Virus record (IMG/VR): IMGVR_UViG_3300034180_000047
Coordinates: 1-44,361 of that record
DNA from: a virus
Strand: one strand, 5' to 3'
Length of the DNA stretch: 44,361 bases
The position numbers and the translations under genes are program-made. Under the pieces are notes generated by a model. The model searched no databases and was not told the DNA's origin. It saw only the letters and a list, made by a program, of their open reading frames with translations. Shown here one piece after another: positions 1 to 44,361 of the stretch. Each line of letters begins with the position of its first letter. Positions within the stretch are counted from its first letter, which is position 1.

Positions 1-3000
1 AGGTGCGCGGCGTCGATTTTCTGGCCGCTGAGCTCTGCCAGGACGCCTGTCATCACCGCCAGGATCGCGTCTGTCTCTTCCCGCCCGAAGTCGCGGTTGA
101 GCTCCTTGACGAGCCTCATATCGGCCGATGCAGAGAACTTCCTCTGTCGCAGCCTCTGAGCCTGTTTGAAGCCCACCTCGGTGAGCATCCCTGGCACTTC
201 CTCGTGCACGCCGGAAAGCGCGGCCTCCTGGTCGATGCCCTCGAATGCCTGTAGCTGAGCCTCGCCGAGCCGCGCACCAGCGGCCGCCGGCGTCGCCTTG
301 AGCCTCTGAGCGACCGGCTCGAGCACAGCCGCTGCGCCCTCCATCGCGGCCTGAGCCTCCGGCGAGCTCATCGGCACGCCAAGCGACTCCTCACTCATCT
401 GCCCGGGCCTGAGCTCGTAGTTGATCGCTGGCGCGCCGGGCGGCACCGCGGCGGCCGGCGGCCCCTTCCGGTGCCCGATGGCGCCTTCCTGTCGCAGACC
501 CTCCTTGACGTCTACCTGGCGGGCGAAAGCGGCGTCGAGGGTCGCGTCGATGTCGCTCTGCCCGGCCGTCGTCGACGCCACAACCTGCATCTGGGGCGTC
601 AGCTCTCCCATCTTGCGGGCGAGCTCCTGCGCCTCCGCGTCGTCCTTCACCCACGCGACCAGAGACCCGCCCCGCTTCGCGCCCACCATCCCGGCCTGAC
701 GCAGTACACCGGCCATTGCCCGGAGGGCGCCGTCGGCGGACAGGTGGCCGAAGCGGTCGTTCAGGAACTTGAACCCCTCGAGGTCGAACACCGCGAGCGC
801 TGGGCGGTCCTCAGGGCGTGGGCTCACCCGGAGGCCTTCGACGTTGAGGAGGCCGGTGTTCTCGTCCAAATAGTACCTGGCGGCCTGCGTCTCTGGGTCG
901 AGCTCGAGGTACTCCTTCCGTATGAGATCGATCGTCGGGGCCTCGGCCGGCTTCGGCCCCTCGACCGTCTCCTGTTGGAGCTCGCCCCGGATCCGGACCG
1001 TCGCGTGGTCCATCACCTCGTCCGGGTCTCGGTCGAGCCGCTGCGCAAGCGTCTCAACGACTGCCCGGGCGACAGCGACCTGCTGGTCGACCTGCTCCGG
1101 CGAGAAGTGTCCCGTGCCCTCGAGGTCGGCCCGGATCGTCGAGACGAACTCAGCCTCCGACGCAGACCTGGGCGACCACTCGCCCTGCGCCTCGAGCTCC
1201 TTGACGATCTGCTTGGCCCGCTTCCGGATCCGCGCCTGGTCCTGCTTGCTCCGCTCGTCCACCTCGCGGCGGGTCATCATCCCCTGGCGTGTGGTCGTGT
1301 CTTGCACGAGTGCGTCGGCGAGCGCCTTGCCGCCCCACTGCTCGACGTACTCGCCCACCGGGATCCTGAGCGTAGCCCGCTGGCCGTCCTCATCACGGCG
1401 CGCGTCGAGCGCGTCACGCATCCGCTGCGCGCCGTCTCCAGGCATGATCTCAGAGATGGCCTGGTCGGGGTCGAGACCTTGCTCCGTGAACAGCGCCACC
1501 AACCTGGCCGGGTCGACCCAGAGCTCGGAGAGGATCTGGCCGCTCGAGTCGGTCTCGTCGCGGACCATCTGGGCGACTTCCTGCGGCGCGGCCCGGGCCA
1601 CCTCCGTCGACGCCAGCTCCGCGGCGGCCGCGACCTGCTCGCCGGCCGCGATAGCCTTGGACCGCTGCATCTCGTACGTCGCCAGGTGAACGCCGGCGCC
1701 GAGCAGACCGAGGCCTCCGGCCGCCCCGATGCCGCCCTTGTAGACGGACTCCCCAATCCTCGCGGCGAGCTCGTCGGTGTCTGCCGACTCAATGGCGCCG
1801 GCGGTCACCGACCGCGCGCCCCAAACGGCCAGCGTGTTGGCAGCTTCCTGCAGCCCTTCCTCCACGCCCTCGCCGGCGACTCCCTTGGCGTATGCGGAGG
1901 CGACCCGCCGGAAGACCTGCTGCTTGGTCACATCGGCCATGAGGGCTTGCATGTACGCCTTACCCTGGCCTGCCCGGATCATCTCCCCCAGCGGCCCGAA
2001 GGACTTGGCGAACCAACCGAGCTCGGCCACCTCGATGCCCGCAGCCACGACGCCATAAACGACCGCCGCGCCCCGTGCGACGGCGGGATCGACCGGATCG
2101 CCGGCGTCAGTCTTGGCGGTTTTGAGCTCTCGGTACGCTGAGCCGGTCTCCTGGACGAACGAGCTCGATCCGCCGCCGATGGCGATGCCGAGCCGCAGCC
2201 CCGCCATGGCGCCCGCCCGCGCGCCAGGCGCGCCCCCCGCGCGCGCGCCAACAAGCGCACCGATGCCGGCCCCAGCCACGCCGCCGGCGCCCATGCCCTT
2301 CAGTGCGTCGACCTGGGATGCAGTGCCCTCCTCGACGTCGAGGAGAGTCTGCTCGATGCCGCTCTGGCCGTACCACTGTGGCAGGCCGGATCTCTGCTCG
2401 AGCTCGAGGATCGCCTTCTCGTTGTCGTACACTCGTTGCCGCCAGTCTTCGACGGTGCCGAGATCTATCAGGCCTTTCTGGTAGAGGCCCTCGGCCTCCG
2501 CCAGGGCCGAGTCGAGAAACACGGACTTGGCGGACAGCTGGTTGAGCTCGCTGTCGGTCCGCCTCCGCCTCCAGAAGTCGCCGGCGATCGACGCAAAATG
2601 CTCGATGCCGCCCGGCTCGGTAGCGAGCGGGTTGAGCTCGAAGGTCTGTTTCTCCCGCGCGAACAGGCCGCCGCGCTCTTCGATCTGCTGCTCGAGTCCG
2701 ACTCGCTGCTGCCTACGCTGCGTGGTCTCTGTGGCAGCAGATTCTGCAACGTTGCCGCCGAAGATCGACTCGACGCCGCGGAATGCCTCGATGGCCATGC
2801 CAGTGATGCCTGTCGGATCGAGCATCATGGTCAGGGGAGAAGGTCCACGCGGCCCAACCGCCACAGGCTCGGTCAGTGTCGCGGACCGGTGCGCCTGTTT
2901 GAGGCCGCGGACAATCGCACGGAGCCGTCCTTCCTCCTTCACCACCAGGGGGCCGACCTCCCGCTTTTTGATCATGAGGTCGTAGAGCCCGGGCGCCTCA

Positions 3001-3290
3001 CGCCGGAATGCCGCCGGGTCGAACCGCGCCCTCTCGGCCATCTTGCGGAACTCGGGCAGGTTGCGCTCGACGGCGCCGACGTCAGCGCCGAGCTCGCGAG
3101 AGATGGTCAGCGCGAGGGCGCGGTTGTCCTTCGTGTCATGGGCGAGCCGGAAGATGGTGGAGAGCTCGGCGTCCTTGGACCGGTTCTCGTCGTCGATCTC
3201 CTGCTGTGCCTGGTCCCAGACGTCAGGCTCGCCTGGAGCTGGCGTGCCGGACTCCAGGTCCTTCTGTGCCTCGTCCCAGATGTCAGCCAT
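1..3290 (-). CDS. Giant ejection protein, N-terminal part, with GGDEF-like domains (runs off left end)
   Basis: Open frame of 1096 complete codons from ATG at 3290, which overlaps the stop of the upstream ejection gene as TGATG. No stop occurs before the window edge. Residues about 320-400 are Gly/Ala-rich and hydrophobic, followed by the VQETGSAYREL stretch, as in gp16-like ejection proteins that enter membranes. Residues about 800-930 match the GGDEF cyclase fold: TGLLN, FDLEGFKFLNDRFGH, then RGGSLV in place of GG(D/E)EF, and an AxxxxxxxKEGL tail. A second GGDEF-like start (ADMRLVKELNRDFG) follows near residue 1055 and is cut by the edge. The first domain lacks the catalytic acidic pair of the signature, so it is probably not an active cyclase. 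It is likely packed in the virion and injected with the DNA. Confidence 0.8.
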   Translation of the reverse strand, partial: MADIWDEAQKDLESGTPAPGEPDVWDQAQQEIDDENRSKDAELSTIFRLAHDTKDNRALALTISRELGADVGAVERNLPEFRKMAERARFDPAAFRREAPGLYDLMIKKREVGPLVVKEEGRLRAIVRGLKQAHRSATLTEPVAVGPRGPSPLTMMLDPTGITGMAIEAFRGVESIFGGNVAESAATETTQRRQQRVGLEQQIEERGGLFAREKQTFELNPLATEPGGIEHFASIAGDFWRRRRTDSELNQLSAKSVFLDSALAEAEGLYQKGLIDLGTVEDWRQRVYDNEKAILELEQRSGLPQWYGQSGIEQTLLDVEEGTASQVDALKGMGAGGVAGAGIGALVGARAGGAPGARAGAMAGLRLGIAIGGGSSSFVQETGSAYRELKTAKTDAGDPVDPAVARGAAVVYGVVAAGIEVAELGWFAKSFGPLGEMIRAGQGKAYMQALMADVTKQQVFRRVASAYAKGVAGEGVEEGLQEAANTLAVWGARSVTAGAIESADTDELAARIGESVYKGGIGAAGGLGLLGAGVHLATYEMQRSKAIAAGEQVAAAAELASTEVARAAPQEVAQMVRDETDSSGQILSELWVDPARLVALFTEQGLDPDQAISEIMPGDGAQRMRDALDARRDEDGQRATLRIPVGEYVEQWGGKALADALVQDTTTRQGMMTRREVDERSKQDQARIRKRAKQIVKELEAQGEWSPRSASEAEFVSTIRADLEGTGHFSPEQVDQQVAVARAVVETLAQRLDRDPDEVMDHATVRIRGELQQETVEGPKPAEAPTIDLIRKEYLELDPETQAARYYLDENTGLLNVEGLRVSPRPEDRPALAVFDLEGFKFLNDRFGHLSADGALRAMAGVLRQAGMVGAKRGGSLVAWVKDDAEAQELARKMGELTPQMQVVASTTAGQSDIDATLDAAFARQVDVKEGLRQEGAIGHRKGPPAAAVPPGAPAINYELRPGQMSEESLGVPMSSPEAQAAMEGAAAVLEPVAQRLKATPAAAGARLGEAQLQAFEGIDQEAALSGVHEEVPGMLTEVGFKQAQRLRQRKFSASADMRLVKELNRDFGREETDAILAVMTGVLAELSGQKIDAAH

Positions 3291-5044
3291 CAGAATCGAC
3301 CCGGGTTGGCGTTGTAGACCCTGAGGAGGAGAGGCAGGTCGGCTCCGGCCGGATCGCGGCCGAACTTCTGGCGGAACTCGTCACGGAGGATGATGAAGGA
3401 CTCGGTCGGGATCTGAGACAGGTCGGAGATTGGTGGCGGGGCGGTTGGCTGAGGCGGTGGAGGAGGTGCTGCTTGCGGCTGGGCGCCGGCCGCCGGCGGC
3501 GCGGAGATGGTGCCGGCCGTCTCCACCCGTGGCTCGGCCAGGTACCGCGGCACATCGGTGTCCCACAGCAACCCCTCCTGCGTGACCTCTTCGAAGGCAT
3601 CCACCTCCCATCTGTCGATGACCTGCTGTGGAGGATATGGAGCGTTGGGGTTGTCCTCGGCGTATTGGTCGTAGAGGTCAAACATGAAGCCAATGAGGGC
3701 GTCCTTCTTCTTCCCTTTGAGACCCGCTCGCCGCGCGGCCGCGTTCACGGTCCTTCCGAACGATGCGGGACGCTGGCCGAATCCCTCCCGCTCTTTCCGT
3801 TGCAGTGCCGACAACTCGGCCCTGAGCGCGGGTGATCCCTCTGCGCCAAACGTATTCGTGTCCACGGACATCCGCTCGGTTGCAGGCAGGGCTTTGTATG
3901 ACCACCGGATCTGACGATCCCGCGACGCCGCGCTGTCCGGGTGTCGCCGCGCGCGGCGCGCGCTCGCCTCGAGCCGCAGCGCGAGAGCCTGGCCGTGTAC
4001 GGAGAGCTCGTCGTAGAGGGGATGCGACTTCGCCTTGCTGATCGTCTTGCTCGCCAGGTCCACCTCGATCCGTGCCAGCCTGTCGCCGTCCCACTCCTGA
4101 CGCGCCCCCCGGCGGTCCCGCGCCACTTCCTCGAGCCTCGCCTCGGCGGCGTCACGCTTCTCTGGATCATCGAGGAGCTCCGCGCGCTTGTTCAAATCCT
4201 CCGCCGCCGAGAGCAGGTCGAGCTCGAACCGACCTTTCCCGTACTTCTGCACGAGGCCGTCAACGATCTCGTGTGCCCGCTCCTTCACCCCGACAGCCTT
4301 GATTTGCTTCCGGACCTTCCCAGCCACGTCGGCCGAGATCTCGTCGCCCCACTCGCCGAGGTAGTCTCTGGCTGACCGGTGATCGCCCTTGGCAATCTGC
4401 TCCAACAGGACCGCAGCGTGGAACCGCGTCATCACGTCGAGCCTGGCCTTCTCAGCCTCCTGGGTTCCAGTCAGGCCCTGGTGTTCCATGTACGTCTGCC
4501 AAGCCTCGTGGGCGTCCTGGTGTGCGGCGCGGACTCCGTCGACGGAGCCCTGCATGGCGGCCTCGGCGCCGAGCTGGGTGGCCATCGTCGTGGCGCCGGC
4601 GTACCCGTCCCGAGCGAGGGCCTCGCCCTCGGACAGCGTGTGGCGGTTGACCGTCCCCTCGAAACCCAGGGAGGCCTTGATACGCATCTCGAGGAACTTC
4701 TCACGCTGCCGCGGCGTCAGGCTCTCCTCGATCGCGTCGAGGTCGCCGGAGAACAGCTCTGACGCCTTGGTCCCCCACTCGATCGCGTCCCGGCCACGGT
4801 GCTCCTGCAGCTCCTTCTCCCGCCCGAGCCTCGCGTGGCCCATCCTGCTGTAGGCATCCATGAGTGCGGCCGCGTCCGCGCGCTTCCCTTCACGCTCCAC
4901 GAGGCGGACGACATCCTGGCCGACGCCGGTGGCCGCCTCAGCGACGGTCTGGCCGAAGGAGGTGGGGTCGGAGCGGAGCTGCTGCCGGTACCCTGGTACC
5001 GGCGCGGTGCCGAGGATCCTACGCTGGTACAGAGGCAGCGGCAC
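3290..5044 (-). CDS. Internal virion (ejection) protein, T7 gp15-like
   Basis: 584 residues, starting at GTG 5044 behind a strong AGGAGG five bases upstream. Most of the sequence is charged and predicted alpha-helical, with many Glu/Arg/Ala heptad-like stretches (residues 50-400). A proline-rich, low-complexity linker (PPAAGAQPQAAPPPPPQP region) precedes the C-terminal 45 residues. No catalytic motif was recognised. Size, composition and position between the gp14-like gene and the giant protein match the second of three podovirus core/ejection proteins. The role is inferred mostly from gene order. Confidence 0.7.
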   Translation of the reverse strand: MPLPLYQRRILGTAPVPGYRQQLRSDPTSFGQTVAEAATGVGQDVVRLVEREGKRADAAALMDAYSRMGHARLGREKELQEHRGRDAIEWGTKASELFSGDLDAIEESLTPRQREKFLEMRIKASLGFEGTVNRHTLSEGEALARDGYAGATTMATQLGAEAAMQGSVDGVRAAHQDAHEAWQTYMEHQGLTGTQEAEKARLDVMTRFHAAVLLEQIAKGDHRSARDYLGEWGDEISADVAGKVRKQIKAVGVKERAHEIVDGLVQKYGKGRFELDLLSAAEDLNKRAELLDDPEKRDAAEARLEEVARDRRGARQEWDGDRLARIEVDLASKTISKAKSHPLYDELSVHGQALALRLEASARRARRHPDSAASRDRQIRWSYKALPATERMSVDTNTFGAEGSPALRAELSALQRKEREGFGQRPASFGRTVNAAARRAGLKGKKKDALIGFMFDLYDQYAEDNPNAPYPPQQVIDRWEVDAFEEVTQEGLLWDTDVPRYLAEPRVETAGTISAPPAAGAQPQAAPPPPPQPTAPPPISDLSQIPTESFIILRDEFRQKFGRDPAGADLPLLLRVYNANPGRF

Positions 5045-5053
5045 GTCGCCCTC

Positions 5054-5518
5054 CTATCCGCTCGCCCTGAGGATGGATGAGACGGCGCCGAGGCCTGTGG
5101 CGACGCCGCCCATGACGCCGGAGCGCTCACGCTGCCGCGCTGAAGCAAGCAGGTCCTGCTGCTGCTGGCCGAAGCCCCACGCTTGACGGAGGGCGTTGAC
5201 ACGCGCCATCTCGGCGTCAGCTGCAGCGTTCATCTGGGATGCAGCGACGACGCTGGCCCCGCTGCCGACGGTGGAGTCGACGCCCCGCGCCGCGAGGGCA
5301 GCCACAGCTGAGCTAGCCGCTTGGCGGCCGGCGACCTTGATCCTGGACGCTGCCTCGCCGCCGGCGGCGAGCGCGTCCGTGCGCTGGTAGCCGGCGAGAG
5401 TGGCGTTGTTCCTGGCGACCTGGGCGTCAAACGCGGCCTGTTTCTGCTGGGAGTAGATCGATGTCGCAGCGCCGGCCGCTGTCACTCCCACCATGGCGAT
5501 GGTTGTCGGCTCACACAC
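5054..5518 (-). CDS. Internal core protein, T7 gp14-like
   Basis: 154 residues. GTG at 5518 is preferred because GGAGG sits at ideal distance just before it, inside the last codons of the upstream gene; ATG at 5494 is the alternative. It has an N-terminal Gly/Ala hydrophobic stretch (MVGVTAAGAATSIYSQQ), then Ala-rich helices with Gln/Asn, and ends in a second Gly-rich segment (GVMGGVATGLGAVSS). This pattern fits gp14-type proteins that form part of the trans-envelope ejection conduit. Placement directly after tail protein genes and before two larger ejection proteins supports the assignment. Confidence 0.65.
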   Translation of the reverse strand: MCEPTTIAMVGVTAAGAATSIYSQQKQAAFDAQVARNNATLAGYQRTDALAAGGEAASRIKVAGRQAASSAVAALAARGVDSTVGSGASVVAASQMNAAADAEMARVNALRQAWGFGQQQQDLLASARQRERSGVMGGVATGLGAVSSILRASG

Positions 5519-5999
5519 GGAGGTCCTCCAACTTGACGGCGAACTGTCTGAAAGGCAGCCCGGCTGTCCCAAACGGCCTAGCCTCATCGAAGCGGAGGCC
5601 GAGTCGCTCACCCCAACGAATGGCCTTCACATGCCGGCAGTCGATCGCGTTGACCAGCATGTCCCATTGCTCAAGCAGACGCCGGAGCTCGATCTTGCAC
5701 GCCGACCAGAACACCCGGCGGTTGGCCTCAACCTCCTCGGATGTCAACAACCACACAATCCCGATTCGTGGACCGAGAGGATTTCCGTGCCGGACCACGC
5801 CCCACATTGCGAGTACGTATCCGCCGACGTAGGCGGTCCAGCACTCGGTGCTGTGAACGATTGACGTCAGCACAGCCTCGAGCGGGGCAAGCCCTGAGGA
5901 TGCCTCACACTCGTCTGCGTCAGCCTTCCTCATGGTCTTCGCCAGCTCGATGGCGTCCTCGATACTCGCCCCGGAGGCTATGTCGATCGCGCGACTCAT
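5511..5999 (-). CDS. Small virion-associated protein, acetyltransferase-like (T7 gp13 position)
   Basis: 162 residues from ATG 5999, which overlaps the stop of tubular protein B as ATGA. The sequence (AYVGGYVLAMWGVVRHGNP, IGIVWLLTSEEVEANRRVF, LVNAIDCRHVKAIRWGERLGLRF) has the beta-alpha pattern of GNAT-like folds, including a W-x-E-R-L-G-L-R-F end resembling the last strand-helix of that fold. Such proteins occupy the gp13 position in many BPP-1/T7-like podoviruses and are thought to assist virion morphogenesis. Acetyltransferase activity cannot be claimed. Confidence 0.65.
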   Translation of the reverse strand: MSRAIDIASGASIEDAIELAKTMRKADADECEASSGLAPLEAVLTSIVHSTECWTAYVGGYVLAMWGVVRHGNPLGPRIGIVWLLTSEEVEANRRVFWSACKIELRRLLEQWDMLVNAIDCRHVKAIRWGERLGLRFDEARPFGTAGLPFRQFAVKLEDLRV

Positions 6000-8692
6000 C
6001 TTCCAACCTCGAGCTCGCGGGTGATCGACAGGATCTCGACCGGGAGGATCGAGTGCCGGAACGCGACAGATCCGCCGTAGCCGTACGCGCCGGTGATTGC
6101 CGTTTCGAACTCGCCCCGGGTGAGCGGTATCGGGCCCCAAGCGTGGTCCACCTGGCGGAACTGGATCTCGTGCAGGTTGCTCAGGCTCTCGCCGACGTAC
6201 CCGCCGCGTCCGTAGAGCTCGATCGCCACGTTGGCCACGACCTTTTTGGAGAGGCGGTTGCCAGGTGAGTCGAGAGACTCGAAGTCGTAGTTGTACTCGA
6301 GCCCAACAGTGGCTACGTCGGCCGGCTCATACTCGGTGCCGACTTCGACCTGGCCGCCAGAGACCTCTAGCGGCCCAACCACGTAGCCGTCGACCAGGGC
6401 GTAGACTTCCTCACCGTCGAGGTGGTCGAGCCCAGAGACGTACCTGGTCGTTATCGACCACTCGTCGTAGAACTCGCCGTCCATCTCGGTCGGAAGGGGT
6501 GACAGCAAGAATCCGTCGTAGGTGCTGCCGCCGGTGTGTGTATCGAGCCGTACCAGGACGACGTCGTCCGAGTCGTCCTCATCCTCGGCCGCGTCACCGT
6601 AGACACGGAGTACTTTGCCGACGTTCTCGCCTGGTGTCGTCTCGGCCTCGACGTAGACCTCACAAGGGTAGTTGATGTCGTAGTTCCCGCCCACCGCGGT
6701 GACCGAAACCCTGGCATAGCCTGTGTCGGAGCTCGAATACGGAATCTCCTGCCTGCCGTCGTAGGTGACGCTCGAGTCGAGACAGATGGCGTCGCGTACA
6801 TCTTCGACAACCCGCGTGGCGAGCCTCTCGAGGTGGATCGACGATCCACGCCGCACGAGGAAGTAGACGCCGTCCTCGTACCCCTCTGGGATCGAGCACA
6901 CCTCGAGAACGGTCCCGCCGGCGATGGCATGCCTGGTCCACGCGACAAGCTGCTGCTCGCGGTGGAACGTGCAGGAGAGCACGGTGCCGTCCGAACGCAC
7001 GACCCAGATCAGGGACCATGGGTCCTCTGCGAAGCACCAGGATGCGATTCCGTAGCCCGTGAAGAGGTGCCGAGACAGGATGGAGATGTCCGAGACCTGG
7101 TAGCCTCCACCGCCGAGCGCCATTGCCCTGGGAACGGTTCCTTTCCGCTGCACGAACAGGATCGAATCGTTGACCTCGAGCGGCTGGAGACTCGAGGAGC
7201 CAAACCGACTCAACGGCCGCACGGCGATCGAACTCGGCGTGATGATCTCGCTCTGCCCGGAGCCGCCAACGAGCATCTCGCTCGAGTCGGTGAGCACGAT
7301 GAGCCCCTGCCACGGGACGATCGCCCGGACCCGCTCGTAGCGGTTGGACTCAACCGGAAAGGCCAGAGCGTCAGCATCGGTGGGAGGCTTGATGTCGTCG
7401 AAGTTGGCGTACTCGTGCACGGCGCTGCCGTGGATCCGCGTGCTCGCGCCGTAGAAACGCCGGCCCTCATAGTGGGCGGCACAGGCGGGCTTGTCACCGG
7501 AGGATAGGTCGGCGAACGGGTTCTCTCCCTGAGGAGGCCTATCGGAGAAGTCAGGTGGTTCACCGTTGTCGATGAAATAGCGATCAGTCGTTTGCCCGAC
7601 AAAGCCGAAATTGCCTTCCTGGCCGCGGTAGACCCGAGTGGCAATGATAGTCTTTTCGCCGTCCGGGTCCGTGTAGTCCTTCCAAGGCCACCACTCCCAC
7701 TGGATCCTCACCGGATGGTCGGCGCTGACCTCGATCCGCTCTGGCATCTCGTTCTCAGAGCCGAGCAGAACGAGGCCGGGAGCAGATTCGTCCCAGTAGA
7801 TGTTGCCACCCTCTTCTGGGAAGATCGGCCCCCCGGCAGCTGTCAGGGGTCCTGACCTTCGCAGCGCGATGTAGAGGTACTGTCTCGGCCAGACGTAGGT
7901 GTAGTGTTCCCAGTCCTGGGCGGATTCGCTAGTCGGGTAATAGGTGATCGTTGTCATCCACTCGACGATGATTGGCGTGAACCGTTTCTCCAGAACGAAG
8001 GGCTCTGTCTCACTGACATTCCCGTCTGCGTCTTGCACGACTCGCGTGATCGCCCATTGCCAAGGGGCGGCGGCGTCGCTCTCAAACAGCGGCTGGAAGG
8101 CCGGGAAAATGCCTAACGACTCGTCGAGGGCATATGGAGGGTAGAAGAGCATCGGCTCGCCGCCGAACGTAGGGAACTCGTCGGCGTCGAAAGGCGCTTG
8201 CACCAACGACCATTCCTTGTTGTCCGACGAGAGACGCTTGAGCAGGTACGGGTCGCTGTTGGGCTCGACGATGACCACCACGTCGCCGGACTGCGTGAAG
8301 CGCAGGTCCGCGAGAGTTCCTTCCGACCAGTTGGTGGTGAGGAAGATCGGACCGTCCTCATCTGTGATCTGTTCGGCACGGCCGGTGGCGGTGTTGTACG
8401 AGAAGAACTGGATCTCGTCGTTCAGGAACGCGAGGATGAGCGTGTCGGTATCGGAGAAGATGAACGGCACGAGACGGCCATAGGGTGTCTCGTAGTCGAC
8501 ATCGGAGCGGTTGAGTATCTCCGCGACGTGCTGCGTCCCTGGCCTCGACACCAGGCTGCCGAACGGCGACACGAAGAGGTTGAGCGCGGTCTTGCACCCC
8601 GAGGAGTACTTCTCTAGGTCCGCCCTGCCCCACAGCCCGGGCGCAAACTCGCCCCCGACGAAGGCGGTCTGTCGTTCAGGCGGAGCAGGCAT
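5996..8692 (-). CDS. Tail tubular protein B (gp12-like)
   Basis: 898 residues. ATG at 8692 follows the stop of tubular protein A as TGATG; GTG at 8695 is equally placed. The N-terminus carries the family hallmark: FVGGEFAPGLWGRADLEKY, then NLFVSPFGSLVSRPGTQHVAE, corresponding to the conserved F-x-x-GE-hSP...GR-D...KY...N...G...RPGT pattern of phage stabilisation/tubular B proteins. Beta-rich throughout, with a long middle section of Trp/Tyr/Asp-rich strands. The product forms the distal nozzle of the short tail. Confidence 0.88.
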   Translation of the reverse strand: MPAPPERQTAFVGGEFAPGLWGRADLEKYSSGCKTALNLFVSPFGSLVSRPGTQHVAEILNRSDVDYETPYGRLVPFIFSDTDTLILAFLNDEIQFFSYNTATGRAEQITDEDGPIFLTTNWSEGTLADLRFTQSGDVVVIVEPNSDPYLLKRLSSDNKEWSLVQAPFDADEFPTFGGEPMLFYPPYALDESLGIFPAFQPLFESDAAAPWQWAITRVVQDADGNVSETEPFVLEKRFTPIIVEWMTTITYYPTSESAQDWEHYTYVWPRQYLYIALRRSGPLTAAGGPIFPEEGGNIYWDESAPGLVLLGSENEMPERIEVSADHPVRIQWEWWPWKDYTDPDGEKTIIATRVYRGQEGNFGFVGQTTDRYFIDNGEPPDFSDRPPQGENPFADLSSGDKPACAAHYEGRRFYGASTRIHGSAVHEYANFDDIKPPTDADALAFPVESNRYERVRAIVPWQGLIVLTDSSEMLVGGSGQSEIITPSSIAVRPLSRFGSSSLQPLEVNDSILFVQRKGTVPRAMALGGGGYQVSDISILSRHLFTGYGIASWCFAEDPWSLIWVVRSDGTVLSCTFHREQQLVAWTRHAIAGGTVLEVCSIPEGYEDGVYFLVRRGSSIHLERLATRVVEDVRDAICLDSSVTYDGRQEIPYSSSDTGYARVSVTAVGGNYDINYPCEVYVEAETTPGENVGKVLRVYGDAAEDEDDSDDVVLVRLDTHTGGSTYDGFLLSPLPTEMDGEFYDEWSITTRYVSGLDHLDGEEVYALVDGYVVGPLEVSGGQVEVGTEYEPADVATVGLEYNYDFESLDSPGNRLSKKVVANVAIELYGRGGYVGESLSNLHEIQFRQVDHAWGPIPLTRGEFETAITGAYGYGGSVAFRHSILPVEILSITRELEVGR

Positions 8693-9330
8693 CACTCATC
8701 CCTCACCGCGACGGACGGCGGGTCCGGCTCGGGGTCCCGCTGGCTCCGCTGCAGCGATTGCGCGCTGGCCCGAGAGAGCGAGCGGTAGAACTGGCCCCAG
8801 GCCATGTTTGCCTTCGCGGCGTCCTTTGGTATCGCGAGAGCGAGCTCGGCCGCCAGCCTCCAGGCGAGCGCGTCGATGAACTGGGCTGGCCACCCAACGA
8901 TGTGTTCGTGATAGGCGACGTACTCGAGGACATCGAAGTCGCCGGCGTCGGCGTCGAGGTCGGAGCACAGGACTCTTCCGTGCTTGTCGTCGTCCGCCAT
9001 CACCCGGAAGGGGTTCCGCGTGCCGCCAGTGAACGTCCCAATCCTCTGGCCCTCGGCGAGCAGAGCAATCGGGCGGGCACAATCTGCTGGGAGCGTGTAG
9101 ACGTACTCCCAGCCGACACGTGTGACGCCATCAGGCTGTGCAAGCGTCGCCTGCTTGATGGCGAAGTCCCAGTCGGCCACCTCGATTGCCTCCCGCACAC
9201 AATCGTCCCAGTGCGTGCGGCAGGCCTCCGCAGCGGCCGTCTCCTCCGTCTCGCTTTGAACGAGCACGGTGTGGCCGATGCGGGAGAGAGCCCGATTCCA
9301 GATGTGGACCTTGACCCGAGACTCCGCCAC
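8692..9330 (-). CDS. Tail tubular protein A (gp11-like adaptor)
   Basis: 212 residues, GTG start at 9330 preceded by GAGGTGA. The sequence begins with ALSRIGHTVLVQSETEETAAA and continues with CRTHWDDCVREAIEVADWDFA, the typical gp11/TTPA pattern in which a helix bundle packs between portal and nozzle; LAWRLAAELALAI and WGQFYRSLSRASAQS are the later conserved helices. It directly precedes tubular protein B, as in T7-like phages. The C-terminus is a polar tail rich in Asp/Pro. Confidence 0.85.
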   Translation of the reverse strand: MAESRVKVHIWNRALSRIGHTVLVQSETEETAAAEACRTHWDDCVREAIEVADWDFAIKQATLAQPDGVTRVGWEYVYTLPADCARPIALLAEGQRIGTFTGGTRNPFRVMADDDKHGRVLCSDLDADAGDFDVLEYVAYHEHIVGWPAQFIDALAWRLAAELALAIPKDAAKANMAWGQFYRSLSRASAQSLQRSQRDPEPDPPSVAVRDE

Positions 9331-9338
9331 CGTTCACC

Positions 9339-9896
9339 TCAGCTGTCGGCAACCCGGCCGCCTTTGCTTTTGCCCTTCGCCTTGCCGGAGGCGGCCTCTT
9401 CGGTCGCCTTCTGCAACGCGGCGTCGGAGCTGACGTCGGGCGTCTGCGGCTCGACGATCTTGCCTGGCGGGACGGTCGTGTCATCACCGCCGGCCATGCC
9501 TCGAGCCGCAGCGGCCTGAGCGCCGGTCATCTTGGCGCCGAGATCGGTGCCGTCTCCTTCGAGACTGGGAGGCTCGGCCTGCGCGTTCTGCCGCCGCTGA
9601 GCTGCCAAGATGCGCTCGAACTGGTCTGGGTGCTCGAGGTCGACGGCCTCTTTCCCGTAGAAGTGCACGAGCCATGCATACGCATGCTCGTCGAGGGGGA
9701 CGAGGTGGAGACTCGGCATCTCCATCGGCTTGCCCTCTTTGTTCTTCGCGACATCCCCGTCAGGTCCGATCGGAGTTGCAGCGTCGGGCCAGGTGTACTT
9801 CGCCCCCGGCTTAAAGCGGCCGACATTGTGGCGTGCGATGCCAGGCGCCATCACGGCCGGGACGAAGAACGTTCCCACTTTGTCCAGAATCGTCAT
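9339..9896 (-). CDS. Hypothetical structural-module protein
   Basis: 185 residues from ATG 9896 with CGGAG seven bases upstream. The first 90 residues look folded (FFVPAVMAPGIARHNVGRFKPGAKYTW..., HAYAWLVHFYGKEAVDLEHPDQF). The remaining half is disordered, Ala/Gly/Lys-rich, ending in a Lys-rich KGKSKGG stretch. It lies between the cement protein and tubular A. A head-completion or packaged accessory role is possible from position, but no family was recognised. Confidence 0.6.
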   Translation of the reverse strand: MTILDKVGTFFVPAVMAPGIARHNVGRFKPGAKYTWPDAATPIGPDGDVAKNKEGKPMEMPSLHLVPLDEHAYAWLVHFYGKEAVDLEHPDQFERILAAQRRQNAQAEPPSLEGDGTDLGAKMTGAQAAAARGMAGGDDTTVPPGKIVEPQTPDVSSDAALQKATEEAASGKAKGKSKGGRVADS

Positions 9897-9908
9897 GCGA
9901 ATCTCCGT

Positions 9909-9942
9909 GATATCGGGGGCCGGATGAGCCGGCCCCCGTATC
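9909..9942 (-). terminator. Strong GC hairpin between cement gene and next structural gene
   Basis: A perfect 10-bp stem CGGGGGCCGG/CCGGCCCCCG (9914-9923 with 9929-9938) and a 5-nt loop, extended by GATA/TATC with one bulged base. It lies in the 71-bp gap after the cement protein stop. On the leftward transcript no U-run follows, so it could be an attenuator, an RNA-stabilising 3' end for the abundant capsid mRNA, or a processing site rather than a full intrinsic terminator. Confidence 0.6.
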
Positions 9943-9967
9943 AGTCAGTGGCTCGCCGGCTGGCCGG

Positions 9968-10414
9968 CTAGAGCGTGTTTGCCTGGTTCGCCGGCGCTGC
10001 ACCGGTGCCCGTCTGCAGCCAGGCCGCGATGTTGCCCTGGGTCGGAGCGGAGCCGACCAGGGTCACCTTGAGGCCCAGATACCTGCTCGTGGCCGCGAGC
10101 GACGCGGTCCTATTCAGCGTCCCAATCCGCCGCACGCCGAGCGCGGTGGTCAGGCTCGCCAGAACGACGGCGCCCGTGGTCGCGAGCACAACCTCGTTGG
10201 TGCCGGCGCCGTCGTCGTCGGCAACCACGTCGAACTGGAGGCTCGTGCAGTTGTCGACGTTCGCCGTCAGCACCTGGTAGTAGGCCTCGAGGCCTTCGCC
10301 GATCATGGGGTTGTAGCCTGCCGCCTCGAGGTCAACAGGCCTGCTGCCGTACCCTGAGGCGGTGAAAATCGTCCCACCCTTCGGGGTGAGGTAGAGCTCG
10401 AGATCTTGGATCAT
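9968..10414 (-). CDS. Capsid cement/decoration protein, Bbp16-like
   Basis: 148 residues from ATG 10414, with GGAAGGAAAA upstream. Begins MIQDLELYLT and contains the segment NVDNCTSLQFDVVADDDGAG followed by EVVLATTGAVVLASLTT and YLGLKVTLVGSAPTQGNIAAWLQTG. This matches the beta-rich layout of Bbp16-type cement proteins found immediately downstream of the capsid gene in BPP-1-like phages. It is expected to bind the outer face of the capsid at inter-capsomer sites. Confidence 0.68.
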   Translation of the reverse strand: MIQDLELYLTPKGGTIFTASGYGSRPVDLEAAGYNPMIGEGLEAYYQVLTANVDNCTSLQFDVVADDDGAGTNEVVLATTGAVVLASLTTALGVRRIGTLNRTASLAATSRYLGLKVTLVGSAPTQGNIAAWLQTGTGAAPANQANTL

Positions 10415-10451
10415 CGGTTTTCCTTCCTTCCTCTCCCTCGATCTGCGCCGG

Positions 10452-11441
10452 TCAGCTGACCAGGGACTCGGCGATGGAGATTTGGTCGTGTTGCCGGATC
10501 GGGTGACCGCGGAAGCTCATCGTCCTCGCGCCGAGGTACTCGATCCAGGTGAAGTAGACGTTCGATTTGGAGTCGATCTGGGTCTCCAGCGCCGTCAGGA
10601 TGTCCCGGTGGCAGTAGATCACCCGGTTGTAGCCGGCCGCGGACGGCATCCCGTTGAGCAAAGCGACGAGCGAGTTCTTGATGAGGGTGGAGGTGTCGGC
10701 GAGGGCCTGCGAGACGTCGATGTTGCACAGACGCGCCATCCGCCGCGGGTCCTTGACGGACAGGCCGAGTGTCCAGACGTACTCCATCACGTAGGCGGTC
10801 ATCGCGTTTCCGTCGACGTCGGTGACTCGCTGCTTGCCAAGGTCGTCCTTCGTCAAGCCGCCAACGCTATTCGGCGGGTATCGCCACGACACTCCACGCT
10901 CGCCCCAGTCGACGACGTACATGGACGTGTAGTCCGACCCGGACGGTGAGGCGTGGTGCGCACGCACCTGTGATCCGCTGAGGGAGGTGTTCAGCGTTTC
11001 GAGGCGCGGCTGCAGTCCGGTGAAGGCGGCAGACTCAGTGAGCGTGTTGCCGTAGACGCCGGTTCCGGCCACCTCCTGAGTCATTGCCTCCAAGAATCCT
11101 TGGTCCTCAGTCCACCGGGCATCGTTGAAGCCGGCCTGGCCAAACGGGATGATCTGCTTGGAGTCGACCTCGGACAGACCCGTGAGTATGCCCATGTCGT
11201 CCTGTTGCTGCCTGGTGGTCGACTTGGACCGTGGCGTCCCCTCGTTGATGCGGGTCCAACTGACAGTCGGCAGAGAACTTCTGATGGTCACTTTGTTGCC
11301 CAGCGGCAGGTTGCCGGGCAGCATCGGGCCGTCCTGGACCATCGGGTTGAACTGCTCGAGGACCTCGGCGATCATCGCGATCGAACCAGACGGGTCCTGT
11401 CGGCGGACGACGTCCGCCATGTTCAGCCGTTCGATACTCAT
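10452..11441 (-). CDS. Major capsid protein, Bbp17-like (HK97 fold)
   Basis: 329 residues. ATG 11441 has a perfect GGAGG six bases upstream, consistent with high expression. The N-terminus (LNMADVVRRQDPSGSIAMIAEVLEQ) and the segment LPTVSWTRINEGTPRSKS are characteristic of the Bbp17-type capsid family of BPP-1-like podoviruses. The C-terminus holds the ALLNGMPSAAGYNRVIYCHRD, YLGARTMSFRGHPIR pattern of the HK97-fold P and A domains. It follows the scaffold gene, as expected. Confidence 0.85.
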   Translation of the reverse strand: MSIERLNMADVVRRQDPSGSIAMIAEVLEQFNPMVQDGPMLPGNLPLGNKVTIRSSLPTVSWTRINEGTPRSKSTTRQQQDDMGILTGLSEVDSKQIIPFGQAGFNDARWTEDQGFLEAMTQEVAGTGVYGNTLTESAAFTGLQPRLETLNTSLSGSQVRAHHASPSGSDYTSMYVVDWGERGVSWRYPPNSVGGLTKDDLGKQRVTDVDGNAMTAYVMEYVWTLGLSVKDPRRMARLCNIDVSQALADTSTLIKNSLVALLNGMPSAAGYNRVIYCHRDILTALETQIDSKSNVYFTWIEYLGARTMSFRGHPIRQHDQISIAESLVS

Positions 11442-11467
11442 TTTCTACCTCCGTCTCGCGGAGGCAC

Positions 11468-12175
11468 TCACTGACTCTTGTCGTAGTGCCGCGCGAGGAG
11501 TTCTCCCTTCTGTGGCTGTGCGCCCGGACCACCCGGGCTGCCGCCTTCCGGGCCATTGGCCTCGGCCATTGCGAGGCCGATCGCGCGAAACGCCCTGGCG
11601 AGGATCGGGTTGTTGACCATCCCGACTCGCTCGAGCTCCGCGCGAAGAGGTGGGCCGCCGAACTTGGCCATCGCGGTGTCGATGGCCCTGATCGACGCGT
11701 CCCAGTTGCCGCCGCCAAACTCGGGGTCAGCCCGCAGCTCGTCAGCCCAGGACTTGTCCTTCTGCGCCCAGGCGTCGAGCTCGGCCTTCTCCCGAGCAGC
11801 TTGCTGGCCGGCGTACCACGTGGCAACCTTCGAGGCAGACTCGCTGTTGAGCCCGGCCTCCTTCGCCACGCCGGTGAAACCCTCCAGCATCTCGGCGTCG
11901 ACGTTCACGCCCTCAGGCAGTGTGACAACCAGCTCGGCCTCCGCACCGCCACCCGTCCCGGGCTGGTCGGTCGTTTGACCTTGCGTGCCGCCTGCGGCCG
12001 CTGCGGCGCCTTCGCCGCCAGCGTCTGGCTTCGGACCCAAAACTCCACCGGCGGTGGGCGTCTGCTGGGTCTGCTGCCCGGCGCCTTGATTTTCCCCGCC
12101 GGTAGCCGGCGGGGCGCCAGCACCCGCTGTACCTGCCTGGCCGGAGTCGGCCGAGGGGGTCTGCGTGGTGGTCAT
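11468..12175 (-). CDS. Capsid scaffolding protein
   Basis: 235 residues from ATG 12175, which overlaps the upstream stop as ATGA. The N-terminal third is a disordered Gly/Ala/Gln/Pro/Thr-rich region. From about residue 90 comes the scaffold signature LVVTLPEGVNVDAEMLEGFTG, then a helix with WYAGQQAAREKAELDAWAQ and DPEFGGGNWD, and an IDTAMAKFGGPPLRAEL helix. The tail is Gly/Pro-rich with a basic end. Its position immediately before the capsid gene supports a role in procapsid assembly, after which it leaves the head. Confidence 0.78.
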   Translation of the reverse strand: MTTTQTPSADSGQAGTAGAGAPPATGGENQGAGQQTQQTPTAGGVLGPKPDAGGEGAAAAAGGTQGQTTDQPGTGGGAEAELVVTLPEGVNVDAEMLEGFTGVAKEAGLNSESASKVATWYAGQQAAREKAELDAWAQKDKSWADELRADPEFGGGNWDASIRAIDTAMAKFGGPPLRAELERVGMVNNPILARAFRAIGLAMAEANGPEGGSPGGPGAQPQKGELLARHYDKSQ

Positions 12176-12564
12176 TCGTCGTCTCCTACGGAGGTGGCAA
12201 AATCTTCCAGCTGTTTGCGGGTGTCCTCCGCTGCGTCCCGCTGCAGCCGATCGGCGAGAACCATGCGCCACAAGTCCGGGAACTCATCCCTGGCCTCGTT
12301 GCGCAGGACGATTCCGATTTCTCGACGGCCCTCTGCTCGAGCGGTGAACAACGCGGAGCAGATGCCGTCCTTGATGTTCGGGTCGAAGGACGGTCCCTCG
12401 ACGCCACAGAGCTCGAAGATGATGCGGTAGACGAGGCCCCTGCCCTCCGGAGCGCGGAGGACTGCCTCGAGGTCTCTGAGCTCGAAGTCGCGCAGCCTCC
12501 GCTCACGCCGCCGGCGCTTACCCACCTCATGTGGGTCTGCGAGTGGGCCATTGCGCTGCGACAT
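12172..12564 (-). CDS. Bbp19-like phage protein
   Basis: 130 residues. ATG 12564 overlaps the portal stop as TGATG. After a basic N-terminus (GKRRRRERRLRDFE) comes LEAVLRAPEGRGLVYRIIFELCGVEGPSF, followed by FTARAEGRREIGIVLRNEA. This matches the Bbp19 family layout (GR-x-hh-x-x-LL-x-x-CG ... GRR-x-hG-x-x-L). Family members sit between portal and scaffold in BPP-1-like phages. The molecular role is not established. Confidence 0.72.
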   Translation of the reverse strand: MSQRNGPLADPHEVGKRRRRERRLRDFELRDLEAVLRAPEGRGLVYRIIFELCGVEGPSFDPNIKDGICSALFTARAEGRREIGIVLRNEARDEFPDLWRMVLADRLQRDAAEDTRKQLEDFATSVGDDE

Positions 12565-14276
12565 CAGCCCGCCCCCCAGTTACCGCCGGCGGCCGGCGCC
12601 ATGGTCGCAGCGAGATCCTGCAGCTTCGCCGGGTCCGCACCGGACGCGTCCTTGATGGCACGCGCGCCGGTCGCGAGGGCCTCGCCCTGCTCCGCAGCCT
12701 GCTGGCGTGCAGCCTTGGCCTTCCTGCGGGCCTCCACCTGCTCGTCGGTGCGGACGATCTCGGGGCGGATGCCGAGGATTTCGGCGAGTTCGTCGACGAT
12801 CTTGTCTGAGTCGATCTTGTCGAGGACCTCGGGGAACCCGGAGCCGGCGAGCTGCGCGAGCTGCGTCCCGAACTCTCGAAGGCCGACGATGTTCGTCAGC
12901 TTTTGCGCCTTGTGCATGACCGAGATGAACTCGATCTCGACGCTCTCGGATGAGCCCTCGAGCTCGGGCGGCGGAGGAGGGATTGCGCCCTGGCGTGCGG
13001 CGATGCCAAAGGTCCGCACGATGCACGGCTCGAGCAGCCCGTGGTTCAGGTTCTCGAGCAGCGGACCGAGTTGGAGCATCACCTCCTGGTGTGTGATCTC
13101 GACCTCTGTCGCGGTTGGCGGCGTAGCGCGGTTGTCGGTGAGCATCGCCAGCCACAGGTCGACGAAGAACGCCTGCTCGATCCTCTGCTTGACCTCTCCG
13201 ATGTCGACCTTCACTGCCTCGATCGCTCGTGGGTCGACGACCTGCGCCGGCTCGTAGAATCCACCCTCAGATCCGGCGGGCAGATACGTCAGGTCGCCGG
13301 GGAGTAGGCTTGCTTCCCTGTCACGCAGGGACTCGGGCGCTTTCATCGGCGGGTCTGCCATCTTGTCGACCAGCGAGGCGAGCCTGACCTCGCGGTGCTG
13401 CAGCGTCTTGCAGTCGGGCAGCGCCTCCCAACCGGGCGAGCCTCGTCCGTAGGTCTCGCCGTCGAGAGTCCTCCACCTCGGGCACAGAAGGGGGAACTCG
13501 TAATAGCCGCCCTCCTCGAGGAACTGAGCACCGACAGCCTCAGCAGGGGCGTCGCTCTCCCACCTCCTCGAAGCCCACCGCATGCCCGACTGTCCCAGCT
13601 TGCCGGGTGACCATTCGTCATTGGGATAGACGGCGTGGACGACCTTGAACTCAGTCGACAGCTGGCCGTTGTTGAAAGCGGTCTTGACGTGCTCAGAGCA
13701 CCGCTCGATGCCGTACTTCAGCACCAGGTGCCTGGCCTGCCAAGGACGCTCGTGGAAGACCGTGTCGACGCGGTTGTCGCCGTCGACGTCGATCCAGAAC
13801 TGCCCCGGAGTCAGCGAGACGAACTTGATGCCGCCGTCCCGCGCCTCGTCCTCCCACATGGCCCCGCTCGACACCATGCCGAGGTCGGCGTAGACGCCGT
13901 CAGCGAGGCTCTGGTAGAAACCGCCCGTCGCCAGCATCTCCCGCAGGACGTCCTCGACTTCGGCAAGCCACACCTTGACCGCTTGCTTCTCGCGGAGCGT
14001 CTTGTCTTTCGTGGTTAGGCGGAACCAGATTCGGCTCGGAGACGTGATCCCCGCCATCAGCCCGGCACACAGGATGCGGAGGGACCTGGTCGGTGCGGAG
14101 TTGATGATCTTCCCGGACTTCTTCCGCCCGCGGTTGTGCTCGCTGCCGTCGAGGAAACGAGACCGGTACGGGAGGATCTGAGCGATTGCGTCCTTCCACT
14201 CCGCCTCCCATCCGTTCGCACGAACAGCCTTCACCTCCGTGAAGCGTCTCGCGAGGCGTTGTCGTTCGGTCTCCAC
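12564..14276 (-). CDS. Portal protein (head-tail connector)
   Basis: 570 residues, GTG start at 14276. Early segments WKDAIAQILPYRSRF and INSAPTRSLRILCAGLMAGITSPSRIWFRL are typical of podovirus portal proteins. Later, ADPPMKAPESL and PGDLTYLPAG, and the helical stem/wing with IEQAFFVDLWLAML and TATEVEITHQEVMLQLGPLLENL, the classic portal clip-stem pattern. The C-terminus is a helical, Ala-rich barrel-like region. Position after terminase and before Bbp19/scaffold/capsid agrees. It forms the dodecameric ring for DNA entry and exit. Confidence 0.9.
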   Translation of the reverse strand: METERQRLARRFTEVKAVRANGWEAEWKDAIAQILPYRSRFLDGSEHNRGRKKSGKIINSAPTRSLRILCAGLMAGITSPSRIWFRLTTKDKTLREKQAVKVWLAEVEDVLREMLATGGFYQSLADGVYADLGMVSSGAMWEDEARDGGIKFVSLTPGQFWIDVDGDNRVDTVFHERPWQARHLVLKYGIERCSEHVKTAFNNGQLSTEFKVVHAVYPNDEWSPGKLGQSGMRWASRRWESDAPAEAVGAQFLEEGGYYEFPLLCPRWRTLDGETYGRGSPGWEALPDCKTLQHREVRLASLVDKMADPPMKAPESLRDREASLLPGDLTYLPAGSEGGFYEPAQVVDPRAIEAVKVDIGEVKQRIEQAFFVDLWLAMLTDNRATPPTATEVEITHQEVMLQLGPLLENLNHGLLEPCIVRTFGIAARQGAIPPPPPELEGSSESVEIEFISVMHKAQKLTNIVGLREFGTQLAQLAGSGFPEVLDKIDSDKIVDELAEILGIRPEIVRTDEQVEARRKAKAARQQAAEQGEALATGARAIKDASGADPAKLQDLAATMAPAAGGNWGAG

Positions 14277-14286
14277 CCCTCGTGCC

Positions 14287-14481
14287 TCACTGCCCGATGA
14301 GCGTCTTCAGCGGCATCGCCGGTCGACGGGTGGTGAGGAAAGTGCTCTGGCGTCCAGAGCTCTGGCGAATGCGCCTTTGGATCTCGGCGTAGGCTAGCGC
14401 GTCGAGCTCGGCCTTGGTGGTGTCAGCCCGCTTTGGGGGAGATGCTGGAGTCGGAGGCGCCTGGCCTGGAAACATGCCCAT
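14287..14481 (-). CDS. Small conserved protein ahead of portal
   Basis: 64 residues from ATG 14481, with a second in-frame ATG two codons on. Pro-rich N-terminus, a helix ELDALAYAEIQRRIRQSSG, and a short end STFLTTRRPAMPLKTLIGQ. Tiny proteins of this style (RRRxGRxSTxLT) are common beside portal genes of podoviruses, with unknown function. It is the first gene behind a copy of the 26-bp late motif, so it leads the head operon. Confidence 0.65.
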   Translation of the reverse strand: MGMFPGQAPPTPASPPKRADTTKAELDALAYAEIQRRIRQSSGRQSTFLTTRRPAMPLKTLIGQ

Positions 14482-14509
14482 GGCACAGCGTCTCTGGCTC
14501 CCGATGCGG

Positions 14510-14535
14510 TGTCATGATCACGGGTGCAATGTCGT
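14510..14535 (-). promoter_or_regulatory. Late-operon motif, copy A (head operon)
   Basis: A 26-bp sequence identical to that at 38932-38957, with core TTGCACCCGTGATCATGAC read leftward. It lies in the 57-bp gap between terminase large subunit and the first head gene; its CATGATCA core starts 32 nt from that start codon. No sigma-70 -10 hexamer is apparent, so a phage-directed activator or polymerase site is inferred. Confidence 0.7.
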
Positions 14536-14538
14536 GCG

Positions 14539-16107
14539 TCAGTAGTCCATCGGGTCGTAGGACGTCTTCACCCTCCGGCCGCGAGACTGCTGCTCGAAGT
14601 GGTCGTAGGCCGTGCGGGCTCGGGAACGCTCTGCAGCTTCCATCCGGCGGCGCATCTCTTCACGCTTGGACTTGCGGGACACAGGGCCCGCGAAGGTCAG
14701 GCAGAGGCCGTCGCCGCGGTTCGGGCTCGCCACCCCGCGGGACCGCATTTGGTCCTTCGTCTCGAGCTGGAAGACCGTCCGCTTGTTCCTGATGCGGTAC
14801 TCGAACTTGGGGGCGGTGAGCTCAGAGCGGAGCACCGGGTCTGAAGGGAGACAGCTGGGAAGCTTCTTCACCCACCTCGCCATTTCCGACCACATCTCGG
14901 AGCGTTTGTCGGCGTACCGATCCGGCTTGGAGGCGCGGCTGCCGAAGTCCACAGCGACACAGAGGTGACCCCAGCCGAGCTTCACCAGGTGGTCATAGGC
15001 GGAGGCGCCCTGCCCTCCGACGTCGACGAAGATGGTGTCGGGGAGTGGCTCGCCGTTCTCCTCCCGCTCGACCAAAATCTCTGCCACGCGGGTCGCCAGG
15101 TCGGGTCCGTCGAGGTTGCGCCACACCCTGGCTCGGAACGCAACGATTCCCTTCCTCCGCATCAGCGCAGCCTCGTCGTCTCCGAACCTCGATGGGTCTA
15201 GGCCCCAGATCTCCGGGTCGCCGGCGATGTTGCGGGGCTTCGTGTCACGCTTCTGAGCCTTGAGTACAAACGCCAGTCCGATGAGTTGGTCCGCGCCCTC
15301 TGGTGGGAACTCGCCCAGGACATTGACCATCACCCACGGGTTGTCTCGGCCTGGGTCCTCGCACAGAGCTCGAGCCCATTCGAGGGAGATGCGTGGAGAC
15401 CTCTTGGGGTCGTCCGGGTCTCCGGTGATGGTGATGAGGTGCCACTTGGCCGCCTCTGTCGTGCAGATGTGGTACAGCGCCCCGTGCACGTTGGTCGGGT
15501 TGCCCGCGACGATGAGGTGGTTGTCGACGTCGTTCGCAAAAATACCATCGGCCGCAGCGAGAACACCGAGCGGGTAGTCGCCCACCTCGTCGAGGATGAC
15601 CATGACGTGCCTGGCGTGAAACCCGGCGAGAACGTTGGCTTGAGCCTCTTTGTCAGCCTGCTGGCTGAAGGCACGCGCAGACACCCACCAGGTCCTCGGA
15701 CGGTCCCTGCTCTTGATGCGCTCTGCCTCGCAAATGAACGAGGCCTTCAAAAACTCGCTTTGCTCGTACCAGAAGGACAGCTCCTTCCACAGGTTGTCCT
15801 TCAGATTGTCCTTGGTGATCGAAAGGCAGACGATCTGCGAATCCTGCCGAGTCGAAAGAAACCACCACGCGATCCATGCCAGGCCGCAACTCTTACCTGG
15901 TCCTTTACAAGCCTTCATGGCGAGGCGAGGGTTGATCGGTGCGGCACGCAGTGCGTCGAGTTGCCACTCGTCTGGTTCTACTGGCTTCTCTGGGTCAGAC
16001 GGGTCGTGGAAGTTCTCGCAGACAAACGCGACCGGGTCGTCGTACCAGCGTTCCAAAGTCTCGATGGCGGCTTCGTCCTCCACCGACATCGCGGGAGCGT
16101 CGCTCAT
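14539..16107 (-). CDS. terL: Terminase large subunit
   Basis: 522 residues; start ATG 16107 overlaps the small-subunit stop as ATGA. ATPase domain: Walker A KGPGKS at 68-73, Walker B VMVILDEV with D173/E174, and the coupling segment VAGNPTN. Nuclease domain: GLDPSRFGDDEAAL and TIFVDVGGQGASAYDHL supply acidic metal-ligand candidates, with a third acidic region near DKRSEMW. The EYRIRNKRTVFQLETKDQMRSRG-type C-terminus is usual for podovirus TerL. It pumps DNA into the procapsid and cuts it. Confidence 0.93.
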   Translation of the reverse strand: MSDAPAMSVEDEAAIETLERWYDDPVAFVCENFHDPSDPEKPVEPDEWQLDALRAAPINPRLAMKACKGPGKSCGLAWIAWWFLSTRQDSQIVCLSITKDNLKDNLWKELSFWYEQSEFLKASFICEAERIKSRDRPRTWWVSARAFSQQADKEAQANVLAGFHARHVMVILDEVGDYPLGVLAAADGIFANDVDNHLIVAGNPTNVHGALYHICTTEAAKWHLITITGDPDDPKRSPRISLEWARALCEDPGRDNPWVMVNVLGEFPPEGADQLIGLAFVLKAQKRDTKPRNIAGDPEIWGLDPSRFGDDEAALMRRKGIVAFRARVWRNLDGPDLATRVAEILVEREENGEPLPDTIFVDVGGQGASAYDHLVKLGWGHLCVAVDFGSRASKPDRYADKRSEMWSEMARWVKKLPSCLPSDPVLRSELTAPKFEYRIRNKRTVFQLETKDQMRSRGVASPNRGDGLCLTFAGPVSRKSKREEMRRRMEAAERSRARTAYDHFEQQSRGRRVKTSYDPMDY

Positions 16108-16643
16108 TTGGAGATCAGCCGCCTGCGGTGTACCTCGGCGAGCAGGTCTGACAGCGAGGACTGTTTCTGCTCGTTGTCTCTGGCGTAGCCACCGAGGTGT
16201 TTCATGAGCTGGTCGGAGGCAGTCGTCTTCCGCTCGAATTTGATCTTCGTGATTGTGGTACGGATGACCTGGTCCTCGTCGCTCGCGTCGACCGCCTCGT
16301 GCACTTCGTACCCGGCCACCACCAGGCGGAGCTCCTCGGGCCAGTCCATGATGTGCTTCAACGATCCGTCTTCCTTGAACATCTCCTTCGGGTCAGCCTT
16401 GCGGATCTGCTCGAGCGTGCCGACGGTGGCCTCGATGGAGGCGCCGGTTGCCTCTTCTGCTTTGCTGCGGATGTTGTCGATGAGGGACTTGACCTCAACG
16501 TTTTCCAACAGCCGAGGCCCTTGGCTGTACGCGGTGCGAGATGAGTAGCCGGCGTCCTTGGCGGCTTGAGTCGCGTTTCCGCCGTTCTCCACGTAGAGGT
16601 AGCAGAACAGTCGTTGCTGTGGTGTCGTTCGTTTCCGTGCCAC
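16104..16643 (-). CDS. terS: Terminase small subunit
   Basis: 179 residues from GTG 16643 (VARKRTTPQQ), the start that places the conserved N-terminal HTH correctly; an upstream in-frame ATG at 16703 would overlap the late motif and the HTH gene. Residues 1-60 form a helix-turn-helix: TPQQRLFCYLYVENGGNATQ, AAKDAGYSSRTAYSQG, RLLENVEVKSLI, the usual TerS DNA-binding domain. A central coiled segment and a C-terminal basic region follow. It recognises the packaging start site and recruits TerL. Confidence 0.87.
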   Translation of the reverse strand: MARKRTTPQQRLFCYLYVENGGNATQAAKDAGYSSRTAYSQGPRLLENVEVKSLIDNIRSKAEEATGASIEATVGTLEQIRKADPKEMFKEDGSLKHIMDWPEELRLVVAGYEVHEAVDASDEDQVIRTTITKIKFERKTTASDQLMKHLGGYARDNEQKQSSLSDLLAEVHRRRLISK

Positions 16644-16654
16644 GGAGTATTGTC

Positions 16655-16930
16655 CTACTCGCGTCGGCGACGCGTCATGATCATGGGTGCAGTCTCGAGC
16701 CATGACCTGTGGTCCACGCCGAACTCGTCCTCGATGCGGGTCGCGGAAGCGAGGCTCGGGACACTCCGACCATAGAGCCAGCGCCACACAGTCTCACTTT
16801 CTACACCAATGAGCTCGCCGGCGGCCTCGAGCGTCAGGCCACTTTCACGCAGGACGCGTTGGAGATCGTTGCCGCCTACCGTCCTGACACGACGCCGTTT
16901 CTTCACCGTACCGCTTGGTGATCGCGTCAT
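16655..16930 (-). CDS. HTH protein of the XRE/Cro type
   Basis: 91 residues from ATG 16930 overlapping the resolvase stop as ATGA. Basic N-terminus (TVKKRRRVR), then an HTH: LQRVLRESGLTLEAAGELIG-VESETVWRWLYGRSVPSLASATRIEDEFG. It is the last gene of the replication block, and its 3' end overlaps late motif copy B just before terminase. A role as switch from replication to late expression is possible but unproven; it is a natural candidate for binding the late motif. Confidence 0.72.
   Translation of the reverse strand: MTRSPSGTVKKRRRVRTVGGNDLQRVLRESGLTLEAAGELIGVESETVWRWLYGRSVPSLASATRIEDEFGVDHRSWLETAPMIMTRRRRE
16674..16697 (-). promoter_or_regulatory. Late-operon motif, copy B (terminase)
   Basis: Matches copies A and C at 21 of 24 aligned bases. 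It contains the perfect palindrome CATGATCATG. It lies inside the 3' end of the HTH gene, with CATGATCA starting 33 nt from the GTG of the terminase small subunit. The three mismatches, within another gene's coding sequence, fit a functional site kept under dual constraint. Confidence 0.65.
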
Positions 16931-17493
16931 TGCTTCCACGCGAACGTGAGGCTCCCGGACCTGGCTTCGTGATCTCCGGTGTGGCCCTCCCCGAGGATGC
17001 ACCGGACGGGCTCGCCGAGCGGACCATCTTCTGCACCGGCGCCGCACACAGGATCCCGTAGCCCTGGCGATGCTAGACTAGGCCAGAAACCAGGGGCCTC
17101 GAGGAATACCTCCACCCTCGGGTTGTCGTGGTCGTAGAGCGGCGGCGTGAACCGGCCTCCGCAGTATTTGTCTGCCGTGCCGCGGCCTCGACCACGAGGG
17201 CGATAGAAAATCGCGTCGCACACAGCCTTGCGGACGTTCTCCGGGTCCGGGTGGTGCCCGTTGAGGAAGTAGGCCTCGGTGACGACGACGAGCGGTCTGT
17301 CCTTCGTCGCCGAGATCTGGTCGAGGTCGACGCCGGCCTCGGCGGCACATCGACGAACGTGACGCAGGTACTCGTGATAGGCCTTCTTCCGTTTCCAGTC
17401 TGGCCTCGCACCGAGAACGTAGAAACCAACAGGCTTCCCTGGAACGGTAAACCGCCAGAGCTCGTGGTAGGCCTCTGCCGGGACACCCGTCAC
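16927..17493 (-). CDS. RusA-family Holliday junction resolvase
   Basis: 188 residues from GTG 17493 (GTGA overlap with the initiator gene). The start is WRFTVPGKPVGFYV; the key motif HHPDPENVRKAVCDAIFY carries the D-x-x-N-x-x-K-x-x-x-D pattern of RusA, preceded by PLVVVTEAYF and followed by DNPRVEVFLE. A Cys-containing C-terminal extension (CGAGAEDGPLGEPVRCILGEGHTGDHE) is unusual for RusA and resembles a small metal-binding knuckle. It resolves branched DNA before packaging. Confidence 0.82.
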   Translation of the reverse strand: MTGVPAEAYHELWRFTVPGKPVGFYVLGARPDWKRKKAYHEYLRHVRRCAAEAGVDLDQISATKDRPLVVVTEAYFLNGHHPDPENVRKAVCDAIFYRPRGRGRGTADKYCGGRFTPPLYDHDNPRVEVFLEAPGFWPSLASPGLRDPVCGAGAEDGPLGEPVRCILGEGHTGDHEARSGSLTFAWKQ

Positions 17494-18434
17494 CCGGTGG
17501 CCTCCAGGGCAAGCCCGAGGTCGAGCTGCTGCACGAGGCCGGCGCAGAGCTTGGCGATAGCCCTGTCGTGCCGTGGTTCTTCGACGCGCTTCTGCCGGAC
17601 TGGCGCAATCGGTGGTCTGGATCCATTCCCGGCCCCACGAACCCTCAGGAGCCACGAAGAGAGCAATCCGGCGTTTGGCCGGGGAACCCGCAGCGTCGCC
17701 TCGAGGGCACCCTTTACCTCTGCGGGGGAGAATGGCGAGGCGTCTCGCAGGCCTTTGCGCCACTTGGACGGAACCCCATCGGTGCCAAACCGCCGCTTCG
17801 AAGGCCAGTCATTCCGCACAGCCTCGTCGATAGCCTCGAACTCCACCGTCCTGCTGCCGCTGTCCCCGGCAAGGTGGCCAAGCCGACCTGGAAGTGCGTT
17901 GCGATTTGCACTGCCGGTTGGTTTTGGAGTTGGAGTTGGAGTTGGAGTTGGAGTTGGAGCATTGCCGTCGCATGCGGGTCGCACTGCGGTCGCATGCGAG
18001 TCGCATTGCGGTCGCATGCGGGTCGCATCGCAGAGCGGGCAACCATCCACCGGAGATCCGTGCTTTCCGTCGTTGTGCCAACGAGTTAGAGCGTTGGCCC
18101 TCGCGGAGTCGGTCCGCTGAGAGGCACCGGAGACGAACGGCTGCCAGTCTGCCCAGTCGTGGATTTGCAGGCCACCGTCGCCTACTCGGTCGAGCAGCTG
18201 CAAATCGAGTAGCAAATCGACGAGCTCGCCAATTCCGCACTCAGGCCTCGCGTCCTCGACGATGAGCTCCAGGTCCTCGAGCTCGAGGTTGGTCAAGCGG
18301 CCGTCCGTCCTCGACTCGGAACAGAACGACCACAGGTCCTCGAGCGCGAGGACTCCTCCTGGACCGACACGCCGGAGCAGCTTCCGCCGCTTCGGGTGCG
18401 TCCGCCAACTCGCATCCACACGGAAATCTGACAT
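17490..18434 (-). CDS. Replication initiator / replisome organiser with internal iterons
   Basis: 314 residues; ATG 18434 with GGAGGG upstream. The N-terminal winged-helix-like region (SWRTHPKRRKLLRRVGPGG ... LVDLLLDLQLLDRVGDGGLQIHDWADWQPF) resembles phage replisome organisers and DnaD-type initiators. The centre is low complexity: a Thr-Pro repeat (TPTPTPTPTP) next to a Cys/His/Arg-rich part encoded by six 11-bp direct repeats. The C-terminal 130 residues contain WPSKRRFGTDGVPSKWRKGL and are helical. No ATPase motif is present, so it probably marks the origin and recruits the host helicase. Confidence 0.7.
   Translation of the reverse strand: MSDFRVDASWRTHPKRRKLLRRVGPGGVLALEDLWSFCSESRTDGRLTNLELEDLELIVEDARPECGIGELVDLLLDLQLLDRVGDGGLQIHDWADWQPFVSGASQRTDSARANALTRWHNDGKHGSPVDGCPLCDATRMRPQCDSHATAVRPACDGNAPTPTPTPTPTPKPTGSANRNALPGRLGHLAGDSGSRTVEFEAIDEAVRNDWPSKRRFGTDGVPSKWRKGLRDASPFSPAEVKGALEATLRVPRPNAGLLSSWLLRVRGAGNGSRPPIAPVRQKRVEEPRHDRAIAKLCAGLVQQLDLGLALEATG
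17924..17959. repeat. Hexanucleotide repeat TTGGAG x6
   Basis: Six exact tandem copies of TTGGAG, encoding the Thr-Pro linker on the opposite strand. The run is in frame (6 bp), so length changes would alter only linker length. It sits directly beside the iteron array. Confidence 0.95.
17968..18033. repeat. Six 11-bp direct repeats (putative replication origin iterons)
   Basis: Six consecutive 11-bp units of the form TCGCA(T/C)(G/T/C)CG(G/A)G, alternating so that pairs form three 22-bp units. Odd units contain the palindrome GCATGC. The period equals about one helical turn and is not a multiple of three, so the repeats are not selected as protein repeats. Iterons inside the initiator gene recall the lambda O gene. 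Confidence 0.8.
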
Positions 18435-18451
18435 TCTTGCCCTCCGATGCA

Positions 18452-18473
18452 GGAATATCCTGTGGGATATTTC
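18452..18473. promoter_or_regulatory. AT-rich inverted repeat in front of initiator gene
   Basis: GGAATATCC and GGATATTTC (8 of 9 pairs) separated by TGTG, in the 50-bp gap between the small beta-protein gene and the initiator start at 18434. AT-rich against a GC-rich background. It could be an operator for an initiator-gene promoter or a weak hairpin in the leftward transcript. Confidence 0.5.
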
Positions 18474-18484
18474 TCGCGCGCTCC

Positions 18485-18709
18485 TCAGTCCTTCGCGTCT
18501 CCCATCACCACCACCGCGCCGTCGAGAGCTCGGTTGTGCCTCACCAAGACATCGTCATCGACCGGCTCGAGCAGGATCCTCCGGCTCTCTGGCATCACGT
18601 CGACCACACGCCACACCACCTGCTCAACCCCGCTTCCGACGCCTTCAATCTTCAGGGTCGCACCACGCCAGGCGGTTATCCGTCGACGGAACCGTGGTTT
18701 GAATGACAT
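18485..18709 (-). CDS. Small beta-rich protein, copy 2 of a tandem pair
   Basis: 74 residues from ATG 18709 with GGGAGGGGAC upstream. Sequence TAWRGATLKIEGV...VVWRVVDVMPESRRILLEPVDDD matches the neighbouring upstream gene in its order of motifs (GATL-hh-G, WRV-x-x-h, R-hhL-x-P). This suggests a small SH3/KOW-like barrel. No known function; perhaps nucleic-acid binding, judging by the two adjacent copies in a replication block. Confidence 0.62.
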   Translation of the reverse strand: MSFKPRFRRRITAWRGATLKIEGVGSGVEQVVWRVVDVMPESRRILLEPVDDDVLVRHNRALDGAVVVMGDAKD

Positions 18710-18711
18710 CT

Positions 18712-18948
18712 CTACCGTCCCCTCCCTACTGGGACGAGAATCGTTGGCGGGTGCAGGTCCTCGACGATCTTCACCGACGGGTCGGCGGGCACGAGACTCA
18801 CACGACCTCGGCCGGTGTTGATGTGTGATACACGCCACGGGATGCCCTCGAGGCCAACGACCTCGAGCGTCGCACCAACCCTCACCCGCACACGGAGGAC
18901 CTTCTTGCCGTCGTCTGACGCCGGCGTCGGCTCTCTGACATCGTCCAT
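18712..18948 (-). CDS. Small beta-rich protein, copy 1 of a tandem pair
   Basis: 78 residues from ATG 18948 with GGGAGG upstream; the A of the start overlaps the methyltransferase stop. Core: VRVRVGATLEVVGLEGIPWRVSHINTGRGRVSLVPADP. It shares GATL, WRV and a basic strand ending in Pro with the next gene two bases downstream, so the two look like diverged duplicates. Acidic N-terminus and a hydrophobic C-terminal strand (TILVPVGRGR). Confidence 0.62.
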   Translation of the reverse strand: MDDVREPTPASDDGKKVLRVRVRVGATLEVVGLEGIPWRVSHINTGRGRVSLVPADPSVKIVEDLHPPTILVPVGRGR

Positions 18949-19547
18949 TACGCCTCCCACCATTCCACTTCCGTGGGTCCGTTGAAGGTTCCAGGCCGCC
19001 TGACGTCGACGACCACGAAGTCCGTCCTCGCACCCTTGAAGCCTCCTCGACTGATGAGATGCGCCAGATGGGCCAGGTCGCAGCTCGCCCAAAGACACGC
19101 ACACGCGTCGCGGGTGTGCATGTCCCCAGCCCGAAGGATGGACACGACCTGCGGTGCGAACTCGAGGGCGTGCGAGACGTGGTGCGGCCCGACACCGCCG
19201 TCGAGCGGCGGGTTCATGAGCACCGCGTCGAAGTCGTGCGGTCCGTGCGCATCGATTTCCATGAAGTCGCCAACCCGTACGGCGAGCGACTTGTCGAGAA
19301 ACCTCTCGGAGAGATACCTCACCCACCGGCCATCGATCTCGACGGCCTGCACGAGCTCGACCAGTTGCAGCGTCCTGAACGCTGCATCGACGAGGGTGCC
19401 GCCGCCGGCCGACGGCTCGAGCACCCGCCGTGTCTCTGGCGGGAGGAGATTCGCCATCTGCCGCGCGATCGACGGCGGAGTGTGGTACTGCGAGAGCTCC
19501 GTCAGGAACTCTGGCGCGAAGTCTCCCAACGGCAGCTGCGCGCTCAT
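18948..19547 (-). CDS. DNA N6-adenine methyltransferase
   Basis: 199 residues from ATG 19547. SAM-binding motif I is VLEPSAGGGTLV (42-53), preceded by the target-facing YHTPPSIARQMANLL typical of gamma-class enzymes. Motif IV is MNPPLDGG (111-118), an NPPL variant of the usual NPP(F/Y/W): the aromatic residue that stacks on the flipped adenine is Leu here. The C-terminus (KGARTDFVVVDVR) completes the Rossmann-like sheet. Orphan, with no restriction nuclease beside it; it could protect phage DNA, or be weakly active because of the Leu. Confidence 0.78.
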   Translation of the reverse strand: MSAQLPLGDFAPEFLTELSQYHTPPSIARQMANLLPPETRRVLEPSAGGGTLVDAAFRTLQLVELVQAVEIDGRWVRYLSERFLDKSLAVRVGDFMEIDAHGPHDFDAVLMNPPLDGGVGPHHVSHALEFAPQVVSILRAGDMHTRDACACLWASCDLAHLAHLISRGGFKGARTDFVVVDVRRPGTFNGPTEVEWWEA

Positions 19548-19557
19548 CTCGCCGGAC

Positions 19558-19938
19558 CTAGATGCCCAAAACGTCGTGGACGATGGTCGAGAAAATGAGG
19601 TCCTTCACCTTCTGGTCTACCGGAAGTTCATCGTAGGGCACCATGCACGGATGCTCCTTCGTCTCCGGATTCTTCGTCGGCCCGTACCTCCAGCCGTCGG
19701 CCTTCTTGTGCTCGAGCCATTTCTCATGCGATCGACTCCGAGGCGCTGAAGGGTCGAGAACGATTGCCATCACACCGGCCAAGCACGATTCACGCTGCCA
19801 CGCTGGCGCCTCGTCCCAGGGAGCTTGGGTTTCGTCACCTAGAGCTCCGCAGTAGAGCCTGTTGACCTCGTGCGCCGTGCGCGCCGCTAGTTCGATCTTT
19901 TCAACAGATTGATCGTGGAACATCTCCATCTCGCTCAC
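19558..19938 (-). CDS. RyR-domain protein
   Basis: 126 residues from ATG 19938. The second half carries the RyR repeat pattern: SHEKWLEHKKADGWRYGPTK, then KEHPCMVPYDELPVDQKVKD, ending in a helix IFSTIVHDVLGI. RyR domains occur alone in many bacteria and phages and are thought to bind a small ligand, possibly a nucleotide derivative. The N-terminal helix (VEKIELAARTAHEVNRLYCGALGD) is also conserved in this group. Stop overlaps nothing; start overlaps the upstream stop as ATGA. Confidence 0.8.
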   Translation of the reverse strand: MSEMEMFHDQSVEKIELAARTAHEVNRLYCGALGDETQAPWDEAPAWQRESCLAGVMAIVLDPSAPRSRSHEKWLEHKKADGWRYGPTKNPETKEHPCMVPYDELPVDQKVKDLIFSTIVHDVLGI

Positions 19939-20219
19939 CTGGACCTCCTGTCTTCGTCGGTTCCAGCGTCTTCAATGATCTCGACGGAGAGCGCTTCCGT
20001 CCGCCGGTTGTAGACCGCACAAGCAGCAGCGGTCCGCCCACCCACGCACCGCACCTCGATGTCGGCCACGGAAGACGCGTGCCCGCAGCCCGACATCAGC
20101 AGCGCCACCACGGCGGCGAGGACCAGGCCGAAGCCGATGAGCTCGGCGAGCTCGAGCACCCGCGCTCGGCCGTTCAGCTCCGCGGCCACTTCCCTGTAGC
20201 GCTTCCTGTACTCCTCCAT
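19935..20219 (-). CDS. Small single-pass membrane protein
   Basis: 94 residues from ATG 20219 with AGGAGAGTGAG upstream. A charged N-terminal helix (MEEYRKRYREVAAELNGRAR) is followed by one membrane segment near 24-44 (LIGFGLVLAAVVALLMSGC). A short extracytoplasmic domain with two Cys (EVRCVGGRTAAACAVYNRR) and an acidic/basic end follows. The first or second gene of the leftward early operon; function unknown. Confidence 0.6.
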   Translation of the reverse strand: MEEYRKRYREVAAELNGRARVLELAELIGFGLVLAAVVALLMSGCGHASSVADIEVRCVGGRTAAACAVYNRRTEALSVEIIEDAGTDEDRRSR

Positions 20220-20290
20220 CTCACTCTCCTCTGGTCACCGTGAGGGCGTTGCTCGTGAGATTCGAAGGCTGGAAGATCGGGGGCATGCTT

Positions 20291-20524
20291 CTACCCACTT
20301 CCCCCCCATCTCTTGCTGGTTCGCTTTCTCTTGCCGAGCAGAGCTTGGTCGACGTCGATACGAAGTACACGACAGATGGATAGCAGTGTTGGAAGGCTGC
20401 ACCGCTGATGACCACCCTCGATGCGAGAAACCGTGACGCGGTGGACACCAAGCCTCTCGGCGAGCTGCGCCTGTGTCATCCCGTCGCCGATTCTTTTTTC
20501 CTTCACCAGCCTGCCGAGGTGCAT
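20291..20524 (-). CDS. XRE/Cro-like repressor, first gene of leftward operon
   Basis: 77 residues from ATG 20524. HTH: LGRLVKEKRIGDGMTQAQLAERLGVHRVTVSRIEGGHQ, then SLPTLLSICRVLRIDVDQALL. The predicted leftward promoter would start transcription at or beside this ATG, and no Shine-Dalgarno sequence is visible, so the message is probably leaderless. As the first gene behind an operator-controlled lytic promoter, it is more likely Cro-like than the prophage repressor. It overlaps no neighbour; 71 bp separate it from the next gene. Confidence 0.8.
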   Translation of the reverse strand: MHLGRLVKEKRIGDGMTQAQLAERLGVHRVTVSRIEGGHQRCSLPTLLSICRVLRIDVDQALLGKRKRTSKRWGGSG

Positions 20525-20530
20525 ATGCCA

Positions 20531-20558
20531 GTTGTAGCAGAATTGCTACGTCCGTCAA
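20531..20558 (-). promoter_or_regulatory. Leftward early promoter
   Basis: Leftward -35 TTGACG (20558-20553), 16-bp spacer, extended -10 TGCTACAAC. The -10 overlaps operator O1; the -35 lies between O1 and O2. The predicted start site is near 20524, the ATG of the XRE gene. Confidence 0.6.
20534..20549. promoter_or_regulatory. Operator O1
   Basis: Perfect inverted repeat GTAGCAGAATTGCTAC: 6-bp arms, 4-bp spacer. It covers the -10 of the leftward promoter. Best copy of a family of four. Confidence 0.75.
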
Positions 20559-20564
20559 CCGTTT

Positions 20565-20580
20565 GTAGCCTCCCTTCTAC
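20565..20580. promoter_or_regulatory. Operator O2
   Basis: GTAGCCTCCCTTCTAC: the same 16-bp form as O1 with arms matching at 4 of 6 pairs. It begins 31 bp from O1, about three helical turns, suited to cooperative binding. It lies upstream of the divergent regulator gene at 20605. Confidence 0.6.
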
Positions 20581-20604
20581 ACGACTCGAACTATCCCGCG
20601 GTGC

Positions 20605-21033
20605 ATGATGGGCTCGATGGTTGAACCACCGAGTAGAACGCGTCAGGAAAAACGCGTCGCGTCAATTGTTCGTGACCGAAGACAATCTCTCGGCCTCACG
20701 CAGGCTGGGCTTTCTGATGCAACCGGTATTCACCGGGTTACCATTGCCAGGATTGAGACCGGCAAGTACGGGAATCTCGGCTTGTCAACAGCACAACAGC
20801 TTGCACATACGTTGGGAATCTCGGTTGCCGAGCTTGTCCAGCCATATCGTGTAGAGAGCGGGGACTATTGGGCCGCCGAGTTCGAGTCATCGCCGTGGTG
20901 CGCAACGCTCAATCCAACCGAGGACGAACTTCAGTGGTTGCGGAACATCCCCGACTGGATTCTAGCTGGAGTACGAACGACCCCGGAGGCCATCGCGAAA
21001 CTCCTCATGTGGAGGCGCGAGAATCATGAGTGA
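20605..21033 (+). CDS. XRE-family regulator, likely prophage repressor
   Basis: 142 residues from ATG 20605; in-frame ATGs at 20608 and 20617 are possible and no clear ribosome site is seen. HTH: VRDRRQSLGLTQAGLSDATGIHRVTIARIETGKYGNLGLSTAQQLAHTLGISVAELV. The C-terminal 65 residues (DYWAAEFESSPW..., TEDELQWLRNIPDWILAGVRTTPEAIAKLLMWRR) are not a LexA-type peptidase, so induction would not be by RecA-stimulated self-cleavage. First gene of the block flanked by the operator pairs, hence the best repressor candidate. Confidence 0.75.
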   Translation: MMGSMVEPPSRTRQEKRVASIVRDRRQSLGLTQAGLSDATGIHRVTIARIETGKYGNLGLSTAQQLAHTLGISVAELVQPYRVESGDYWAAEFESSPWCATLNPTEDELQWLRNIPDWILAGVRTTPEAIAKLLMWRRENHE

Positions 21034-21304
21034 GATAGTTTGTTCAGAAAGGAAAAATTCCAGGATTAGAATTGCTGCATGGTTGAGGTACTACCGCGAG
21101 AAGTACTCTCACCAATACCCCACTCATGAATCGTTTGCCCGTGCTCTCGGTGTGAGCCAGACGACGGTCGTGAACATACTGAACGGAAGACGCACTCCTG
21201 GCTTAGATATCCTAGTTGAACTCCATCATCGTTTCCACGTGTCAGCGGACACGATCATCAACACCGATCCGCCCGAGGCTGGGGGAAAAGACCATGTCGC
21301 GTAA
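21026..21304 (+). CDS. Second XRE-family regulator in lysogeny block
   Basis: 92 residues; ATG 21026 overlaps the upstream stop by eight bases. HTH: YPTHESFARALGVSQTTVVNILNGRRTPGLDILVELHHRFHVSADTIINTD, preceded by an AAWLRYYREKY helix. It is probably co-transcribed with the 20605 regulator. Which of the two binds the GTAGCA-N4-TGCTAC operators cannot be told from sequence. Confidence 0.75.
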   Translation: MSEIVCSERKNSRIRIAAWLRYYREKYSHQYPTHESFARALGVSQTTVVNILNGRRTPGLDILVELHHRFHVSADTIINTDPPEAGGKDHVA

Positions 21305-21503
21305 GCTCGACGCTCTTGTCGCCCTGGTGATTCTCTACATAGTTGCGATATTGAGGCTACTGATTTTTTTTGCCTGGGCGGTTGTGACCATCGCTGTTGG
21401 AGCTGTTGTTGTCCCAGTCCAGATGGCAGCGGAACACCCACGCATCAGCGTCCCGATATTGGTGGCGCTCGGAGGGTTGGCTGCTTTCGTGTTTTGGATG
21501 TAG
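21294..21503 (+). CDS. Small two-segment membrane protein
   Basis: 69 residues from ATG 21294, with GGGGGAAAAG upstream and an 11-bp overlap with the regulator. Nearly all hydrophobic: LVALVILYIVAILRLLIFFAWAVVTIAVGAVVVPV and ISVPILVALGGLAAFVFWM, so two or three membrane passes. Lysogeny-expressed membrane proteins beside repressors often act in superinfection exclusion; that is only a suggestion here. Its stop overlaps operator O3. Confidence 0.65.
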   Translation: MSRKLDALVALVILYIVAILRLLIFFAWAVVTIAVGAVVVPVQMAAEHPRISVPILVALGGLAAFVFWM

Positions 21504-21515
21504 TAGATTTGCTAC
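21500..21515. promoter_or_regulatory. Operator O3
   Basis: GTAGTAGATTTGCTAC: same arms and spacer as O1 with one arm mismatch. It overlaps the stop codon region of the small membrane protein gene and lies upstream of the rightward -35. Confidence 0.7.
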
Positions 21516-21521
21516 TTTATC

Positions 21522-21550
21522 TTGACACGATGTAGCACGTTTGTTACTGT
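21522..21550 (+). promoter_or_regulatory. Rightward early promoter
   Basis: Consensus -35 TTGACA (21522-21527), exact 17-bp spacer, extended -10 TGTTACTGT (hexamer 21545-21550). The -35 lies between O3 and O4 and the -10 overlaps O4, mirroring the leftward promoter. It drives the early operon starting at 21577. Confidence 0.68.
21532..21547. promoter_or_regulatory. Operator O4
   Basis: GTAGCACGTTTGTTAC: the family 16-mer with one arm mismatch (TGTTAC for TGCTAC), covering the -10 of the rightward promoter. It starts 32 bp after O3, nearly the same as the O1-O2 spacing. Confidence 0.68.
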
Positions 21551-21576
21551 CAGGGCTCCACCAGAAGGAGCCCGCG

Positions 21577-21948
21577 ATGCCTTCTCCGTTTCGCCTCAAG
21601 TCCAAGCCAAAGTCTGAATCCTACCCGCCCGGCTGGTGTGCCCGCTCGAGGTGTAGCGCACGCAGCTCGGTGACGTACGAGGCCCCCGAGGGCCCGTGGC
21701 CGGGCGAGAGCGTCCCGCTCTGCGAGGATGACTTCGGCCGCCTCTGCGACTGGCAGGACGCCCACCTCGAGACGAGCTCTCTGTACGTCACCGAGACCGG
21801 CCTGGTCTTTCACGGGCAGTGCTTCGAGGGCGAGGGCGAGGGCGAGGTCATGAAGGTGACCCAGGACTACGCCGACATCTACAGGCGTGAGCTGGGCCGT
21901 GACCCTGAGTGTGTGCGGTGCCAACCGTTCATGCGGGCTGCGTCGTGA
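21577..21948 (+). CDS. Small Cys-containing early protein
   Basis: 123 residues from ATG 21577 with AGAAGGAG upstream; first gene of the rightward early operon. Four Cys in two spaced positions near the N-terminus (WCARSRC, then PLCEDDFGRLC) and a final pair (CVRCQPF) could bind zinc. An acidic EGEGEGE stretch, from four GAGGGC-type repeats in DNA, divides the protein. No family recognised. Confidence 0.62.
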   Translation: MPSPFRLKSKPKSESYPPGWCARSRCSARSSVTYEAPEGPWPGESVPLCEDDFGRLCDWQDAHLETSSLYVTETGLVFHGQCFEGEGEGEVMKVTQDYADIYRRELGRDPECVRCQPFMRAAS

Positions 21949-22238
21949 CCTCCGTCAGAGGGATTCACGCGGAGTCGAGTCAGGAAGTTTTCGACGCCAT
22001 TCTCTACGGCGCAATGGCGCTCGCGCGAACGGCCGGCAGGCTATCCACCTACAAGACGGCGTCATTCCGCATGGAGGCGGCATCCGAGTTCAAGAGGGCG
22101 CACATCCTTTTGGACCTCGCCAAGAACTTCTCCGGGCTGCGTGACACGGGAGCGCTGATGCGGCGTTCGAAGAGGGTCCTCGCCCAGCAGGCGAGAGACG
22201 CCAGGTCGACAGAGAAGTACCGCAGGGCAAGGAGGTAG
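21945..22238 (+). CDS. Small basic helical early protein
   Basis: 97 residues from GTG 21945, overlapping the upstream stop as GTGA. Helical and basic, especially at the C-terminus (MRRSKRVLAQQARDARSTEKYRRARR). The middle (DAILYGAMALARTAGRLSTYK, SEFKRAHILLDLAKNFSGL) suggests a helix bundle. Unknown function; possible nucleic-acid binding from charge only. Confidence 0.55.
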   Translation: MTSVRGIHAESSQEVFDAILYGAMALARTAGRLSTYKTASFRMEAASEFKRAHILLDLAKNFSGLRDTGALMRRSKRVLAQQARDARSTEKYRRARR

Positions 22239-22241
22239 ATC

Positions 22242-22469
22242 ATGTACGAAAGAAACACAACGCGCGCCTCCAAGGCTCGTGAGATCGGAGCCAGAACCTG
22301 CAGGGAAGAGTCCTGGCGACGCAGGCTAGAGCGCAGCGGCCACCGCTACGCCCAGGCGTTCGTCACCGACGACGGCCGCGGCGTCCTCGTCCTCAACACA
22401 CACCTCGAGCTCGAGACGGTCGTCTGCCTGCTCGAGCTGGAGGCCAACGCGCGAAGGAGCGGCACATGA
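22242..22469 (+). CDS. Small early protein
   Basis: 75 residues from ATG 22242 with perfect AGGAGG upstream. Basic N-terminal half (EESWRRRLERSGHRYAQAF) and a short strand-helix end (GRGVLVLNTHLELETVVCLLELEANA). No family recognised. Its stop overlaps the next start as ATGA. Confidence 0.55.
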   Translation: MYERNTTRASKAREIGARTCREESWRRRLERSGHRYAQAFVTDDGRGVLVLNTHLELETVVCLLELEANARRSGT

Positions 22470-22744
22470 ACCACCAACGTCAGTGCCGAACGCCGGTCCG
22501 TGTTGAGAACGGCGATTCCGGATGCACCTCTCTCCAAGTCCGGCACGTCGAAACCCTGGTCGGAGAGAAACTCTGCCGCACGCTGAGTCCCGGTGAAGTC
22601 TGCGAGGAGCTCTGTGTTTCCCTCCTGGCGCTCGCCGACATCGCTTTGGCTGCCGACAAGGACGACGACGCGCGGAAGATGTTCCGCCCGCTGGCCGAGT
22701 TGTGCATGCGGGCAAGAGAGCTGCAGCGGTCGATCGCTGCGTGA
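22466..22744 (+). CDS. Small helical early protein with Cys residues
   Basis: 92 residues from ATG 22466. Four Cys (QCRT, GCTS, KLCRT, EVCEELC) in the first two thirds, then a long helix LLALADIALAADKDDDARKMFRPLAELCMRARELQR. Unknown function; the Cys spacing does not match a standard zinc finger. Confidence 0.52.
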   Translation: MNHQRQCRTPVRVENGDSGCTSLQVRHVETLVGEKLCRTLSPGEVCEELCVSLLALADIALAADKDDDARKMFRPLAELCMRARELQRSIAA

Positions 22745-22899
22745 GCATGACGATGAGTCGAGCGAGCCAGGTGCGTGCCAGCGACTACACCATCGACCGT
22801 CTGCCTCGTCGTCGTCGCCGGCCGTATCTCGTTCTCCTAGGCTTCCTTTACCTGTTCGTCGCCGCCGTGGCCATCGCCGCGGCAGTCAGGTGGTCATGA
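22741..22899 (+). CDS. Tiny single-pass membrane protein
   Basis: 52 residues from GTG 22741 (GTGA overlap); ATG 22747 is an alternative. A basic Arg stretch (RLPRRRRRPY) precedes one membrane helix (LVLLGFLYLFVAAVAIAAAV), so the N-terminus should stay in the cytoplasm. Overlap structure supports translation; function unknown. Confidence 0.5.
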   Translation: MSMTMSRASQVRASDYTIDRLPRRRRRPYLVLLGFLYLFVAAVAIAAAVRWS

Positions 22900-22988
22900 C
22901 TGAGATTCCAAGACGCCGCCGGAATGGTCCGGTGTCGTGTGGTCGTGGGTCGAACATTGCCTGCCTCCGACCACCCCCATCGCGGGGA

Positions 22989-23040
22989 CGGCCGGCCGGG
23001 TTCTGTTTCCTCTCGGAGGGTCCGGCCGGCCGCTGTTTCC
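22989..23040. repeat. GGCCGGCC inverted and direct repeats
   Basis: CGGCCGGCCGG (22989-22999) pairs perfectly with CCGGCCGGCCG (23022-23032), an 11-bp stem with a 22-nt loop. Each arm is followed by CTGTTTCC (23003-23010, 23033-23040), so the same stretch also forms a direct repeat of period 30. Confidence 0.75.
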
Positions 23041-23050
23041 TTGTTCCGTC

Positions 23051-23069
23051 CACCGGGATGGTCCCGGTG
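23051..23069. repeat. 8-bp-stem hairpin
   Basis: CACCGGGA and TCCCGGTG around a TGG loop form a perfect stem eleven bases after the previous repeat. No T-run follows on either strand. Confidence 0.7.
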
Positions 23070-23252
23070 TCCGGGGTCTGCCAGTGGGGCAGACACTCCA
23101 TGGGTGCCGGTCGGCACGGAGGTCATGGCGATCTCCTTTTCGCGGTGCCGACCGAACAGTCTGTCGGCGTCGTGGGCGTGAATCAAACCTCCCCCCATAC
23201 CTGCTCCAAACCCCCCACGTCCACGGCGCCGGCAGGCAAGGACTGAAACGAC

Positions 23253-23642
23253 ATGGCCTTTGAGAATCTGAGTCTGGCAACGCTCGGCGGCGGAGCGGCC
23301 GTCGAGAAGTTTGACGAGGAGTTCCGGCGGCTCGCTGAGAACGTACTCGACCCGAACACCGAGGCGACCGACAAGAGGGAGATCACCCTCAAGGTCACCG
23401 TGAAGCCGACGAAGGAACGCCGGGACGGCGAGCTGACCATCAAGGTGGCCTCGAAGCTCGCCGCGCCGATCGCGGTGCAGACCCGCGCTTTCTTCGCCCA
23501 GGACCGACAAAGCGGCGAGTTCATCGCCGGCGAGCACAACCCACAACAGATGGCCCTCGCGTTCGAGCGCTCGCAGCGAGGCGGGCAACCGGCGCTGGTC
23601 GCCAACCAACATGACGACGAGGAGAACGGAGATGATCGCTGA
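23253..23642 (+). CDS. Conserved phage protein (partner of the 23632 gene)
   Basis: 129 residues from ATG 23253, AAGGA upstream. Sequence LATLGGGAAVEKFDEEFRRLAENVLDPNTEATDKREITLKVTVKPTKERRDGELTIKVASKLAAP belongs to a widespread phage family that nearly always precedes the gene type found next. Small alpha-beta protein ending in an acidic, disordered tail. Biochemical function is not established; its place in early operons suggests DNA metabolism. Confidence 0.72.
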   Translation: MAFENLSLATLGGGAAVEKFDEEFRRLAENVLDPNTEATDKREITLKVTVKPTKERRDGELTIKVASKLAAPIAVQTRAFFAQDRQSGEFIAGEHNPQQMALAFERSQRGGQPALVANQHDDEENGDDR

Positions 23643-24357
23643 GGGAATTCAGAAGCTGTTGGACCTGCGGCACGGGAGCATCCTGCACGACCCGACCGGT
23701 CGCCTGTACAAGACGGGCGACATCCAGCCGTTACCGTCACCGGAGTCGAAGCCGGAACCGCTGCTGTTCCACACGCTCACCGGGTTGGTCCATTACCTGT
23801 CTACGGAGATGGACGCCGACGGACCGGAGGTCGAAGCCGTGCAGGTGGTCGACCCCGAGAACGTCCGGGCCATTAGTTCAATCGCCGGCGACTTCCGCCA
23901 GCGGTTCACGCTCGCCGTCGCTGTGCCGTTCCTCCCCGACACGAGTTTCCGGTACGGCGTGTTCCAAAAGATCGAGGACTTCATCGTCTCGATGCAGGCT
24001 CACTTTGTCCAAGACGACGTCACGCAGAAGATCATCGAGATCATCGGTAACGTCGTCGATGAGGAGGAGATTGTCCTTGAGGACGACGGCTTCTCCCAGG
24101 CCGTCGTCGCCAGGGCCGGCATCGCAGGACGGCAGAGGCTGTCGATTCCGAATCCTGTCACGCTGCGTCCCTACAGGACGTTTCCGGAGGTCGAGCAGCC
24201 TGACAGTTCGTTCGTCGTGCGCCTGAAGAAGGACGGAGGAGGTCCTGTCGCGGCCCTCTTCTATGCCGGTGATGCCGACTGGAAGCGCGAGGCGGTATCT
24301 CGGGTGGCCACCTGGCTGGTCGACAACGGCGTCGTCTCACTCCCAATCCTGGGGTAG
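23632..24357 (+). CDS. Conserved phage protein, YfdQ/DUF2303-like
   Basis: 241 residues; ATG 23632 is favoured by AGGAG seven bases upstream, though the frame is open from 23611. Recognisable family marks: FHTLTGLVHYLSTEMD, the central EDDGFSQAVVARAGI, then NPVTLRPYRTFPEVEQPDSSFVVRL and a final GDADWKREAVSRVATWL. This family is common in temperate phages, usually next to the preceding protein type. Function unknown; the DDGxxQ and PYRTFPEVxQPxSxF motifs are the most conserved parts. Confidence 0.72.
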   Translation: MIAEGIQKLLDLRHGSILHDPTGRLYKTGDIQPLPSPESKPEPLLFHTLTGLVHYLSTEMDADGPEVEAVQVVDPENVRAISSIAGDFRQRFTLAVAVPFLPDTSFRYGVFQKIEDFIVSMQAHFVQDDVTQKIIEIIGNVVDEEEIVLEDDGFSQAVVARAGIAGRQRLSIPNPVTLRPYRTFPEVEQPDSSFVVRLKKDGGGPVAALFYAGDADWKREAVSRVATWLVDNGVVSLPILG

Positions 24358-24359
24358 CG

Positions 24360-24686
24360 GTGACGCTCAGGCGAAAGAAACGGCAGAGGCGCGTCGCCGA
24401 CCCTGATGCGCGACGCGGCCTCTACCGCAAATACGAGGTCATGAGGACCGACGGGTCCACAGGACGGGGCGGTAGGCATGAGCACTGCCGCCACTTCGTC
24501 CTCGACCTCACCCACGACCCGCACGCGCGGTACGCAGCGTTGATGTACGCCGAGGCGATCGTGGACACGAATCCGATTCTCGCCGCTGACCTGAAGAGGT
24601 CGGTCGACGAGGCAGAGCGCGAGGACGACTACAAGCGGCCTCGCAAAATCAACGGCTGTTCAACTTTTCTCATGGGGGTGGGGTGA
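24360..24686 (+). CDS. Conserved small phage protein
   Basis: 108 residues from GTG 24360. A basic N-terminus (LRRKKRQRRVADPDARRG) is followed by LYRKYEVMRTDG...HEHCRHFVLDLTHDPHARYAALMYAEAI and LAADLKRSVDEAE. The core matches small phage proteins often found near homing or recombination genes, with invariant HxxC and LDLxxDPxA. Role unknown. Confidence 0.65.
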   Translation: MTLRRKKRQRRVADPDARRGLYRKYEVMRTDGSTGRGGRHEHCRHFVLDLTHDPHARYAALMYAEAIVDTNPILAADLKRSVDEAEREDDYKRPRKINGCSTFLMGVG

Positions 24687-25207
24687 TGAGTGACAGCACG
24701 TTCGCGTTGCTGCGTTGGATCGAAGGACTCGAGAAGGAGGCCATTGCGAAGGGCGCGGCTCTCCGTGAACACCTGCTGCGAGCCACCGCAGTGTCCGACG
24801 CCTTGTCTGAGGCGTTGGAAGCCATCAAGAGGGGTACCAGGGCACGCAAGGGTGAGTTCGACGGCGAAGTCTGGCTGCCAAAGGTCGACGTCGACGACGT
24901 CGTGAGGTGGGAATCGAAGCTCTCCGGGAACGGGACTGGACAGGGCCACCACCGGACGCCGATCCTGTGGCGTGGGCGGGTCGCTGAGGCCATCGAGGCG
25001 ATCGAGAAGTCCCTCCGCGAGGCCGTGGCCTCCGAGAGGTTCGAGTGTGCAAACGACGGTTGGATGGCGCTCACGAAGGCGTGCGCGTCGTTGAGGTTCG
25101 ACCTGCCGTTGAACACCTCGATGTGCTCCGGCGAGCATGCATTCTTGTCGGCCTGCTCGGTCGCCGTTCTCGCCGTGCGGTTCATGGTGGAGTGCTGCGA
25201 TGTCTGA
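24686..25207 (+). CDS. Hypothetical early protein
   Basis: 173 residues from ATG 24686 (TGATG with the upstream stop; GTG 24683 possible). Helical throughout, with charged coils (LRWIEGLEKEAIAKGAALREHLLRATAVSDALSEAL). The C-terminal 60 residues contain three Cys (CANDGW, KACAS, MCSGEHAFLSACS) and a hydrophobic end. No family recognised. Confidence 0.6.
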   Translation: MSDSTFALLRWIEGLEKEAIAKGAALREHLLRATAVSDALSEALEAIKRGTRARKGEFDGEVWLPKVDVDDVVRWESKLSGNGTGQGHHRTPILWRGRVAEAIEAIEKSLREAVASERFECANDGWMALTKACASLRFDLPLNTSMCSGEHAFLSACSVAVLAVRFMVECCDV

Positions 25208-25472
25208 GGCGACGAAGCTGGTCATCGCAACGCTGGTCGCGCTATCGGCTGCAGCCGTGACGCTAGACATCTACTTCGTTTTCTCGTTCGATGTGAGCTC
25301 GGCGAGGTCGGCGCCGGCGCCCTCCATCGGCGAGCCGCACAACCATCCGCTGACGGTGACGCCGAGAAGTTCGCGCAGGCTGAGGTGGATTCTTCCATCG
25401 GTGGATCGGTCGACGTGCGTCTACTGCCATTCGCCTACCCGAGAGTCGAGCTCGAGACCGTGTGTCTCGTGA
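25200..25472 (+). CDS. Small membrane-anchored protein with CxxCH motif
   Basis: 90 residues from ATG 25200. One N-terminal membrane helix (LVIATLVALSAAAVTLDIYFVF), a Pro/Ser-rich linker, then CVYCHSPTRESSSRPCV, nearly the same knuckle as in the 26632 gene (CKYCHRTTEEGHSYPCV). It looks like a membrane-tethered version of the same putative zinc motif. Function unknown. Confidence 0.58.
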   Translation: MSEATKLVIATLVALSAAAVTLDIYFVFSFDVSSARSAPAPSIGEPHNHPLTVTPRSSRRLRWILPSVDRSTCVYCHSPTRESSSRPCVS

Positions 25473-25476
25473 GGTC

Positions 25477-26427
25477 ATGATGGGAGAGCACACCGGCATC
25501 GAATGGGCGCATCACACCCTGAACCTCTGGGTCGGGTGCTCGAAGGTGAACAAGCTGTGCCAGAACTGCTACGCTGAGCGGAGCACGTTCGCCAAGGTAC
25601 GCCGGGCAGACGGTATAGAGCTATGGGGCGCCAAGGCTGACCGTCGACTCGTCAGCGAGAAGACGGTCAACCAGGTTTACCGCTGGAACCAGGGGGCCCT
25701 CGAGGACGGCGAGCGTAGGCGGGTGTTCTGCTCCTCGCTGAGTGACATTCTCGAGGACAGACGCGACCTCGACCGGCCGAGATTCAATCTCTGGAAGATT
25801 GTCGAGGACTGCCAGGGACTCGACTTCCTGCTGCTGTCGAAGAGGCCGGAGAACTTCGCCAGGTTCACCCCGAGAAGCTGGCGAGATGGAAGCTGGCCCA
25901 GCAATGCCTGGGCTGGGACGAGTGCCGGCGACCAGGAAACAGCCGAAGACGCGATCCCGAAGCTGATCGACGCGGCCCGCATGGCGCCGGTGCTCTTTGT
26001 GAGCATCGAGCCGATGGTCGGTCCAATCGATTTTTCCGCCATCCGAATCCACGACGACGAGCTCGGAGCTCGGTGGAGAGTCCTCGAAGACGTTCTCTCG
26101 TGGGTGATCGCCGGAGGTGAAAGCGGACCGGACGCCAGGCCCATGCACCCTGACTGGCCGAGGTCAGTCCGCGACCAGTGCGTCGACGCCGGCGTGCCGT
26201 TTTTCTTCAAGCAGTGGGGTGGGTGGTCAGCAGTCTATGACCGCGATGTCGACGATCCAGACTGGGGCAGATGTGATGTCGTGCGAGACTCAACCCCGAG
26301 AGGTCGGTGGCTGAATTTGTCAGGCGGGCACGGGTTTCACGGGGACAGAGTTGTCAGGGTTGATCGGATTGGCAAGAAGGCTGCCGGCCGGGAGCTCGAT
26401 GGCCGCACCTGGGACCAAACGCCATGA
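25477..26427 (+). CDS. Phage Gp37/Gp68-family protein (DUF5131)
   Basis: 316 residues from ATG 25477 (GTG at 25462 also in frame). Family hallmarks: GIEWAHHTLNLWVGCSKVNKLCQNCYAE with three Cys (C-x6-C-x2-C), RRVFCSSLSDIL, LLLSKRPENFARF, AWAGTSAGDQ, VLFVSIEPMVGPID, WVIAGGESGPDARPMHPDW, and PFFFKQWGGW. The Cys cluster and barrel-like order suggest a distant relation to radical-SAM or photolyase-like enzymes. In many genomes this family pairs with TcmP (three-Cys-motif partner), which is absent here. Confidence 0.85.
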   Translation: MMGEHTGIEWAHHTLNLWVGCSKVNKLCQNCYAERSTFAKVRRADGIELWGAKADRRLVSEKTVNQVYRWNQGALEDGERRRVFCSSLSDILEDRRDLDRPRFNLWKIVEDCQGLDFLLLSKRPENFARFTPRSWRDGSWPSNAWAGTSAGDQETAEDAIPKLIDAARMAPVLFVSIEPMVGPIDFSAIRIHDDELGARWRVLEDVLSWVIAGGESGPDARPMHPDWPRSVRDQCVDAGVPFFFKQWGGWSAVYDRDVDDPDWGRCDVVRDSTPRGRWLNLSGGHGFHGDRVVRVDRIGKKAAGRELDGRTWDQTP

Positions 26428-26639
26428 CAAGAAGGTGGACAATCGCAATCCTAATTTCGGTCGTCGTCGGTCTCGTCGCATGGGACATCTACGCGTACGT
26501 CGCCACCGGTCCGTCAGCTACGATCAGCCGCGTCGCGCTCGACTTCGCTGGGCGTCACCCGGTCTTCATCTTGGCAGTCGGTGTCCTTCTCGGCCACCTG
26601 TTCTGGCCTCAGACCAAGAAGGTGAAATCAGATGGCTGA
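26424..26639 (+). CDS. Small membrane protein with two passes
   Basis: 71 residues from ATG 26424, ATGA overlap with the DUF5131 gene. Two hydrophobic segments (WTIAILISVVVGLVAWDIYAYV and HPVFILAVGVLLGHLFW) and a short basic tail. Unknown role. Confidence 0.58.
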   Translation: MTRRWTIAILISVVVGLVAWDIYAYVATGPSATISRVALDFAGRHPVFILAVGVLLGHLFWPQTKKVKSDG

Positions 26640-27060
26640 CGAGAGGTGCAAATACTGCCACAGGACGACAGAGGAAGGCCACTCGTACCCGTGCGTCGTC
26701 GACGCCCTGGCCGACCCTATCATCAATGAGGCCCTCGCCGAGGTGGAGATTCCTGACGATCTCCCGGACGCCGAGCATTTGTATCGACACCTGACAGTCG
26801 CGGTCGCAGCTGGACGGATCGTGATGCAGGAGCGAGACGCCGCGCTGCGTGGAGGCGACGAATTCAGGCGGCAGCGGGATGAAGAACGGGCGAGAGTAGA
26901 GGAGCTCGAGGATGCTCTGCGGCCCTTCGCCGAGCACTTCGGTGGTCGCCGCCATCCGGGGAGCGAGATGGTCGTGTCCAGGACGTCGTCGGAGCACCAC
27001 AGCACGCTCCGGAACTACCACTTCAACGCCGCTCGTTCGGCGATGGAGAAGACGAAGTGA
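26632..27060 (+). CDS. Putative zinc-knuckle and coiled-coil protein
   Basis: 142 residues from ATG 26632, overlapping the previous stop by eight bases. N-terminal knuckle CKYCHRTTEEGHSYPCV, then a helical region and a coiled coil (ERDAALRGGDEFRRQRDEERARVEELEDALRPF). The knuckle is shared with the 25200 protein. Possibly nucleic-acid or protein binding; no family recognised. Confidence 0.6.
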   Translation: MADERCKYCHRTTEEGHSYPCVVDALADPIINEALAEVEIPDDLPDAEHLYRHLTVAVAAGRIVMQERDAALRGGDEFRRQRDEERARVEELEDALRPFAEHFGGRRHPGSEMVVSRTSSEHHSTLRNYHFNAARSAMEKTK

Positions 27061-27260
27061 GAAGCGTGCACGGGGGCACTGGCGACCTAGCCTACATCGA
27101 GCACGATGGAGTCATTCACGAGACCGACGACGCGCTACTCTACTCGATTGGCGGTGAGAAGGTGTGGATCCCGAAGTCGTGGATCAAAGACAAGAACGAC
27201 GAGATCATCGCCATCCCGAAGAAACTGGCAGACGAGAAGGGTCTCGAGAGCGACTGGTAG
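27057..27260 (+). CDS. Small protein with WIPKSWI motif
   Basis: 67 residues from GTG 27057, overlapping the upstream stop. Sequence ALLYSIGGEKVWIPKSWIKDKNDEIIAIPKKLADEKGL resembles short phage and plasmid domains that follow the pattern (AxLhxhxGExVWIPKSxI), seen alone or at the ends of DNA-processing proteins. Function unknown. It sits two bases before the integrase start. Confidence 0.62.
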   Translation: MRSVHGGTGDLAYIEHDGVIHETDDALLYSIGGEKVWIPKSWIKDKNDEIIAIPKKLADEKGLESDW

Positions 27261-27262
27261 GG

Positions 27263-28489
27263 ATGCCGTCAGACCGCACCACGCCCTACACGGCCCGCGA
27301 GGTCGCCGATCTCAGGCGATGCTCACTATCGACCGTGTATCGGTGGGTGGGGGACGGGAGTCTGCGTCCGCTGCGCAGGAAGCCAGGCGGCCCTTTGCTC
27401 TTCGCACCGTCCGTCGTAACCTCCTTCGCGGAGGTGGACGGTATGGGCGCACGTTTCCGCGAGGACAACGGGTGGTGGTACTGCGACTTCTGGGTGACGC
27501 ACCATGACGGGCGGAGAGAGCGCATACGTCGCTACCCGCCAGCCAACACACGCAAGTCCGCGCTCGAGCACGAGCGGAAGATCCGGGCGGAGATCGCCGC
27601 CGGGACATGGCGGCAAGCCGAGCCGCCCACCCTGCGCACGTTCGCGAAAGCGTTCATCGCGGACGCCAAGGCGCAGCTCAAGCCGTCGACGGTCCACGTC
27701 TACGAGGTCATGCTCGATCAGCACCTGTTGCCTCGTTGGGGCCGGCGGGTGCTGGACACGATCGGCCCTGCCGACATCGCGACGTTCAAGCAGGCACAAC
27801 TCGAAGCGGGCTCGTCGAAGAAGACGATCAACAACCAGCTCGCTCTGCTGTCGTCGATGCTGCGCCGCGCCGTCGAGTGGGGCGAGCTGCGACAGGCTCC
27901 GCGTGTCCAACTGTTCAAGCTGATGCGGGTCCAGGATCGCGAGTATCGCTGGCTTTCACGCACCGAGGCTGAAGCCGTGATCGAGGCTGCAACCGGATAC
28001 TGGCCAGCGGTGATCACCGTCGCGCTCCACACCGGGATGCGGCTCGGAGAGCTCCAGGCGCTGCGGTGGTCGGACGTGGATATGAAGCGCGGCAAGATCA
28101 CGGTTCGACGGTCGTACTGGAACGGCGAGATCGGGACGCCAAAGTCGGGCAAGGCGAGAGAGATCCCAATCAACCGTTCGTGCAGGCGCGCGCTCGAGAA
28201 TCACCCTCCCCTTCTGCGGTGCGAGCTCGTGTTCCACACTCGCAAGGGGTCTGTGATCAAGGCGCAGGACATGAGCAAGGGTCTGCGCCGGGTGTGCGTT
28301 GCCGCCGAGGTAGACCCGTTCGGGTGGCACGTGCTGCGGCACACGTTCGCCTCCTGGCTGGTCGAGCGGTCGGTACCGATCCGCACGGTCCAGATGCTCC
28401 TCGGACATTCGACGGTCGCAGTCACCGAGAGATACGCACACGTCGCGCCGGCCTCCGGACTCGATGCTGTGGCAGTGCTGGAGGGATGA
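27263..28489 (+). CDS. int: Tyrosine integrase with fused N-terminal excisionase-like HTH
   Basis: 408 residues from ATG 27263. Residues about 9-50 form an HTH_17/MerR-like DNA-binding domain (YTAREVADLRRCSLSTVYRWVGDGSLRPLRRKPGGPLLF), normally found in separate excisionases. Then comes an AP2-like arm-binding part (WWYCDFWVTHHDGRRERIRRYP), a core-binding domain, and the catalytic domain with R260 (HTGMRLGE), the K of TPKSGKAREI, H356-x-x-R359, H382 and nucleophile Y391. No separate xis gene was found nearby. It inserts the phage at the attachment site downstream. Confidence 0.93.
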   Translation: MPSDRTTPYTAREVADLRRCSLSTVYRWVGDGSLRPLRRKPGGPLLFAPSVVTSFAEVDGMGARFREDNGWWYCDFWVTHHDGRRERIRRYPPANTRKSALEHERKIRAEIAAGTWRQAEPPTLRTFAKAFIADAKAQLKPSTVHVYEVMLDQHLLPRWGRRVLDTIGPADIATFKQAQLEAGSSKKTINNQLALLSSMLRRAVEWGELRQAPRVQLFKLMRVQDREYRWLSRTEAEAVIEAATGYWPAVITVALHTGMRLGELQALRWSDVDMKRGKITVRRSYWNGEIGTPKSGKAREIPINRSCRRALENHPPLLRCELVFHTRKGSVIKAQDMSKGLRRVCVAAEVDPFGWHVLRHTFASWLVERSVPIRTVQMLLGHSTVAVTERYAHVAPASGLDAVAVLEG

Positions 28490-29010
28490 TGCACACGGTA
28501 GAACACGACGGATTCGTACTGCACTTCAACTCAGATTTGAGCGGGGAAGCGTTCATCAAGGCGGACAACGGCGCCGTCTTCTATTTCCCTGGAGCACTGA
28601 TCGAGAAGATCGCCTCGCGAAGTCTAGAAGAGCTCCGAGACAAGTGCCGCGTCCTCGAGAATGCCTGCGTCGAACACGTGAACACGTACCACATGCACCG
28701 CGAGGAAATCGTGTCGCTGAGGGCAAAGCTTGAGGGTGTCCTCGCGATAGAGAATGACCATTTGTTCACCGATGCCATTGAGGCGCTTCGGAGACTCGTC
28801 GCAGCCGTCGAAGCTCTGCAGCCGGCTTTTGGCTTCTACCCCCCGGAAGCTCTCGGGTCCTCCCGTGATGTCCTCACCATGGCTGGGATCATCTGCACGT
28901 GCGGAGGACACAGAGAACGGATGAGGGAATGCCCGCTGCACGGGCGGTCAAAGCGTAGGCACTATTTGGGCTCTGGAAAACGTGGGTCGCCAGGAGATGA
29001 AACAGAATGA
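28486..29010 (+). CDS. Coiled-coil protein with C-terminal Cys/His cluster
   Basis: 174 residues from ATG 28486, ATGA overlap with int. An N-terminal beta-rich stretch (FVLHFNSDLSGEAFIKADNGAVFYFPGALIEKI), a long coiled coil (LEELRDKCRVLENACVEHVNTYHMHREEIVSLRAKLEG), and CTCGGHRERMRECPLH at the end, which could bind zinc. It lies between the integrase and the probable attP. Function unknown. Confidence 0.62.
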   Translation: MMHTVEHDGFVLHFNSDLSGEAFIKADNGAVFYFPGALIEKIASRSLEELRDKCRVLENACVEHVNTYHMHREEIVSLRAKLEGVLAIENDHLFTDAIEALRRLVAAVEALQPAFGFYPPEALGSSRDVLTMAGIICTCGGHRERMRECPLHGRSKRRHYLGSGKRGSPGDETE

Positions 29011-29028
29011 CCGTATCAGCTGATTGTG

Positions 29029-29056
29029 TGGTGGGCGGAGAGGGTTTCGAACCCCC
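29029..29056 (-). other. Probable attP core: 3' end of a tRNA gene
   Basis: Read leftward, the sequence gives a complete T arm (GGGGG, loop TTCGAAA, CCCTC with one G-T pair), an acceptor 3' strand TCCGCCC, discriminator A and encoded CCA. No matching 5' half (GGGCGGA) lies within tRNA distance, so it is only a tRNA 3' end. Its place just downstream of int is where tRNA-integrating phages keep attP. The donor tRNA may be of the Leu type (A73, GGGCGGA acceptor), but this is uncertain. Confidence 0.65.
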
Positions 29057-29206
29057 TAGGATTCGTCCGTTTTCATCCGGTAGCGTCTGGACTTGCAGCG
29101 GATTTCTCCGCGATTCCAATTGCATACAGACGCCAACGATTGCGCACACATGCGTGGACGGCCGGATCTGGTTTGGGCACTGGTTGGGCACTGGGGCGGT
29201 GGCGTG

Positions 29207-29635
29207 ATGCGCGCGATCACGCTGTGGAGACCGTGGCCGTGGGCCATGTTCCACGCCGGAAAGCCGGTCGAGAACAGGACCTGGCCACTACCGCAGAGCC
29301 TCGTCGGCAAGACTATCGCCCTTCACGCCGGAAAGCGCATGGACAACGACGTGTTGCGGAGGATGAGGGCTGGCGCGTTCGGTGAGCGGGCTCGTCGGAT
29401 CCCAGTTGTCGGACACCCTGTCGGTGTCGTTGGCCTGGTCACCTTTGGCATGCCGTACGAGGTCTCCAACTACTACGGGACCGTTGACCAGTGGATCTTC
29501 GGTCCATGGGCATGGCCTGTCGTCCGCATCGTCGAGCTCGCGTCACCGGTTGCGTGCCGCGGGGCGCAGGGCCTGTGGACGCTGCCGGATGACGTCGAGA
29601 AAGACGTTCGCGAACAGGCAGGCGTGGACTTCTGA
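29207..29635 (+). CDS. ASCH-domain protein
   Basis: 142 residues from ATG 29207 (GTG 29204 adjacent); first gene after the attachment region. Opens with AITLWRPWPWAMFHAGKPVENRTWPLP, then GKTIALHAGKRMD, VVGVVGLVTF and a WAWPVVRIVELASPV strand, the beta-barrel order of ASCH/PUA-like domains. The family binds RNA, and some members are nucleases or cleave modified nucleotides. Here it leads an accessory cluster. Confidence 0.78.
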   Translation: MRAITLWRPWPWAMFHAGKPVENRTWPLPQSLVGKTIALHAGKRMDNDVLRRMRAGAFGERARRIPVVGHPVGVVGLVTFGMPYEVSNYYGTVDQWIFGPWAWPVVRIVELASPVACRGAQGLWTLPDDVEKDVREQAGVDF

Positions 29636-30117
29636 TGCGCGTCGTCTTTCTCGATATCGACGGCGTCCTTTGCACGTGGGCCTCGATGCAGCTGGCGCGG
29701 CGTGATCCCCGGCATTCTCAAGCTCGGTTCTGCCGTTCGTCCGTCGACAACCTGAACCGGATCACCGACCGGACCGGGGCCGTGATCGTCCTATCCAGCG
29801 TTTGGAGGTGCAGGTGCCCGTCCATGTCTATCGCTCTCGGAAGTCACATCGCGCTCGAGGGAGTCACTGCGCCGGTCATTGGCCAGACGCCGCGGCTGAA
29901 AGATGAAGGAGGCCGCGTGTACAGAGGGAACGAGATCCAGGCCTGGCTCGACGACACCGGGTTTCGGGAGCCTGTCGAGTCCTTCGTCATCCTCGACGAC
30001 GACAGCGACATGGTGCATCTGAGCGACCGCCTGGTTCACGTCGTCAACGGGATGGGGACAGGTCTGCTGCCGCGTCACGTTGAGGAAGCTGTCGCCGTGC
30101 TGGAGCGGAGAGCATGA
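29635..30117 (+). CDS. HAD-family protein (Swiss Army Knife RNA-repair type)
   Basis: 160 residues from ATG 29635, which overlaps the ASCH stop as TGATG. Motif I VFLDIDGVL with D7 and D9; SSVWR as motif II; a K in PRLKDEGG; motif IV ILDDDSDM. This is a minimal HAD phosphatase similar to the HAD domain linked to RNA repair (SAK group). Its substrate could be an RNA end or a small nucleotide. Fits next to the ASCH gene. Confidence 0.75.
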   Translation: MRVVFLDIDGVLCTWASMQLARRDPRHSQARFCRSSVDNLNRITDRTGAVIVLSSVWRCRCPSMSIALGSHIALEGVTAPVIGQTPRLKDEGGRVYRGNEIQAWLDDTGFREPVESFVILDDDSDMVHLSDRLVHVVNGMGTGLLPRHVEEAVAVLERRA

Positions 30118-30566
30118 CCATCCATCTCCAACTCTGCCCGGTCACGCTCCGCGAGGCCTTCGTGTACGTGGAGCAGAATCATCGCCACCACAGGGCGCCG
30201 CAAGGAGGCCTGTTCGCCGTCGGTGTGACGGCGGACGGCGAGACAATCTGTGGAATCGCCATCGTCGGTCGCCCAGTCGCCCGTCATCTCAACGACGACT
30301 GGACCGCTGAGGTGACCAGGCTCGTCACCAACGGGACGAAGAACGCTTGCTCGAAGCTGTACGGGGCCTGCTGGCGAGCTGCTCGGTCACTGGGCTACCG
30401 GCGACTCGTCGCCTACACGCTGCCGGAGGAAGGCGGAGCGAGCCTGCGCGCCGCTGGCTTCTACATCGTGGCGCAGACGAAGGCCGAAGGATGGTCACGT
30501 CGCGGCCGTCCTCGCGTCGACCTGCACCCGACGCAGCGCAAGCTGAGGTGGGAGCGGCGCGCGTGA
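30114..30566 (+). CDS. XF1762-family / GNAT-like protein
   Basis: 150 residues from ATG 30114 (ATGA overlap). Typical start: LQLCPVTLREAFVYVEQNHRHHRAPQGGLFAVGV, then GIAIVGRPVARHLNDDWTAEVTRLVTNGTKNACSKLYGACWRAARSLGYRRLVAYTLPEEGGASLRAAGF, the XF1762 family. Fold and sequence order resemble a GNAT acetyltransferase with an acceptor loop H-x-x-H. Common in temperate phages, substrate unknown. Confidence 0.72.
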   Translation: MTIHLQLCPVTLREAFVYVEQNHRHHRAPQGGLFAVGVTADGETICGIAIVGRPVARHLNDDWTAEVTRLVTNGTKNACSKLYGACWRAARSLGYRRLVAYTLPEEGGASLRAAGFYIVAQTKAEGWSRRGRPRVDLHPTQRKLRWERRA

Positions 30567-31795
30567 CCGTCCGCCTCAATGCGATGGAACTATTCTGCCG
30601 TAGCGGCGGAATGGCGGAGGGCTTCCGTCGCGCTGGCGTCAGGTTCGCGATGGCGGTCGACGCCGATCCCGACGCCTGCGACAGCTACGAGGCGAACCTC
30701 GGACACCGGCCGATCCAGATGGATGCTCGCGACCTGCTCCGCATGCTGGACGCCGGCTGGATGCCCCCTCGTCTCGATCTCCTAGTGGCCGACCCGCCGT
30801 GCACGCCGTGGTCCCGCGCTGGCAAGCGCAAGGGCCTAGACGACGAGCGCGACATGCTGCGCGAGACGGCGGAGCTGATCGTCCGCATTCGACCACGCGC
30901 CTACCTGATCGGGAACGTCCCCGGGCTCGACGACGCCGACCACTGGCGCAAGGTGGTCCAGCCTGTCATCGGCGGACTGAAGGAGCACGGCTATTGCGTC
31001 GCCGACTACGCCTCGCTCGACGCGGCCGACTACGGCGTCCCGCAGCACCGGATCCGACCGTTCTGGTTCGGGCATCTCGATGGGCCATGCATTCGCTGGC
31101 CGGCCCCGACGCACGGCGACTGGTCGACGATGCGTCTCGACGGGCGCGAGCCGTGGGTGACGTGCAGGGAAGCTCTCATCCATCTGCCGAAAGCTGAGAT
31201 CGGACGGAAGGTTCGTCTCCGCAAGCGAAAATGCAACGGCAAGCAGCACGGCAGCACCGCCGACAAGCCAGCCCGCGTAGTTGGGACATCGAATCTGTCG
31301 GACGGAAATGTCCTGCTCGTAGAACGTCAGCGATCGGACGGGTCGAGTAGAGAACACCTCCTCGACGAGCCAGCCCGGACGGTGCGCGCAAGCCGGAGTA
31401 GCTCGGAGAGACTTCTGACGCCCCACAAGAAGCACCCGATCAACAGTCCTGACAAGCCGGCCTACACGATCACCGCGAGGGACACCGGTGGCGCTCAGGG
31501 AGGCGGGTCTATCGAGTGGCCGTGGGACAGACCATCCACGACCATCACCCAAAGAGCCGCAATCCCTCCACCTGGGCATCACCCAGAGAGCGGTTCGATC
31601 CTATCTCTACCAGAGGCAGTGGTTCTCAGCGAGAGAGCCGCTGCTCTTCTGCAGGCGTTTCCACAATCGTGGGAGTTCGCGGGCAAGACCAAGCGATCGA
31701 GGTGGTCACAAATCGGCCAAGCGATGCCGCCCCCTCTATCCGAAGCTGTGGCGCGAAGCATCGTCGAGTGGTTCGCGCGAACGGAGGTGATCTGA
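30563..31795 (+). CDS. DNA cytosine-5 methyltransferase with atypical motif VI
   Basis: 410 residues from GTG 30563, GTGA overlap. Motif I AMELFCRSGGMAEGF; motif IV ADPPCTPWSRAG with nucleophile C80; motif VI reads IGNV (117-119 GNV) where ENV is expected; motif VIII QHRIR (161-165); motif X IGQAMPPPLSEAVA. The target-recognition region has the repeated element D(K/E/R)PA-x-T(V/I)-x-x, seen four times. Loss of the motif VI Glu, which activates the cytosine, suggests weak or altered activity. It modifies phage DNA or is an anti-restriction factor. Confidence 0.82.
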   Translation: MTVRLNAMELFCRSGGMAEGFRRAGVRFAMAVDADPDACDSYEANLGHRPIQMDARDLLRMLDAGWMPPRLDLLVADPPCTPWSRAGKRKGLDDERDMLRETAELIVRIRPRAYLIGNVPGLDDADHWRKVVQPVIGGLKEHGYCVADYASLDAADYGVPQHRIRPFWFGHLDGPCIRWPAPTHGDWSTMRLDGREPWVTCREALIHLPKAEIGRKVRLRKRKCNGKQHGSTADKPARVVGTSNLSDGNVLLVERQRSDGSSREHLLDEPARTVRASRSSSERLLTPHKKHPINSPDKPAYTITARDTGGAQGGGSIEWPWDRPSTTITQRAAIPPPGHHPESGSILSLPEAVVLSERAAALLQAFPQSWEFAGKTKRSRWSQIGQAMPPPLSEAVARSIVEWFARTEVI

Positions 31796-32097
31796 TGTCC
31801 GCACCGAAGTGGGAAGTGATCGAGCGCCAGACGCAAGGCGAGACGTTCTGGGATGTGACGAACGGGTTTTGGACGCTCACAGTGAGGAAGATGGATATGG
31901 ATATGCGTCGCCTCGTGGCAACCCTGAACTGCATACGCCGCCAAGGACCAGGATACGCCACCAGGTCCATCATCGCCTGCGCTGAGGACGCGCTGAGCTT
32001 CGTCGTGGGAGGCAGCGGTCCCGCGCGACGGAAGCGCGTGACGGACAGCCTCCGCGGCACGGTGGAGAACGCCAGGCGGCTGCTGGGGGATTCGTGA
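31795..32097 (+). CDS. Hypothetical small protein
   Basis: 100 residues from ATG 31795, overlapping the methyltransferase stop as TGATG. Trp/Thr-rich strands first (WEVIERQTQGETFWDVTNGFWTLTVRKM), then Cys/Ser/Arg-containing helices. No family recognised. Confidence 0.5.
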   Translation: MSAPKWEVIERQTQGETFWDVTNGFWTLTVRKMDMDMRRLVATLNCIRRQGPGYATRSIIACAEDALSFVVGGSGPARRKRVTDSLRGTVENARRLLGDS

Positions 32098-32306
32098 TGA
32101 CGCGAAAGGAGATCGAGAGCGTCGTCCGCGAGACGCTGCGCGAGGAGTTCGGCCACGGGCCGCGTGCAGCGATCGAGTTCCACGGCTCGCAATCGTACAA
32201 GTCGCTCGGCCGAGGCGTCGGTGACGCTCTGATCCACGCGCCGGTCGTGATCGTCGTTGGCAGAGACGTCCGGTCAGTGGCCGGGCGCAAGCCTTGGTGG
32301 AGGTGA
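32097..32306 (+). CDS. Hypothetical small protein
   Basis: 69 residues from ATG 32097 (GTG 32094 possible). An N-terminal helix (RKEIESVVRETLREEFG) and a strand (APVVIVVGRDV). No family recognised; overlapping arrangement supports expression. Confidence 0.48.
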   Translation: MTRKEIESVVRETLREEFGHGPRAAIEFHGSQSYKSLGRGVGDALIHAPVVIVVGRDVRSVAGRKPWWR

Positions 32307-32309
32307 TTG

Positions 32310-32945
32310 ATGACCGTCGAAGCCTATCCCCTACAGTGGCCAACCGGGTTTCCGCGCACCAACGCCGGCGAGCGGAAGCGCGCGAGGTTCAGTCGGGGAG
32401 AAACCCGCACCACCTTGTCAGGTGGTCAGTGGCGCAGACAGAAGGAACTCAGCGTTGCGGCAGCCCGCGAACGAGTCGAGGCCGAGCTCGATAGGCTCGG
32501 CGCCGACCGAATCGTGTTGTCGACGAACCTGCATCTCCGCCTCGACGGCATGCCGAGGTCCATACAACGGCAACCGGAAGATCCAGGAGTCGCCGTCTAT
32601 TTCACTCTCGACGGGGTACCACACTGCCTTCCGTGCGACAGGTGGGATCGGGTTGCTGACAACATCGCCGCGATCGCCAAGCACATCGAGGCAACGCGAG
32701 GCCAACTCAGGTGGGGTGTGGGAGACGTCAAGGCTGCGTTCGCCGGCTTCAAGGCGCTCCCTGGCCGGGGCGAGACGACGCCGGCGGCCGGGCCGGACTG
32801 GCGGACCGTGCTTGGCTGCGAGCCGTTCGAGACTGAACTGTCCAAGGCTCGCGCCGCCTACAAGAATCTCGCGCTCCAGCACCACCCGGACAGGGGCGGC
32901 GATGCTAGCGCCATGGCGATGATCTACCTCCCGTCCGCACGCTGA
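32310..32945 (+). CDS. J-domain (DnaJ-like) protein
   Basis: 211 residues from ATG 32310 with GGAGGTGA upstream. The N-terminal 100 residues contain WPTGFPRTNAGERKRARF and GVAVYFTLDGVPHCLPCDRWD with two Cys. The C-terminal third is a J domain: DWRTVLGCEPFETELSKARAAYKNLALQHHPDRGGDASAMAM, with the HPD that stimulates DnaK. It ends early within the J domain's last helix. The next frame continues plausibly (see the finding), so a frameshift or short natural end are both possible. Confidence 0.72.
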   Translation: MTVEAYPLQWPTGFPRTNAGERKRARFSRGETRTTLSGGQWRRQKELSVAAARERVEAELDRLGADRIVLSTNLHLRLDGMPRSIQRQPEDPGVAVYFTLDGVPHCLPCDRWDRVADNIAAIAKHIEATRGQLRWGVGDVKAAFAGFKALPGRGETTPAAGPDWRTVLGCEPFETELSKARAAYKNLALQHHPDRGGDASAMAMIYLPSAR

Positions 32946-32950
32946 AGGAC

Positions 32951-33016
32951 ATGAGCGAGGAGGAGATCGTCGCGCTCGAGCGTCACTACGGCGTCCCCGT
33001 CATCAGGCCGAGATGA
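32951..33016 (+). CDS. Possible tiny coupled ORF, or the J-protein's true C-terminus
   Basis: 21 residues (MSEEEIVALERHYGVPVIRPR) from ATG 32951. Its stop overlaps the next start as ATGA, the arrangement usual in this operon. In the same frame upstream sequence also reads well (LPPVRTLKD), so it may be the shifted end of the J protein. Confidence 0.38.
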   Translation: MSEEEIVALERHYGVPVIRPR

Positions 33017-33369
33017 TGCCACGCGTACCAGAGGACAGGCCTCGGCACGTCGTCCTCGAGCGTGGAGGGACTGAGATTACAGTGGGGGATGGCGGGGATA
33101 TCTCGTGGGAAGACACCGCGGCGCTCGCGCTCCAACTGCGGCGGCAACGGATGCACCGACCGAAGTGCGACGTCCCGTCAACTCTTCCTCCGGAGCACTT
33201 GCGGGTGGTCTTGGCTGTGCTGCGCGCCTTCCCCGGGGCGAGCGTGGAGGACTGGCGCCATGAAAAGGACCTGGCCACCGTTCAGACGTTTGCCGAGGCG
33301 GACAGGTACGGGTCGCCGCCGGCTGGACGACGAGCATCTCCGGATAGGAGATCCGGTGCGCATCGCTGA
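33013..33369 (+). CDS. Hypothetical protein
   Basis: 118 residues from ATG 33013. Credible coding in the first 90 residues (GGTEITVGDGGDISWEDTAALALQLRRQRM, LPPEHLRVVLAVLRAFPGASVEDWRHEKDLATV), then a Pro/Arg-rich end. Function unknown. Confidence 0.55.
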   Translation: MMPRVPEDRPRHVVLERGGTEITVGDGGDISWEDTAALALQLRRQRMHRPKCDVPSTLPPEHLRVVLAVLRAFPGASVEDWRHEKDLATVQTFAEADRYGSPPAGRRASPDRRSGAHR

Positions 33370-33460
33370 CCACCAGGAGTGCTGCGCTTGTCAGTTGTGT
33401 CTCGCTGTCAGGGACGCCGAGAGACGCTGGCGCGCCATCGCCGCAATGAAGACGACCTAG
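33356..33460 (+). CDS. Tiny Cys-rich protein at end of rightward operon
   Basis: 34 residues from GTG 33356 with AGGAG five bases upstream; an ATG in the same frame at 33260 would overlap the previous gene much more. The core DHQECCACQLCLAVRD has four Cys in a CCxCxxC arrangement. Its TAG stop is the first CTAG of a 17-bp tandem duplication. Confidence 0.5.
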   Translation: MRIADHQECCACQLCLAVRDAERRWRAIAAMKTT

Positions 33461-33490
33461 AACTCCCACCCGGCTAGAACTCCCACCCGG
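33457..33490. repeat. Exact 17-bp tandem duplication at the operon meeting point
   Basis: CTAGAACTCCCACCCGG occurs twice end to end. CTAG contains TAG on both strands: the first copy stops the rightward gene, the second stops the leftward amidase. No terminator hairpin separates the converging operons. Confidence 0.95.
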
Positions 33491-34064
33491 ACGCAGCGGC
33501 AGAACGCTTCGCTTCGGATCTGGACCAGTGCTTCCACCCTGCCGGCAGTCTCGACACGGCCACCCTCTGGACGTCCTCGAGGTAGATCAACCGTCCCGGG
33601 CACCGCTTGTGTGGGTCTCGACTCGCGCCCGGGAGGTCGGTGTGCCCGACGAGCTCCCCGCACAAAGGAAGGAGCTCTGACACGACGCGGATCAAGGTGT
33701 CCGTCTGGCCCTGCGTCGGAGGCGACTCGTCTGTGTTGCCGGCGATCGCGACCGCCACCGACCGCCAGTTGTACCACTCCGGCTCGGCTCGCACGTCGGT
33801 CGCGTGCGCGCCGCGGGTCGACAGCCTGAGCATCTGGTCGAGCGTCCCGTTTCGTCGTATCAGAGCATGGTACGGCGTTGCGCCGCCGGTGCCGAGGCCT
33901 CGGTCGCCGAACGCGTCGACGACGTTGGCCCCGGCGAGAACGTCGTCTGGCACAGGACTCGGGTTTCCCTTCGCCTCGCGTGCGAGAGACAGCCTGTGAA
34001 TCACCAGGAACTGGATGTGCTCGAGCTTCAAATCCGGAAGCACCCTGCGGTCGAGAGCCTGCAT
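33474..34064 (-). CDS. Endolysin: N-acetylmuramoyl-L-alanine amidase
   Basis: 196 residues from ATG 34064, TGATG overlap. Amidase_2/PGRP fold: H23 in FLVIHRL, H66 in TPYHALIRRNG, and GHTDLPGASRDPHKRCPG with H141, H152 and C155, consistent with zinc ligands H23/H141/C155 and the conserved K-x-CPG ending. Cuts the amide bond between muramic acid and the peptide. It lacks a signal peptide, so release depends on the holin genes upstream. Confidence 0.88.
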   Translation of the reverse strand: MQALDRRVLPDLKLEHIQFLVIHRLSLAREAKGNPSPVPDDVLAGANVVDAFGDRGLGTGGATPYHALIRRNGTLDQMLRLSTRGAHATDVRAEPEWYNWRSVAVAIAGNTDESPPTQGQTDTLIRVVSELLPLCGELVGHTDLPGASRDPHKRCPGRLIYLEDVQRVAVSRLPAGWKHWSRSEAKRSAAASGWEF

Positions 34065-34270
34065 CACCACTTCCCGCCCACGAAGGCGCCGGCGTAGCCG
34101 CCAATCTGATGCGTCTGCCAGTCGTAGACGCCCTTCGCCGTCGCGCCGCCGTACAGGTACTCGTTCCACCGGTGCCGGTACTCGAGCTCGCCGTAGGCGC
34201 CGGCGCTGTCCGCCCAGATCCCGGCCTGCAGGCTGCCGTGGCCGGCCCCGAGCGCCGCCGCTTCACTCAG
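34064..34270 (-). CDS. Small lysis-cassette protein with CTG start
   Basis: 68 residues. The frame has no ATG, GTG or TTG near its start; CTG 34270 overlaps the holin stop as CTGA, like the ATGA and GTGA overlaps elsewhere. Its stop overlaps the amidase start as TGATG. The sequence is good protein (SEAAALGAGHGSLQAGIWAD, YRHRWNEYLYGGATAKGVYDW, YAGAFVGGKW): beta-rich with aromatic residues. A frameshift from the holin frame is the other possibility. Function unknown. Confidence 0.58.
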   Translation of the reverse strand: MSEAAALGAGHGSLQAGIWADSAGAYGELEYRHRWNEYLYGGATAKGVYDWQTHQIGGYAGAFVGGKW

Positions 34271-34890
34271 GCCGCGACGGAGGCCCGCGGAGGGTCCGCG
34301 CGGGCGGCCTTCACGGCCGGCAACACCGTCTCGATCTTCCTGTCGATGATGCCCTTCGCGATGTCGAGACCACGAGCCCCGTCCGGAACCGCACCGGAAG
34401 ATTGTAGCCGTCCGAGTGCGGCGTCGAGGAGGTCCTTGACCATCGTGTCCTTCAGCTCCTTCAGGCGATTTTCGTACTCCTCCTTCGACACCTTCCCGTC
34501 AGCCAAGTCGGCCTTCAGGCCAGCGACGGTCACCTGCGCGGCGTGCCCAACGTAGTCGAAGACGACGCCGGTCAACCACGTCAGGGCCGACGCGGCGGTC
34601 TCGTTCTTCACCCGCTGGCGGATCGCCTTGCCCGTCGAGGACTTCAACCAGGCTGCCGCGGTAGTGAGGAGGGTGATGATCGCGATCAGGAGCGGCGGTA
34701 GGTATTCCTGGACGAGCGGCGACAGTCCGCCGGCGTCCGGCACAGCGGCGGCGGCCGCGGCCGTCTCCTGCGCGAACGCCGCGCCGGCGATCAACAGAGC
34801 CGCCCACAAGACGACCACGCCGGCGAGCAGCGGGAGAGCTCGGCGGATCCCCTCCTTCAACGAGATGAGAATGAGGCTTCGGGTCTTCAT
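34267..34890 (-). CDS. Holin-like membrane protein (LLH-type layout)
   Basis: 207 residues from ATG 34890. Hydrophobic segments at about 17-40 (LPLLAGVVVLWAALLIAGAAFA, with a signal-like AFAQE end) and 65-83 (LPPLLIAIITLLTTAAAWL), followed by a charged helical C-terminal region (KNETAASALTWLTG..., YENRLKELKDTMVKDLLDAALG). LLH-family holins have this one-helix-plus-coil arrangement, but the signal-like end is unusual. It should open the inner membrane for the endolysin. Confidence 0.62.
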   Translation of the reverse strand: MKTRSLILISLKEGIRRALPLLAGVVVLWAALLIAGAAFAQETAAAAAAVPDAGGLSPLVQEYLPPLLIAIITLLTTAAAWLKSSTGKAIRQRVKNETAASALTWLTGVVFDYVGHAAQVTVAGLKADLADGKVSKEEYENRLKELKDTMVKDLLDAALGRLQSSGAVPDGARGLDIAKGIIDRKIETVLPAVKAARADPPRASVAA

Positions 34891-35189
34891 GAGTTCCTCC
34901 TCAGTTTTTCAATTCCCTCGGAGATGTGCTTGGTTGTCTGGTAGTGCTCGTTGCGGAGAGCGTCTATTCGGGTGGAGTCGATCTCCGCCTTGCGGGACGC
35001 GGCAAGTAGCTCTTCCTGACCTCTCTTGAGCTCATCGAGTTGCGCGCCGAACGCCTTGAAGTCAGGCGAAACATCGGACTGCCGCGGCCAACGCCTCGCT
35101 ACGAACTCGCCGAAGGCCTTCACACTGACGATTGCGACCGCCAGGATGAGGGTCGAGATCGTGATCTCTCCTTCGGGGATCGGAGGCAC
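34887..35189 (-). CDS. Membrane-anchored coiled-coil protein
   Basis: 100 residues from GTG 35189 (TAGTG overlap). One membrane helix near 10-28 (ISTLILAVAIVSVKAFGEFVA), then a coiled coil (FGAQLDELKRGQEELLAASRKAEIDSTRIDALRNEHYQTTKHISEGIEKL). Topology resembles an inner-membrane spanin component or a second holin. Its stop overlaps the holin start. Confidence 0.6.
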   Translation of the reverse strand: MPPIPEGEITISTLILAVAIVSVKAFGEFVARRWPRQSDVSPDFKAFGAQLDELKRGQEELLAASRKAEIDSTRIDALRNEHYQTTKHISEGIEKLRRNS

Positions 35190-35509
35190 TACGGAATCTG
35201 CTCCAGGATCTTGGCACCGACGGGAAGGTCGGTTGAAGCAACTGTTCTGTTACCCTTGCAGCGGACCCTGAACTCGTCCGGTCCGTCCTGGCGGATCCTT
35301 CGCGTGTAGCAGCGGACCACGTCGCCACGGTCACCGGACCACCCGCCGTCGGCGATGTACATGTCTGCGTACGCTGCCGCTCGTGCTCCTGTGATGACCA
35401 CCTCGTCTGACGGCTCGTCGTGGAAGTAGACGTAGCTGCTAGCTGCGAGAGCTGTCCCGCAGAGTGCAGACACCACTCCGACAACGAAGCCTGCGAAGGC
35501 CTTCTTCAT
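35189..35509 (-). CDS. Small exported protein
   Basis: 106 residues from ATG 35509. Typical signal peptide (MKKAFAGFVVGVVSALCGTALA, cleavage after ALA-A), then a small beta-rich domain with two Cys (VVRCYTRRI, RVRCKG) able to form a disulfide in the periplasm. Its place beside lysis genes suggests a role in the cell envelope; no family recognised. Confidence 0.62.
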   Translation of the reverse strand: MKKAFAGFVVGVVSALCGTALAASSYVYFHDEPSDEVVITGARAAAYADMYIADGGWSGDRGDVVRCYTRRIRQDGPDEFRVRCKGNRTVASTDLPVGAKILEQIP

Positions 35510-35523
35510 TGGTGATCCCCTCC

Positions 35524-36480
35524 TTACGGCGTCCAGTAGCAGATCGCTACTGTCGCCTGCCCAGCAGAAACCGACGTGTAGTCGGCGTTGGTGGTGACAG
35601 TCACGGTCACGGTCGCGGCGGCAGTGTGGTGGACCGTTCCGGACGGGGCTCCGAGATACACTCCTCCTGCGGCAGCAGTGAACACACTCGGGGTTCCTGT
35701 GTTGTATCGGTCGACGTCCGTGCCGTCGCCGAATTGTATCGTGGCGCTCACGTCGCCAGTGAAGCCGGGATTGAGCGTGTGGAGGATCGCTTGCTGCACC
35801 ACGGCCCCAATCGGGATCTGTTCGGTCATGGTGAATGTGCCGCTCGCTCCACCCCCGTCTACCATGTCATCGTAGGCGAACGTTTCGTTGATGCAGCCGA
35901 GACCACCGCCGTCGCCGCCCAACGCCAAACGGTTCCAGCGAAGCGAATTGAATTGGCCTATATCGGTCTCGTCTGACGATTGCATGAAAATGGTCGGATC
36001 TGTCTGCTGCGTGTGGCCGAAATCGGTCGTGTAGTCGACATAATCCATGACCAGCATATGCCTTCCGGATGTGCCAAGGAGAAGAGCGGGGACTGTTATT
36101 GTCTGTGCTCCAGCGCCCATCTGCAAACCGCCAGATGTTGAGGCGTAACGCATGATCACGCTAGCCCCGACATTCATGACGCCGGCAAACTGCACAGCGG
36201 AATCGAAATAAGCAATGCCGTCGACTTCGAGGTCGCCGATACACCCACCATCACCAGTCCCAAGACTGTGACTCGTCGTCTGAGCACCACACAGTTGAGC
36301 CATTCCGGTTGAGTCGGTGATGTAATTGCCAGCGAGGTCGATGTCAGAGGATACCGTCCCCGACCCGTCCACTGCAGAGATGCCAGGTACCGCGTCGAAC
36401 GCCGGGCTCAGCGGGTCGTAGGAAAGCGCCCTGGCTGGCGCGGCGAGAATGGCGATAGCAACGAGAACTCGGCGCAGCAT
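35524..36480 (-). CDS. Beta-rich exported or fibre-like protein
   Basis: 318 residues from ATG 36480. It begins with a signal-like segment (MLRRVLVAIAILAAPARALS). The body is Gly/Thr/Ser/Asp-rich beta-structure (DIDLAGNYITDSTGMAQLCG, GIAYFDSAVQFAG, TITVPALLLGTSGRHML, TVTVTVTTNADYTS) as in trimeric fibres. It lies in the tail-fibre operon and may be a receptor-binding or fibre-tip subunit. A Sec signal on such a protein is unusual. Confidence 0.6.
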   Translation of the reverse strand: MLRRVLVAIAILAAPARALSYDPLSPAFDAVPGISAVDGSGTVSSDIDLAGNYITDSTGMAQLCGAQTTSHSLGTGDGGCIGDLEVDGIAYFDSAVQFAGVMNVGASVIMRYASTSGGLQMGAGAQTITVPALLLGTSGRHMLVMDYVDYTTDFGHTQQTDPTIFMQSSDETDIGQFNSLRWNRLALGGDGGGLGCINETFAYDDMVDGGGASGTFTMTEQIPIGAVVQQAILHTLNPGFTGDVSATIQFGDGTDVDRYNTGTPSVFTAAAGGVYLGAPSGTVHHTAAATVTVTVTTNADYTSVSAGQATVAICYWTP

Positions 36481-36489
36481 GGATTCCTC

Positions 36490-36999
36490 CTACCCGGACG
36501 TGCCGCCGTAGATGTTGGCGTCGATCGTGTCTGAGGCCGACCCCCCGGTGAACGTGAACGTGCAGGTCGCGTCAGGGGATCCGAGCGTCACGTACCTGAA
36601 GATCTGACGCTTCGGGGTCGTTTCGTCTGACGGGTTCCAGAAAAGAGGGCCGGCCTCGCAGTTGTAGCGGGTGTTACTCGCGTCCCAAACGCACGCCGGG
36701 ATGCGGTACGTCGGTCCGCCTTCGTACTGCTGGCCATAGCAGTCGACCTGGACGCCGGTCTCGGAGTTGTCCGCGTCGGTGATAGTCACCCAGATGATGA
36801 TCACGTCGTATCCGGTGAGGTCGTCGCCGCCGATCGCCAGAGACCGCTGAGCGGCCAGCGTCTGTCCCGAGATCGTCTCGCCCGACGCACCGAACCGCTT
36901 GAGAGCGAGCAGGCCGGCGTTCGCAGGCGTCGGCACGACCAGAGAGACGACCGCAAACGCGGCGAGGAACGCAACCAATCGCGCGAAGGACTTCTTCAT
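36490..36999 (-). CDS. Small exported beta-rich protein
   Basis: 169 residues from ATG 36999, ATGA overlap with the fibre gene. Signal peptide MKKSFARLVAFLAAFAVVSLVVPTPANA, then beta-rich sequence with three pairs of Cys (QVDCYG, PACVWD, YNCEAG, ATCTFTF). Disulfide bonding outside the cytoplasm is likely. Function unknown; perhaps a tail-associated or host-surface protein. Confidence 0.6.
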   Translation of the reverse strand: MKKSFARLVAFLAAFAVVSLVVPTPANAGLLALKRFGASGETISGQTLAAQRSLAIGGDDLTGYDVIIIWVTITDADNSETGVQVDCYGQQYEGGPTYRIPACVWDASNTRYNCEAGPLFWNPSDETTPKRQIFRYVTLGSPDATCTFTFTGGSASDTIDANIYGGTSG

Positions 37000-38903
37000 T
37001 GCTCGCTCCACGGCGCCACGCAGCGCCAGTAGTTCTCGTCCACCTGCTCCTGGAGCGCTTCCACCTGGGCGGTCAGCTCCTGGATCGCCTTCATCTGCAG
37101 AAGCACCAGCTCAGACGTCGCTATCGTCTTGGTACCGTCCTGGCGCTCGGATACAGCCTGGGGCCAATGCGGCTCGACCTCCTGGGCGACTAGCCCAAGG
37201 TCGACGTGGCCCTTCTCTTTGTCGCGCCAGTCGAACTGGCGGACTGGTATGGCGTTCACCGTCTCGAGCGCGTTCACGCGAGATGGCGCGATGTTCATCT
37301 TGAGCCGGGCGTCGGACGGACACACGAAGGCGATGGTCGTCGCGTTCGTGTTCTCGATAGTGCAGATCGAGTTTCCGTCTCCGTCGGCGAGGTCGAAGTA
37401 GACGTTCGTCGCCCCTCCAGCTGACGGCGTGTCCGTACCGACCCACATAAGGACGCCCTGGCGTGTTGCCGCGTTGCCGTCGTTCTGAATCCAGATCACA
37501 GGTAATGTGCCGTCGTCCGCGTAGAAGTAGGAGTTCGCAGAAGCCGTCCCGCCGACCTCGAACTCGTAGGCTGCCTGCACGCAGTCGGTCCCCGCGATGT
37601 CCACGCACTGGGTGTCGTCGATAAAGATCCCGGGCCCACCGGTGTTGCCGATGGTGATGTCACCCTTCGTCGCGTGGGAGGTCGACTCGATGGTCAGCGA
37701 ATTGCCAGAGGCCTCGCCACCGTAGAGCGTGCCGGCCACCAGGTCAACGCCTACGTAGACGTCTCCGACGACGTTGGTGTCGCCGTTCACATCGAGCTCG
37801 TAGCTCGGCGTGACGTCGAGGATTCCGACACGGCTGTTTACCTCGTCGACGACCATCACGTCTGACGCTCCGAACTCGATGCGCCCCTTTGTGGCGTGGC
37901 TCGTCGACTGGATCGTGAGGTCCTCGCCGGATCCGTCGCCCCCGTAGATCCACCCATCGACGTAGACGGAGTTGCCGAAATACGCCATTCCGCTGACTCC
38001 GACCTCGAGTGCATAGGAGGGGGTGGCGGTCAGGATCCCGACGCGGTCGTTCGTCTCATCGACGACGAGCGTCGTCGTGTCGAAGATCACCTTCCCTTTC
38101 GTCGCGTTGCTCGTCGACTGGATGGTCAGGTTTCCGGACGCTGACGTCGATCCGTAAAGTGTACCGACGGCGTAGACGTTTCCAGTCGCCCGGATATCTC
38201 CGGTCACGTCGAGTGTGTAGCTCGGTGTCGTGTCCATGATCCCAACGAGATTGGTGAGCTCGTCGACCGTCAGAGTGTCGGCGACGTAGACCTTTCCCTT
38301 CAGCGTCGGGTAGATCGTGGAATAGAGGCTGAGATTTTGTAGTTGGTATGTTCCACCGTAGATGTACTGGCCGCCTGTCCGACCATTCTTGTGGACGTAC
38401 ATCTCGTGGTCGTCGAAGCTCGAGATGTGGTCTGAGATCGCTTGCGCGGTGTCCTCCGACTGTGACACGCCGGACAGCGCCTCCTGGACGAGCCACGTCA
38501 ACTTGTCGAGCGCCGTCTCGAGCACAGATGGGAGGTACCGACCTTGCGTCCTCAGGCTCGTCGCCTGGGTCCTCGGCGTATCCCTGGTGATTTTGATCTG
38601 GTAGTCGCTCGTGATCGGGTTGGTCGTCGTGACCGTCCCGCCCTCCGCGCCCACCCGCTCGACCGTGTAGTCGACGTCCTCGACCAGCGTCGCCTCGGCC
38701 TGCGTTGCGATCGTGATCTGGACGACGGACAGGTCGCCGGAAGCGATCCACCCAAAAGGTACGGTGAACTCGGTACCTCCCGAGCCCGTGTAGGTCACCG
38801 TCGTGGTGGTGTTCGCAACCGTCGCCTCGGCGGTGTGTGGGGTGGCGACCAGGGCCGCCACCGCCAACACACCAACCAAACCGGGAAGGACGTGCCGTCG
38901 CAT
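36996..38903 (-). CDS. Tail fibre protein with repeats and S74 chaperone domain
   Basis: 635 residues from ATG 38903, CAGGTGA upstream. A signal-like start (LPGLVGVLAVAALVATPHTAEA) precedes a T7-fibre-like N-terminal domain (FTVPFGWIASGDLSVVQI..., VEDVDYTVERVGAEGG, LETALDKLTWLVQEAL). Residues about 200-420 hold near-repeats of the form LTIxSTSxATKG...VVDExNxRVGILxxTPSYxLDVxG. The C-terminus has the S74 domain (DARLKMNIAPSRVNALE...VDLGLVAQEVE) with coiled-coil end; its catalytic Ser is in the preceding turn and is cut off autocatalytically. It binds the host receptor. Confidence 0.82.
   Translation of the reverse strand: MRRHVLPGLVGVLAVAALVATPHTAEATVANTTTTVTYTGSGGTEFTVPFGWIASGDLSVVQITIATQAEATLVEDVDYTVERVGAEGGTVTTTNPITSDYQIKITRDTPRTQATSLRTQGRYLPSVLETALDKLTWLVQEALSGVSQSEDTAQAISDHISSFDDHEMYVHKNGRTGGQYIYGGTYQLQNLSLYSTIYPTLKGKVYVADTLTVDELTNLVGIMDTTPSYTLDVTGDIRATGNVYAVGTLYGSTSASGNLTIQSTSNATKGKVIFDTTTLVVDETNDRVGILTATPSYALEVGVSGMAYFGNSVYVDGWIYGGDGSGEDLTIQSTSHATKGRIEFGASDVMVVDEVNSRVGILDVTPSYELDVNGDTNVVGDVYVGVDLVAGTLYGGEASGNSLTIESTSHATKGDITIGNTGGPGIFIDDTQCVDIAGTDCVQAAYEFEVGGTASANSYFYADDGTLPVIWIQNDGNAATRQGVLMWVGTDTPSAGGATNVYFDLADGDGNSICTIENTNATTIAFVCPSDARLKMNIAPSRVNALETVNAIPVRQFDWRDKEKGHVDLGLVAQEVEPHWPQAVSERQDGTKTIATSELVLLQMKAIQELTAQVEALQEQVDENYWRCVAPWSEQ
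37660..38290. repeat. Tandem ~210-220 bp fibre-gene repeats
   Basis: Three clear copies (and a weaker fourth) of a ~70-residue unit in the fibre gene, recognisable in DNA by CTCGTCGACTGGAT-like stretches near 37695, 37900 and 38110. Unequal recombination could shorten or lengthen the fibre. Confidence 0.75.
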
Positions 38904-38931
38904 GCCCGAGCGTCACCTGGGCCGCCCGGGC

Positions 38932-38957
38932 TGTCATGATCACGGGTGCAATGTCGT
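38932..38957 (-). promoter_or_regulatory. Late-operon motif, copy C (tail fibre)
   Basis: 26 bp identical to copy A. It lies in the 77-bp gap between the HicA-like and tail-fibre genes, with CATGATCA starting 32 nt from the fibre start codon. Confidence 0.7.
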
Positions 38958-38980
38958 CAGCACGACGACGGCGACGTTGC

Positions 38981-39259
38981 TCACCCCAGGTTCAGGCCGA
39001 AATCCTCGATCGGCATCTCGAGCCTGGCGCAGATGCTGCGCAACAGCGACGGCGTCATGACATCGGAATCATCGTTGGCCAGAGCGTAGGTGAGTTTCTT
39101 CCCGTCAACAGATCTCGACAAGCTCCGCACCTCGTACGAAGACCCGGAGTCGTTCTGGATGCTGTGGGGAAGAGTGGTGAGCTTGCAGCCGTGGTTGCCG
39201 CACGCTTTGGCGATGAACTCGCCGACCTTCGTCATCCTGGTGAGCGGGTATGCCGGCAC
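38981..39259 (-). CDS. HicA-like protein, possibly degenerate
   Basis: 92 residues from GTG 39259 with GGGGGAA upstream; ATG 39235 is an alternative. The C-terminal TPSLLRSICARLEMPIEDFGL resembles the final helix of HicA-type toxins, and the gene adjoins a HicB-like gene. The catalytic SH/NH of the fold is replaced (SGSSYEV), and the PRH of the last strand is absent. So it may be an inactive toxin or a different partner protein. Confidence 0.45.
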   Translation of the reverse strand: MPAYPLTRMTKVGEFIAKACGNHGCKLTTLPHSIQNDSGSSYEVRSLSRSVDGKKLTYALANDDSDVMTPSLLRSICARLEMPIEDFGLNLG

Positions 39260-39286
39260 GGACGTTCCCCCTACGCCGGATCCGTA

Positions 39287-39682
39287 CTACCAGAGATCAC
39301 GCCCAGTGTGAAATTTGAACGTCCCTCGCGCTCCCTCGATCATGAACGCTGGAAGCGACACCTCTTGCCCTATGCCGATCTGGGCTGAAATGCGGGCCGG
39401 AAGGTAGAACGGGTATTCGTCTCCCAGCTTCTCTCCCTTTCGATAGGCCTCCCAGTACCGCTTCGGAGCAGTTGCGATCCAGGTGATCGGCTCGTCGAGA
39501 CCGGCTTCGATGTCGACGTAGATTTGGCCGACCAACGTGCGCTCGAGGTTCAGACGCACCTCGTCGATCGACGTCCCTTGAGCGGTGATATCGTGCTGCA
39601 GGCACTGTGCAACGTACTGGTCCCCCTCCTTCAGCAGAAGTACGTCCAGATGCAAATCAATCTTGGCCATGGTCCCATCCAT
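39287..39682 (-). CDS. HicB-like antitoxin
   Basis: 131 residues from ATG 39682, preceded by GGAGG at five bases; ATG 39670 is next in frame. N-terminal half: LLLKEGDQYVAQCLQHDITAQGTSIDEVRLNLERTL, the partially degraded RNase-H-like HicB domain. The C-terminal half (TWIATAPKRYWEAYRKGEKLG...) does not contain an obvious DNA-binding HTH, so autoregulation is uncertain. A palindrome CGGTAGCACCG lies just upstream. Confidence 0.7.
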   Translation of the reverse strand: MDGTMAKIDLHLDVLLLKEGDQYVAQCLQHDITAQGTSIDEVRLNLERTLVGQIYVDIEAGLDEPITWIATAPKRYWEAYRKGEKLGDEYPFYLPARISAQIGIGQEVSLPAFMIEGARGTFKFHTGRDLW

Positions 39683-39835
39683 CTCCCCCTCCAAACAAAA
39701 CGGTAGCACCGATTGTCAAGGCCAGCCACGATCTAGCATCTCGCCAGACGGCGGACAACGGCACATCTCCGACCCCGGCCTACATAGTAGGCACTTGTGG
39801 TGCCAATTGGAATGGCCGAAATTGCCGGATTTTCG
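39683..39835. promoter_or_regulatory. Intergenic region with candidate promoter and hairpins
   Basis: 153 bp between the giant gene and hicB. Leftward TTGACA at 39719-39714 may serve the hicB/hicA pair, but no good -10 is seen 17 bp on. GCCTAC-ATA-GTAGGC at 39778-39792 and the GGCAC/GTGCC stem-loop beside it could end the giant gene's transcript or act as operators. Confidence 0.42.
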
Positions 39836-42800
39836 TCAGTCCTCGGTCAACGGCGTCAGCGGGTTGGCGGGCTGCCCCTCACGCTTGCCGTAGATGAGCC
39901 CGGACGCGACGCCGGCGACGTCGCCCTGGCGGACGTCCTCGGCCAGGCCCTCCTGGCTCAGGGCGTAGCCGGCCGTCCGCTTGAACTGCGACGTTCCCGT
40001 CGGGCTCACCGTCAGCATGCCTAGGGCCTCGAGCAGCGCGAGGATCCTCTCCTCATCGTCGTTTCCCTCGTCGAGCATCTTGGTGACTGCCGCGCTGAGT
40101 CTTTTGTACGCGGACGGGACCGGAGACATGCGTTGACTGTATCGACGTCCAGTTGGCTCTCCGTGCCAGATCGTCGACGTCAACTCGCCCACCTTGTCCT
40201 CAGCCCCTATGGTTCCGGCAAACGGGATCATGGCGATTGGCTGGGACAGCATCTTGCGGGCGAACCACTCGTCCGGGTCTTCTCCTTCATCAGGGCCGCG
40301 ACTTGAAAGCAACTCGGCCAGGGCTCCTGATACCGCCACCATCGCGAGGAACCTCATCGATTGGACGGCTGTCACTTTCAAAGCGTCAACGATCCCTTCC
40401 AAGCTGTCCGCATCAGACCAAGCGAGCCGCACCGGATCGAAGAGCTCACGTGTGACGTTCCCCAATTTCGAGAAATATGTGAAGAAGACGAGGAGTACCG
40501 ATTGATAGCTCTTCCTGCGGAATATCCCAGGCTGCTCGGCTAGCGTGGCGGATGGGAGTGAAGCTTGAATCGCGTCATCCGCTGAGACGACAGCGTCCTT
40601 TTCGCTCATGCCTTTCCGCAGGCTTCCTCGATAGGAGGCGTCCCAAATCACCGTAGACATCAGCGTGTCGGTTGCGTCGAAGAGGATGAAGGATAGTTCA
40701 ACGCTCTTGTCCCAGGCTCGACTGAGGGTTCCCCTGACTCCCTCGCTGCCAATCATCTGCAGCCTTCTGCGCAACTCCTGTCGTCTAGTTTCTCGACGGT
40801 GCCTGAGCTCCGGGCTTTTCGCTAGAGCATCAGCCCGCATCCTCGGCCAACCCCAAACACTCGCCATCCTCATCATCGACCACGTTGCATCACGGAGAGA
40901 GATGTCGCCCTTGGACCAGGATACAAGCGCGTTTGTCATATCTCCAAGCGCCACTCTGGCCGAGTAGCCGAGCGTTGAGACGGCGAAAACTGTTCTGGCC
41001 ATCGAGAGTGGCTTTGCGAACTGCCTGACCGCTTCTGGGATCGAATCGGCGCCGAAGGTGGATACTGACGAGATCCAGTCGTCGATTTGCACCTTGTATG
41101 TTTTCCCAAGACGACGGAGAACTGCGTCCATCACGGTTCTCGTGTTGACCAGTCTTCCAGCATCCCGCACGAACCGCTCGAATGCGACGTAGTGGTTCAC
41201 AGCGATGACGTGGCTTGGAACGACTCCCCAGTCCAGAACTACCACATCGGTGTAGGTCTTCGACCTCTCCTTGGTGAACGACTTCGATACCGAGAACTTG
41301 CCAGGACGCTGTGCGTATCGGGCCTCGAGATCAGCCTGCGACTGTGCCTCACCGACGCGGCTCGCGGCCGGGTCGTACCGGGCCGGGAAATAGCCGCCCC
41401 GGTAAAGGCCGTGCTTCGTCTGCACCTCGATGGGGTCGATCTTCTCCGGGTCGATGCCGTTCACATCTCGGTAGACCCTAGCCATCTCGGGATAGAGAGT
41501 GCGGTCGAACAGGTCCCAAACGCCTTGGACGAAGTCCCATTCCTCCTTCGTCATGTGCTTGTCGAGCCAGGCACGGACTCCATCCTCGTCCCAACCGTAC
41601 CCGCCAGTGAGGCGATCGATGTTGGAAGCGTTCCCCATGTTGAGCGCGACCATCCACATCCACTGGCGGTTGATCTGCCCCTGCCTATTCGACGCTGGAT
41701 CGAGCTCGACCCCACCGGTATCGTCGATCGCGTCGTACCGGCTTCGACGCATCTCCCGCGGCAGCTTGTCCCAGAGCTTCGCCACCTCCTTCGACACCCG
41801 CTCGGTGAGCTCATCCTCTGCCTGACGGGCACGGAGATACCCATGCCAGAGCACCTTCGTCGCCGTTGGCCCGAGCTCCTTGAAGATTACCCGCGGATCG
41901 GCTTGTGCCGCCCACCACCCTTGCCAGGCGAGCTTGCCTTTCTGGAGCTTCTCCCCCTTTCTGGCCTTGCTTCCAGCTGCCCAAGGGAGAGCGCCCTTGT
42001 CAGGCCTCATCGAGGCGTCCGTTGCGATCTCCGTGGCCACCTTCTCGAGCTCGACGCGGCGGCCGTCGACGACGATCGTGTTGATCTCCCTGGCAGCCGT
42101 GTAGAGCTGCTGCAGTGCGTCCCGCACGAGGCGGATGTCAGCGACGGTGAGATCCTTCCAGCCTCCCTTCGGCGGGTTGTTCACGATCGACACCAGCCGT
42201 TCCTGGTCGAAGCCGATCACCATGTCCTGCCTGGTGATCGCCCCGAGCGCTTCGACGAGCCCCGTCCTCTCGGCGAGCACCGTGGCGTCAGTCTGCCGCG
42301 GCTGGACGCCCATCGCCTCGAGGATCTGCTCGGCCGCGTCGACGAACGGTTTGCCTGCGTTGGCGAGCACGGACCGGCGTGTCTTGGAGCGGAACTTCCC
42401 GACCAGGTCGTGGAACTTCTCGCGGTCCGCTCGAGCGCGGTCGAGCTCGCGGTACATGAAGTGCGCCAGTATCTGACGCATCTTGTGCCACCCGGCCCGT
42501 GCGAAGTCGCCGGCGACCATGGCCTCCACAGCCTTGCGTGCGTGCGTGGCCTGCTTGGAGATCGCCTGGCCGACCGAGATCGTCCTCGCGGTCTGCTGTG
42601 CGGCGAGCTCCTTGGCGGCCTCGCGGATCGAGGCGATCGACGGCATGCCGGGTAGCTTGCCGAGCCTGAACAGCGCCTCTCCCTCTTTGATCAGCGACTC
42701 GCCAGATCCCTCGAGGTGCAGCGCGCGGGCGGCCATCATTTCAACCTCGTCGCGCTCGCGGGCGAACAGGCCGTTTTTCTCGCGTGTGATCTCCTCTGCC

Positions 42801-44361
42801 CGCTTCCGGATCCACTCCTCGCGTGCCGGCATGGCGAGGAGGGCGCCGAACATCTCGCGCGCGTTCCCGAACCCGAATTGAGCGGCGACGGCTGCCGGGT
42901 CCTCGCCGCCGCGGCGGAGCCGGCCGGAGAGTGCCCGCTCAACGCGTGGCGCGCTGGGGCCGGCGGCCTTGCGGACCTGGCGCCGATCGAGCTTCCCGAG
43001 GCTTCGATCCGAGAGGTCCTCGAGCAGCTCGCCGGTGTCTGGCTTGGTGATCTCGCCCCGCCTCAGGTACCGGTGCGCACGCACATCACGCCGGCGGTTC
43101 CATTCACCCTCCGCCTCGGCCTTGTTCTGCTTGACCTCTGCCCGCCACTCTTTCGACATCGCCCGCCGACGGGCGTCCGCGACCTCGCGGTGCAACCAGA
43201 GAGCTGCCTGCAGTCCCTCTTTCTCAACGGTCTTGCGGTACTCTCGATACCACTCCTCGGTCTGCCCTGCCTCCTTGCCCGAGGCCCACAGGGGCGCGCC
43301 GACGCCCATGGCCTCCTGCATCGCCTCGATCTCTTCGTCGGTTGCGAGCAGGCGGTCGAACACGCCGCGGATGTCATCGTTGAGCTCCACCCCCGGCAGC
43401 GCGGTCAGCGTCTTGTAGATGCGGATCATCCAGGAGCGGAGCCGCTGGAACACCTCGGCCAGCTTAAGGCTCGGCGCGCGGCCCTCGAGGAGGTAGGACT
43501 CGAACGACCGGGCCCAGTTCTCCTTCTGCTCGGTGGAGATTGACGAGCCCTCGGCCGCGCCGAGGTATTTGAGGGCGGTCTGGTAGTCCTGTTTGATCTG
43601 CGCCGGCGTGTCATCGCGGCGGGCGATGTCGCTGAGCATCTCGAGGTAGGTGTGGGCGAGCTCGTGCAGCGGCGTCGAGACGTCGGCCTTCTCGGTGAGC
43701 ACAATCCGGAAGGCGGCCTTGAGCCGCGTCTTGGCGATGTCGACCCAGCCACGCTCCGGTTGCTGGAGACGCTCCTGGTAGAACCGCTCCTCGGCGTCGG
43801 CGAGCTCGTCCCGCCGTGCCTCGATCACCCGCTCGGGGAGCCGGAGATCCTGGTACCCGTCGATCTCACGGCTCAGGAATCCGGTTGCCGCCTCGATGGC
43901 GTCCCAGGATCTGGGCGAGACGTCGAGCAGCTTGCCGTAGTGGGAGGAGAGCCGACGGAATGCCTCGTAGGCTCCGGAGACGCCCTTCGCGGGGTCTCGG
44001 ATCCCAACCTCGCGGTCTACCGCGCCGAAGAGTCCGCTCGGATACGCCGGCGGCCGCTCGCCGCGGCCGTCCTCGAACGCGCGAAACTTCCCGTCAGCCT
44101 GCTCGGATGGGTGGTCCTCGCCGACAGTCTCGGCGACAACGTCATCCCACGCGGCCCGCTGGCTGCGGGCGGTGCCGGCGATGAAGTGGTCGACCTGGGG
44201 GCGTGGGATCTTGCCATCGAGACGTGCGGCCTCGACCGCCGCGGCGAGGTCGCCGGCCGCCTCGGACAGCGCCGAGGTCTCGTCACGTAGCGAGTCTGCC
44301 GCGCCCTGGGCGGCCCGCGCTACTTCGACTGCGAGTCTGCGAACGAACCGAGAGCGGACTC
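39836..44361 (-). CDS. Giant ejection/polyvalent-type protein, C-terminal part (enters from right end)
   Basis: Open frame of more than 1500 codons with no start in view; the frame is open through the window edge. Early part: PLHELAHTYLEMLSD, an HExxH zincin-like motif, then NWARSFESYLLEGRAPSLKLAEVFQRLRSWMIRIYK and NDDIRGVFDRLLATDEEI, a block typical of giant phage virion proteins. Middle: long helical stretches. C-terminal third: hydrophobic TVFAVSTLGYSARVALGDMTNAL, VLLVFFTYFSKLGNVTREL and MRFLAMVAVSGALAELL, membrane-interacting segments. Probably injected with DNA; likely continues the gene at the left end. Confidence 0.78.
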   Translation of the reverse strand, partial: VRSRFVRRLAVEVARAAQGAADSLRDETSALSEAAGDLAAAVEAARLDGKIPRPQVDHFIAGTARSQRAAWDDVVAETVGEDHPSEQADGKFRAFEDGRGERPPAYPSGLFGAVDREVGIRDPAKGVSGAYEAFRRLSSHYGKLLDVSPRSWDAIEAATGFLSREIDGYQDLRLPERVIEARRDELADAEERFYQERLQQPERGWVDIAKTRLKAAFRIVLTEKADVSTPLHELAHTYLEMLSDIARRDDTPAQIKQDYQTALKYLGAAEGSSISTEQKENWARSFESYLLEGRAPSLKLAEVFQRLRSWMIRIYKTLTALPGVELNDDIRGVFDRLLATDEEIEAMQEAMGVGAPLWASGKEAGQTEEWYREYRKTVEKEGLQAALWLHREVADARRRAMSKEWRAEVKQNKAEAEGEWNRRRDVRAHRYLRRGEITKPDTGELLEDLSDRSLGKLDRRQVRKAAGPSAPRVERALSGRLRRGGEDPAAVAAQFGFGNAREMFGALLAMPAREEWIRKRAEEITREKNGLFARERDEVEMMAARALHLEGSGESLIKEGEALFRLGKLPGMPSIASIREAAKELAAQQTARTISVGQAISKQATHARKAVEAMVAGDFARAGWHKMRQILAHFMYRELDRARADREKFHDLVGKFRSKTRRSVLANAGKPFVDAAEQILEAMGVQPRQTDATVLAERTGLVEALGAITRQDMVIGFDQERLVSIVNNPPKGGWKDLTVADIRLVRDALQQLYTAAREINTIVVDGRRVELEKVATEIATDASMRPDKGALPWAAGSKARKGEKLQKGKLAWQGWWAAQADPRVIFKELGPTATKVLWHGYLRARQAEDELTERVSKEVAKLWDKLPREMRRSRYDAIDDTGGVELDPASNRQGQINRQWMWMVALNMGNASNIDRLTGGYGWDEDGVRAWLDKHMTKEEWDFVQGVWDLFDRTLYPEMARVYRDVNGIDPEKIDPIEVQTKHGLYRGGYFPARYDPAASRVGEAQSQADLEARYAQRPGKFSVSKSFTKERSKTYTDVVVLDWGVVPSHVIAVNHYVAFERFVRDAGRLVNTRTVMDAVLRRLGKTYKVQIDDWISSVSTFGADSIPEAVRQFAKPLSMARTVFAVSTLGYSARVALGDMTNALVSWSKGDISLRDATWSMMRMASVWGWPRMRADALAKSPELRHRRETRRQELRRRLQMIGSEGVRGTLSRAWDKSVELSFILFDATDTLMSTVIWDASYRGSLRKGMSEKDAVVSADDAIQASLPSATLAEQPGIFRRKSYQSVLLVFFTYFSKLGNVTRELFDPVRLAWSDADSLEGIVDALKVTAVQSMRFLAMVAVSGALAELLSSRGPDEGEDPDEWFARKMLSQPIAMIPFAGTIGAEDKVGELTSTIWHGEPTGRRYSQRMSPVPSAYKRLSAAVTKMLDEGNDDEERILALLEALGMLTVSPTGTSQFKRTAGYALSQEGLAEDVRQGDVAGVASGLIYGKREGQPANPLTPLTED

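Follow-up and report, generated by a model that had tools for sequence, protein, structure and literature searches.

A shared 20-base site before three late gene blocks of an uncultured epsilon15-like podovirus, a candidate activator-dependent late control element

In the late regulons of phages P2 (activator Ogr) and Mu (activator C), several late promoters with a common site are served by one activator, the P2 site being a dyad near -55. In epsilon15 (Uetakevirus), repressor sites are annotated at 12-27, 2931-2947 and 19895-19911, before terS, gp3 and the tailspike gene; these operators are palindromic (ATTACC-N5-GGTAAT), occur also at the immunity switch, and lie at no constant distance from the start codons. 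The systems of the Gram-positive phage late activators RinA, Ltr and TP901-1 Alt have direct repeats farther upstream and mostly a single late promoter. That activator genes can lie next to late promoters and ahead of packaging genes is already known, and the repeats bound by Ltr in staphylococcal Phi13 fall within the 3'-terminal part of ltr itself (PMC13123087). In cluster K mycobacteriophages, the start-associated sequences belong to non-structural genes, carry AGGAG and are found 3-7 bp from the start codon (PMC3203893). In the literature consulted, we found no experimental account of how late genes are turned on in epsilon15-like temperate podoviruses without their own polymerase.

The DNA analyzed here (the window, meaning the whole stretch at its full length) is the complete 44,361-base virus record IMGVR_UViG_3300034180_000047 from IMG/VR. 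Judged by its portal (phrog_332), TerL, TerS, head protein and tail-nozzle genes, the phage is an uncultured temperate podovirus of the epsilon15/BPP-1-like group, with ~30-40% identity to its closest named relatives in these proteins. Late genes run leftward from terS through terL, a 64-aa gp3-like open reading frame (ORF), portal, protease and head to tail, followed by a giant gene at the record ends, two small ORFs, the tail fibre gene and the lysis genes. The genes referred to below are as follows (L009 is a related contig).

12564-14276, minus strand: portal (head-tail adaptor), phrog_332, E = 1e-130
14287-14481, minus strand: gp3-like ORF, 64 aa, first gene past copy A; its gp3-like counterpart in L009 is 53% identical
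14539-16107, minus strand: terminase large subunit (terL), phrog_2
16104-16643, minus strand: terminase small subunit (terS), PF03592, 1.3e-26
16655-16930, minus strand: XRE-type helix-turn-helix (HTH) protein, 91 aa, candidate reader of the site, with a homolog beside the site in L009 (E = 4e-10, 39%)
20291-20524, minus strand, and 20605-21033, plus strand: cI/Cro-like divergent HTH genes
27164-28489: integrase
34169-33474 and 34890-34267: Amidase_2 and holin-like lysis genes past the tail fibre
36996-38903, minus strand: tail fibre protein, phrog_1640, first gene past copy C

Long open minus-strand frames occupy both record ends (1-3380 and 39838-44361), the right-end frame matching positions 928-2205 of the 2231-aa phrog_9880, and a giant virion gene thus seems to be split by the ends of the record. 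Joining the ends directly interrupts the frame, and a few bases may therefore be missing from the record. Two small ORFs (38981-39709) separate the giant gene from copy C; the related contig L269 lacks both, and they may have been inserted as a pair. The first of them looked HicB-like by eye, with no match in a Pfam search. Three 22-bp direct repeats GCATTGCGGTCGCATGCGGGTC at 17959-18028, beside six TTGGAG repeats and within an ORF at 18434-17490 on the minus strand, may be origin iterons lying within a replication gene. Many Gordonia and Mycobacterium phages are among the best phage matches of a DUF5131 protein (25462-26427; 4.5e-68), which hints weakly at an actinobacterial host.

On the minus strand, the 20-letter site TTGCACCCGTGATCATGACA was found at 14529-14510 (copy A) and 38951-38932 (copy C), and a 17/20 match to it at 16692-16673 (copy B).

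14510-14535, minus strand: copy A (ACGACATTGCACCCGTGATCATGACA), 3 nt past the terL stop codon
16673-16692, minus strand: copy B (CTGCACCCATGATCATGACG), within the 3'-terminal part of the HTH gene
38932-38957, minus strand: copy C, sharing a 26-bp identity with copy A

The first-pass annotation had described the identity between 14510-14535 and 38932-38957, together with a variant near 16674-16697, and both are as it described them. Across the whole record, TTGCACCCGTGATCATGACA occurred with ≤3 mismatches in exactly three places, all on the minus strand as had been claimed (0.00 expected from 100 dinucleotide-preserving shuffles), and a weight-matrix scan located no further copies, the next-best place scoring 14.4 versus 35-39 for the three sites. 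The sites precede terS (copy B), gp3-portal (copy A) and tail fibre-lysis (copy C); protein matches for the portal, the fibre and terS/terL agree with the earlier placement of the copies before terminase, head and tail fibre blocks. With start codons at ATG 14481 (copy A), GTG 16643 (terS, copy B) and ATG 38903 (copy C), the reported motif-to-start spacing of 32, 33 and 32 nt holds as well. Only a core of 8-10 bp in the site is palindromic, the rest being asymmetric.

The site ends 3' in ATGACR, a 4-5/6 match to TTGACA resembling a -35 element, and a -10-like hexamer follows in each region.

14515-14510, minus strand: -35-like ATGACA, copy A
14487-14492, minus strand: -10-like GACGCT, copy A, 17 nt past ATGACA and 5 nt before ATG 14481
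16678-16673, minus strand: -35-like ATGACG, copy B
16649-16654, minus strand: -10-like GACAAT, copy B, 18 nt past ATGACG, 5 nt before GTG 16643 and directly past the HTH stop codon
38937-38932, minus strand: -35-like ATGACA, copy C
38909-38914, minus strand: -10-like GACGCT, copy C, 17 nt past ATGACA and 5 nt before ATG 38903

The earlier statement that no -10 hexamer is present was therefore mistaken, as a GACNNT hexamer ends 5 nt before the start codon in three of three regions. When the regions were aligned on their start codons, an A as second base and a T as sixth base coincided in all three at only one of 24 offsets; at that offset before 1589 start-like codons, NANNNT occurred in 3.1% and GACNNT in 0.6%. 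The combined arrangement (≥4/6 of TTGACA, 16-18 nt, then NANNNT 4-9 nt before the start) was present at all three sites and in L009, versus 1.6% of start-like codons. These -10-like hexamers are weak (copies A and C match TATAAT at 2/6 positions; the -10 evidence in L009 is weak), which explains why a standard promoter/terminator scan missed all three promoters. Near the switch, the early promoter of the phage itself (TTGACA at 21522-21527, 17 nt, TACTGT) indicates that a spacing of 17-18 nt suits the polymerase of its host. Shine-Dalgarno duplexes at the three late genes are weak or misplaced (-4.5 to -5.6 kcal/mol, versus -8 to -12 for many other genes), and the base before the start codon is C in all three, the preferred -1 base in mycobacterial leaderless mRNAs (PMC4633059). 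Taken with GACNNT 5 nt before the start, these features suggest that the late transcripts may have little or no leader; a partial Shine-Dalgarno ~9-10 nt from the start codon at the tail fibre gene and terS speaks against it.

To find the site elsewhere, viral contigs were scanned for exact matches to its 17-mer, which returned 16 stretches and identified L009 (IMGVR_UViG_3300032053_009784), an independent viral contig. L009 carries TTGCACCCGTGATCATGAC unchanged, its site having 19 bases identical to copies A and C, in the order HTH homolog, TTGCACCCGTGATCATGACT, terS, terL, gp3-like ORF and portal, which is the order around copy B. Proteins of the two phages are 41% (portal), 53% (gp3) and 39% (HTH; E = 4e-10) identical, their TerS proteins give no significant alignment, and the DNA flanking the site does not align. 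The reading frame across the site also differs between L009 and the window; together with the unalignable flanks, this indicates that the DNA itself is conserved, and it rules out conservation of a peptide encoded by the HTH tail. L009 is the one independent relative with the site, which it has before terS only; no second copy was seen at its terL-gp3 junction. Its conservation there is the strongest support for a sequence-specific DNA-binding partner, and its position beside an HTH homolog puts the neighboring HTH protein first among the candidates. The remaining exact 17-mer matches look like unrelated chance matches, several of them in coding sequence.

The site is not common across the family, since the relatives gathered by portal or TerL homology lack it, L009 excepted. 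The suggested search for the motif in related phages thus succeeded in L009, at terS and with the HTH gene, and found it missing from most distant relatives. In L266, L267 and L269 (portals 51-56% identical), no site was present in the junctions covered by their contigs, which exclude the terS regions. In L267 a different gene replaces gp3 before the portal, without the motif. L269, which shares 63% identity across most of the giant protein, has its tail fibre gene shortly past the giant gene with little space, and neither the motif nor the two small ORFs occur in that interval. The regulon may be missing in these three phages or rest on another site. When the terS-terL and terL-portal regions of 171 relatives were compared without presupposing a motif, the window ranked near the top and the epsilon15-type and phiV10-type phages had shared sequences of their own; the other lineages gave no convincing shared sequence in those regions. 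Exact copies of TGTGACATGTCACG occur on either strand in phiV10-like phages (three per record in G1099-G1101, two in phiV10; L029 2261-2274 and 19492-19505; L083 6419 and 8683), at late junctions by terS, by terL and, in phiV10, at the end of the long virion gene. They lie beside terminators, do not occur at the switch, and differ from the ATTACC operator.

The late control element is real, and it would most likely be an activator-dependent promoter module read by the neighboring HTH protein. Profile searches with this protein matched only the general HTH_31/HTH_3 (Pfam) and repressor/regulator-type PHROGs, with no match to known late-activator families in Pfam or PHROGs. Its structure model is of low confidence (pLDDT 59), a search with both HTH proteins (window and L009) found no third family member, and structure prediction for the 92-aa ORF before copy C gave no HTH. 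We consider it moderately probable that the site is the control site of three weak, HTH-activated late promoters with leaderless starts. ATGACR would serve as a weak -35, with a weak GACNNT -10 17-18 bp on, directly upstream of the start codon, and transcription would begin at or next to that codon, giving leaderless or near-leaderless late mRNAs. The conserved upstream half, TGCACCCRTGATC, would be bound by a phage protein that touches RNA polymerase over the -35, as class II activators do. The likely binder, the 91-aa XRE-type HTH protein encoded immediately ahead of terS, with copy B at the end of its gene, would be made from the leftward operon and would turn on terS-terL, gp3-portal-head-tail and tail fibre-lysis together. 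Promoter activity, the leaderless start, activation over repression and the identity of the binding protein are all points that we infer from sequence. Of the initial proposal, a late promoter or activator site is accordingly the best-supported reading, as L009 keeps the order of site, HTH gene and terS, with activation the conditional part; the HTH protein beside copy B is likewise backed as reader by the homologous gene beside the L009 site, its identity as the binder being presumptive.

Could the site instead be a repressor operator that silences the late operons in the prophage, as in epsilon15? Repressor sites of epsilon15 occupy the same three junctions, the best PHROGs of the HTH protein are repressors or regulators, and the site overlaps the -35-like element, so that a repressor could equally bind there and keep polymerase out. 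However, epsilon15 operators recur at the switch of that phage as palindromes, whereas the window site has no dyad beyond its short core and is missing from the window's own switch; weak core promoters, moreover, leave little to be gained by repression. We therefore regard repression as unlikely. That switch has a palindrome of another kind.

20534-20549, no strand assigned: switch operator GTAGCAGAATTGCTAC, between divergent HTH genes 20524-20291 (minus) and 20605-21033 (plus)

The palindrome GTAGCANNNNTGCTAC (GTAGCAN4TGCTAC) occurs at 20534-20549, 20565-20580, 21500-21515 and 21532-21547, clustering at the divergent HTH pair and over the early promoter TTGACA-N17-TACTGT (21522-21550), and these are likely the switch operators. 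Upstream of the minus-strand gene at 35509 there is a GTAGCGATCTGCTAC with a shorter spacer. The late site as a cI operator was ruled out, the switch having GTAGCAN4TGCTAC and lacking the late motif. Asymmetry, a near-constant distance from the start codons and absence from the switch together imply a different regulator. Although sequence does not decide between activation and repression, activation is favored because the core promoters are weak and the HTH gene lies just before terS.

A promoter used by a host sigma factor (alternative or housekeeping) with no phage regulator, in which polymerase would contact the conserved stretch, would fit the -35/-10-like spacing of 17-18 nt; it would also fit the negative result for a phage RNA polymerase, a gene that the first-pass annotation did not see either and that did not turn up among the subset of ORFs whose proteins were tested. 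This explanation is improbable, as a dozen positions ahead of the -35 vary little or not at all among four sites in two phages, which exceeds what sigma needs, and 1091 bacterial genomes from three phyla hold no exact match to the 18-mer, although host promoters of this kind would be expected there if the host belongs to one of those phyla. An RNA-level or translational leader element (such as a start-associated sequence), or a site for DNA packaging or replication, would account for the fixed distance to the start codons and for two of the three copies flanking the terminase genes. The site is too distant from the start for a ribosome site, lacks AGGAG and matches no Rfam family, and packaging leaves the copy before the tail fibre unexplained, making such a role very improbable.

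The proposed activator-dependent late module can now be stated in terms of a defined site, exact promoter coordinates and one candidate protein, and the same site before three late blocks and beside an HTH gene in L009 suggests a switch for joint late-gene turn-on. The window and epsilon15 belong to the same lineage and both have a shared regulatory site before terS, gp3-portal and the tail spike or fibre, which supports these junctions as late-operon control points in the group and suggests that phages of the epsilon15-like group reuse them with different regulators. In contrast to the epsilon15 operators, the window site lacks symmetry, keeps almost the same spacing to each start codon and does not occur at the switch. 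Like the cluster K start-associated sequences, it is short, asymmetric, repeated and set a fixed number of bases ahead of start codons, but it ends ~29 nt from the start and has no AGGAG. With P2 Ogr and Mu C the window would share one activator for several late promoters, though the sites are expected to differ and the proteins to be unrelated. The likeness to RinA, Ltr and Alt lies in a small regulator gene directly before a late promoter and packaging genes, copy B overlapping the 3' end of the HTH gene, with the same arrangement in L009; the window differs in having three promoters with a single site each, and its XRE-type HTH protein has no Pfam or PHROGs match to those families. The late promoter idea is less new than first supposed, as the shared sites of epsilon15 and the known activator-promoter arrangements precede it. 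We tentatively propose an undescribed late regulon of epsilon15-like podoviruses, in which a 91-aa HTH protein and a 20-bp asymmetric site at the -35 of three leaderless promoters would replace the repressor operators of epsilon15. In its mode of action this element resembles the known phage late-activator systems, while being a member of no tested family.
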